Assembly (NCBI GenBank): GCA_027603945.1
Contig: JADIIU010000093.1
Span: 1-51,580 of the forward strand
DNA length: 51,580 nucleotides
Direction: 5' to 3'
Source of the DNA: Terramyces sp. JEL0728
Taxonomy: Eukaryota; Chytridiomycota; Chytridiomycetes; Rhizophydiales; Terramycetaceae
The position numbers and the translations under genes were made by a program. This document shows, one piece after another, positions 1 to 51,580 of this stretch. The stretch's first letter is position 1; every line of letters starts with the position of its first letter. Below the pieces are notes generated by a model, which ran no database searches, was not told the origin of the DNA, and saw nothing but the letters and a program-made list of their open reading frames with translations.

Positions 1-72
1 TGGAATGGCTGGGTTAGCTGGAATGGCTGGGTTAGCTGGAATGGCTGGGTTAGCTAGAATAGTTGGGTGCGC
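1..72. repeat. 18-nt tandem repeat encoding ANPAIP on the minus strand
   Basis: The unit TGGAATGGCTGGGTTAGC occurs three times perfectly at 1-54, followed by a degenerate copy at 55-72. The period is a multiple of three and translates on the minus strand to repeated ANPAIP. The array continues beyond the left edge, so its copy number is unknown. Confidence 0.9.
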
Positions 73-408
73 AACAGGAAACTTTGTTGAAATATTCGGT
101 GCGACTCTGCTTCTTTGAGATGCTGAGCGATTCAAATTGCTGTTGCTTCGAGTAGAATTACTCCTGGCTAAACCGTCATGATGTTGCTGAGTATCGTGGT
201 TGAATTCACGACTGACTTCCGCTGGTTGTTGGCTGTAGGGTATTTGAGGATTGTAATCATTCTGGTAGCCCTTACTAGCACTTTTGCTTGAATTGTATCG
301 TTGCAGGTTACTGTACTCTATGTTTTGTTCAGCTTCACTAAAATAATTTGGCCTGCTTCGCTGTGCATGCGCTGAAGCTGACCTCTGAAGCTGCCCATTT
401 TGTTCCAT
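1..408 (-). CDS. Low-complexity Ser/Arg/Gln-rich protein, 5' part only (runs off the window)
   Basis: Reading the minus strand from an ATG at 408 gives 136 open codons with no stop before the window edge, so only the N-terminal part is present. The protein starts MEQNGQLQRS and is rich in Ser, Arg, Asn and Gln. It ends here in a hexapeptide repeat, ANPAIP, encoded by an 18-nt DNA repeat. I recognise no domain. The divergent CLEC16A gene starts 87 bp away at 496, so the two may share a promoter. The function is unknown; the composition suggests a disordered, phosphorylatable protein. Confidence in coding status rests on the long open frame through a codon-periodic repeat. Confidence 0.6.
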   Translation of the reverse strand, partial: MEQNGQLQRSASAHAQRSRPNYFSEAEQNIEYSNLQRYNSSKSASKGYQNDYNPQIPYSQQPAEVSREFNHDTQQHHDGLARSNSTRSNSNLNRSASQRSRVAPNISTKFPVAHPTILANPAIPANPAIPANPAIP

Positions 409-495
409 GTGAATTTACTCTACCGCAAAGAAAAAATAGAATTGAATTGCCGATCTCATTCCTTCCAAATTGGGAAACGGCAATATTTGGGAAAA

Positions 496-2615
496 ATGAA
501 TTCAATCCTAAAGTTATTTTTCAAACCCGAAAAGTATTCGGTCGAGTATGTAGATTATTTGGAGCAGAAATTCAAGTTTATATCTGACACAACCATCTCG
601 GAAATTGTAAATGATCTGAAAGAATTAATTGAAATTACATCATTCGCAGTTCAAAATGAAAAGCAGACTCTGACTGAGTAAAAGTGTTTAATTCAGCAAG
701 TGTTTCTCCAGTGGGACACACAGATTGATTGTATCGTTGATCAACAAGCATCAACCACGGTTGACTTTGGAAATTCTCAAATTTTACAGTGTGTTATTTG
801 AAAGTATTCAGAGCCGCAGCTTAATTTATCTGACTACGGTTGGGATCGTTAAAGATTTGCTGACTTGTTCATTCAAAACTGATGATGAAGAGACACTATT
901 TACTTTTATTATCAGTATTTTAAACTAATTCTAGTGCTGAAAACCATATCTTTTAAGATTGGTTTCGTAGTCATCAACATTCACCAGCTGTTGTACTTTC
1001 CGCTGTTCAACAGCGCCATTCAACACTCTCATCACAAGGAAGAATTTGTCCGATTAGCAGTCAAAAGCATTATACTGAATTTGATGGCCTTGCGCGATCA
1101 ACCATTGCTAGAGTATATTATTTGCACCAGGAATTACGTATATCACCACATTGAAGGTATATGCTCTAACATCAATTCAAATGCATTGGAAATTGAACAA
1201 ATTAATGATGAATTTGACTTTATTCAAGAAATCTCAAATCTAAATATACCGCTGCTAACCAATTACTTGTCCAATTCTCTGATGGACTGCTTGATCTACC
1301 CAATAGTCATCAAAAACTTACATAACGAACAAAGGAAAGTTTCACTATTTTGGCTCACACGGATATTTTTGATAATGCAGAACACAGCTATGGTTGACTT
1401 GTTACTAGAGTTGATTTTCGGTAAAATTAAGGATAGCGAATCTATTGCTGAACAATTGGTTCTGGAAATGAGTAAATCTGACGAAAGTACCGTGGCAGCA
1501 ACTCTTGGATTTCTATATGCAGTTTTGGGGCTGGAGCATTTCCATTTAAAAATACTTTATCAATCGAAACTCTACCCTCTTAGCTACCAGAAGGCGGACA
1601 AATTACTGGAAAGTCTAATCTCGGAGAGACCATCTCCTCAACTATATGTATATCTTGAAAAGTTTGCTGTTCAGTTATTGGAACTGCTTGATCCAAAGTT
1701 AGTGTACTGCTCTTTAACAGTAAAATTGACTGTCTCTTTGTTCTTGAAAATGTATCAGGTTGAACCTTCAGCACTTCAGGACAATCCCCTTCTTTTCAGC
1801 AAGATAAAGGTGCTTGTTTTATTGATGTAGGAATTATATGCCACTTACTCCAGTGTTTTGATGAGCTATTTGAGCCCTGATGGTTTTCGTGAAATTTCGT
1901 TTTTACTGGAATACGAAAACTCCCGCGAAGCTGGTGCGCATATACTAATGTGTAGAGATTGATTTGTTCGAAAAGATCACTAATACCAAAATACTATCTA
2001 TCAGAACAATCGATAACGGAAACAAAAATACCACTATAGACAGGCTTATAATGAATTGGCTAGGCATTGGTAAAATGCTAAATGCTTTTGGGATATCGCA
2101 AAAGAAATTGGATTCAGTTTCCAAAACGGAAGTTCCAAAGGATATAGATTTGACCGCAAACTCAAGCGATATGATACTGGTTTTGGTGCAAACTAGCGTT
2201 GGGGGGAGAGTGGAGCCGCCTTTGCATTTATATTTGATTTTTATTAATGAATACCTTGTATTTATCAAACCAGACCCGTATGTTCTAGGCTGTGGGAAAG
2301 TGTACTACCAAAAATACATTGCACAGCTAACGGTAATTGTAACTTATGTAGATTGTAGCGCATGACGAAATCTCAAACACGCTTGATATAATCGAGTATA
2401 AATCACTTTTGAAAAATCAGAGGTCAAAGTGCTGTACTACATTGAGTGGGAATGACGTGTTCGATGAAGAAGTGATTTGGCAGGCCAGAATAGTATTTAA
2501 TCCAGAACAACAATTGAATATATTCAGGGAAAGGTTTCTATACCAACAAAAAACCCATATTGCTTCAAGGATAGAAGTTATAAAAGAATATTTCGTGTCA
2601 AATAAAATATTGTAA
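496..2615 (+). CDS. CLEC16A: CLEC16A/ema/TT9 family protein (FPL domain), endosome-autophagy factor
   Basis: The spliced protein is 672 aa. Animal homologues act in endosomal trafficking and mitophagy. The N-terminal FPL region (about residues 60-270) aligns with CLEC16A, including a VRLAVKSIILN-like stretch and a region ending in RIFLIMQNTAMVDLL. The middle aligns with the helical region, and the C-terminal third (from about 1964) with the conserved CLEC16A C-terminal domain. The frame requires introns at 678-696, 915-934, 1810-1830, 1934-1955 and 2333-2351 (19-22 nt), and the remaining length divides by three. Two of these introns contain ACTAAT. The start at 496 is the first ATG in frame, 87 bp from the divergent gene. 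A 26-nt stretch near 961-986 could hide a further in-frame intron. The protein is shorter than human CLEC16A because long disordered parts are absent. Confidence 0.82.
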
Positions 2616-2648
2616 ATTTATGTAAATGCCGAGCATTGTTTGTCAAAA

Positions 2649-4337
2649 ATGGAACAAGATAACCCAAAGGAAAATTCATTAGATACGACGAATTCAGATG
2701 GGAACGCAAAAGTTTCCTCGCAGGAAAATATCCCCAATACTGAGCTTACTGCAAAATCTGTGTCTTTTATCATCTTGGACAATATTAATGACGAGGGAGC
2801 AGAGAATAATGGAAATGGCCAAGTAAACTCACACCCATCAAGAACAAGTTCAGTAAGTATCAAAGCCAGCTCTGAAGCTGCAATCAATGATGTCCCTATG
2901 CAAACTCAAAAAATTGAAGAATTCAAAGGAAGAGGAATACTGAAAACCTCTGATTCTTTTAGAAGAAAGAAACTTCCCATAAAATCAGCAACTTTTACTG
3001 CAGATACAAGTAAAAAAAAGGGTGTGAATGTCAAAGAAAAATTTGTAGTATTCAATAACTACTCACATGTTCAATCTAAAGTTGGGCAGTATATTAAAGG
3101 AGACTGTGATGTGGACAATTTGACAGCAAGAACACACACGATCCAGCTAGAAGAAGTGGAAAGCGACGAATTGCCTGAAACAGAGTTAACTGTTGCCTCC
3201 ATCGTAACAGTCAATGAATCCTTCTTTAATCCGAATTATGTTTGGGCACATAGAGTAGTTGCACCTAAAAGCGACTTCAGAAGAACAGCTTCACAGAGGG
3301 CAAATAGTGCAAGTGATAGCTTAAATTCAAGGTCTAGGGCAATTTCGTCAGCAAAATCTAGATCTACCAGTACCAACTCGCCTTATCTCGAAGAAAGGGT
3401 ATATTCGCGACCCACATCGAGATGTTCAGAATTTAAACGAACGTCTTCAAGACCAATTTCCAGATGCTCCGACACCAAATCAATCTGTACTAGAGATGAA
3501 ATTGATTCTACCAACCATCCATACACTGCTTTTTCGCAAAGCTCTCTAGTATCGCAGCCTATCAATATCGAAAAGTTAGCAAGACGACTTTTCAAGGAAA
3601 ATCCTGGGCAAAATAGCCAGGAGTTGGAGCGCAATTCGCCAACACCATGGAGTGAAGACTGTACAAACTCTGATATTGAAAAAGTGAAAACTAAAAGGAC
3701 AAATACTCGTGTGTCATCTGCAAAAGTACCAACAAGGCAAAATTCGGCCATAAGAACATCTCGGCAGGAAAGAACTTGTTCTGCTCCGACGAATAGAATG
3801 CAATATTCTTTGGAGAAATACAGCAGTGAAAGAAATCCCAAGTTACCCAAATCGGCTGGAAGAGGTCCGAGGATTCCCTTGCAAGCAACCGATCAGAAAC
3901 TTTCATTTTCCAATAATCAAACCTATACCCGACCGTTCTCGTGCCCTGCATATCCAGCCCGACAATGCTCCTATACTTTCCACAAGGATTACATTTCAAA
4001 ATCAATCAGCAAATATGACTTTTCCGATAAGGTGAATATAGCTTCTTGTCTTGTGACTGGGGAAACCATGAAATCAGAACTGATTAATGAGCAATCCCTC
4101 AATAGCCACAGTCTATTGCAGAGAAGTGTAGACGATCTTGAATTTCCCGAGATTTTAAATGAATTAACAAAGTTCACATCGTCAGGTCGGGCCAAATCTG
4201 CCAAAAAACAAATTTCATCTACAGCTGGCACTTCAATGATTGCAGGGGTGTTGTATGCTTTCTCAATTGGCTGGAAAGAGGAAAACGAAAATTATGTGCA
4301 AGAGCTGTCAAACAACAATCAATCTATAGACATTTAG
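2649..4337 (+). CDS. Unknown Ser/Arg/Thr-rich protein, 562 aa
   Basis: This is a single uninterrupted frame of 562 codons from an ATG at 2649, starting 33 bp after the CLEC16A stop on the same strand. The N-terminal 90 residues are acidic and polar. Residues about 190-215 form the most ordered-looking segment, with hydrophobic and aromatic residues around NESFFNPNYVWAH. Residues about 215-450 are very rich in Ser and Arg, with repeated SRPTSR/SRPISR-type motifs that look like basophilic-kinase sites. There is no signal peptide, and only one weakly hydrophobic stretch near the C-terminus. I recognise no family. The basic, Ser-rich middle would suit a phosphoregulated cytoskeletal or RNA-binding scaffold, but that is only inference from composition. 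Confidence 0.75.
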   Translation: MEQDNPKENSLDTTNSDGNAKVSSQENIPNTELTAKSVSFIILDNINDEGAENNGNGQVNSHPSRTSSVSIKASSEAAINDVPMQTQKIEEFKGRGILKTSDSFRRKKLPIKSATFTADTSKKKGVNVKEKFVVFNNYSHVQSKVGQYIKGDCDVDNLTARTHTIQLEEVESDELPETELTVASIVTVNESFFNPNYVWAHRVVAPKSDFRRTASQRANSASDSLNSRSRAISSAKSRSTSTNSPYLEERVYSRPTSRCSEFKRTSSRPISRCSDTKSICTRDEIDSTNHPYTAFSQSSLVSQPINIEKLARRLFKENPGQNSQELERNSPTPWSEDCTNSDIEKVKTKRTNTRVSSAKVPTRQNSAIRTSRQERTCSAPTNRMQYSLEKYSSERNPKLPKSAGRGPRIPLQATDQKLSFSNNQTYTRPFSCPAYPARQCSYTFHKDYISKSISKYDFSDKVNIASCLVTGETMKSELINEQSLNSHSLLQRSVDDLEFPEILNELTKFTSSGRAKSAKKQISSTAGTSMIAGVLYAFSIGWKEENENYVQELSNNNQSIDI

Positions 4338-5520
4338 AGTTGTAAATAAGGATAACTTGATTGAGTTTCAAATAACCAAACATTCCAGTCCACTGACATT
4401 TGGGTTAATTTGGAATAATTATAAAGTAGTGTTTAGTTTCTGATTTCCATTTATAATCACCAGGTTATTTGCACAATTAGTTTTACGACATATTCTCTCA
4501 ATTAAATTTCCCAAGATGTTGACCGATTTCTGCAATAAATACGCAATGTCCAGTAAAACCACATAATTATTAATATTAACAGAAGACGTAAAGTAAAGAA
4601 AGCCACAACAAATATATACTTTTGCACAAAACAGTAATAGTGATCGCAACTCACAGAGCTACCTAAAATTATATTATGTTACAGGATAATTAAATAGTAC
4701 TATCTAGTCGGAGAAACAACCACATATTACGGACAGAAACATTGTAACTATTTGATATCCCCGATTAGTCAGCTAAGAATATCGCAACAAGTGATATTTA
4801 TATTTCAACTTAAATAATACGTGATATTTGGAAAGACTAAATGATTTAATCCCGCAATTATCAATAATATATTTTATAAATTTTGAGTTTAATATAAGAT
4901 TACTCCAAATAATAAAAATATGAATTAATACAATTGTTACAATGCAGTTGTAGGTGTTTAGTCAGTGTAATTGTTTGGTTAAGATGACTTTTTACAAGAT
5001 AGAAAAGATTAACATGCATCAACGTAAAATGTCAATTATAATACAATTCCGTAAAAATATCTAACCTCTCTGCCAGCCTTTTTGAAATACAGTTCTGCAA
5101 GATGGATATTACCAACCCAATGCTTAAAGGTAAATGAGTTATTGATGCTTCTAATTTCCATACTCAATATAATTATTTACTAGACCTTTAGGCGTATTTC
5201 GTCTTATCAAATAAATGCACATTTCTTGCACGACTGTGTACACATATAATTGTCGCTACTATTGGGATTTTCTTTTGAAGAATGAATGTAGAGTAGGAAA
5301 CTTTACATCTTTAAACACAATATAATTTTAAGAATGAGCGATTGTCTGAGAAGTGATCCTTATGTGCACTGTAGGAAGGAACCGCTGTTTGCATATTCCT
5401 GTTTTCGGAAATGTTTTAATTAGTAACTTTTATGCTATTTTAAAATTTTTGCTTTATCTTGAATGTTACTATTTGCGTTGTTAACCAAACCTGTAAAATT
5501 AAATATCTGAATGTGGTTTA
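4338..5520. other. Long AT-rich intergenic region, no gene seen
   Basis: This 1.18-kb stretch lies between an unknown gene and IPK1, where their 3' ends converge, in a window where most gaps are under 150 bp. It is visibly more AT-rich than the flanking genes and has stops in all frames. A possible short start at 5102 (MDITNPMLK) runs into a stop even when nearby GT/AG splices are tried. I see no tRNA fold. It could hold an unannotated non-coding RNA or an unrecognisable, heavily split gene. Confidence 0.6.
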
Positions 5521-5522
5521 TT
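5517..5522 (-). terminator. AATAAA signal overlapping the IPK1 stop codon
   Basis: The minus strand reads AATAAA at 5522-5517, sharing bases with the TAA stop at 5523-5521. This fits a very short 3' UTR. Confidence 0.6.
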
Positions 5523-6588
5523 AGCTGCAATAAGCACTCATAGAGCATTTGTCAGAATGAAGTGAATCTAGTAATTTCTCTAATTCTTTTAAATTTTTCA
5601 ATTTGTCTTTGCTCTTATAATCCAAGTCTACTGCTGTTATTCTAAATTTGATATTTTTCAAAAATCCCACCCCTCCTTGTAATTCTATTTCTTGAATTAT
5701 ATTTGGTCCTTCATTTCCGGTTGGATGAGGCGAGAATTTAATATCGTTGTTTGTCAAATAAATTGAAATAATTATCGATAAATCTTTAAGGCAGACTGAA
5801 GTCATAAAGTTTTCAATTCTTTCTTGAGTCTCTGCATCTAATGTGCAGTCTTTCTTTTCACGATTTTCGTACAACTCTTCAACAAGGTCATGTTTCAATT
5901 GCTGAGCGTCCTTGATCTGTTCAAGTATTGGACTTTTAAATAATATAGTTGAAATTATGTCATTGAGATCGTGTTCTAGAATGTTTATGTTTGCTCCATC
6001 TATCTTTTTCTGTTTGTAAAAGATTTTAAAATTGTTTTTAGGTGTTTCTTGTAAATTGCGAATGGATTTTGAAATCCGATTGAAATTTCTAGAGTACAAA
6101 TCCAGCGGACAATATTTACCTATTGGTATGTTGGATGCCCTGCGTTTCAATTCTTCATGAACACAAAATCTGCATGAGGAGTACCTATCAGGAACAAATC
6201 CCCATTTAGGCTTAATTTCTAGAGCTAGCACATCGCAAACACCATCAACAGCGATCAAGTTTTCCATCAAAAGCCCTTGTGAAACATTTTCGTCAAATTC
6301 TTGCATTCTATTTCTTTCATTGGCAATCTTTTTCGATAATTCAATCAAGAACACCGGGTTAATGTCAACTAGATCCTACATAAGCATAATTCATACGATG
6401 GACATCCGATAGTCGGGCAGTATTTCGTTGTAAATGCGGATGTAGTTATAGTAGATCAACTTTACATCAACATTTTTTTTAGGTATTCGCAAAACCCTGT
6501 TTCTATATATTTCGTCATTCCCTGTATATGCCACAACAACGTTTGCATTTCCTTCGTCAATGTACCTGAAGTCACCAACAATCAGCAT
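5521..6588 (-). CDS. IPK1: Inositol-pentakisphosphate 2-kinase (makes InsP6)
   Basis: The spliced product is 348 aa. The family phosphorylates the 2-position of inositol pentakisphosphate to give InsP6 (phytate). Conserved signatures are visible: an EGNANVV nucleotide-binding start, EIKPKWGF, CRFC, YCPLDLYS, and near the end DLSIIISIYL and DLDYKSKDKL. One 21-nt intron at 6376-6396 joins the two parts; joining gives DLVDINPVFL, which matches the family's conserved valine-aspartate segment. I chose the ATG at 6588 because homologues begin only a few residues before EGNAN; an in-frame ATG at 6618 would add ten residues. The start lies 85 bp from the divergent ATG8 start. The stop overlaps an AATAAA signal. 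Confidence 0.88.
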
Positions 6589-6664
6589 CAAATTTGCAAA
6601 CCAGCCACGGTGAATCATCAGACCTGATGGGAACAAAAACGCCTCCAAATTTCCTCCAAGTTAA

Positions 6665-7077
<413 letters not shown>

Positions 7078-7079
<2 letters not shown>

Positions 7080-7083
7080 TAAA
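7078..7083 (+). terminator. AATAAA signal overlapping the ATG8 stop codon
   Basis: TTAATAAAC at the end of ATG8 puts the TAA stop (7077-7079) inside the polyadenylation-type hexamer. Confidence 0.6.
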
Positions 7084-7106
7084 CAAATAGCTGTGTGATC
7101 TGATTT

Positions 7107-8420
7107 TTACAGCATTGACTTAATAATCTTGGTTAACAATTTGATATGTGGGGGGAGGTATCTGGATTTCGCAATTCCAAGGGAAGAAGGAGCAGAATGT
7201 TGGTTCAGGTATTTCAAGTTTCCCTGCAGTTGGTTTTTTAAATGACTATCTCTGGTTGTGATATAGAGTTGGGCTTCCATATCTCTTCTTAAGGAGCGAA
7301 AATTAATGTTTGAAGATCCAGTTACACACACAAATTCATTTCCATAAGAGACCCACAATCCTTTTGCATGCCAAGTCCACCCTTTCCTATTGTATTCGAA
7401 AACTTTGATATTTTCATTCTTGATCTTTTTGATAAATTGGTATTGCAAATAAGAGTAAGCATGGGGAATGAAGGAGCTAATTCCTTTCGAGCCAAAAAAT
7501 CCATTTTGCTCTGGGGCTGAAGTTGTGATGCTGAACTTGCTAGATGACTGAATCAATATACGCTCATATATTTGAGGAAGATTCAAGTATCCAGCGGCAA
7601 TATGGAAATCTGCGTTTGGCAACTTTAATAGTTTTAGCATGGCTTTTTCATCTTGAGTTACTCCGATGTTGTATATTTGTAATGCAGGCGAAATGATAGT
7701 ATTACCGGAAACACCATTCGTTTTGATTTGCCATTTGCAGAGTAAATTTGAGATTTCCCTGCCAAAACTCGCTTTATACTCCTCCTGCTGATTATCAGCC
7801 AATAGTTTGTTTGGTATTAATTTCCCGTTTTCAAGATTTGCACTGTATTTGGAAATCAGCGAGATTATGTCGTAAAAATACTCACACAACTCGTTACATT
7901 CGATCGATAAATATCTATCCTGTCTATTCTCAAAATAGTCGGTATTTAGGTTCGCCCCGCTTATAATCACCCGACTGTCAAATTGATAAAGTTTTATATG
8001 TTGCAGTCCAAACCCTTCAATGAATCGCGGCGGAACTATTTTTTCAATTATTGGTCCCACGTTTGGAGATTTGTAGTATGATACTTTTAAATGGGGGAAT
8101 TTGGCTTGTAATCCAGCTAACATATCTAATTCCTTTTCCGTTCTAGTTCCCCTAAAGTAGTCCACCAAGATTTCCACTTGAACACCTCTATTTAAAGCAT
8201 CTTCTAAATGTGTAACCTGGATTAATCTTTGCATTACGATTCGTTCATCTCCAATATAGAGGGAGACCAGAATAATTTTTGATTTTGCATTTCGAATCCC
8301 CGACTGGCCTTAGTGAGTTCATACCTTAAGATGATTAAAGAATTCAACGGGAGTCGATATAACAGTGATATCTTCTGGGTCTACTTTGAATTTGGGGAGT
8401 TCATCCAGTATTTTCAACAT
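7107..8420 (-). CDS. PGS1: CDP-diacylglycerol-glycerol-3-phosphate 3-phosphatidyltransferase (PGP synthase)
   Basis: The spliced product is 430 aa of the phospholipase D superfamily and makes phosphatidylglycerol phosphate, the first step to cardiolipin in mitochondria. Two HxK motifs are present: QHIKLYQFDSRVIISGANLN in the first half and WHAKGLWVS followed by VTGSSNINFRSLRRDMEAQ in the second. The intron at 8304-8324 (21 nt) joins the N-terminal ISTPVEFFNHLK to SGIRNAKSKIILVSLYIGDE, both typical of PGS1. The chosen ATG at 8420 is only 14 bp after the stop of the upstream R3H gene, leaving almost no room for a promoter. No clear mitochondrial presequence is visible at this start, so import would need internal signals or an unseen upstream exon. 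Confidence 0.9.
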
Positions 8421-8434
8421 TGGAAAGAAAACTT

Positions 8435-9131
8435 TTACAAAGGATCTTCACTTTTATTTGCGGGAGATTTAGGTTTAATTAGTGGAGTAAATGCAGAGTT
8501 ATTACGGATCGTTTTTGCATAAGGTGAATCAATGGGTTGTGAGCTAGCCCCAGTATTATTCGAATTACAAGTGTTTTTTTGATATCTTGGTTGAAACGAA
8601 TCCCTGGGTACGCTCTTTGCCGTGTTGACATCTACTTCAATCCCTTCATTTATTTCAATGTAATTCCCCAAAATTCGAGCCCTAGCTTGTTGGTATTCCA
8701 ATTCCTTTTCTTCCATGGATTTCTCCGACTCTTGGCGCATTACCTGTACAACCTTCTTTGGCTCTACCAGTCGATTTGCCTGAATTACCACTCGATGCTC
8801 TTGGCCCGTCTGATAATTTGGAATTAGATCTGATAATTTAATTTCCGATCTTGGTTAATAAGCAGCTACAATCTAGAAGCACTGTTTTTGTACATCACAA
8901 TATCCGTCTTATTCGATACTACATGATCCAGACCGAACAAATCTGCTAGTTTATGGACCATCAGTCTTTGGTACGAATTGAGGTTATCGAATCTCAGTTT
9001 GTTCTTGCTTTATAAGGATCGAATTACCTTTGGTCATTGATAAATGCTGCCAGCTGCTGCTCTATGTTTAACAAGTATATTCGGTCGTTTGGTTTTTTCA
9101 GGGCAGCTATCAGTATTTCTGCAACTTCCAT
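8435..9131 (-). CDS. R3H and SUZ domain RNA-binding protein
   Basis: The spliced product is 218 aa. Residues about 35-90 form an R3H domain (LRFDNLNSYQRLMVHKLADL with the following FGLDHVV). It is followed by a SUZ motif around EEKELEYQQARARILGN, a pairing that binds single-stranded nucleic acids, usually mRNA. Introns lie at 9008-9027 and 8850-8869 (both 20 nt), the second with a TTATTAAC branch-like site. Both are required to join the R3H halves and then SEIKLSDLIPNYQ. The C-terminal 70 residues are disordered. The gene diverges from HYDIN (105 bp between starts). The closest named relatives are R3HDM/Rbs1-type proteins; I give no symbol because the match is at domain level. Confidence 0.85.
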
Positions 9132-9236
9132 CAAAAAAGAAAAACAAAAAAAGAGCTCCCAATAGTAATGGAATAGATTAAGCACTATGAGTCACAAATT
9201 CTATTTTAAAATTTCTACTATTTTCGCGTCTTGTAG

Positions 9237-12200
9237 ATGGATATCGAAAACACGAGAAGGCCATCAGATTACATCAAGGCGAGACAAACAGGAAAATACT
9301 GTGTGTTTGCAACAAATGATAATATCCCGCCAGAAGTGATTGCTTTGGTCGACGACACGGAAAATATAATCCAGAACTGTAAAGTCCCATTTGAAAGGCC
9401 ATTATTTCAACCAGAACCTAGCAGTATCCGCTTGGAATACTTTTCACCATTCAAAAGCTACGAGCTGCTGATAAATTTTAGAAATATGGACAAGGTATCT
9501 TTAATTTTATTCCAGGTACCACGCAGACTTCGGATTGAGGAATCCCGTAGTCCTTATTTTTCAATTCATCCATGGAGCACAAAATCAAACCAGTCAGACA
9601 AGGTTGCGCCTGGAATGGAAATCCCATATATAATCAAATTTAACCCAGAAGAAAACGTAGATTATTCGTTGAACTTGGTGTGTGTGACCGAGCGTGAACA
9701 GTTTGTTATCCCAATAAAAGCAATCGGCGCCAGGGGTAACCATGATTAATATAGGAATCTTGGACTTGCCTGATCAAATTCTGTTTCAAGAAGTTCCAGC
9801 AAAGAAAACCTCTCAACGAACACTACTTGTCCGAAATATTGGCGACTGCCCTGCTAAATTTGAATTAAGCGCAGAGGCACCCTTCAATGTTAGCCCAGAA
9901 AGCGGTTGCTTGGGAAGTGGGGATGCCGTTCAGCTTATTATAGAGTTTACTCCAAAAGTATCAAAAATTTAACCTAGCAAATCGGATCATATTCCTCCAA
10001 ATTGTTGGTAAAGTACGAAAGTGGTGACCATATGCTTGTGGATTTACTTGGAACAGCGGAAAATAAAAACATCAGACTAGACAAAAACAATGTCAAAATG
10101 GAAAATTCGATATCTGTCACAACTTCAAAATCACTGAAAATAATTAACAGGTCCGAGTTGATGGTCAAATTTTCATGGAAAAAGTGTCCAAACGAAATTG
10201 AAGAAGAGCTCTTGAAAATGAAGCGTAAAATGGATCTGTTTAAACAGGAGCAAATAGAAATTGAAAGTTTAAAACAAAAAAAATCTGAAATTCTTGACTT
10301 TTCTGTGGTAAAACAGAAATTCAAGAATGAAAGTCGTTTATTCAATGACATAACGTACGATTTTAAAGACAGTTGCTTTACTATTTCCCCATTAGAAGGA
10401 GTAATTTGGCCAAATTCCTTTGTTGAAGTAAATATCCATTACCGGGCTTCTAAAGTTGGCGAACAATACACTATTGCGTATTGTGATATCGAAGGTAGAG
10501 AAACAAGACTGCCGTTACAATTGAGGGTATTTTGTTTTGATTTTAGGGCCGGGCATATGGACCAAAGGTAAAGTTTTCCTACACCAAATTTAATGTTGGC
10601 GAGATTTTCATCAACACATCGCACAATTACGAGATTCTATTGGAAAACCACGGAAATATCTCTACAAAATTTTCACTTCAAGAATCTAATTCAATATTTG
10701 GACCAAAATTCAAATTTACTCCATCTGCTGGAACAATTAGAGTCGGAGAACAAATACTCATCAATGTTGAATTCTATCCTGATATCCTTGGGGGCTTCAG
10801 AGAAGATTTTTTATGGGAAATTGATGTAATATTGTTTGATGTTAGGGCGGGTCATTCCCATTAAATGTTTGCTTTGACGGATCGGTGATTGGTCCAACGT
10901 TTAATTTTGATGTAGAAAAATTAATTATCCCGTGTGCATCCTTGGGATTTCTGAAGATCCACAATTTCCAATTAAACAACACATCGTTGATTCCAATGAA
11001 ATACAAACTCAAATTAAAAGGGCTTTCGGACGATGAGAAAATGGACTTTATTCTAAACCCGTCTGAAGGTACAATTGCAGAGAAATCTAGCACCAAGTTG
11101 GAAATCCAGTTTCTGCCAAGGAAACTGCAAAAGTATCAAGGTTCTGTTGTTGTAAATGTCGAAAATGTTGGGAATAGCTTGCTTACACTTCCAATTGAAG
11201 CACATAGCACAGTACCAAAGGTATTTGACTGATTCAACTAGGTTACGATCGAGAAACCAGTGATTGCTCTGGCAAACTGTTTTTTGGACTATCAATACCA
11301 AGATTCAATAATTTTAGTAAACGACAGCGATTATTGGGCATCATTTGAAATGGAGGAACGGAATTCATCTCGTAATACTGTTTATTACTATTCGTTTGAC
11401 GTTCCAAAAGGCACAATTCCACCACATTCTACCTTTACTATCCAAATCACAGTTACTATCCATCGATTAGGGCAAATTAATTTCCCAGTGTTTATTTATA
11501 TTACTGGGGCCAGGGAGATACCAATCAGCCTTGATATTTCAGCTAATGGGGTGGGACCATGCACATCGGTGTCTACTAATGAAATAATCTGGGGAAACAT
11601 TCCAGTCCTAGTAAATCACTATTTCGAGCTCTATTTGGAAAACAAATCTCCTATTCCTGCAGAGTTTAATTCTATCACTGTAGGGGATTCGCCAGTATTT
11701 AAAATTGAACCGGTGCATGGAGTAATAGCTGCTGGAGAGAAAATCAATATTACTGTTTCTGCTTTTTTAGATGATACAATCAAATTCACCGATGTTCTAA
11801 GAATCAATGTTGCATCCAGCGCAATACATGAAATCTTACTCTCCGCAAAAGGTCATGGATCAACAATTGTGTTTGACGAGTCATTGAAAAATGTTGATTT
11901 TGAAGACGTTTTTAGCAACAAAGAGTGTTCCACAGATTTCACAATCTACAATAAAGGTAGAAGAACCCAGCATCTGAGTTGGGTACATTTGCCAACTAAA
12001 GATCCGGATATATTAAGCAAGCAAATTTTTGAAGTAATTCCAAATAGATTTACCCTAAAACCTGGAGCGCATCAAGTGATATTTATAAAAGGATACTCAA
12101 ACGTTGCTGCAAAGATTAACGACAAACTGATATGCCAAACTAACACCGACAAAGACCCTTCAAGAAAAGTTTTAATTGAAACCAATATTTCTGTAAATTT

Positions 12201-15200
12201 TATCAACCCTCTGGTTCAAGTGAATCCTTCTTTTCTCAAATTCAACTCGACACACACCTCAGATGACGGATTTAAAATATTAGAACAGACGTTAGCGTTA
12301 AAAAACACAACTTCTCTCCCGCTCACTGTGGCATTCAAATGCCCGCAAGAATTCAAACTTGATGAAATACTTCCAAAAATTCTGGAGCCAGGACAGCATT
12401 ACAATATTCAAGTGTATTTTGATCCTACACATAATTTAAGCAGAATTTCAAGCAAGGAATCAGGGAAAATACAAATTTCTTATAAGGAACACCCTCAAAA
12501 AGACTATGTCGAACTAACTAGCGAAGTTTATTTCCCTAATTTATATTTTGGAAGCAGTTCGTTAAAGTTTGGGTGCATTCAAAATGATCTAGAACAGCGA
12601 AAGACTTTCCAAATTACAAATACCAGCTCATTGCCGGTAATATACCATTGGTACTTTTTGGAAGAATGTGGATTTGACTCGACTTTGATCGTACAATCAT
12701 TTGACATCCAGCCTGTTAGTGGGACACTGGAACCTGGAAATTCGGAAGAAATATCGGTTTATTTTTATGGAAATCCAGGAAAAAAGATATCGGCCAAAGC
12801 TCTGTGTGATGTTGCTGGTGGTCCAAAGTACGAACTTCTTTTAGAAGGAGAATCGTCAATGATGCTATATTCTTTGGACAAACAGCAGATAGATTTTGGA
12901 TCTCAGCCGTACCAATCTATTATTGAACAAGATATTATGCTAAGTAATGATGGGCTCGTAGATTTCGATTTCAAAGTGATTTTCCTAGAAAAGTCTTTGC
13001 TCGTTGGAAAAATAATGATAACCCCATCATCAGGGAGAATCAACAGCAAATGCAAGGAAAAGATCACAATTAAATTTTGTCCCTGCGTTCCTGAAGATGT
13101 CAAAGATTCATTTTTTATCCAGGTTGCAGATTTTGAGCCTGCTGAAATAGTTGTTTTGGCACAGTCATTTTTCCCTAGAATCAATTTTGATATCCCAAGA
13201 ACAAACGATGAATCTTATTCCAAGATACTGTCTAGTCTGCAAACATCGGCCCAAAAAGTTGACATAGCATTCGAAGCTGATAGACAGCTGCTTACAGTAA
13301 AGACTTGCAAACAGCTGGAGCTGCTTGAAAAACAATATTCAGAGAAAATCGCAAACCATGGACAAAAACACAGCTACTCGGGCTCAAACATATTATACTA
13401 CAAGGATGTATCGGGCAAATCAGCAAAGGAAAACAAGTCACACTCTATTCACGAAGTATCCGACATTCTATTGTGCGAATACATCTGCGACTTTGGGACT
13501 GTAGTAAAGAATTCCACAACAAAAAAGACATTTTGGATTACAAATTCAAGCAACCAACCAGTAAGTTTTAACTTGAACAAATCGGTACTATCTGTATCAG
13601 GGTTTACAGTAGAGCCAGAGAAAGTCAAGAATCTCCCACCAGGAGAGAAACTTGAATTTACAGTTATTTTTTCTGCCAAAGTTGACGAAAATGAATGCTT
13701 CTTGCAATTGCCGGTTTCAATAGCCGGTGGCCCAACTGTAAATATCAACCTTAAGGTGGCAATAGCAATTCCAGAATTAAAAGTTTCGGAAGACGATACG
13801 GTTGACTTTGGAGAGCTTTTATGCGGATACCGCAAATCTATGGTTTTGCAGATTGAAAATACCACAGCAGTTCCATGCGAGTGGAATTCAAAACTGCTCG
13901 AGTTGGATATGCCAAGCAAAAAGTTGAAGAAAATCATCAATAATGGAAATCAATATTTTGACACCGTCCCTTCCAGCGGTATTTTGAATCCATATGAAAA
14001 ATCTGTCATCACCATTAGATTCTTCCCTTCTGAAGAAAAGTTATTTGATATACAGCTCCCATTCCAAATCAATCTAAATCCCAAATTGCATTCTGTAAGG
14101 ATACTAGCAAAGGCGGTAAAGCCCATTATCGAATTCGAACCGCCCACAGTAATCGCAGGCCCAATTTTACCATTCGGAGAAGGATCGGAATACAGAGTTA
14201 CATTATCGAACCCTAATAGCCATCCGATAGAACTATTTTCGGTGGATTTTGATACACAGTATAAGCAAGAGGAAGAAATACTAAAACAGCTTGAAGGGTA
14301 TGAAAATGGAATGATATATAATCCCCCAAGAGATTTTACGGTATCCTATTATGACTATTTGCTTGAAAATCAAAAGAGACGCCAGAAATTGGACAAGGCA
14401 AATTTAGAAGATGCCAAATCCTCTGGCCATTTAGACAGCGTAGCTCTCGATCAAAAAAGTAATTTACAGTCAAACAGCGTGGCTCAGAACCCACCATCTG
14501 AAGTGACCGTCAACTCTGATTTATCCTCCTCCATTTTGATTCACGGACCTCCATTTTCAGGCAGAACAACACAAGCAAGAAAGATTGCCCAGCATCACAA
14601 CAAAGCATACCTGCATATTGATGAGATCGTCGAAAATTCTACCGCATATTTAGATTATACCAACTCCGAAGACACAAAGCTAACAACAGTAAAGTCAGAA
14701 GTGCAAACTGCAAAATCTTGGGATGAAACCAAGTGCTTGTTTGCTGAAGAGTTGGTGTGTGATTTGATTAGACAAAAAATATTAAAGGATGAAAACGCGA
14801 CTTCAAGAGGGTATGTGATTGACGGGCTGGAAACAAAGTATTGTTCAAATATTCCCCTATTGTTGAAAACTATTCACAGAGCATTGCTCGACAAAGGACG
14901 AAAACTGATAATATTCCATCTGATTTTGGACTATTACAAAATTAAAGAAAGGGAAACCCACTTGCAAAACTTGTTAATAGAGAAGGAATTAGCGATTTTA
15001 CGTGTAAAAGAACTCCCTGAAGATGAATATGATGCTCTATCCCGATCAGAAAAGGATGTTTATGATCTAGCAATGCAAAGCTACAAGAAACGGGTAAAGG
15101 AAATTGAAGAAAAACGGCACAAAGAAAGAAGGCATCAAGAAGAAGAACTTGCAAGCAAACTAGGAGAAAGAAAAACAGCAGATGACCAGAAAGCTAAATC

Positions 15201-18200
15201 AAGGAGAGCCGGCCACTCAAGAAATCCCACCATGGACAAACCTGAAAAGCCATTTAACACCAGTCAAAAACCAGAAAAAGCGCAAAAGAAAGCAAATTCG
15301 CCCAAACCAGCTCGAAAAACCCTTGATAAAGGTGAGAGACACGGCGATAAAGAAAGCAGACACGCCGAGAAGAATAACGAGAAGGATTTGTTTGAAGAAA
15401 ACTTGTCGGAAGAAAGCTTTATTCACGAGTTGACGTTCAAAAGAGTAGAGCTCTATGCTAGTACATTAGAGTCATCTTTAGCTGTTTTAAAAGAGGGAAA
15501 GGATGTAGATAAGCTGAACACTGCGGCTAAACCCACCTTACTGCCACCTGCTACCACCGACAAGAAGCCAAAAGTTCAGAAAGGAATAATGCAGAATGAA
15601 GCACCATCTGTGATCCCAATAACAGACAGCGAAAGTCATTCAGGAGAAGATCCAAACGCAATCGAAATGCACGAAATTCAAGTGAATAATATGGACGAGG
15701 AGACAATATTAAAATCCATGGCAGAGTTTATTCCAAATATGCCGGTAGTAGACGACAGCCAGCTACAAGCCAAATATCACATAGAATCTTTTATTGAGCA
15801 GATACTAAAGTTGCCATCTGAAAGGGAAAAACTGCCTACGCAAAGAGTGTTTGGTATATATCAATTTGCACCAACTCCAGAAATTGAATCTGAGATGCAT
15901 AATGTTGACGGACCTACAGTTGCAACAGTATCTGCCGCTCAAAAACCAACAACAGACAAAATTGATGCAGTGAAAAAAAAAGTCCCTTTGAAAGTATCGG
16001 ATGAGAAAGGCACTGACCACGAAGAAGAAATAGAGAAGGAGCTAACTCCGCAAACTAGATGGATTTTACAAGGAGGCGAGAAAAAAGACATTGTTGTCAA
16101 ATTTAATCCAACGGAACCAGGAAAGTTTGAATACAATTTAAAGTTTGAAAGCGTAGGGATTCCTGGGGGTTTTACTCTTCCCTGCCGCGGCCTATGTCAG
16201 TACAGCACAATCGTCACAGACATCAAAAAGATTTTCCCAAAATTTAGAAAAGTAAAGGAAGATAAAGCAATCATTCAGGGAGAATACGTTGTAGCAACAA
16301 ATACCTTTGAATTTGGCCCATTGCTGCAAAACAAACCTCGAGAAAAGTATTTGGAAAAGTTCCCCGAAAATAAGGCTACCTTTAATTTTATCAATCCAAC
16401 AAATACAGAAATCAAAGTAATGTTCACTTTGAAGGGTGATATTAAATCAGATGTATTTTTCTTTGACCAACAACCCATTTCGCTATTGCCTGGAAAATCC
16501 CAATCTGTTGCAGTATGGGCATATCCTAGAACAGCTACTAACGTTGAAGATTTGTTTATTGTCAGCATCAAGGATAATCCAGAGCCATACATTTTCAAAA
16601 TTAGTTGCATTGGAGTGAAACCAGAATTGGAAGTCGACAAAAGAACTCTAAATTTTGAAAAGTTATTACTTGGCAGAACAGAAAAAAGAGAAATTAGAGT
16701 TAGGAATCCTACTTTATTGCCAGTTGCGTGGAGAATTGCAGGGATAGATTCCCTTGGAGAGGAATTTACCATTTCGCCTATGGAAGGCCAGATTGAAAGT
16801 TTGCAAGAGGTTACTGTTTCGGCAGAATTCAAAGCAATCAAATCGCTATTGATCAAAAAGGTGCTTAAATTGGAAGTAAGCGACCCAGAGAAAATTGGCG
16901 GTATAGTACAGGAGATCCCGTTATTGGTAACGGCAGAGGCATACGATATCGCAATGGATGTTCATTTCCCAAAAGGATTTGAAGGTGGTCTGGACTTTGG
17001 GACTTTGAAAGTATTGGAGGATGGAAAACAACTGGTTACATTGAAAAACAAAGGGAAATACGAGGTTGGATTCCGATTCTTGTTTGATTCAAGCCAGTTT
17101 ATTGATTTGCTTACGATTACTCCTTCGCAAGGTATAATCCAACCGTCAGAAAAGCCATTTTTTGTACAAATAGTTTTCAAAACTGCAAGTGAGATCAGCC
17201 TGAAAGAATTCCCAGTTCTAAAATGCATAGTATTTGAACCAGCTACCGGCGAAGTCACTGCTTCAATACCAGTGAGAGTAAGCGGGAGAGCAGTCTTTAG
17301 CAAGTCCCTGGTTACACCTGTTCGAGATTTAAATTTCGGCGCGCTAGTCCACGGTACAAAATCTACAAAACAGTTTATTATCGAAAATATTGGAGAATTT
17401 GATTTCAAGTATTCTATTTTCAAAACTATTGCTCGAGTTGTCGATCCTAGTGAAAGCAAACGGCTTTCTGCGAAACCGAGTGGCAGGTCAAGAGCACTAT
17501 CTCCGCCTCCTGCTGCAAAACCAATCAACAACAAAAAAGAGTTGGTCAAACAAACAGACACGATAAATTTTGGTGCATTTACCGTGTTCCCAACAAGCGG
17601 TGTAGTTGCAGCAGGAACAAAACAATCCATTACCGTTGATTTCCATTCTGAGATCCCTGGCGGTTACGAAGAAACGATTGGAATCGATGTTTCGGATAGA
17701 TCTCCACTGGATTATAACGATGGAATGGAATACCAGCTTATTGGAGAGAGTTGTGTTCCAGGGATTAATACCACCGATTTCGCCTCGATATTTGAAGAAC
17801 AAAGTGTTTGCAAACGTTTAGAACTGTTCAAAGCCCAAAACTGTGTGTACGGCGAAGAAGATCGGGCATTTTACTACGGGGCATACTTGGCAGGACAGCA
17901 AATCCAAGTTCATTTCAAAATATCCAATCCGTTCAAGGTTAGTTGCGACGTAGCTATTGCCACTAAACCTCGTGGAAAATCCAAAACTGAAGCGAGCGAT
18001 TTTGCATTTGACGTGGAGCCGAAAAAGTTGATTATACCCAGTCATGAACATCGGTATGTTACAGTTTCTTTTCATCCAACATCAATCCAATCCTATTCGG
18101 GGATGTTTGAAGCCATGGTAGAAAATTTATCAGAGGGCAAGAACAAATATCTCTCCTTTGAATTAAGGGGCGAAGGAACTTTACCAAGGGTGGTAATTGA

Positions 18201-21200
18201 CAAGCCGATCCTTCGATCAAAAACCGGTGCGGTTTTCCTGAAATTCAAAAAATTGCTTGTTGGAACAACTCAAACGATTCCTTTGGTAATTAGAAATGAT
18301 GGAATTATCGCAGCTAGCTTCAAACTCGAATGGGTGTACAAAGATAACGAAGATTTCTACTGCACAAGTTTAAATGACTACCAACTGTTGAAACCACAAG
18401 AGTCCAGGAGTATAGAATTTAAATGCCAGCCATCCTCAGTGAGAAAATTGGAAGGAGAGTTGAAATTGAAGGTACTGGACAACAATTTTGAGGATACCAA
18501 TATTCAAGTTTCTGGTGAGGGATACGTGGATGATTTGACGCTGGAAGGGTTTAGTGAAGACTCTGAAAATGAACTCACATTCCTAGACTGTACTATTGGA
18601 GAAACGAGGACTCACATATTGAAGTTGAAAAATCATTCAAATGAATGGCTCAAGGCATCATTCCCAGAACTGAATGATTTTGCCTTCTCTCCAGCCAATT
18701 GCCACATCCGACCCAGGGGAGGAGAAAGGGAAATCACAGTCCACTTCAATCCTAAACAACCACTTGATTTACAGCATCTTCCTTGTATTATTAAAGTTAG
18801 CAAAATCCGTCTTCAAGCTCCAGCAAACGAAAGTGATTGGGACGATAGAATGATATCGGTGAAATGGGTTCACAGCGAACAACTTGGAACAAAAATCAAT
18901 ATTCCAAAAAAAGTTGTGGAATCTGTAACAGAGCCTCATTTTGATATAATTGGCTCGGTTAGTGACTACCACATGCAAATTACTGGCTTTGCAGATTATT
19001 CCGTGTATGAATGTGACGTGAATTCAATCCACTTTAAAAGTACTTTGATGTTCCAGAACAGAGTATACAGGTTCCCAATACGAAATGCAGGCAAAGTCTC
19101 CTTGAAATTCAATTTTGATATTCTTGACGAATCTGGATTGGATTATAGCGACATTCCTTTTACCATAGCACCGATGCATGGCAAAATCCCGCCTGGAGAA
19201 ATGCTGATGATTGCTGTAAGATTCTCTCCGACGGATGTCGGGGAATACAAATGTGCCATGAATTGCCAAATTGGAAATCTTTCAAAGGAGCAAAAGCCGA
19301 TCCAGATTAATATTGACGGATATTCCCTGCGTCCATTTTGCCACTTTGAATTAGAAGATACTGATCCCTCGGTGCTGGAAAGCAGGACTCCAGAAAGATG
19401 CCTACAAAACGGTGTGCCGTTATCATTAGAGCCAAATACAAAAGTTATAGAATTCTATTCGTGCGGCGTGAAGGTTAAAGCTACAAAGAAATTTTACATT
19501 GTAAACCCCACTGGCAAAAGCTATGAATATCACTGGAAAATGGACTCTAGCCAAGGAAGCAAGTCATTCAAGTGTCTAACTTTGAAAGGCATCGTAGCTC
19601 CAGGGAAAAAATCTGAAATTGCTTTTGAATTCTTTTCCGAGTCATTGGAAACAAAGGTAAGCTGAAGATTTAAGCATAGGAATCACTTTGGAGCTTCTCG
19701 CTACCAGAACATGGTATTAGGATTCCATTCTTATTAATTGGAAACGCACTCGAACCAAATATTTATATCGACCACTCTGGGGTGAATTTCAAGTCTGTTT
19801 TAGTTGGAAGGCATGTGAAAGAAGTAGTAAAACTTGTAAACGACGAGCAAGTTCCCTTCAACTTTATCTTTAATGATACATCTGTGGAAACAGGTGCAAA
19901 TGGCATGCCGATGCTGAAATTCCAGCCAACCCATGGTATCTTACAGCCGAAATCTGAGACATCTATAGAAATACTCTTTTCTCCACCAGCTGAAAAATTG
20001 TACAATTTCAACCTAGTTTGCAATATTAAGAAGAAGCCCACTCCAGTAACGATAAATGTAAAGGGTGAAGGATACCAAATCCATGACAGTCTGCAAGTTG
20101 AATTAGCGGATGGATCAATGTTTGAATTAGATTCTGACGAATCAGCCCAAAATAATCTGGATTTCGGTGTAGTTCAAATCAATGAAAAACGAATCAAACG
20201 AGTTTACATTATCAACTCTGGCAAATTCAACTTTGACTTTTCTTGGTCATTTGCTAAAAAAGTTGGCGGGATTACAATAATGCCAGAGATTGGGACGGTC
20301 TTGAAAGGCGAACGTATTTATTGTGAAATTGCATTTTTGCCAACACAGTCGATCACGTTGAAGGATCTAAAACTAGCTTGCCAGATTCTGAATGGAAACT
20401 TGTATACAGTAAGCCTTCATGGTACCGGAACAAAACCGCTCGTTAAAGTGAATCCTCCAGCATTAAACTTTGGAACGCAGTTTGTTTATAGTGCTGGAAT
20501 GAACCCCGCTACCTCTGTAATAGAAATCACCAATAACGACGTGACTGAAATGACTTACGATATTATTTCCCCAGAGGTCAAATGGCTGGAATTACAAAGT
20601 GGGCTGTTCTCGCTAAATCCCGAGGAAACAAAAAATATCCATGTAACCTTCTACCCAAGGGACGGCATCGTCTACAACGATACAATCAGGATTGAAATTA
20701 ACGGTCTGTCAATGCTCGAAATTCCGGTAGCTGGAGAAGGGTCTGAATTGCGAATTGAAGCAGACTCTCAAAATGCCAATTTTGGAGCGCTGCGTATCGG
20801 AAGCTCAGTGACTAAAACTGTCAAGATTCAAAATAAGAGCAAAATCAACACAACTTTTACTTTGGGGCCGATTTCTACCTTGTTGAATTTACAAGGGCTC
20901 GGATTACAGTTCTCTCATCCAAACGAAATAACCTTACGGCCAAAAATGAGTGTAAATGTGGACATTAAATTCCATCCTCACCGGCGAATTAAAGCGTTTT
21001 CGGAAGAGATATTTGCAGAAATTGCAGGGAATTCTAAACAGCTATTTATTGTTGGCGGTGCATGTCAAGGGATTGTAGTAGAGTTGGAAAATGATACGTT
21101 GCCATTTGGGGCTGTTGTTCAAAAAAGTTTTACAACCAGAAGAATCCAGCTACAGAATGTTGGTGACATTGGAGCAAAGTTTTCATGGGATATACAAAAG

Positions 21201-22969
21201 TTTTATCCAGACTTCTCCATTTCGCCGTCTGAAGGATATATCTCTCCAGGAATGGAAGTTCCTTTAGAGATTACTTTCCATCCAAACGAGCTAAACCTGG
21301 ATATTCGAGCCGAAAATATTCCTTGTAAAATAGAAGGGTCCACGCCGCTATATCTAACTCTCAGTGGTATGTGTATCCAGCAGCCTGCACAGACAGACTG
21401 CTTAAAATTCCTCACTCCTGTTCGAACTCCCGAGGTGAAGAGCATTGCACTAACAAATAAAAGTAGTACCGGGTGGCACATTCGGCCAATAATAGAAAAC
21501 TCATATTGGAGCGGCCCTGAAATAGTTGATGTCGAGCCTGGACAATCGAAATCATACGATATTACTTTCAATCCTCAAGAGACGCTAGGCGCTGGCGAAG
21601 GTGGCCGCCATGAAGGTTCTATATTTTTCCCAATGCCCGATGGGACAGGGCTACTTTACAAAATGAACGGAGTTGCAGATAAAGTTTTGCCGTCTGGAAA
21701 CATTAATAGAGAAATCCCCTGCAAAACTCTATTTACCGAAACGCTTTCAATTTCAAATTGGCTGCGTAGGTCCCAAAGGTTCAAAGTTGTTACAGAATTT
21801 GCCAAACCAGATATGGGTGTTATCTTTAAGGGATATGAATATGTAGATTTGTCCCCTCAGCTTACAAAAGACTACAAATTCACTTTCTATGCTTACAAAG
21901 AAGGAGTAACAACCTTTAAAGTCATTTTCAAAAACGAAACAACTCAAGAATACATTTTCTTTAACGTAAATTACAAATGCTTGCCGCCAGGTATAATTTC
22001 AACTTTGGAATTTACATCGCCGATCAGACAGCTTCACTCTCGAGAAATCGTAGTGTCCAATCCCCTGCCAACACCAGTTGTGTTCACAGGAAGCTGCAAT
22101 ATTTCCGAAATCACAATCCCCCATACATTTACTATCCCACCAAAGTAATTCCATCTAACATTAGATCAGATTTTCCTGTACAAGTAGAGTTTTTACCGCT
22201 ACAGCCAAAGGAGACAGCTGGTAGAGTTATTTTGAATTCAAATGAGCTTGGTACCTATCAATATGATTTAAAGTTGAATGCGCTACCTTCAGGATTAGAA
22301 CGCAGTTTACACTTCAAAGTCGGGTTAGGAGGACTGCAAGTTCAGACTTTTAGGTTTATGAGCTATGCAAAAACCAAAACCGATTATATTTGCAAACTGG
22401 ACAGCCCAGAGTTTTTCGTTGAAAAAGGAATATCAGCACCGGCAGGTACGTGTTTTATAATTTAGCAACTAATGGAGGTGTCGAAATTTCAATCGAAATT
22501 ACTTATGAACCCTCAAGATTAGGGGACACCAGAACGCAGCTAGTTATCAGCTCTGCCGTTGGAGGAGATTATGTTTGTCCGTTGTTTGGGCACTGCACAC
22601 CGCCAAAACCTCAGGGGCCGATTGTAGTCAGACCCGGGGTTGCCTCTGCCTTGTCATTCAAGAATGTATTCAGCACAAGTGCTACATTCAACTGCGTGGT
22701 GGTAACATTTTCAATAATAGTAGGATAACCCAGCATTCCAAATCAAAGCGACTGAAACCATCGCTCCAAAAAAGACTATTTCGTTTTCGATTGGATATAA
22801 ACTACCTGGTGCTAATGAGAAGGAAAAGCCGGGAGAAAAGAATGCACCAAACCCTGCAACTGCTGTATTGAACCCCAAAAATCCAAATGTATCGAAAACT
22901 GCCAAACTGGTAATTACCAACCCCAACACAAATATTTCATGGCTGTATTACTTGAAATATTCGTCTTAG
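9237..22969 (+). CDS. HYDIN: HYDIN-like ciliary central-apparatus protein with many ASH/MSP domains
   Basis: The spliced protein is about 4,508 aa (human about 5,100) and aligns from end to end with HYDIN, a giant protein of the C2b projection of the motile axoneme. It carries many repeated ASH/MSP-like beta-sandwich units, a P-loop-like segment near residue 1730, and a basic coiled-coil insert around 14950-15400. The end, NISWLYYLKYSS, matches the HYDIN C-terminus. Introns: 9495-9515, 9736-9754, 9958-9977, 10527-10546, 10826-10845, 11221-11241, 19657-19679, 22145-22164, 22446-22465 and 22702-22723. The coding length divides by three. The first intron is 21 nt and stop-free, but alignment (DK then VPRRLR) supports its removal. 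One 8.4-kb exon covers most of the protein. The P-loop reads GPPFSGRT, with Arg in place of the Walker A Lys. Confidence 0.97.
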
Positions 22970-23057
22970 ATATTGAATAATAAATTCTGGTAGTTTCCTT
23001 ATCCTGTCCATCTTTCCGAGTTGTCAGGTCCTGATTTTTTGGTGCACAGTTTTCCCA

Positions 23058-24475
23058 ATGTTTCAAATATTATTTGGATGCGCATTAGCTAATACCCAAT
23101 CCCCCTTGCTGGAAAAGAAAGATATCGGGAAATTTTTACATATTACTGACTTACACATAGACCCTCACTACAAGGAAGGCGCATCGTTTGAAAGCCAGTG
23201 CCATTCGATTTCTCATGGAAAGAAGGAAAATAGCGCAAAGAAATATGGATCACCAGAATCAGGATGCGACTCTCCTATAGCACTTATTGATGTAACGTTT
23301 GATTTCATTGCGGACAAATTTCCAGACGTTGACTTTGTTTTTTGGACGGGAGATAATGCGAGGTAAAACTCAAATAACCAGGCATGATGGAGATTCCAAT
23401 ATACCAAGGACATTGAAGGAAACCAAGGAGCAAAATAAGCTGGCAGTGAGTTATTTCAGGAAAGCTTTCTCTTCAAAAACCATAATCATTCCGTCAATTG
23501 GGAATAACGACGTTCATCCACACAATTTATTGGAATATGAGCATAGCACAGCTGCAATACTACCATTTTTTGCTGATATATGGAGCGATTATATCCCAAA
23601 AGCACAAATGGGCAATTTCCTCCAACATGGGTCTTATGTCCAGGATTTGTCAGACTCGTTGCGAGCAGTTTCGTTAAATACGCTGTATTTTAGCTCATCG
23701 AACAGGCTGATTCGCCATTGTGGAGATGGCGGATCTCCAGGACGGGTGATTTTGGAATGGCTGGAAAAAGAGGTATTGAAACCGGCAATAGTGGAAAAGC
23801 AAAAGGTGTTCATAACTGGTATGTGGGTATAATAATAGGTCATATCCCTCCAAATGCCAGAAACTTTGAATCCGAATGTCTAGACCAATTTATTTCTCTT
23901 TCCTTAAAATACAAGGATGTAATCATAGGGCAGTTCTATGGGCATATGTAAATTAACGCTAATAATAGGAATATTGACCACTTTTACTTTCCTGTTGAAA
24001 AAACCCATCCGCTTGGCGTTGAGCCGAACGATTTAATGCACATTGTAATCTATTTTTTATTTAGATGGCTCCAAAATGGATAAACAAGTACTTTAAAAGC
24101 CTGTTGAAACACTACAAGTCCATACAAAAGATCTCCAACTTGCCAGCGCCAATCTTCGTTACCTCAAGTGTATGTCCAGCCTTCAATCCCGGGTTGAGGG
24201 TTTACAGTTATGAAAAAGATAGTGGCCACTTGCTGGACTACGATCATTACTATGCGGACTTGTCTGAGGCTGATCACCGGAAGGGACACTTTTATAAACT
24301 CGAATACCAAGCAAAGAATGAATACAAACTCATCTCAAAACAGATTACGCACTCTTGGAAAGACTTGGCAGATCGTCTTAGCCAATTGTGGAAAAAGAAA
24401 AAGACAAAGACGCTGATCAAGGCATTCTACAGAAACTTTGTAATTGGTGTAAAGAAGCTCTTTGCGCCTTTCTGA
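23058..24475 (+). CDS. PPN1: Endopolyphosphatase / acid-sphingomyelinase-like metallophosphoesterase
   Basis: The spliced product is 445 aa of the calcineurin-like phosphoesterase family. Metal-ligand motifs appear in order: FLHITDLHIDPHY, FWTGDNARHD, IGNNDVHPHN, TGHIPPN and GQFYGHMNIDHF. The last resembles Ppn1, which cleaves vacuolar polyphosphate, although sphingomyelinase-like esterases are close relatives. Introns at 23363-23381, 23819-23838, 23948-23968 and 24045-24064 (19-21 nt) fall inside or next to three of the motifs, and removing them restores the signatures exactly. The N-terminus MFQILFGCALANT resembles a short signal peptide or anchor, fitting a secretory or vacuolar enzyme. 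The start follows HYDIN by 88 bp. An upstream exon carrying a longer membrane anchor cannot be excluded. Confidence 0.85.
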
Positions 24476-24534
24476 GACCTCGAGTAAGGAGTCCAGATTG
24501 TGCTTTTTGTGATAAAATATTCCATGTCAATCCT

Positions 24535-25083
24535 TTACGGTTTATTAAAATACTCTTCCCTTTCAATGTTCAGCTGGATTACCAAGTCTTTAATCTCGGG
24601 GTGCTGGAATTTGCCTCTAGTTGACTCAAAGAACGAATCCAGTCGCTTGCTGTTTCGCTTTTCATATTCATGTGCCTGGACAATCATTTCAAATTTATCA
24701 ATATCCTTGCACAACATGGCTTCATCGGTCTTGCATTCTTCATATTCCTCCCACAGCTCTTTGATTTCCTTCATTTCATCGGTGGGGAGTAAGGTGTTGA
24801 AATATTCCATTGCACCGCGCTCCATATCATACTTGTCTTCTTTAGAAACCCCATCGTGCGGAGTAATATCTCCAACAGTTGCTTCTGCCAAATCATGCAC
24901 AATTGCCATATTAACAAGTCGCTGTTTATTGATTGAGGGGTCTTTAATTAACATGGCGATAATCCCCATCCTGTGCATATGGTCTGCAATCGATTCTGGA
25001 TTCGAAATTTCATTGTTGATCCATCCTGTCCGTTTTGTAGTTTTGAGAGATTCAATCAAGCTGAGGAACTTTAGCGTATTCAT
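24535..25083 (-). CDS. HDDC2: HD-domain 5'-deoxynucleotidase, HDDC2/YfbR type
   Basis: This is a single-exon protein of 182 aa. The family hydrolyses deoxynucleoside 5'-monophosphates. Metal-binding residues are visible in SIADHMHRMG (first His), in NMAIVHDLAEATVGDITPHDG (the His-Asp pair and the following conserved stretch) and in the later DIDKFEM Asp. Its length matches human HDDC2 and yeast Ygk1/Ybr242w. The start ATG at 25083 gives a normal N-terminus with no presequence. The gene converges on the phosphoesterase gene with 59 bp between stops, and lies 70 bp downstream of SmE on the same strand. Confidence 0.92.
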   Translation of the reverse strand: MNTLKFLSLIESLKTTKRTGWINNEISNPESIADHMHRMGIIAMLIKDPSINKQRLVNMAIVHDLAEATVGDITPHDGVSKEDKYDMERGAMEYFNTLLPTDEMKEIKELWEEYEECKTDEAMLCKDIDKFEMIVQAHEYEKRNSKRLDSFFESTRGKFQHPEIKDLVIQLNIEREEYFNKP

Positions 25084-25153
25084 CTGGTATAGCTATTTGA
25101 AGAGAAAATTAAAAAAAAGTACAAATAAAATCTACATTGGAGGGATTTATTTC

Positions 25154-25436
25154 TCATTCAGTTTCAGCTGCACACATTAGGGTAATATTATCGCCTTTCA
25201 AAAGTATTCTTCCCAGTGCTTTCCTAGTTCCTTTCTTGACATTTACCTCCTCAGCATCATCCAAAACAACACTTAAAAATTCATCGAATCCCAACACTCT
25301 TCCTTCAATTCGCAGATCAGTTTGTTCAAACAACCAAATCGATACTCTAGATTTCTACGTTAATAATATTTACTTGTTGTAACATTCGGAAGATTAGATT
25401 GATGGGTTGAACCATCACTTTTTGTATCTTGTTCAT
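25154..25436 (-). CDS. SNRPE: Small nuclear ribonucleoprotein SmE
   Basis: The spliced product is 87 aa and aligns along its full length with Sm[16 protein letters not shown] at the start, the Sm1 motif [30 protein letters not shown], and the Sm2 motif [13 protein letters not shown]. SmE is one of the seven ring proteins on U1, U2, U4 and U5 snRNAs. The single intron, GTAAATATTATTAACGTAG at 25355-25373 (19 nt), interrupts the Sm fold between residues 21 and 22. The gene therefore encodes part of the machinery that must remove such tiny introns and depends on that machinery itself. The start is 51 bp from the divergent MCP1-like gene. Confidence 0.95.
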
Positions 25437-25487
25437 TTTTAGTTTAGGTTTGGAAAAAAAAGATCAGAAATTCAAAAATATTTAATC

Positions 25488-26159
25488 ATGGTCAACGATT
25501 CCACCTTAAAAGCTATACAAGCAGCTAGCGGACTATCCTTTTCTGTATTTAGTTCCCTTCATATTGGCGGGCATTTATTGACGAATTTTTCTTATCATCT
25601 AGGAGAAATCGCAGTGTTTGCAAATCGCACTCTATTCCACAATCCAGTCTTTGAATTGGGTGTCATTGGTGGATCTTTAATCGTCCATGTCACTTCTAGT
25701 TACTGGAGAGGATATATTAGAAAACCTACAAAGTCTCATGGAAAACTACTCGAAACGAAAATGAAAGAGATCAATTTACATAGAACTTCGGGGTATTTGC
25801 TGTCTTTCTTTATGATTGGCCATATTGGAGCTTTGCGTATACTCCCATTGGCCTTATTGGAAGACCCATCAGTGATTGATCTTACTTATGCGTCGTACGC
25901 GTTGCTGCAATGGAAGTCGTTGTTTTACCCTTACTACATTGCGTTACTGTTTACTGGAATATACCACACCTGCTATGGCATAAACCAAGCACTTCACGCT
26001 TTCGGGACAAAGGTTTTCCAGCCAAAGATTGGATTTTGGTTGTACTTTGCGATTGGTGCAGCTTTGGTTTCCCTTTCTACCACTTTGGCAGTTGGCGGAT
26101 TATTTGGTGATATTGAATTTACAGATATCAACGCCTTTAAAAAAGTTTACATTTTGTAA
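25488..26159 (+). CDS. MCP1: MCP1/DUF1691 family mitochondrial membrane protein
   Basis: This is a single-exon protein of 223 aa with about five hydrophobic segments and conserved His residues: LSFSVFSSLHIGGHLLTNF near the N-terminus, SGYLLSFFMIGHIGALRI in the middle, and IYHTCYGINQALHAFG. This is the fungal MCP1-like transmembrane domain, distantly related to the haem-binding subunit of succinate dehydrogenase. Yeast Mcp1 is a mitochondrial outer-membrane protein that helps lipid exchange with the vacuole. The protein ends in a cytosolic-looking tail. Its stop is only 16 bp from the convergent acyl-CoA synthetase stop. Confidence 0.8.
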   Translation: MVNDSTLKAIQAASGLSFSVFSSLHIGGHLLTNFSYHLGEIAVFANRTLFHNPVFELGVIGGSLIVHVTSSYWRGYIRKPTKSHGKLLETKMKEINLHRTSGYLLSFFMIGHIGALRILPLALLEDPSVIDLTYASYALLQWKSLFYPYYIALLFTGIYHTCYGINQALHAFGTKVFQPKIGFWLYFAIGAALVSLSTTLAVGGLFGDIEFTDINAFKKVYIL

Positions 26160-26175
26160 AATTAAAAATCTGTTA

Positions 26176-27793
26176 TTAAAGTTTTGCAGTCTGTTTGGGA
26201 TGGAGAGCTCCTTGCCAAGACTTTGGTAATTCCGATACAAAGTGGAATCTCTTTACTTTTAGCCCTGGAATTTTGGCTTGTATCCACTGGTTAATTGATT
26301 CCTCGGATTCTTTCTTTTTTGATAGGATAGCTAGCTCGACATCTGGCTGTTTGCCCTGTCTGGAAACGCCGTATAAAATTACTTGGCTGATGGAAGGATG
26401 GGTTTCAAGAATCTAGATTAATGAAAAATACATCTTCAATTTTCCCAGTTGGGGTAGTATTTTGGTTAATAGTAACAGTATCAAGTTTGCGACCAATAAG
26501 TATCAAGAATCCTCTTTCATCTATCCATCCAAGGTCTCCTGTTCTGAACCATTTGGTGTTGTTGATATCGTAAAACAAATAGTTTTCTTTTTCATTCCAA
26601 TATTCTAAATTAGCGAGACCTACTGGAAAAGATTGTTGGGCCAGAGATACAGATTTCCCCGATACCATGTTTCAACACAGTTCCTTGCTGAATAATTTTG
26701 ACTGAAATACCAATTGGTCTACCAACTGACCCCAATTTGCGCATTCGATCAGGAACAGTCGTGCTGATTTGGTGTGAAGTTTCGGTCATAACATAAGAGG
26801 TCAAGATTGGCACTTTGAGCAACTTTTCCAACGACAGCAATTTGGCTTTGCCAAAATTTGATCCGCAGCTCTGTACAAATCTTAACTTGTTATTTGGACG
26901 AGGGTTCTCAGCTACGATATCATGATAGAATGGTGTACACGAGTACCAAGTAACCTGAATAAAGTATTGCTTACCTTAAAGTCATATACATCATTCCAAA
27001 AGGTGTCCTTGCTGAATTTTACAGGCAAAACTACAGATGATCCAGCGTAGAAACTTGTCAAGAGAACTCCAATCAGTCCATGAGAGTGATGAAGTGGCAT
27101 AATATTGTACGCGGTGTCATGGGCTGTCAATACAAAAGCACTACTGCTATTCCTAATACTGATGAGGATATTTTCGTGAGTCAAAGGCACGAGTTTAGGA
27201 GTCCCAGTTGAACCATTGGTATGCAAAATAACGGCGGTATCAGATTTTGAGTATTTTTGTGCGTCAACGCTACTTTTCACAATTTCAAAATCAGTAGTAG
27301 AAGTCGGCTTGAGACTGCAAATCGGTATTGATGTTTTAATTGATCCAGCTGTGCTGTGGAGTCTTCTTTTTTTAAATTCAATCAGCGGATATTCAATGTT
27401 AATAATATACAGCGGGATTTTATGTTCCAAACAAATCTGTTTGAGCGTAACATAATTCTCGCTTTTTTCGTTTGTAATTACAAAGGATGGTTTGACAGCA
27501 AGGACGTGATCTTGCAGATCCTGGTAGGACAATGAAATATCAATAGGATTTGAAATCGCACGGACTGAGACTGTCGCAAAGAAAGCTGCAACAAAATCAA
27601 AGGAGTTTGGTAGATGTAGAGAAACAACCTGTCCAGGATTCAAGTTGCAAAATGGTGGCGATTTGGTGAGAGTACGAGTAAGGTGTCTGAGAGTGGAATA
27701 GTGTATCTTGATATGCGATTCCGGTAAAATTATTGCTGGTGCGTAAGAGTCTGTAAGAATTTGGTGTAAATTCTCATACTGAAATGCTTTCAT
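26176..27793 (-). CDS. Peroxisomal acyl-CoA/oxalyl-CoA synthetase-like protein (PCS60/FAT2 type), degenerate active site
   Basis: The spliced product is 519 aa of the acyl-adenylate-forming (ANL) superfamily and ends in AKL, a peroxisomal PTS1 signal. The A3 loop (TNGSTGTPK, residues 192-200), the A5 motif (YVMTETSHQ) and A7 (WFRTGDLG) are present. The A8 GGE motif is replaced by INQNTTPTG. The A10 motif, normally LPKTATGKI, reads LPKSWQGAL, so the catalytic adenylation Lys is missing. Introns at 26955-26974 (20), 26605-26623 (19) and 26413-26431 (19 nt) restore the frame. Without a functional A10 Lys, adenylation should be weak, so it may be a pseudoenzyme or run only the thioester half-reaction. 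Identification as PCS60-like rests on overall order and the PTS1. Confidence 0.85.
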
Positions 27794-27861
27794 GTTGGAT
27801 TAACTTTTTTTGGCCACTTTGATCATCACCACCAATAATCTTTGCTCATTTCAAGATAAAA

Positions 27862-28736
27862 CTAGGAATCAAGGATTTTATGAATTAATATACCACATGC
27901 GACCGACACATTCAAGGAATCAACATTGTCATTCTCCTTTCCAACGAGAATAAGATGCTGGTTGCATTTCTTTGAGATAGATTGGCGAATACCAGAGCCT
28001 TCGTTACCGAGCACCAGTATAGTTGGAGAATGAAAGAGCGCTGGTTCATCTGCAGCGTCTAATTCGATCACAGAGTCTCCATTCAGATCTGTACCATAGA
28101 CATACCATCCATTTTGTCCACACACACTCAAAAACTTTGACAGGTTGTTGGTTGAATAAATATCTATTGCCTCTAGGGCTCCGGCACTTGCCTTGGAGAC
28201 TGTCGGGCTGAGAGGAGCACTATCTCTTTCTGTTAATATAATTCCGTCTATTCCAAAGAAATATGCTGTCCGCATTATCGCACCAAGGTTTTGAGGGTCA
28301 ACGATAGAGTCGAGAGCTTGTAAATAACAAAAATACCTATCCAAAATGGAAATGGTCTCGGCCCATACTCCTTCAAATCCCCTCCAATTAGTTGATAATG
28401 ATCCAATTTTTCTTCATCAATTGGACCCAATCCTTCTATCCTGGGAATTTCAAGCTTTGTCGCGCATAGCAATACCCCTTGATTTGGTCTTCCGCCGCTA
28501 TGTTTGTCTATAAAATTGCCTTCTGTTGGTTTGGTCGGTATTTCTCTATCTGCTGCCAAGGCTTTGGCTTTGGTAATATTTGGCGATTCATTCAAATCCC
28601 ATTTATAAAATAGCTTCTGGATACTCCGCTTCCTTTCTTTCAATGCAGCCAGCACAACTGATGATCCGTATAAATATTCCAGCGTTTTTTCTCTACTTGA
28701 AAATAATCGCACATTATTTCTGCAAATTTTCAACAT
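27862..28736 (-). CDS. MRM1: Mitochondrial 21S/16S rRNA 2'-O-ribose methyltransferase (SpoU/TrmH family)
   Basis: The spliced product is 284 aa. The N-terminus MLKICRNNVRLFSS is Arg-rich, lacks acids and looks like a mitochondrial presequence. EYLYGSSVVLAALK starts the substrate-binding domain. The SpoU domain shows DSIVDPQNLGAIMRTA, VLGNEGSGIRQ and VDSLNVSVACGILIH, the three motifs of the knotted SAM-binding fold. The enzyme methylates a ribose in the large mitochondrial rRNA. A 20-nt intron at 28317-28336 splits the start of motif 1. The ATG at 28736 is only 12 bp from the divergent Acinus ATG at 28749, so the promoters must overlap each other's transcribed sequence. Confidence 0.92.
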
Positions 28737-28748
28737 TTCGAGATCAAA

Positions 28749-29932
28749 ATGGAAGATTGGCAAAAGCTAACTGTCATAAAGTTAAAGGCTGAACTTACCA
28801 GCCGTGGATTACCAGCTACTGGAAACAAAGCAGTGTTGGTGGAAAGATTAACTGAGGATGATTCCAAGCAAACTACAGATGTTTCCATGGATTTAGATGA
28901 AGGTGAACCACAAAAGTCTGCAAATAATACGAAAGTAGAGATAGCGAATTCTAAAATAACATCTCCAAAAAAGGAGAATATTACCGTGGATTCTTCTGCC
29001 GATAAGCCCAAATCCCCAGAAAGTCGACCAAAAAATGAAATCCAGAGGCCAAGTTCACCACAAAAAGTACAAGAGCTATCAGTAGCCAAAGATTCTCCAA
29101 AGCTAGTCAAACAAGAAAGAGATAAATCTCCTGTCCGTCCAATCAAATCAAGTGCAGATATTCCGCCATCTCCCAAAAAAACAGATATTGTACCGAAAGC
29201 AACGGGCATAATCAGTTCACCAAAGAAAACCAGCACCGAGCTTGGACAACCTCCCGCCAAAATTGAAGGACATATGCCCGCCGAAGCCAAAAACACAAAG
29301 AGACCAATAGAAGATAATCTACCTCTGCCAAAGAGGACCAAAGTTGAAGGTATAAATCTGCTAATTCAGAATCAACCATTGCTGTCCACAATTTTACGCG
29401 TCCATTGAATATTGTAGAATTAAAAAGCAAATTGGAAGACTTTGGCACAGTTACATTCTTTTGGATAGATAAAATAAGGTCCCATTGCTATGCGACAGTA
29501 AGTTATTATTAATGTCAGTATGAAACTCCTCGATCTGCCCAGAAAGCTAAAACAGAATTAGATGGGTACATTTTCCAACCTGAATCCAACAAGACATTGG
29601 AGACTAGCTTCATCAATAGAGCATTGGCTGATGAAAAAATAGCACAGGATGCGACAAATTCAAAAACCTTGCTCTCATTCCCCGAAAAACCAGTTGAAAG
29701 GAGGGACTCGCGTACTAGTGAGGATCAAAAGAGCTATCCACGAAAAGAAGCTGCAGCCAATCGAAATGACTCTGACCAAAGGAAACTCGACAGGACAAAC
29801 TATCAAAATGAGTCACGTCAAAAGAGATTTGATCGTAATGAGAAAGCCGATGACATCCTCGTGAAGGAAAACGATAGCCGTCCTTTCCAGAAGACTGCTG
29901 CCTCACCAGTAATTGAATACCGTGAAGCTTAG
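28749..29932 (+). CDS. ACIN1: Acinus-like SAP/RRM protein (ASAP/PSAP splicing complex)
   Basis: The spliced protein is 380 aa. Residues 1-36 are an SAP DNA-binding domain (KLTVIKLKAELTSRG). Next comes a long Lys/Ser/Pro-rich linker with SPKK motifs. From about residue 195 comes an RRM-like domain with FTRPLNIVELKSKLEDFG and FFWIDKIRSHCYATYETP, which match Acinus closely. The C-terminus (FQKTAASPVIEY) matches the Acinus RNPS1/SAP18-binding motif. Acinus joins RNPS1 and SAP18 in exon-junction-linked splicing regulation. Introns lie at 29350-29369 (20 nt) and 29498-29518 (21 nt), the second just after the RRM core. The gene is shorter than animal Acinus but has the same domain order. Confidence 0.88.
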
Positions 29933-30033
29933 TTACGATTAATATATGTTCTGTGGCGTTGATTTTGTGGCTTGGCGAATTTTCCCCATTTTTTCTTCAA
30001 TAAAAGGAAAGAGTTAGTTGCTTTTCAAATTAT

Positions 30034-30429
30034 ATGTCTGGAATCCAAAAGTAATAGAATATCTGACGGTAGCTTAGCAACCTACGACCCATTTGCTGAC
30101 ACTGGTGACACCGCAGAAGTTACCGTAACAGGATATATTCGTAATTACTATTAATGCAGATATAAGAATTCAACAGAGAAATGGCCGCAAAACCATTACG
30201 ACTGTTCAGGGATTACCAGTAGTAATCGATCAAAAGAAATTAGTGAAAGCCTTCAAGAAGGTAAATAGAAATTAACAATCTGGAATTTGGATGTATTGGA
30301 AATGTAATGAAGGATGAAGAATGGGGAGATGTTATCCAATTATCCGGCGATCAACGTCAAAAAGTTACCGACTTTCTTGTTGCCGAAGGTATTTCCAAGA
30401 AAGATAAGATCAAGATTCACGGGTTTTAA
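30034..30429 (+). CDS. SUI1: Translation initiation factor eIF1 (SUI1)
   Basis: The spliced product is 110 aa and matches eIF1 throughout: MSGIQNLATYDPFAD at the start, HIRIQQRNGRKTITTVQG in the core, and IQLSGDQRQKV and KIHGF at the end. eIF1 enforces start-codon selection on the 40S ribosome. Three introns are needed: 30051-30072 (22 nt), 30141-30159 (19 nt) and 30261-30282 (22 nt). The third begins GTAAATAG and ends AACAATCTG, so its last two bases are TG, not AG; only this cut gives AFKK joined to EFGCIGN, as in all eIF1 proteins. The first coding exon is just 17 nt. The product length and complete motifs make a pseudogene unlikely. Confidence 0.95.
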
Positions 30430-30733
30430 ATATATAAAGTTGTTACCAGTATTGTGATTTTCAATAAGAGTCAATCCGTGCATGAATTACACGTCAACTG
30501 TCCGCATTCAAATTCACGCTGTTTTTCAGATGAGATTTTGACAGTTACAGAACTGTCACTTCCACGAAAGAACACAAGATTAGTAAATAAAAAGCTGCTG
30601 TATAATTTTTACAGCATTTATGATGTAATGAGGGCAATCCCCTATCCATTGTTGCGTCAAAGTTTCAACGTTTGAGCCTTAGGCTCATTGTAACAAAACC
30701 AGGAAGGCATACTTCAACATTTCAACCCTGTAA
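30430..30733. other. Intergenic region between eIF1 and the LEA2-like gene
   Basis: This 304-bp gap contains a 73-codon open frame (30454-30675), but its product shows no domain and has no support from codon use or homology. I see no RNA gene. It presumably holds the eIF1 3' UTR and the promoter of the downstream gene. Confidence 0.5.
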
Positions 30734-31912
30734 ATGCCTCCGCCGCAGTCTTCAAAATTCCAACCACCAGCTAGTCCTAAACAGAAAAAGAGCAGTCCAA
30801 AAATGAGTAATTCAAAACCACAAAATGGACAAACAAAGAAATATGCTAGAGAATATGATTCAAATCCAAGAGAGCAATACTATCAGCAACCAGCTTATCA
30901 ACAGAATCCATATCCAACCTATCAACAGCCAATGTATGAAGAGTATAGACAGCCAAACTACGAGCCTGCGTATCAACAACCAGCGTATCCGTACCCGCCG
31001 CAACCAGTATATCAAGAACCAGCATATGACACTCAAAACTATGCGTATTACACAATAGATAATGCATCAACTGCTCCTTCTGTTCCCCCATCATCATACG
31101 CACAACCAAAGGCACCGTCGCTGAATGGGTCTGTTGATGAGCTATTAAAAGAAAAGAGATACTCTAAATACGACGATGACGATGATTTAGGTGGCGAGAG
31201 ATTCTGTTGTGGAATATTTGCTACTAAAAGAGGATGCGTTAATACTGTTGGCGGAATTACATTTGTATTCTTGGTAGGGTTGGGTGTAGCGCTATTCTTC
31301 TTATGGCCAAGAATGCCAACAGTTACAGTTGAAAACCCTTTAGGGAATTTGGGTTCTGATGTTGGAAAACTGACATTTTCTTCGAGCGATCCTGCAAATG
31401 CCTTGGCCCAGGCATCTCCACAAAATCCGTTTGTAGCTTCAATTCAGTTAGCTGTCAACATAGATGTATATTCTCCAAATTATATTCAATATGCTTTCTC
31501 TGGCATGCACGTACAAGCAAGATTGTTGGATCCTAGTATGAATGGAAGTACCGTTTCTAAAGACCCAATCGGCGCAGGTGAAATAGGCAGAGTCGCCTTC
31601 CCTTCCTTTGCAAATACTTCCTTTACTATGCCTTTCAACATCTCTTTTGTTGCGAATTCTCCAATCCAGTCCATTGAAGATAATATCAACTTGTACACAT
31701 TGGCAAGATCGTGTGGTGCTCAAACCTTTGGTCTCCAACCTGGAAAAGTGCCAAATACCATTGGAATACGAATTGATGGAAGTATTTTCAGTAAAGTAAT
31801 CGACTGGACAGGCTTCACTCCAAGATTTACAAGGAACATTGTCATTCCATGCCCAGACTCCACACAGCAGCTGATACAGACCTTATTTAACGGAATTCCA
31901 AACAAAAACTAA
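30734..31912 (+). CDS. LEA2-domain single-pass membrane protein with Tyr/Pro/Gln-rich cytosolic tail
   Basis: This is a single-exon protein of 392 aa. Residues 1-110 are disordered and rich in Tyr, Pro and Gln (YQQPAYQQ-type repeats). An acidic run (DDDDD) leads into CCGIF and then one membrane segment at about 168-192. The rest looks like the LEA2/water-stress beta-sandwich found in fungal vacuolar or plasma-membrane proteins, with a hydrophobic strand pattern such as VNIDVYSPNYIQYAFSGMHV. The topology implied is cytosolic N-terminus and lumenal or outside C-terminus. The stop overlaps AATAAA. The precise role is unknown; related fungal proteins include vacuolar Tag1-like factors, but I cannot assign orthology. 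Confidence 0.75.
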   Translation: MPPPQSSKFQPPASPKQKKSSPKMSNSKPQNGQTKKYAREYDSNPREQYYQQPAYQQNPYPTYQQPMYEEYRQPNYEPAYQQPAYPYPPQPVYQEPAYDTQNYAYYTIDNASTAPSVPPSSYAQPKAPSLNGSVDELLKEKRYSKYDDDDDLGGERFCCGIFATKRGCVNTVGGITFVFLVGLGVALFFLWPRMPTVTVENPLGNLGSDVGKLTFSSSDPANALAQASPQNPFVASIQLAVNIDVYSPNYIQYAFSGMHVQARLLDPSMNGSTVSKDPIGAGEIGRVAFPSFANTSFTMPFNISFVANSPIQSIEDNINLYTLARSCGAQTFGLQPGKVPNTIGIRIDGSIFSKVIDWTGFTPRFTRNIVIPCPDSTQQLIQTLFNGIPNKN

Positions 31913-31916
31913 TAAA
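31911..31916 (+). terminator. AATAAA signal overlapping the LEA2-gene stop
   Basis: The sequence CTAATAAAG shares the stop codon bases TAA (31910-31912) with the AATAAA hexamer. Confidence 0.6.
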
Positions 31917-31950
31917 GAGCGTGTATTTATAAAACTTTATTGTCCAAAGC

Positions 31951-32178
31951 CTACCAGAATCCTTGGACAGCATTCTTCATTTTTTCATAAACTGAAGACG
32001 CCTTGCTGGACACTGAGGTTCTAGAGGTGACAGAACTTATTGTTAGTGATGGCTGCAGGTTGAGGGACGAGACACTTTCACGCAAATCTAGCGGAACGCT
32101 CGTGGTTTCTTTTGGCAAATAGACCAGGTTTTTCGAGTTAAAAGTCGCATAGTAGGATGGAGGATATGAGTTTCCCAT
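31951..32178 (-). CDS. Small unknown protein (75 aa) with a PPSY motif
   Basis: A 75-codon frame starts at an ATG (32178) and ends 38 bp from the convergent LEA2-gene stop, followed by an AATAAA on its own strand about 17 bp beyond the stop. The N-terminus MGNSYPPSYY contains a PPxY motif of the type bound by WW domains and a penultimate Gly. The rest is rich in Ser and Thr and ends MKNAVQGFW. There is no recognised domain. Its position, stop spacing and downstream polyadenylation signal support a real gene, but it is short and unconfirmed. Confidence 0.5.
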   Translation of the reverse strand: MGNSYPPSYYATFNSKNLVYLPKETTSVPLDLRESVSSLNLQPSLTISSVTSRTSVSSKASSVYEKMKNAVQGFW

Positions 32179-32468
32179 TTGATGTTTAGAAAACTGGTCT
32201 CCACGTTGATTTATATTATGTCATGCACAGTCAGCTGATTCATTATATTTCAAACGATAAGGGATGTGGGTTCGTTTCCGACAGAGACCTGTTTGGGTTC
32301 TCATGTTTGACAATTATCGTTTTTGGGTCCAACGATTTTTGAGATGATGGTCCCGCTAAAATGAGTTTTACTATAATTTTATGCAAACACCTGGTGGCAT
32401 TGTTTTGGGAAATTTCATAGTATTTATTATACATTTACAAAACTTGGCAGTAATAGTGAACTGAGCAA
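32179..32468. other. Gap with a doubtful 63-codon ORF
   Basis: The minus-strand frame 32434-32243 starts with ATG and encodes 63 residues without a recognised motif. It could be the 5' exon of a split gene or chance. Nothing else is seen in this gap. Confidence 0.4.
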
Positions 32469-34028
32469 TCATTCTTCCGCTGGTGAAGTTTCTTGAACTG
32501 GGCACTCTGGCCTGGGTTGTGTCATGTCCATAGCAGGCGTTGAGGGTAGGACTGCCATATTACGATACAATTCTGCTAGGGGTACTTCATCAGTGTCGCC
32601 AGCACGGTTAGGTTGTTCATTTTGAGTCTCGGCTGTGGATAACGACACAGGTGGAATATCATTGTCAATTCTTGGAACTAATTTAGAATTTGCTGGTGTT
32701 TCAATGCTACAATTTGGTGTTGGGGCTAGCTCTGCAATATGATGTTCTTCAATAGGAGCCTCCATGTCTGTTCTGGAGACTTCTTGGGGTTGAGTATAAG
32801 CGGCTAAAGTAGATTCATCGTTGTTGATCGGTGTAGCTAGTTCATTGCTGGTACTTGTATGTCCAACTGGGCTGGCTACTTGATAATTACTTGTAGTTTG
32901 AAGGTTATTTGGGCTAACAGCGCGGTTGCTCTCAACAGGTAAGTGAGCATCGATTTGAGCAAGTGAAATGGGAGTAACAGCCCGGTTGGGATTATTTCGA
33001 GAATATCTTTCTCCCAGTGGAATGTCATCATCGGAATCTACTGGGGAAAACGGCGATCTAAAATCAATTGGCGGTGATAAAGGTCCAGAATGATTTCCAG
33101 TTGGAATTGAAATGGATAATGGAATATTTGACGAACCAACCATTGCTGCCAAAGGAACGTCTTCATCCGAGTCTTCACTGGATATTTGAACTGTTATTTC
33201 TTCGTACTCTGGTGGAAGATCTTCAGTTCCACTATCCCAAGTCACCATCAGCCCTCGTAAAATACTTCGCTGTTCATTTTCTAATTCCAACAAATAAGTA
33301 TGTAGATCTTGTTTGTGTTCCTTCAGCTGCCTCTTTTTGGTATTGATTGACCTGGTTAACTTTCTTACAATCCCTTTTTGTTTTTCAATCGTTTGACATA
33401 GTTGCTCTACCGTATACGTATACTTGGTATACAATGTAGGACAAGTGACTTGATTGTCAACTGTAATGCCAGGAAGTAAGTCGTTTGCTAAATCGGGATT
33501 TAGTAATTTGGCAGCTTTGTAATTTGAAAACAAATAATCAATCAATTGGAGTTCGAGTTTGATCTTTGAGCTCACAAGTGCATATTCCTGTACCTTATTC
33601 GCAAAAGTGGAAATTATCAACTGTACCAGAGTTAGCGCTTCTTCTTCACTTGCCAATTGTTTTCGCAATTTCGTAGTTTTTGACTTCCAGTAATTGTACT
33701 TGTCAAATATTTTTTGTTCGCTATCAAATGTGCTGCCAGCAGATCGAAACACTCTATTAAATATTTGTGCCAGTCTCCCTCTGATATATTTCAATTTGGC
33801 AACATCAGCTTTCTCCTTACTGACCTTTGATTTCAGTTCCAATATTTTGTTATCAATCTCCTCATCATTACTATTCAGTTTTCTGGTCTCTAATTTCTTT
33901 AGTTTGACAAGGAGTTGTTTTAAATTCTCTTCTGAATCCTGGAAGCGGTTTTCCTGCTCTTCCAGCCGGGAATATTCAAAGACTGCATCCTTTAGCGATG
34001 GATAACTTGGAGGTTCGGTTTGGCTCAT
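32469..34028 (-). CDS. Coiled-coil protein with PPxY motifs and a disordered tail, paralogue of the 38.7-kb gene
   Basis: This is a single-exon protein of 519 aa. The start at 34028 (MSQTEPPSYPS) is the first ATG in the frame. Residues about 10-260 are predicted mostly helical coiled coil, rich in Glu, Lys and Leu, with IFNRVFRSAGSTFDSEQ in the middle. The segment ERSILRGL is followed by DLPPEYEE. The C-terminal 240 residues are disordered, with repeated acidic DxDDDIPLxE-type motifs. PPSY and PPEY are WW-binding motifs. The gene at 38656 shares the coiled-coil core, an ILRGL motif, PPAY and DDDIPL, so the two are paralogues. No known family is recognised; a trafficking or ubiquitin-ligase adaptor is a guess from the PPxY motifs. 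Confidence 0.75.
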   Translation of the reverse strand: MSQTEPPSYPSLKDAVFEYSRLEEQENRFQDSEENLKQLLVKLKKLETRKLNSNDEEIDNKILELKSKVSKEKADVAKLKYIRGRLAQIFNRVFRSAGSTFDSEQKIFDKYNYWKSKTTKLRKQLASEEEALTLVQLIISTFANKVQEYALVSSKIKLELQLIDYLFSNYKAAKLLNPDLANDLLPGITVDNQVTCPTLYTKYTYTVEQLCQTIEKQKGIVRKLTRSINTKKRQLKEHKQDLHTYLLELENEQRSILRGLMVTWDSGTEDLPPEYEEITVQISSEDSDEDVPLAAMVGSSNIPLSISIPTGNHSGPLSPPIDFRSPFSPVDSDDDIPLGERYSRNNPNRAVTPISLAQIDAHLPVESNRAVSPNNLQTTSNYQVASPVGHTSTSNELATPINNDESTLAAYTQPQEVSRTDMEAPIEEHHIAELAPTPNCSIETPANSKLVPRIDNDIPPVSLSTAETQNEQPNRAGDTDEVPLAELYRNMAVLPSTPAMDMTQPRPECPVQETSPAEE

Positions 34029-34347
34029 TAAACTTTTACTATAACTTGGATTTTCAAACTTAAAAAATAGGGGCTGAACCAACTTAAAAAGACAATTTTG
34101 CCGCGGTAATTAGTATTTTCCTTCTCGATGCGAATGGAAATTTGGCAGACGGGTATTCAGTGTGGACTACTTTGGACTCGCAATCAGTGTGTATGGGACA
34201 TTTCAAAGGTGCCTAGATTAGTCTCATACCGGGCTATATTTTACAGATATAGCAGTGTTGCAATCTGAATCAGCGGAATTCTGTATATATCTCGGTGATA
34301 AAATTTTGATTTTTGCAAATTCAAATCTGAATTTTTTTTTTCAAACC
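34029..34347. other. Divergent intergenic region
   Basis: This is the 319-bp region between the coiled-coil gene and mL44. A 46-codon plus-strand frame from an ATG at 34129 (MRMEIWQTG) has no recognisable homology. The mL44 frame stays open upstream to 34255, but the better mitochondrial presequence begins at 34348. I see no RNA gene. Confidence 0.5.
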
Positions 34348-35290
34348 ATGATCCGCATTAGTAGAATAATCAAGAAGAATTCAGTGCTAAATCAAATAAA
34401 ATCCATATCTGGAGCCGCCAATGCAAATACATCTAAACCTGAACCTGAATTAAAAGTGGCTTCAACTCCAGCTAATTTAGCTGCATTTAGTGCCAGAACT
34501 GGGATTAAATTCGACAACCAAAATATTTTATTAGAAGCATTGACACATATATCATACATGGAAAAACCCGAAAAATCTCCAAAATATCAGTTAATTGGAA
34601 GCAAGATTTTGCAAATGTATGTTACAGAGCACGTACTGCACAAATATCCAGCACTTCCAGCACCAGTATGTGCAAGCGTTGTAGAATCTTTTGTCGGCAA
34701 TGCCTCATTGGCCAACGTTGGAAAGATTTTTGGCGTCCAGTTTGTCATGCGATGGAAGGTAAGTGTTTGTTTAAGCCAGGAATCGGAACAAGACAGTCAA
34801 GTTAAGATGGGCACTCCGCTTGTGCGAAGCTGGATTGTCGAATCTCTTGTTGGAGCAATATACGAACATCAAGGTCCATTAGCGGCAAAACAATTTATAC
34901 AGACCCACATTTTATCTAGAAATATTGACACTGACCTACATGTTGATGCCTACGTTAAAGTATCGAAACCTAGAGTTTTGTTAACAGAAATTATTAGAAA
35001 ACTCAGCAAGCCAAAACCAGTCGCCAGGTAACATTTATCTGACAAAGATTACTCAAAGAAACCGGAAGATTCTCATCCACTCCTACATTCGTGGTCGGCA
35101 TGTACTCTGGAATGGAAAAAATCGGTGAGGGATATGGCAGCTCTTTACAAATGGCTGAAACAAGAGTAATCCAGACTAACGACAGGCAATCAAGAACGCA
35201 TTATTGACACATTATTTGCATGAACTTAAAGACGTTACTGTTCCTTCTGACAATGAATCTGAAGAATCAATAAGCTTTTTCAAGCAATAA
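34348..35290 (+). CDS. MRPL44: Mitochondrial ribosomal protein mL44 (RNase III-like fold)
   Basis: The spliced product is 293 aa. MIRISRIIKKNSVLNQIKS is a basic amphipathic mitochondrial presequence. An RNase III-like domain follows (LLEALTHISYMEKPEKSPKY, then VVESFVGNASLANVG and VESLVGAIYEHQGPLAAKQF), and finally a dsRNA-binding domain with GEGYGSSLQMAETRAIKNAL. This is the large-subunit protein called MRPL44 in animals and MRPL3 in yeast; RNase III catalytic acids are not kept, as usual for the family. Introns: 34759-34779 (21 nt, stop-free), 35028-35047 and 35166-35185 (20 nt each). The stop overlaps AATAAA and lies 22 bp from the convergent RlmN-like stop. Confidence 0.92.
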
Positions 35291-35291
35291 A
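35286..35291 (+). terminator. AATAAA signal overlapping the mL44 stop
   Basis: CAATAAAA places the TAA stop (35288-35290) within the hexamer. Confidence 0.6.
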
Positions 35292-35311
35292 ATATTATTG
35301 TAAACCTGATA

Positions 35312-35317
35312 TTTATT
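35312..35317 (-). terminator. AATAAA signal overlapping the RlmN-like stop
   Basis: The minus strand reads AATAAA from 35317 to 35312, containing the TAA stop at 35315-35313. It faces the mL44 signal 20 bp away. Confidence 0.6.
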
Positions 35318-36674
35318 TAAAGTGTTTGGCCGCCCATCTAGCCAATAGGAGAGCAGACAGCCCAGCAATGGCGTATTTAGCGTAGATTAGATTATTACCG
35401 TTATTTGGAGAACGCTTTCTAACAACTTTCTTTGGGACAGAAGCAGACCTTTTCTTTCCCAAGTCTTCCAAATCGCCAATATCACATTTTTTAGATTCTA
35501 TCACCAACTGTCCGCAAGCAGAAGCAATATCGTTGCCCAGTTTTTGGCGCCAAAGTGTTCTTACGCCGTATTCGTTTCTTGTAATTTCTACAAACTCTCT
35601 GACTGTGTCTGAGAGCGGTGTTTTGTAATCGTACGGCACGTCTGTTGGATTATATGGGATGATGTTTAGCAAAACATCTTTTCCTTTCAAAAGCGTGCCC
35701 AATTCGTGTGCAACTTCTGCGGAATCATTGACGTCTTTGATGATGACATATTCAACTAGTACATGTCGTCTTCTATTGTGCGACTTTACATTCTTGTTCT
35801 GCTGAGCAATAAATTTGTCTGCGGCGTCTACAATTCTGTCGATATGCCATGCCTTTGAAGTTGGCACAATTTGAGTGCGAAGTTTTTGATTAGGTGCATG
35901 CAAAGATAATGCCAGTCCAATTTCCGGCAAATCGTTTGCCAATGAAAGCATTCGCGGAACAACCCCAACTGTAGAGATAGATACTCTTGAGGGAGACAAC
36001 CCAAATTTTCCAGTATCAATCATTCCTCTTACAGCTTGCAATACTTGGTCATAGTTGTCCAACGGTTCGCCCATTCCCATGAATACTACGTTTCTGATTT
36101 TTTCGTATTGGTTTGCGTGGTCTAGGCATTAGCAACATTATACAAAGCTGTTCTAGAATTTCTCCAGCAGTAAGATTAGCCAAGAGATTCATTGTTCCTG
36201 TTGCACAAAAAGTACACCCCATTGCACATCCAACTAGTGTTAAATTAAAATACCTTGGGATGAAACACACACAGTTGCCCGCTTGTTGCTTTTGAACTGG
36301 AATTCTCCATTTTCGTCTACATTTTTCATCTTTTCGTCTTCAGGGAAATTCATTAAATTCTTGTCTCCATATCGCATAATAACGGATTCAATACGCTGAC
36401 CATCTTGCAATTCGATTAGTAACTTTGTGGTCGATCCGTCCTTGGCTTCTGTACTTGAAATTACTTTGGAGGTGGTCAATACAAAGTCTCTGCCAATTAT
36501 TTCCAGTGCTTTCTTGGGAAGAGTAGTAATTGTTGAAAAATCAGCGACTCTGTGTTGAATTATATTTCGCAGTAATGTTGCGACATGTTTTTCCGAAATC
36601 CCTTCTGCCTTGAATGCTTCCCTTAGTTGCACTTCGTCAAGCAGTGACTTTGGTGAAAGTTGCCTTTGTTTCAT
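35313..36674 (-). CDS. RlmN/Cfr-family radical SAM RNA methyltransferase with a C-terminal membrane tail
   Basis: The spliced product is 439 aa. RlmN enzymes methylate C2 of adenosine in rRNA and tRNA. The radical SAM cluster motif C-x3-C-x2-C is at residues 143-150 (CAMGCTFC), followed by [33 protein letters not shown] and [11 protein letters not shown]. The second catalytic Cys is present in [11 protein letters not shown]. Introns at 36234-36253 (20 nt) and 36122-36143 (22 nt) flank the cluster domain; the first abuts the cysteine motif. After the catalytic domain comes a basic linker and a C-terminal hydrophobic segment ([20 protein letters not shown]), which bacterial RlmN lacks; it looks like a tail anchor. 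The start at 36674 gives an RlmN-like N-terminal helical domain, not a mitochondrial presequence. Confidence 0.9.
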
Positions 36675-36724
36675 TTAAAAACAAAAACAAAAAAATATGT
36701 AAACAAAGCACTTGACAAATATTA

Positions 36725-37108
36725 ATGAAAATTTTAAACTTGATCTTTGTATTAGCAGCAAAAGTAAAGGGAGATAATAGTACGAATAGTCCTGCACCAG
36801 CACCAACAACAAACGCGCCAGTAGCGACAACTAATCCACCTGCACCAGCTACCACACAGGCCGTAGTTGCTCCACCAGCTAATCCAGGAACAACTGCTAA
36901 CTCGCCTAATACTGTAAACACTGCAGTTACAAACCAACCTAGTGGTCAATCAAGTAGTGCAAATTCTCCTCAGCAAACAACTGCAGGGTTTGGATCTGTT
37001 GGATCCAATGGGCAGACTGCATTCGTATATACACCCAACCATAATTCAGCTCAATCTACCAGTCCATTTGAAGTACTAGCAGCAATATTTGTCCCTCTAT
37101 TTTTTTAG
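36725..37108 (+). CDS. Secreted mucin-like, possibly GPI-anchored small protein
   Basis: This single-exon protein is 127 aa. MKILNLIFVLAAKVKG looks like a signal peptide. The body is almost entirely Pro, Thr, Ala, Ser and Asn (APAPTTNAPV type), a typical O-glycosylated mucin-like spacer. The C-terminus is hydrophobic (FEVLAAIFVPLFF) after small residues, as in GPI-attachment signals. No enzyme domain is present. It probably coats the cell or cyst surface. It starts 50 bp from the divergent RlmN-like gene and is followed by AATAAA just after the stop. Confidence 0.7.
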   Translation: MKILNLIFVLAAKVKGDNSTNSPAPAPTTNAPVATTNPPAPATTQAVVAPPANPGTTANSPNTVNTAVTNQPSGQSSSANSPQQTTAGFGSVGSNGQTAFVYTPNHNSAQSTSPFEVLAAIFVPLFF

Positions 37109-37246
37109 CAATAAAATAACTACGTTTAATTATAGCGGTTTTATTCATACGCTGCCAATTGCTGGTGATCCCAATAACAATGAGTCTGGTGTGTATTTAT
37201 TCTGAAGATACCGATTAATAAACTAATCGAACGCGTAAAATTCTTC

Positions 37247-38547
37247 ATGAGTACAGAGAATACAACAGTAAGAAGGAAATCGCTGGTGGATACTCCCAAC
37301 CTACCTGTACAAAAAGGGCATTTGCGGAAGCGCTCGGCTACTACCTATCAGAAACGTCCGGATTTGGCTGCAAATGGATCATTAACAAATTTAGGAAGCA
37401 TCTCTGTAAAAGGTGTAGATACAAAATCATTTGCAATATTAGAAAAAATACAAACCGGGCCATACTATAAAGTAACAATTACCTAACCGAGAAATACTTG
37501 GTGCAGTGGAAAGGGAACAGATCTTGCTTGTATGTCATGAAAAAGATTGTTGCTCAGACATGTGTACAAAAGGAAGCAGCGAGAAACGAGTGCGGCGAAC
37601 GATTTCTACATCAATCTATAAATTCAATCTTTACTGCTAATCTAAAGTTTTGTTTTCAGGACAATCACCACATTTATACCATATCTGAATTTTCGAGATT
37701 AAATCTACGAAATTTATTGCAGAGCGGAATAAAGGAAGCAAGTTTACAGCGATTTGCTGCACAGATTAGTTTGGGGCTGTCATATCTGCACAACAACTTT
37801 ATTATTCATCGCGCTATCAATCCAGACAATTTGTTGCTTGACCCATATGGAAATATCTTGATTTCAAATTTTAGTCATGCAATGTCAACAAAATACCCTA
37901 TAATATTATCCGATGAGGATATTAACACCAATTGTAAAAGTAACTCGGGTTTAAGTCAGGTCCGGAAGTACTAAATGGTAAACAGTATCAGTATAGCGCA
38001 GATTGGTGGTCGATGGGAGTTACCCTCTATGAAAGCACATACGGCTCAGTAAGAACCTCTAATCTAGCTTCCATTTGAAATCCAGGATACGAATACTTTT
38101 GAGTTTTCCTTTCCAAAAACCAACAACCTTACACAGGCTTCGGTTTCAGAATCAGTACATCGAGAAACTTTTATTAAAGGGCTATTGGAAATCGATCCAC
38201 ACAAACGGATAGGCAATTCATATGGCGGACTTGGGTTTGAAAAGGATGTAAAACAGCACCCATGGCTATCCTTGATTGAATGGGAAGCTCTCCAAGCAGA
38301 GAGATCAAAAGTAGAGGCCAACTTTCAACTCTCCGGAAGCAATTCGCCATACGGCTCTGGTGAGTTTCTTAACAAGCTTTTAACCAAAGTCAAGACAAAT
38401 ATCAACAATGTCGCGGGCTCGTTTTCAAGGTTGGATTTGCCTCAGGATGTTAATATGGACCATGTCAAACTGCTTTCATCGTTCATGAAGGACTTTAGCT
38501 TTGAGAATCAGGATAATGAAAAGTTGGACAATGTTCCAGGTAACTAG
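37247..38547 (+). CDS. YANK/STK32-family pseudokinase
   Basis: The spliced product is 413 aa. The kinase fold is recognisable from FAILEKIQTG through SYLHNNFIIH, SPEVLNGKQYQYSADWWSMGV and DPHKRIG. The Gly-rich loop is lost (GPYYKKY), the HRD catalytic Asp is Ala (HRAINPDNLLLD), and the metal-binding DFG/DFN is SNF. The ATP-site Lys may remain in YVMKKI. It should therefore be catalytically dead and act as a scaffold. Introns: 37472-37491 (20), 37940-37959 (20) and 38049-38067 (19 nt), at positions and phases also used by the STK32-like genes at 43.1 and 45.4 kb, which shows common descent. A 75-residue basic, Ser/Thr-rich N-terminal extension precedes the domain. Confidence 0.82.
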
Positions 38548-38655
38548 TAGCTTAATCCCAAGACTTTCATTAATTCCCTCTAATTTGGTTATAATAAAGC
38601 AAATTTGATCATGATGGCGCAGCCTTAACATGGATCTTTTTCGATTTGATTCACA

Positions 38656-39882
38656 ATGAAGGAGGAGCAATTCCAGAAACGGCCGCCACTGAGAATTCAA
38701 ACGGACATAATCGATCAAGAAGATATTTGTCTCGGTCTGCAATTCACCTTGAAAGATGCAATCAAAGAGTACATACAGCTTGAGGAGATTGAAAACCAAT
38801 TAACAGCCATACAAGCACAGGCAGACAAGCTGGAAAAGGAAATTCACTTGCTTGAAGCGGAAATAAAAGGAATTGAGAACAAATTGGCTTATTTGCACGA
38901 CAAAAGGTACTTGTTGCTCACGCAGGTTGACAGAAGTCAGTTACTTGTACTTGGTATATGTTGCTAACCTTGGATTTTATTGAATAGAGCAAAGCGAGAA
39001 GAAATCGAGTCGAATATAGCCAGCATCGTTAAAGCGGAGGTTGGTACACGGAAAGACCTTTGGTATAGAAAGAGATCTCTAAAGTCTGCTAGAATCAGGG
39101 TATTTAACTAGCTGATGTAGTTTAAAGCTCTGGAAAGCAATTCTAGAAAGCTCCAACATGTAAAGCAGCGGATCTGCCTCCTCTTCACGCGTGTGTTTAG
39201 GATCAAAAACTCTCCATTTGCCGTTGAATCCCGACTGTATGAAGAATGCGAGAAACAGCGTCGAAAGATGGAAGCCATGAATGACGATTTGCTGAAATAC
39301 GAAGGTGCACTCAATCTGGTAATGCAATTGGTCCGAGCTTTTTCGTACAAATACAGTGAAATCTCCAGAAAAGTAACTGATCCTGACGACAAGTTTATAC
39401 TTGGAACCCAGTTTAGCAACTTTATGATTGATACGTATTCTCAAGCCCGAGAAATTCAACCAAAAATACCGAAATTGCCCTGCCTTTCATGTTGCAAGGT
39501 CCTCGGCAATAGCAAGACATTAGTAGGCAAGATACCCCAACTAAAAGAATATACCAGAGAAGAACTACACTCTGCGATGAACGAACTGCTGTTGTTATCG
39601 ACTAATCTCTCCCAGTTGGTTAAATATAAACGAACGCGGTGTAATACAGTAACGGAACTATATCAGAGCAAATCAAATGAGCTAGAACTTGAAAGAAGAA
39701 AGATATTGAGAGGATTAGCCCTTGGAATAGACAGGCAACGCGCTCTGAGAACTAGCATTGACACGATTTCTTCTAGCCTGGATTTACCGCCAGCATACGT
39801 GCAACTACCATCACCTACACCATCCTATGATGACGATATACCACTCTGCCAACTTTTTAATTTAAGCAATAAACAAGCTTAA
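38656..39882 (+). CDS. Coiled-coil PPxY protein, paralogue of the 32.5-34.0-kb gene
   Basis: The protein is about 390 aa, starting MKEEQFQKRPP at 38656. Two coiled-coil stretches flank ICLLFTRVFRIKNSPFAVES, which matches IFNRVFRS of the paralogue. The C-terminal part has RRKILRGLALG, DLPPAYVQLP and YDDDIPLCQLF, the same motif order as the paralogue but without the long acidic tail. The intron 39100-39120 (21 nt) is clear. Another splice is required between about 38905 and 38993, but several choices keep the frame (for example one 36-nt intron, or two introns including a 19-nt one at about 38907), so that junction is unresolved. Function unknown. Confidence 0.7.
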
Positions 39883-39936
39883 TTTTCTATTACTAAGTCT
39901 CTATCAACGCGCGAAATTTTCACTCACTAATCACAA

Positions 39937-40503
39937 ATGGCAAAAACTGCTGCTGGCGAACTCGCTTCTGGATCTTTACAAAAGCTAACAGTAGCAAAAC
40001 TAAAAGAAGAACTCACTAAAAGAGGGTTAGAAATTACTGGAACAAAGCCGATTTTGATTTCCAGATTAAAGGATGCTTTGCAAGCAGATGGAGATAAACC
40101 TGCCTCCCCAAAGAAAGATGCTCCACTTTCCCCAAAGAAGGACGCTCCTGCTTCTCCAACGAAGGATGCACCTTTATCTCCAAAGAAGGATGCACCATTA
40201 TCTCCAAAGAAGGAGGTTCCTTTATCTCCAAAGAAGGATGCACCAGCGTCACCTAAAAAGGAAGCTCCTATTTCTCCAAAGAAGGATGCTCCTTTATCTC
40301 CAAAGAAAGAAGCACCAGCATCCCCAAAGAAGGAAGTGAAATCTCCTTTGCCTTCGCCAACTAAAGAAACCCCGGCAAGTCCAAAGAAGGATGGAGCTAA
40401 AAGCCCAGTCAGACCTGCATCGCCTGCCAAGGAACACGGGGAAAAGAGACCAGCTGAAGCTCCTGCATCCCCATCAAAGAAGATTAAAACTGATCACGAA
40501 TAA
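39937..40503 (+). CDS. SAP-domain protein with SPKK octapeptide repeats
   Basis: This single-exon protein is 188 aa. Residues 14-48 form an SAP DNA-binding domain (LTVAKLKEELTKRG) very similar to that of the Acinus gene at 28.7 kb. Residues 57-140 are a tandem octapeptide, SPKKDAPx, repeated about nine times; SPKK motifs bind the minor groove of AT-rich DNA, as in histone H1 and H2B tails, and are CDK sites. The C-terminus EKRPAEAPASPSKKIKTDHE contains a nuclear-localisation-like stretch. The likely role is an abundant chromatin or matrix-binding protein. The stop overlaps AATAAA. Confidence 0.85.
   Translation: MAKTAAGELASGSLQKLTVAKLKEELTKRGLEITGTKPILISRLKDALQADGDKPASPKKDAPLSPKKDAPASPTKDAPLSPKKDAPLSPKKEVPLSPKKDAPASPKKEAPISPKKDAPLSPKKEAPASPKKEVKSPLPSPTKETPASPKKDGAKSPVRPASPAKEHGEKRPAEAPASPSKKIKTDHE
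40105..40338 (+). repeat. 24-nt tandem repeat encoding SPKKDAPx
   Basis: About nine units of 24 nt, plus a partial tenth, encode SPKKDAPL/A/I with Lys-to-Thr or Asp-Ala to Glu-Val variants. Synonymous differences between units show it is an old rather than freshly expanded array. Confidence 0.85.
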
Positions 40504-40504
40504 A
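40499..40504 (+). terminator. AATAAA signal overlapping the SAP/SPKK-gene stop
   Basis: GAATAAAT contains the TAA stop at 40501-40503. Confidence 0.6.
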
Positions 40505-40571
40505 TTTTCGTTCTAATAAATATCTGTTAATGAAGATGTTTGTTGAAATGAGTCGTGAATTAAAAAAAGTA

Positions 40572-40577
40572 TTTATT
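40572..40577 (-). terminator. AATAAA signal overlapping the IF1 stop
   Basis: The minus strand reads AATAAA from 40577 to 40572 across the TAA stop at 40575-40573. Confidence 0.6.
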
Positions 40578-40938
40578 TCTTTTTCAAGTTCTTGATCTTT
40601 TCAGCTTCTTGATTATGGAAATACTGGTCTTCAATTGCAGCTTCCTTTTTTCCAAAAACACCGTTACCAGTGCGAGCTCCTCCAAGTGAAGCAGGTGTAA
40701 CAGTTCCTTTAATTTCAGCTGCAGCCTGGGCAGCGGCTTTCTTTAGGTCTTCTGCAGATTGTAAATTTTCGGTTTCAACTATTTTTTTGTATCTCTTCAA
40801 TACTTCGACTTCATGGTCATGGATGAATTTCTCTTCTTGAGCACTTCCCTTTTTTTTGAATGAGCTGCTGCCATCACCGACAGTGCCGTACGGTCTGATG
40901 TTGCGTGGGACGAAAGCTCTTAATGCGTTGCGAATCAT
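40573..40938 (-). CDS. INH1: Mitochondrial F1-ATPase inhibitor IF1 with two inhibitory-type motifs
   Basis: This is a single-exon protein of 121 aa. MIRNALRAFVPRNIRPYG is a mitochondrial presequence. IF1 proteins block F1-ATPase hydrolysis at low pH through a short N-terminal inhibitory helix beginning around Gly-x-F-x-Lys-Arg/Lys-Glu. Here that signature occurs twice: residues 90-120 (GNGVFGKKEAAIEDQYFHNQ) match it almost perfectly, and residues 21-51 (GDGSSSFKKKGSAQEEKFIH) are a second, more diverged copy. A helical Ala/Glu/Lys linker separates them. Typical IF1 has one such motif followed by a dimerising coiled coil. Having the better motif at the C-terminus is unusual. The stop overlaps AATAAA. 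Confidence 0.9.
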   Translation of the reverse strand: MIRNALRAFVPRNIRPYGTVGDGSSSFKKKGSAQEEKFIHDHEVEVLKRYKKIVETENLQSAEDLKKAAAQAAAEIKGTVTPASLGGARTGNGVFGKKEAAIEDQYFHNQEAEKIKNLKKK

Positions 40939-41073
40939 TTAGTAGATTGAGCAAAGCAGATTGTGGCCTTTTATTTCCATGACAATGCGTGACTCAGCAT
41001 TGCTCATCTTTGCAAAGCATAGTTGATCTGCTAAAGCGAATCCGGATCCTATTAAAATAGTTTATTCAGCTAG

Positions 41074-41954
41074 TTACTTGGAAGAAACCATTCCGTAGTG
41101 ATCTTCATCAATGGTGGTGTAAAGCAATCCTTCGTTGGTCATGGCTTCAATTTGATCTCTATTGTCAACACAATCTACCTTATATTTGCTTCACTATCCA
41201 TTCCTCTTAGTCTGTGCAAGATGTCATCGATGTGGGTTCCAGTGCTATTTGGATTTTGTTGCAACACAGTTGCAATTTGAGCTTGAACTGGATTCAAATC
41301 ACTGTTCCCATACGACGAACTGTTTTTAGAATATACAGAGTTCTGCGGTTCCTTTACAGTGTCCTTCTTGATCTGAACGAATTAGTCCGAACTTACCGAC
41401 GGTTTCGTAAGAGAGTTGTGGGTGTGAATTACTTGGAGAAAGTGGTGTGTAAGCTCGTCTACAGAATCAATAGGGATAATGCGATTGACATTGAGACTCT
41501 TTTTTCCCTGGAATGCCTTCAAGTGGCCGACAACTTTTACATAAGTCCCTTCGCTACCATCAATAAAGATTACGTAAACTCGTTGCCCATTTCATTCTCG
41601 GCATTGTCAGTATATTGGCGAGCTTCTATTGACCCAGTACCGTCGTCCACAACGTATAAAGTGTTACTGGAGTTGATGGTGACTTTGGTGATTCTGGCAA
41701 TGATCGCTACTTGGAATATGTCGGCCTTGTCAACTACAAAGGGAGAGTCACTGTTCACCTGCGTGGCACTGGCTAATTGTTTTATTGTTACATGTCTAAA
41801 TGTTTGATTGCTGCTCTTCTTTCCTGGTGATTGATATGGCGAGCCAAATGGACTTGGAGATGTGAATCCACCGCCAGTATTGGTGTTTGCAGCTGTATTA
41901 TTTCCCGTTGGATATCCTCCGTAACCTAATATTATTCAAGATCATACCCATCAT
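41074..41954 (-). CDS. RPA2: Replication protein A 32-kDa subunit
   Basis: The spliced product is 264 aa with the normal RPA2 order. A Gly/Ser-rich N-terminus carries SP/TSP phosphosites (TSPSPFGSPYQSPGKK). An OB fold follows (VAIIARITKVTINSSNTLYV, DDGTGSIEARQY, VKVVGHLKAFQGKKSLNV), then a C-terminal winged helix ending LLYTTIDEDHYGMV. It binds single-stranded DNA in replication and repair. Introns: 41926-41947 (22), 41554-41573 (20), 41373-41396 (24) and 41159-41178 (20 nt). The first coding exon is only 7 nt (ATGATGG). The start is 27 bp from the divergent methyltransferase gene. Confidence 0.93.
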
Positions 41955-41981
41955 TTTAGACCAAAATTTCAAAAAAATAAA

Positions 41982-42749
41982 ATGCGAAATTATAAAACGC
42001 TTGGAATTGTGGGGATTGGAATCTATGGAGCGACAGTCTATGCTTCCTATCATGCATATAAAATCTACAATATGCCTGCTGTTTCGCCTTTGGCTCATTT
42101 CCCTGAAAACCAGAAGAATTGTTCGCAAGTGTACAGCAGCATTGCTTTGGAATATGATTCAAAATTAGACTGGGACGAATTCTTTATGGGACTACCATCC
42201 AAAAGACGGTTTTTAGCGGAAAAGGCCAAAGGTGACGTTCTAGAAATTTCAGCTGGAACAGGAAGGAATTTAGAATATTATAATCCAGAAAAAATAAAGT
42301 CATTAACTATAACGGATAGTAGTAGCGCAATGCTGCAGATGGCACTAGTTAAATTCAGAAAATTCCGCCAACAATTCGAAAAACTGGATGTAAAATCTGT
42401 ATTTAAAGTTGCTGAATCGGAATGCTTGGCCTTCAAGGATAATTCTTTTGATTCGGTGATTGATACATTCGGCCTTTGTTCTCATTCAGATCCAGTTAAG
42501 GCGCTGCAAGAGATGTCTCGGGTATGTAAAAAAGATGGAACGATATATCTGTTGGAGCATGGAAGAGGTTCCTATGATTGGTTGAACGTAGCGCTAGATA
42601 AGCTCGCAGAAAATCATTCTCTAAGTTGGGGCTGTTATTGGAACAGGGATATTGACGATATTCTGAAAAAATCTGGTTTACAAATCCTTCATCAGAATCG
42701 ATATCACTTTGGTACGACTTTTTTGCTAACTTTATCTCCTAATAAATGA
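41982..42749 (+). CDS. OMS1: Membrane-anchored class I methyltransferase, OMS1/METTL7-like
   Basis: This is a single-exon protein of 255 aa. The N-terminus has one membrane segment (LGIVGIGIYGATVYASYHAY), placing the enzyme in the mitochondrial inner membrane if it is OMS1-like. The SAM-binding motif I is VLEISAGTGRNLEYY; the acidic motif II region is LTITDSSSAML, and the post-I regions SFDSVIDTFGLCSH and GTIYLLEHGRGSYDWLN match OMS1/METTL7 proteins. Yeast Oms1 is a multicopy suppressor of OXA1 loss and affects mitochondrial function. The stop TGA follows AATAAA directly. Confidence 0.82.
   Translation: MRNYKTLGIVGIGIYGATVYASYHAYKIYNMPAVSPLAHFPENQKNCSQVYSSIALEYDSKLDWDEFFMGLPSKRRFLAEKAKGDVLEISAGTGRNLEYYNPEKIKSLTITDSSSAMLQMALVKFRKFRQQFEKLDVKSVFKVAESECLAFKDNSFDSVIDTFGLCSHSDPVKALQEMSRVCKKDGTIYLLEHGRGSYDWLNVALDKLAENHSLSWGCYWNRDIDDILKKSGLQILHQNRYHFGTTFLLTLSPNK
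42741..42746 (+). terminator. AATAAA signal immediately before the OMS1-like stop
   Basis: CCTAATAAATGA places AATAAA in the last codons, directly followed by the TGA stop. Confidence 0.5.
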
Positions 42750-43142
42750 CCGAGTGTCGCTTATCAGGCCAGAAACTTTGGAATTGCGTTAGTTCAATCT
42801 TCATAGAGAATTTAGACAAGAATCAATTATTATGCCTCCCGCATTAGATATTTTAAACGACTTGGGAAATGTGGTTGATGGATAATCAGGTCCAAGCGTC
42901 AGTCCCGATTTTTTATCAGGGCTTTAGATGCTGGTGCCGTGTGACTCTCGAAAAAATTCCAATGGACTAATAAAGCAACTAATTAACGATTTATTCAATC
43001 AAACAATAATAATAAGTCCGCTCTGCCAACTAAAACCTTCTGAAGCACTGCGGCCAGCGTCCACTTTCGAGTTCCCATTCATTCCTGTTTCAAAAGCGCC
43101 TCAGACCTGAAAACAGGCGAAAAAGAACTTTTACAATTCTAA
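42750..43142. other. Intergenic region, possible short split gene not resolved
   Basis: This 393-bp gap contains two short starts: an ATG overlapping the OMS1-like stop (42746), and an ATG at 42834 (MPPALDILNDLGNVV). Neither joins convincingly to a further exon with the intron sizes seen elsewhere, and I recognise neither product. It is probably 3' UTR plus promoter of the kinase gene. Confidence 0.4.
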
Positions 43143-45244
43143 ATGGGCAATTCATCATCCTCTCTAGACGGAAAGGATGAAGGTAAGCGTCACTAATATA
43201 GTCGATATCAGTCATTTCAAGCTGCAGCAAGTCATAGGGAAAGGAGGATTTGGCATGGTCAGAATTGTTTCCAAACGAGATACAAAGCAAAAGTACGCTT
43301 TGAAATATATCAACAAGAAAAAGTGTATCAAGAAGGGGGCGGTCAGAAATATATTCAGAGAGCGATTGATATTGGAGAAATGCGACCACCCATTCATCAT
43401 TAATCTTCAATTTGCATTCCAGGATGACGAACATATGTTTATGGTTATTGATTTGGCTCTTGGCGGGGATCTGAGATATCATTTAATGCGAATTGGAAGT
43501 CTTCCTGAACAAACTGTGAGGATATATGCGGCCGAAATTTCGTCAGCGCTACACTACCTGCATGGACAGAATATCATTCATCGGTATTTTTGGTTTGATT
43601 ATAGTGATTTAAAACCTGAGAATTTGCTGTTGGACGACGAGGGCCACATTCATGTTACAGATTTCAATGTGGCCATCATGTTGGATGAGAAAATTCCGAC
43701 TTCAAAGTCCGGGACTACCGCTTACATGGGTACAACAAGACTAATGTCCAGCTCCTGAAATGCTAATTCATAAGCCATACAAGTACTCTGTCGATTGGTG
43801 GGCTTTGGGTATTATTATTTATGAATGTACATATAATATGGTAAGCGCCGCTTAATCGTAGCACCCATTCTTGATAGATAAAAAGACTCCGGTGGAGAAG
43901 GCAATTCGCGACAGAAATGTTGTTTTCCCAAATCCCAAAGACTTGCAACCTGAATACTATCCCATCGCCGAATCTAGGTTTAGAACAGCATTCATCAATG
44001 GCTTATTGATCAAAAATGTACCTGATAGATTAGGTTGCGGTCCAGATGGAATGAATGAAATCAAGGAACACCCTTGGATGCAACAATTAGACTGGGCTGC
44101 GGTGGAAAGAAAAGAAATTATACCAGAGTTTATACCAGATGTAATTGCTCGTTAATTCTAGCCTTCTCAAAATAATTACGATTTTGGAGCGGCATTGGAG
44201 GAATTGCTTTATGAAAGCTCACCACTGGGATCCAAACCTGTAAAAAAACGGAAGCAGAAAAATCAAATTCCTCCGACTCTGGCTTCACTGTGGGAAGATG
44301 ATGGACAAGTTCCAAACACTCCATCAGCCAAAAAGGAAAAGACCGAAAAGGATTTGGATTATATCGAGTTATACTTTGAATCTTACATCAAACCGCAGAG
44401 ACTGCTGGATGGCAAGCAAAAGAAGCCTGCAAGATCAGCTACAGCCCCCCAAAAATTACAATACACCAACTACACCAAAAAGGAAAAAGCACCGAGCTTT
44501 TGGGAATCTGCCTTGCGTCCATCCAGGGCATCCAAAGCCTCAAGAGCAGAATCAAAGCCCGAAGGCACTCAATCAAAGCTGAGAACGTTCCAGAGAGAGT
44601 ACTTTAGCCTTTCCCAAAATTCAGTGATCAATAATAGATATAATCAAGATCAGCCAGCATTTAAGGAACGCTTCCCGGAAAATCTGCCAATAATCAGCAA
44701 AACAGAATCCAATGCCACCATTTCAAGGCAACCCAAACCTGGTTTGGATGCAATGTATCACCAAGAGCAAATGGCGTTTAAGACAGCTTACAAAGCTGTC
44801 CGAAATCATGGCTCAACCTCCACCCTTGGAAAATCGACAGATGATTTAAATTATTCCCGCTCCAACTCCATAGATATTAACGAAAACATTCCGCCGATCC
44901 CAGATAGCTTGAAATACAGAGATCCAGCAGTTCGAAATTTAAAACCAAAAGAATTGCAGAAAAGGGGTATTCCAATGTCATTGTCGGCACCTTCTCCACC
45001 CCCAGTTGAATTCCATCCCTACACCTTTTCGCCAGTACAATCTCATATTCAAGACGAACAATATGCGCAGTCTGCCACTACGCCTCCAAAAACGCTTCAA
45101 AGGTACGATGTTTTGGAAATGAATATGCAAGGGCTCCATTTAGACTTTCCTGATAGGCTCGAAAAGTCTCCCACCTCTGCTTCTCCGCCAAGTGAATACA
45201 GCCAAAGAAAAATACCAAGAAAACCCTTCCAAGGAAACTATTAA
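43143..45244 (+). CDS. STK32: STK32/YANK-family Ser/Thr kinase, N-myristoylation motif, long disordered tail
   Basis: The spliced product is 665 aa. [10 protein letters not shown] is a strong N-myristoylation signal (Gly2, Ser6), as in human STK32 proteins, so membrane targeting is likely. Kinase motifs are intact: [39 protein letters not shown] (DFN is normal in YANKs), MAPEM, and [11 protein letters not shown]. After the domain, the STK32-type [12 protein letters not shown] is followed by 350 disordered residues. Introns: 43183-43201 (19), 43584-43604 (21, stop-free), 43730-43751 (22), 43841-43861 (21) and 44141-44161 (21 nt). The second intron splits the HRD triad between Arg and Asp. Its positions are shared with the next gene. 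Confidence 0.93.
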
Positions 45245-45364
45245 GTGTTAATAAACGATTTTTTCAAATTCTGCTTTAATTTAATTTGATTGGTGTAGGC
45301 GGCGCATTGTTCTGTAAAGTACGTGGAGATAGCGAATAATGTTTGCCATTTCTAATTGCAAGAT

Positions 45365-47068
45365 ATGGGAGGAACTTCAATGTCAGAAACCTCAGTTCCA
45401 ACAGAACCAAAACGGTCCCACAGCACTTCCAAACGTAAAACGAGTATGTTCAAACCGCGAACCAGCAAAAACCAGTCATTTTCGGAATCGCAGAGCAAAA
45501 CTGGAGTAGAATCAAAGAGCGGAATGGAATCCGTTGTAAGTGCTGATGGCAGCATGCGCTCCAGACAATCTTCGGTAATTAAACCTGCTCCTGCACCATT
45601 ATCTAGTAAATGTAATTAACGCAGTTTGTTTAAAGCATTTCAATATCCTCGGAATCATTGGGGAAGGTGCGTTTGGAAAAGTAATTCGGAAATTAATAAG
45701 GTCAAAAGAATCGAGAGGAAAGACAAGACAAGGTCAAATTACGCATTGAAATATATCAACAAGAAAAAGTGCATTGAAAAAGGAGCTACTCACAATATGT
45801 TTAGAGAGCGTATTGTGCTGCAATTGCTGAAAAATCCATTCATTGTCAATTTGAAATACGCATTCCAAGACGACGAGAATTTGTTTATGGTTTTGGATAT
45901 CGCAGAAGGCGGTGACTTGCGCTGCCATTTGGACCGATTAAAAACAATGAAGGACGATGTTTTACAAATCTATACCGCAGAAATCGGATATGCATTGGAT
46001 TACTTGCATTCAAACCACATTATCCACCGGTAATCATCGTTAATTATAGTGATTTGAAGCCTGAAAACTTGTTGTTGGATAAAGACGGGCATATCCTGTT
46101 GACTGATTTCAATATTTGCGCAAATTTGAAAGACTCTACACCAAAGCACGCATCAGGAACTAGACCTTATATGGGTAAGTGGCGATTAACACAGCCCCTG
46201 AAATGTTTATCGGGCAGCCTTATGGGTATTCTGTAGATTGGTGGGCAGTTGGTATTATATTATATGAATGTACTTATGGGAAGGTACCATGATTTTTACT
46301 TAGCGACCTTACAAGATTGAAAGAGATAATCCTACCGAAGCATTTGAAGTGCCGCTGGTATTCCCAGAAGAAGTTTACAGGACCAAGCTGACAGTGGCAA
46401 AAAATCCTATTCGAGAAGAATTTTACACTGGATTATTGCAAAAGGATATCGCCAAGAGATTAGGGAGCTCAAACAGCGGATTAGGGTTCAAAGACGATAT
46501 CTTGAGCCACTCTTTCTTGAAGGGAATTGATTATGCACTAATTGGGGAGAGAAAACTACAGCCTTCTTACAAACCAAATGTAGCTTTTTCATTAACACAG
46601 ACCAAATTACTTAATGTTGACTCTGCTTTAGTTATCGATGAATTGATGGGCGGTGGTGACGGTCTGGCTTATAAAGCAAGAAAAGGTGATCGCCCAAGAG
46701 GAAAATCAGTGGGTGAAAAGTTTACCACTGGATTCCTTAAACTGTTTGGTATTGAAGTGAAAGAAAAGGCGCCAGAAGAACCAAAGCCAAAGACAAAAGA
46801 AGAGTTGGAAATGGAAGAAATGGATTTACACTACATTCCTTACAATCACGAACTACCTGATCAAGCCCCAATGAGTATGCCATCAGATAAGAAAAATTCT
46901 CCGGAAAAAGCCCACTTTGAAGACGAAGAGTCTCCACTAAGTGAAAAAATGGATGACAAGCAAAGCAGAGCCAGTTCGGTAGACAATGAGCAACCATTTG
47001 CAAAAGCCCCTGAAATAGACGAAAAGGTTGTAGATGACGTTATTGCTGAACACCCAGAAGAGTCATAA
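45365..47068 (+). CDS. STK32: STK32/YANK-family Ser/Thr kinase, tandem paralogue
   Basis: The spliced product is 534 aa. A 75-residue Ser-rich N-terminus beginning MGGTSMSE (a weaker myristoylation candidate) precedes an intact kinase domain: [50 protein letters not shown], and [11 protein letters not shown]. The C-terminal extension is acidic. Introns: 45606-45624 (19), 45681-45700 (20), 46030-46049 (20), 46175-46194 (20) and 46282-46301 (20 nt). Four of the five match position and phase in the upstream kinase or in the pseudokinase. The gene starts 120 bp after the upstream kinase and arose by tandem duplication. It ends 49 bp from the convergent INTS6 stop. Confidence 0.92.
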
Positions 47069-47117
47069 ATTTCATATTTTAAAATATATTTTATATGAAC
47101 TGCATAGGCGATTTATG

Positions 47118-49785
47118 TTACACTGACTTTCTGTCAATCATATCGATATACTGAATCACTGTCGGTCGGTTGAACTTGATTGCAAGGTTTCTTACCCATA
47201 GTAAGCGATCAGCGACGTCCTTTGTCCACTCTGTGGTATCAAATCCAGTCTGTATTGCCTGCAACAAGTCGTTTTCATTGTATTCTACATTAGCTGGCAT
47301 AGTTACCACCTGGCCATTTCGTCATTAGGTGGTGGATATTTTGCCGAGTCGTTAGCCATGGTACTTCATTGATCTTTCTTGGAGAAACAGGTTCAATAAG
47401 CTCCACGTCAAAGAATACCGGCTCAGGATCGCCAACAACGGTTTCAGCCAAGTCATCGATTTCCATCCGATCTTGCAAAGGGCCATTCAGTGACTCGGCT
47501 CCGATGCTTGAGATACTGTCGGGATCATTCTCAACTTGATCGGTGTCTACCAAGTTTTTCTCATAGATTGAATGTAAAACCAAATCAAAATCAATTGATC
47601 TCAGCTTTTTCCAAGTGAGGTCTTTGAAGAGAGGAACGACGAAACCAGATTTTTTCGAGATGGGAGGGTATTGTTTTTGCACAGCTCGCCGATTGAGTTT
47701 ACTCCTCCAAACTTTTTTCGGTTGAACAGTTTCTGTCTTGAACTCATGGGACGCTTCTTCTTCTACTTCATTTAGAGTTTCACTATCAGATTCAGTAGCA
47801 TCAGGACGCTGTTGGGACTTTTTGGGAGCTTTCTTGTAAGGATTACCGAAAAGCGACTTGTCGAGCATCTTCCGGACAGATTCATCTTCCAGCGGATTAC
47901 GCAACAATTGCTGCGTCGCCATTGCCAGCGCATAGTTTCCCATTTCGCCGATCGGCAAGGAATGCTTTGCATCTGATGGTTAGTGCACTCGTACCCAATT
48001 CTTGCTGGGTTAGACGGCTGTTAGTGTCCAGTTTGTTTGTCAAAAGCCGCAATTGAATGGTCAGGTCCGATTTCTTGACATTATAAATATTTTCTTCTAT
48101 TTTAAGACTCTTTTCATTTTGACTATTCTTGAATGGCTTGATGGAGCCTGCAATAGTATTGCACGTAAGTAACGCCTACATCAACTATCAATAACCTTTT
48201 GAGCCAGTCTGTCACTCTGCTCATCGATCTCGGCGATAATGCTTGGAAATGGTTTAGAATAGTCCCACACGTGGGATAGCTGGACCTTGGCAAGCGCTTC
48301 TTTAATGGGCTAATGTTACATATCATAAATACCTTCCAATAGTAGCAAGGAGTGTTTTTCAAGTAGTTAGCGAAAGCTAGTGTCCAAGCACTGGGTATCT
48401 TTTTTTGTTGAAAGTTTTGAACGGCGGCTATGTTAGCAACTAATAATACTCAGCAAATGGAACAGTTTTGGGAAATTATAGGGCAGCAAATACAGGTTCA
48501 CGGTCCCATTTCTACTCACTTTTAGGAAACCGAATGGCAGCCCTGGTCCTGGCTTTGAATGGCTGTTTTGCATGAATAGCTAGATTAGTGATCCATCACC
48601 GTCCAGCAGGTTCCTTTTGGCCGTTTCGTCAACTCTCTAGCAACACTAGTTTGCTCCATTGATAATCTATCAACTGGAAACCCCTCCAATAGACTATGAT
48701 GCTCCTCTTTAGTAGAAACCAAAATAACAGGGTGGGCGTTTCTATGAGGCTATTGTAAATGCTAAAGTACGAATTTCAATAGCGTTCCATCTTCTCGCGC
48801 ATAGCTCTCTGGCCAAAAAGATTCGGGGATTGGAAAGTGCTTGGAAACAGAATGATTTGCATATACAAAGACTCTTTCGGCAATTCTTGGAGTTTGATTT
48901 TCAGGGTGCGATTCGAATGCAACGGACACGCCTTCGATATATGCAATGGACTGATAAGGTTGTGGGAAGGGATGCTTCCTTGGCTGCGTTACTCCTACGC
49001 AATTATTTACACACTGTAATAATGCTTTTAAAGAGTCTATCCTCCAAAATTGTCCTGGATTACATAAAAGGTACCTCCTGATACATCACTCATTATAGAC
49101 ACTTGAGCATCGACAGGCTGGAGCTCATGCATTAATGCAATCGTATACAATCTCTGCTCCCATCTAAATGGTTCAAGATAATTATCAGCACCAGGGGATT
49201 TCAAACCTGGAATATTGATCTATAAATTAGAAAAGGAAATAAAGAAAGTTAAGGTAGCTCAAGCGGTTAGGCTAAAGAAGAAAGTTCTTACTCTGTCAGT
49301 TACAGTTAGCCCGTTTGAAAATTGCTACTGTTAGTAAATATTAACCATTCCGTCTGTTACCCAGAATATTAGTGTGGATTCTTGCTGTGCTGGATATCGG
49401 CCCTGGGATAAGAAATGGGTACCTTGCCCCGCACATCCAATTTGGCTTGCGTTCGATTAGCATTCAAGTAATCAAATAAAGCACTCATAGTTGCGCCGGG
49501 GTTTGAGTTGTTGGTCGCAGTGGTATATTTTAGTATTTCAGCCAGCTCTTTTTCACTGGAAAGACACTAATTAACTGAAAAATACTTTGATCGGCTCGTT
49601 GTCGTAAGTTGCAAGCAAGTATTTTGTGGGCTGTCGATGCGGTTTACGATGCTCCCACTAGAGTTAAGACGGATTACTTTGGTAAACTCTTCGATTGCAG
49701 CTTTCGCACAATCCAAGTAGGAGAGGTTTTCGCTGAATATTCTGTTCATGGACACACTATTATCAAGTATAAATGCGAAAATCAT
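47118..49785 (-). CDS. INTS6: Integrator complex subunit 6
   Basis: The spliced protein is 782 aa. Integrator cleaves snRNA 3' ends and paused transcripts. The start MIFAFILDNSVSMN is the vWA MIDAS (DxSxS), followed by FWVTDGM, EPFRWEQRLY, FPIPESFWPE, LPFGFLK, LYLLPYNFP and LPIGEMGNYALAM, all aligning in order with INTS6. The C-terminal 60 residues match the conserved INTS6 tail. Thirteen introns: 49631-49647 (17), 49567-49585, 49403-49422, 49325-49345, 49220-49291 (72), 49055-49074, 48750-48770, 48580-48599, 48428-48449, 48310-48332, 48176-48195, 47973-47994 and 47285-47306. Removing 319 nt leaves exactly 783 codons. This is the most intron-dense gene in the window. Confidence 0.93.
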
Positions 49786-50097
49786 TTTCAAATAAAGTAG
49801 ATTTGGAAGCAGAATTATCCAAAAAATTGTCAAAATGATGATTGTAATTAGCGGCGATAAGATTAAAAGATTCACCACTGGTAGTATCAGTCTGCTACCG
49901 CTAAATAAAGATTACTTTGGCACTGTAAAATTTCAATGCTACAATCAACGTAAATTAACAGCAGAAATAGTCGATTCATAAAGACAGAAGCCAATTTAAC
50001 CAAATGGGTTCATCAAAATTTGTTGATTAAAGGTCATGATTACTCATTGTGACGCATCTTTTGTAGTATATAAGCGGTGAAAATTAGCAGCTTCAAA
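49786..50097. other. Divergent promoter region of INTS6 and the stress protein
   Basis: This 312-bp gap holds a 48-codon plus-strand ORF (49835-49981, MMIVISGDKIKRF) that I cannot place in any family. A TATA-like element lies near its right end. I see nothing else. Confidence 0.45.
50067..50074 (+). promoter_or_regulatory. TATA-like element upstream of the universal stress protein gene
   Basis: TATATAAG lies 24 bp before the ATG at 50098. This is very close for a TATA box, so if functional it would give an almost leaderless mRNA. Confidence 0.3.
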
Positions 50098-50616
50098 ATG
50101 TCTAATCTTGCCGACTTGCAGAAATCTGTATTCTCATCCGAATTCACTACCGTCGACTCTATAGCCGCTAAACCAGGGCCAAACGGCCAGCACATTCTAG
50201 TTTGTATCGATACTTCGGCAGATTCATTTGAAGCACTGATATTCGCCGTCCAAAAACTGTCGCATCCAAACGACGTCCTCACTGTATTCATTGTTTTAGA
50301 TCCAAGAGATTTATACAAAGCAGATACAGACAGAGATACCTATCGCGAAAACTTGATGGTTGATATGCACAAGAGAGTAAAGGAATTGTTGGTTGCCTAT
50401 GAAAAATCATTTATTTACCGAATCAATGCTGAATGGAGCGAAGATCCTAGAAACGCAATCTTGAATAAGATCCAGAAGGGCTACGGCATGGTTGTTGTCG
50501 GCTCCAGAGGAATGTCTGCGCTTGAAGGAATTGTGGTTGGAAGTGTCTCTACGTTCTTATTGAACCGATCTCCCGTTCCAGTGATTGTCGTCAAGCGACC
50601 ATTGGAAAAGCATTAA
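50098..50616 (+). CDS. Universal stress protein A family, ATP-binding type
   Basis: This single-exon protein is 172 aa and covers one Usp domain. The start ILVCIDTSADSFEALIFAVQ, the middle DVLTVFIVLDP and the end VVVGSRGMSALEGIVVGSVS show the fold. The last contains the G-x2-G-x9-G-S/T motif of ATP-binding Usp proteins. Members of the family help cells survive starvation and oxidative stress. The start at 50098 follows a TATA-like element and gives MSNLADLQ before the domain. AATAAA lies shortly after the stop. Confidence 0.93.
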   Translation: MSNLADLQKSVFSSEFTTVDSIAAKPGPNGQHILVCIDTSADSFEALIFAVQKLSHPNDVLTVFIVLDPRDLYKADTDRDTYRENLMVDMHKRVKELLVAYEKSFIYRINAEWSEDPRNAILNKIQKGYGMVVVGSRGMSALEGIVVGSVSTFLLNRSPVPVIVVKRPLEKH

Positions 50617-50687
50617 TTTTACCTGCAATAAACTCATTTTACAATCAGTTGAAATTTTGACATTCGCCAAATTTCGGTACGAGATAA

Positions 50688-51291
50688 TCAACTGTAATCA
50701 AGATTTTTATTCTCCAATTGGATGTTCTTTGGTAAAATCTTTACGGTCGTGATATGCTGGGTTCTATCGTTAAAGTTAATCACCTTGGTAAATATTTTAG
50801 TTCCTCTCCACCATTGGGCATCTAAAAAGCTTTCATTCGTAGGTGGGAGGAAGACTGTTGTAGGAGCTACATATCTTTCAGTGTGATATACAGGTTCAGC
50901 AGAATGCTCGTCCAAGACACCTCCTTTTCCTAATCCTTTAACAGGTGCTTTGAGATCATTTGCAGCCCATTCAGGATGGTCCTTCATTATTTCGGCTTCT
51001 CTTTTTGCAATGGCATGCATACGTCTAACCATATCACGATCAGCTTCTGCTTGGAAGATTGGAGCCAAGTGGATTCTTGCCCAAGTTTTTTCTCTTTTGT
51101 ATTCCCTTTCGATTACAATTCAATTACCTGCGTTCTCTGGTGTTTTCAGTAGTTTTCATCAATCCATAAGTCATAGCGGCTCCTGCAACAAGTAGTAATA
51201 CTGCTCCTGACGGTCCTCTGGTTGGTAAATTTCTTTTATATTTAATGGTTGTTGGAAAACCTCCTGCTGGTGCTGCATCCTGTATTGCCAT
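50688..51291 (-). CDS. NDUFA13: NADH dehydrogenase (complex I) subunit NDUFA13/GRIM-19
   Basis: The spliced product is 193 aa. The signature PTTIKYKRNLPTRGPSG is followed by one membrane segment (AVLLLVAGAAMTYGLM), then the matrix-side helix with ERREYKREKTWARIHLAP, FQAEADRD and EAEIMKDHPEW, and VYHTERYVAPT, as in GRIM-19. It is an accessory subunit of complex I in the inner membrane, which shows that this organism keeps complex I (some related parasites have lost it). One 22-nt intron at 51106-51127 joins the halves at ERR. The start ATG at 51291 fits the family; the C-terminal extension is longer than in fungi such as Neurospora. Confidence 0.92.
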
Positions 51292-51580
51292 TTGAAAGAT
51301 GTGAAAAAAACGAAATTTGCAAATTCAAATGCAAGTGAAAATCGAGACTGAAAGGATACTTGGTAATTATAGAGTCTCGTTATAGATATTTTTAAAAAAG
51401 TTATTATTGCCCCAATTTGTATCGAATAGAGATTGGCTTTGAATTTCATTTCACAGGTAAGATCTGCATGTGGAATATTAAATATTGCTAATGCAGTTCC
51501 ATCGATACATTTCATAACTCGCCACTGGGGGGTTTCAAAGTTTCACAAATATTAAATTGTAAAAGAATGTGCCAGTAAAA
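51292..51580. other. Right-edge intergenic region
   Basis: AT-rich sequence upstream of NDUFA13. A minus-strand ORF starting near 51515 runs antisense through the NDUFA13 first exon and looks like a shadow. No RNA gene is seen, and the next gene probably lies outside the window. Confidence 0.4.

Follow-up and report, generated by a model that had tools for sequence, protein, structure and literature searches.

The window, by which we mean the whole stretch of 51,580 nt analysed here, carries 76 introns in 21 genes in our final set, 75 of them 19-24 nt long and one of about 72 nt. The refined gene models had contained 77 introns, of which 73 were frame-required, 76 measured 19-24 nt and one was modelled at 84 nt. 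The segment 8432-8451 was dropped from this set as a false join of the R3H/SUZ gene to the PLD-domain gene, because the former has its own TAA and the latter its own ATG at 8420. The sole long intron is better read as 72 nt (49220-49291) than as the modelled 84 nt (49220-49303), and the INTS6 alignment was made with the shorter form. A preliminary description of this DNA had counted 72 introns across 21 genes, all but one of them (71) being 17-24 nt long and the remaining one 72 nt, which the present models confirm with a slightly larger set. Its supporting argument that coding lengths are divisible by three is no test, since any gene model imposes this property. The introns are listed below; each rests on a gene model unless stated otherwise, and further evidence is given at the first intron of a gene.

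678..696, +, 19 nt, FPL-domain gene (496-2615); FPL domain match
915..934, +, 20 nt, FPL-domain gene
1810..1830, +, 21 nt, FPL-domain gene
1934..1955, +, 22 nt, FPL-domain gene
2333..2351, +, 19 nt, FPL-domain gene
6376..6396, -, 21 nt, inositol-pentakisphosphate 2-kinase gene; Pfam
6791..6811, +, 21 nt, Atg8 gene (6674-7079); gapless PDB alignment
6920..6938, +, 19 nt, Atg8 gene; gapless PDB alignment
9008..9027, -, 20 nt, R3H/SUZ-domain gene; Pfam
8850..8869, -, 20 nt, R3H/SUZ-domain gene
8304..8324, -, 21 nt, PLD-domain gene, which we take to be PGS1-like; Pfam
9495..9515, +, 21 nt (3n, no stop), HYDIN-like gene (9237-22969); Pfam on the gene's longest exon
9736..9754, +, 19 nt, HYDIN-like gene
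9958..9977, +, 20 nt, HYDIN-like gene
10527..10546, +, 20 nt, HYDIN-like gene
10826..10845, +, 20 nt, HYDIN-like gene
11221..11241, +, 21 nt, HYDIN-like gene
19657..19679, +, 23 nt, HYDIN-like gene
22145..22164, +, 20 nt, HYDIN-like gene
22446..22465, +, 20 nt, HYDIN-like gene
22702..22723, +, 22 nt, HYDIN-like gene
23363..23381, +, 19 nt, metallophosphatase/ASMase_C gene; Pfam
23819..23838, +, 20 nt, metallophosphatase/ASMase_C gene
23948..23968, +, 21 nt, metallophosphatase/ASMase_C gene
24045..24064, +, 20 nt, metallophosphatase/ASMase_C gene
25355..25373, -, 19 nt, LSM-domain gene; Pfam
26955..26974, -, 20 nt, AMP-binding enzyme gene; Pfam
26605..26623, -, 19 nt, AMP-binding enzyme gene
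26413..26431, -, 19 nt, AMP-binding enzyme gene
28317..28336, -, 20 nt, SpoU methylase gene; Pfam
29350..29369, +, 20 nt, SAP-RRM gene; Pfam
29498..29518, +, 21 nt, SAP-RRM gene
30051..30072, +, 22 nt, eIF1 gene (30034-30429); Pfam SUI1
30141..30159, +, 19 nt, eIF1 gene
30261..30282, +, 22 nt, GT-TG ends, eIF1 gene; from SUI1 scores and the PDB 2ogh_A alignment
34759..34779, +, 21 nt (3n, no stop), RNase III-like gene; Pfam
35028..35047, +, 20 nt, RNase III-like gene
35166..35185, +, 20 nt, RNase III-like gene
36234..36253, -, 20 nt, radical SAM gene, presumably RlmN-like; Pfam
36122..36143, -, 22 nt, same radical SAM gene
37472..37491, +, 20 nt, protein kinase gene (37247-38547); Pfam
37940..37959, +, 20 nt, same kinase gene
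38049..38067, +, 19 nt, same kinase gene
38907..38925, +, 19 nt, gene without named family (38656-39882), uncertain model
38954..38973, +, 20 nt, uncertain intron ending GG, same gene; 41 nt (38947-38987) ending AG in an earlier pass
39100..39120, +, 21 nt, same gene
41926..41947, -, 22 nt, RPA2-like gene; Pfam
41554..41573, -, 20 nt, RPA2-like gene
41373..41396, -, 24 nt, RPA2-like gene
41159..41178, -, 20 nt, RPA2-like gene
43183..43201, +, 19 nt, protein kinase gene (43143-45244); Pfam
43584..43604, +, 21 nt (3n, no stop), same kinase gene
43730..43751, +, 22 nt, same kinase gene
43841..43861, +, 21 nt, same kinase gene
44141..44161, +, 21 nt, same kinase gene
45606..45624, +, 19 nt, STK32-like kinase gene (45365-47068); best PDB match, for this and the gene's other introns
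45681..45700, +, 20 nt, STK32-like gene
46030..46049, +, 20 nt, inside the HRD motif, STK32-like gene
46175..46194, +, 20 nt, STK32-like gene
46284..46303, +, 20 nt, STK32-like gene
46580..46600, +, 21 nt (3n, no stop), STK32-like gene
49658..49677, -, 20 nt, INTS6-like gene (47118-49785); PDB match
49567..49585, -, 19 nt, INTS6-like gene
49403..49422, -, 20 nt, INTS6-like gene
49325..49345, -, 21 nt, INTS6-like gene
49220..49291, -, 72 nt, sole long intron, INTS6-like gene; INTS6 alignment
49055..49074, -, 20 nt, INTS6-like gene
48750..48770, -, 21 nt, INTS6-like gene
48580..48599, -, 20 nt, INTS6-like gene
48428..48449, -, 22 nt, INTS6-like gene
48310..48332, -, 23 nt, INTS6-like gene
48176..48195, -, 20 nt, INTS6-like gene
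47973..47994, -, 22 nt, INTS6-like gene
47285..47306, -, 22 nt, INTS6-like gene
51106..51127, -, 22 nt, GRIM-19 gene; Pfam
50764..50783, -, 20 nt, GRIM-19 gene

Extent and reality of the short introns

When the window was analysed together with C2:1-200000 (251,580 b in all), 434 of 454 frame-required introns measured 19-25 nt, a figure that became 443 of 456 once TG ends were allowed. One false join was recognised among the 77 window calls, the part of this sequence that was inspected by eye for joins. On 13 further contigs, 71 of 73 distinct introns were 18-22 nt long. Ultra-short introns prevailed on each of the 15 contigs sampled, which supports the earlier proposal of a fungal-type nuclear genome with such introns as its rule. 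Prp8 is 98% identical to that of Boothiomyces sp. JEL0866 (next, 86%), and U2AF65 is 93% identical to that of B. macroporosus (next, Globomyces, 65%). Judged by these closest protein relatives, the genome would belong to the Terramycetaceae (Chytridiomycota, Rhizophydiales), at or near Boothiomyces. In two public Boothiomyces proteins the gene model appears to be wrong at or near introns of this kind.

The length class appeared in a first-pass gene finder that used GT-AG as its sole splice motif and gave all lengths of 10-300 nt equal prior weight; it returned a peak at 19-22 nt. Of the 149 introns inferred in that pass, 74 exceeded 60 nt and are presumably gene joins; later passes learned splice motifs from their own calls. 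We also compared all 256 dinucleotide pairs under a flat prior of 10-60 nt, with a coding model that contained no motifs and had been trained on uninterrupted ORFs. With GT-AG, 105 introns were inferred and 71 of them measured 17-24 nt; the other 255 pairs gave a mean of 11.4 and a maximum of 28 in that range, which leaves GT-AG as the sole standout for this length class. In likelihood gain AT-rich pairs nearly equalled it (best 225.9 versus 232.3), but without a length peak. Furthermore, units of the form GTR...YTRAY...AG spanning 17-24 nt occurred 59 times in sense and 15 times in antisense orientation in the window genes, and ten dinucleotide shuffles gave a mean of 17.3 (maximum 23).

Homology likewise favours the intron models. 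Nine junctions in Prp8 and U2AF65 were each gapless over 8 residues on either side in 88-100% of the 112-120 homologs listed, and Atg8, with its two introns removed, aligned to a PDB chain without gaps. Frameshift errors from sequencing or assembly, in genes that are really intact, would break frames too, and the assembly has draft status, with 231 contigs. This explanation is nonetheless vanishingly improbable: on 15 contigs the breaks fall into a single length class, are bounded by GT and AG and carry a branch motif in its place, and removal of the segments restores the conserved protein gaplessly.

Intron layout and splicing machinery

The short introns are uniform in layout. The earlier observations that they typically begin GTA, often carry CTAAC/CTAAT/TTAAC-like branch sites and lack a polypyrimidine tract were all borne out. 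An A occupies position +3 in 380 of 434, the commonest 5' hexamer being GTAATT (48/434); a YTRAY motif is found in 307 and absent from 127. The branch A usually lies 13-14 nt past the first G and 5-6 nt ahead of the last, and in 278 of the 307 required YTRAY introns its distance is 12-15 nt to the first G and 4-7 nt to the last base. Among the 83 introns that the motif-free model recovered as well, 58 of 62 show the same 12-15/4-7 layout. In 250 of the 307, branch A and AG are separated by 3-4 nt, and the bases in this interval are 72% pyrimidine. Such spacing leaves no room for a polypyrimidine tract, and U1, U2AF and the branch-site complex may be unable to sit together on such introns.

Searches of the genome recovered U2 snRNA (140 bits), with its branch-binding stretch unchanged, and U5 snRNA (86 bits). 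U1 was not found in the genome by its Rfam profile or by two sequence patterns; for U6 nothing exceeded the cut-off, and two sequence patterns were likewise without a match. The genes for Prp8, SF1, U2AF65 and Slu7 are all present and themselves carry 19-22 nt introns. The SF1 gene is cut by one further, ambiguous stretch. Slu7 gives a full Pfam match (289 bits); being present and complete, this second-step factor has therefore not been lost, unlike what is reported for Stentor.

In other organisms, genes can contain uniform, short and AT-rich insertions that are DNA-level elements, either cut from the DNA (internal eliminated sequences) or skipped in translation (translational bypass). That the chytrid segments are of this sort is highly improbable. 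They have GT-AG ends and branch motifs that match an intact U2 snRNA, splicing factor genes are present and, to our knowledge, no such DNA elimination occurs in chytrids.

The preliminary description had suggested U2AF, SF1, Prp8 and the U1 and U2 snRNAs as places for matching changes. The proteins sought are present, U2AF65 with a local change; the U2 branch-binding stretch is unaltered and U1 was not recovered. In RNP1 of the first RNA-recognition motif (RRM1), both aromatic positions are histidine in this genome and in B. macroporosus; both are aromatic in 118 of 121 aligned U2AF65 sequences. This substitution might be drift unconnected to short introns, a reading to which we give a substantial chance, though somewhat below even. 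It is confined to one lineage, a metagenome protein (P0123), whose source may or may not have short introns, likewise lacks both aromatics, and pyrimidines still predominate in the short interval from branch to AG. Against drift, both positions were altered together in a stretch where nearly all aligned sequences (118 of 121) are aromatic, and the introns of the host genome hold no tract to read.

Apparent GT-TG introns

With the penultimate base left free, the 443 introns ended in AG (430), TG (11) or GG (2); at equal penalty, TG, GG and CG acceptors numbered 11, 2 and 0. TG thus seems to be the only acceptor in about 2.5% of introns (11/443), as read from the gene models. The clearest example is eIF1, in which intron 30261-30282 gives a SUI1 score of 87.6 bits with the TG end versus 60.6 with the AG end of an earlier pass, and a junction gapless against the PDB eIF1 chain 2ogh_A. 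The homolog alignment of RPC1 is also gapless at its TG junction, and comparisons for DNA polymerase alpha and the Aa_trans and NIPA transporters are consistent.

With the short introns themselves taken as real, their GT-TG class could be a product of faulty gene modelling, through a missed AG, odd exon ends or base errors; this reading is rather unlikely. The class is small, and homologs were compared for five of its 11 members (those just named); two of the five rest on whole-domain scores only, one falls within the first 13 residues and one has small gaps nearby. Moreover, no TG intron occurs among the introns of 18 other loci. The eIF1 and RPC1 junctions speak against an artefact, as do the three consistent comparisons and the excess of TG over GG and CG. 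The branch motif, too, is in place in 9 of 11 TG introns versus 294 of 430 AG introns.

Interpretation and relation to known systems

Altogether, the GT...AG ends, the YTRAY-type branch motif matching an unchanged U2 stretch and the nearly fixed layout indicate that these segments are very probably U2-type spliceosomal introns, shrunk genome-wide to near-minimal length in a chytrid at or near Boothiomyces. U1 and SF1/U2 would then recognise the intron as a single compact unit, the acceptor would be set by distance from the branch point, and pyrimidine-tract reading by RRM1 of U2AF65 may no longer be needed. Needless tract reading and a distance-set acceptor would explain both an RRM1 without RNP1 aromatics and the few introns with TG as their only acceptor. 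More specifically, the branch point may serve as a ruler, the acceptor being the first fitting (A/T)G some 5-7 nt downstream, with RRM1 blind to pyrimidines, AG checking relaxed and a few percent of introns spliced constitutively at TG as their only 3' splice site. We advance this ruler tentatively, as a proposal that may well fail.

Introns of about 20 nt with a near-fixed branch point could show how little an intron needs for splicing, and they touch on the minimal size of introns and on how U1, SF1/U2 and U2AF share 20 nt. The source genome presumably stands near cultured chytrids; in an intron-dense fungus of this kind, with the usual core proteins, splicing geometry would therefore be testable by biochemistry and structure. 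Introns like these had been known from ciliates, from a parasite and from a relic nucleus (PMC10245619). Our results also warn that intron surveys can overlook introns this short: one pan-eukaryotic study left out introns below 30 bp (PMC10639083), and a 2025 paper ranked 23 nt among the shortest introns known (PMC12316389).

Ultra-short introns are already known in ciliates, mikrocytids and a nucleomorph, and the chytrid case is a new variant. According to the Stentor coeruleus report (PMC9505925), this heterotrich ciliate has 15-16 nt introns which, like those of the chytrid, are uniform, GU-AG and nearly fixed in their branch A; its commonest intron starts GUAAUU, matching the commonest chytrid hexamer. 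However, chytrid introns are 4-5 nt longer, the same report describes no strong branch consensus for Stentor (YTRAY in 307/434 in the chytrid), Slu7 was not found there, and the host is a fungus rather than a ciliate. Mikrocytid introns, as described in PMC10245619, measure 16-17 nt and number 224 in 179 genes of a parasite with a reduced spliceosome. They share with those of the chytrid a narrow length range at the short extreme, whereas the chytrid carries roughly two introns in every kb of coding sequence and retains the spliceosomal proteins sought. Chlorarachniophyte nucleomorph introns, at 18-21 nt as cited in the same text (PMC10245619), cover nearly the same range, but in an algal relic nucleus instead of the main nucleus of a fungus. 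Finally, human GT-TG introns are U2-type, as those of the chytrid would be; in that study (PMC2374985), human TG is never reported alone but always as the alternative to an AG close by, whereas in the chytrid, judged from sequence, about 2.5% of introns would have it as their only acceptor.

Length and number of introns

The window spans one complete contig (C93, 51,580 b) of an assembly of 15.02 Mb in 231 contigs, for which we wrote a two-strand hidden Markov model gene finder. Its first pass was given a coding model from uninterrupted open reading frames, GT and AG ends, a length prior that was flat from 10 to 300 nt, and nothing else. In the window and in positions 1-200000 of another contig (C2), it inferred 149 introns, 53 of which measured 17-24 nt, peaking at 19-21 nt. 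The remainder were spread out, and the 74 longer than 60 nt were taken for gene joins. A motif-free model restricted to 10-60 nt was then run on all 256 pairs of end dinucleotides. With GT-AG, 71 of 105 inferred introns fell at 17-24 nt, versus a mean of 11.4 and a maximum of 28 for the other 255 pairs. The likelihood gain of AT-rich pairs came close to that of GT-AG (best 225.9 versus 232.3), but the length peak was absent. When 5' ends were freed, no dinucleotide except GT was prominent.

Because refined models take their site preferences from their own introns, they remain dependent on the first pass. In the same two stretches they contained 482 introns, about two per kb of coding sequence. 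Of these, 454 are required by the frame, that is, their length is not a multiple of three or they would introduce an in-frame stop if kept. Nearly all required introns (434/454) measure 19-25 nt.

Lengths of the 434 frame-required introns of 19-25 nt (window and C2:1-200000)
19 nt: 95
20 nt: 191
21 nt: 80
22 nt: 52
23 nt: 13
24 nt: 2
25 nt: 1

In the window, the joint model called 77 introns. The call at 8432-8451 was dropped because the strand shows an R3H/SUZ gene with its own TAA and a PLD-domain gene with its own ATG. The resulting 76 introns in 21 genes agree with the preliminary description, which had placed 72 introns in 21 genes from the sequence alone. The window is densely occupied by genes except at 4340-5520, where some 1.2 kb carry no gene model and the surrounding G+C is low (0.314 for 4001-6000). 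Eighteen loci on 13 other contigs, a count that excludes L003, L004, L011 and L013 (which repeat L002, lie on C2 or overlap other loci), contributed 79 required introns. After merging overlapping loci 73 are distinct: 71 of 18-22 nt, one of 15 nt and one of 28 nt.

Among introns of 17-25 nt in the window and the C2 stretch, those with a length divisible by three are rarely free of in-frame stops (28/110, versus 164/352 at other lengths). This scarcity may reflect selection against unnoticed retention, or merely a gene finder that keeps such introns as exon.

Support from homologous proteins

Junctions were assessed in pairwise alignments to the listed homologs, with gaps scored over ±8 residues. 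Homologs mostly gapped at a given junction were excluded there, and Prp8 homologs shorter than 2,200 aa were excluded beforehand. All six Prp8 junctions were gapless in 104-114 of 112-114 listed homologs. The same was true of three of the four U2AF65 junctions in 106-120 of 120 listed homologs, the fourth lying directly after the start codon and outside the test. Once its two introns are removed, Atg8 aligns without gaps over residues 3-117. For an STK32-like kinase, the alignment to a PDB chain covers five of six junctions, none of which is in a gap on visual inspection. For an INTS6-like protein, compared as a whole rather than per junction, the alignment runs from residue 2 to residue 457 and has gaps in loops.

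The large Prp8 exon shares 98% identity with Boothiomyces sp. JEL0866, 86% with Entophlyctis and 85% with Batrachochytrium dendrobatidis, and U2AF65 is 93% identical to that of B. macroporosus and 65% to that of Globomyces. On the basis of these protein identities, the genome belongs to a chytrid of the Rhizophydiales, in Boothiomyces or close to it. The window also carries a HYDIN-like gene, which fits a flagellated fungus. Boothiomyces proteins are public, and JEL0866 Prp8 (P0001) lacks any insertion at five out of six Terramyces intron places; the depositors' models therefore probably include such introns already. At the sixth place, that of the first Prp8 intron (L040:678-697), P0001 carries LSFTNC, whose back-translation resembles a retained 21-nt intron containing a CTAAC branch site. 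The public U2AF65 of B. macroporosus (P0121) is fused to the product of a neighbouring gene that is separate in Terramyces (L004:757-1380). It also lacks GMFLLPCHLLK, as if a 33-nt piece of conserved coding DNA had been taken for an intron.

Intron anatomy

Most of the 434 required introns have A at +3 (380), G at +5 is found in only 77, and the commonest 5' hexamer is GTAATT (48). A YTRAY motif is present in 307. In 253 of these, the branch A follows the first G by 13 or 14 nt, and in 250 it precedes the last base by 5 or 6 nt, which bears out the earlier proposal of a branch site near the AG in many introns. With a wider motif list a branch could be assigned in 384 of the 434 introns, 303 of them at each main place. 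Since 83 introns shared with the motif-free pass show the same layout (of the 62 that contain YTRAY, 58 have it in the main place), it is not a product of learned motifs. The absence of a polypyrimidine tract, also put forward in the preliminary description, holds because only 3-4 nt separate the branch A from the AG; 72% of the bases in between are pyrimidines.

GT-TG introns

When the base before the last G was freed and all non-A bases were penalised equally, introns ended in AG (430), TG (11), GG (2) and CG (0); without the penalty these numbers were 426, 18, 4 and 1. With TG ends allowed, 443 of 456 required introns measure 19-25 nt, and six of the 20 required introns above 25 nt in the refined model become TG introns once the 3' end is freed. 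Free 3' ends beyond AG and TG appeared by eye to be chiefly displaced ends of AG introns. A YTRAY branch A lies 4-7 nt from the last base in 9 of the 11 TG introns, versus 294 of 430 AG introns.

Five of the 11 were taken into the homolog comparison. The TG intron of eIF1 is clear. RPC1 shows no gap at the junction, though this is at residue 13, and in DNA polymerase alpha the alignment runs through the junction with small gaps close by. The Aa_trans and NIPA transporters match almost entire Pfam models, these being whole-domain scores. No TG intron was found among the introns of the 18 loci on 13 other contigs.

Splicing machinery

U2AF65 has two RRM_1 stretches (Pfam) and aligns with its relatives through the C-terminal end, SF1 has helix-hairpin, KH and two zinc-knuckle matches, and Slu7 covers its entire model. 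A loss of Slu7, predicted from the short distance between branch and acceptor, is thus ruled out. The presence of all four proteins sought, Prp8 and Slu7 among them, is evidence against a wholesale minimal spliceosome. Within the SF1 gene (L012, on contig C39), a stop-containing stretch lies on the minus strand at about 1185-1206. It can be read as a 15-nt GT-AG intron, leaving three extra residues, or as a 24-nt removal between direct repeats, which leaves none but lacks GT-AG ends.

U2 and U5 snRNAs were found (140 and 86 bits), the latter with its loop kept. The U5 gene (C84:23521-23635 with flanks, L038) adjoins two tRNA genes of equal score. Rfam gave no match to U1, and patterns for its 5' end (4 matches, versus 12 in a backward control) and its loop (13 versus 19) returned nothing U1-like. 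Two Rfam matches to U6 under the cut-off (27 bits) are near-identical copies of one repeat in which, by eye, the usual U6 core is absent, and U6 sequence patterns had no matches. U1 and U6 may be absent from the assembly, split by introns, or altered. In the window itself, tRNA and Rfam scans returned nothing.

Of the matching changes in splicing factors, a prospect raised in the preliminary description, one candidate was seen in RRM1 of U2AF65; the branch-binding stretch of U2 is kept, and 34 Prp8 differences at positions at least 97% conserved have no visible theme. The RNP1 motif of this RRM1 reads EHCHVEF in the Terramyces genome and in B. macroporosus, and mostly NYAFVEF or NFAFLEF elsewhere. 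The changed positions correspond to residues that contact RNA in RRMs. Both RNP1 aromatics are present in 118 of 121 aligned sequences (Terramyces plus the best 120 of 805 matches). Globomyces, Kappamyces and Batrachochytrium retain them. The third exception is a metagenome protein (P0123, NSAIVEF) that has lost both; it is 54% identical to Terramyces U2AF65.

What the sequence establishes is the length, ends, branch motif and layout of the introns, the presence of these genes, and the change in RRM1. With such a geometry, the whole intron would be recognised as a single unit, pyrimidine reading by U2AF65 would contribute little, and the acceptor would be set by its distance from the branch point.

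Comparison with known systems

In titles and the beginnings of abstracts from the open literature, a search that left most subscription papers outside, we found no ultra-short introns reported for a chytrid, and no fungal nuclear genome with about two of them per kb of coding sequence. New in this analysis are the observation and the geometry; their novelty to science is not proven. Ultra-short introns are known from heterotrich ciliates (15-16 nt), from mikrocytids (16-17 nt) and from a nucleomorph (18-21 nt) (PMC10245619). Stentor is reported to have neither Slu7 nor Prp18 (PMC9505925), whereas Slu7 is complete here. Human TG acceptors are reported to occur solely beside an AG, as an alternative to it, and never by themselves (PMC2374985). 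In Terramyces, by contrast, TG appears from the sequence to be the sole acceptor of a few percent of introns, which would be remarkable if confirmed in RNA.
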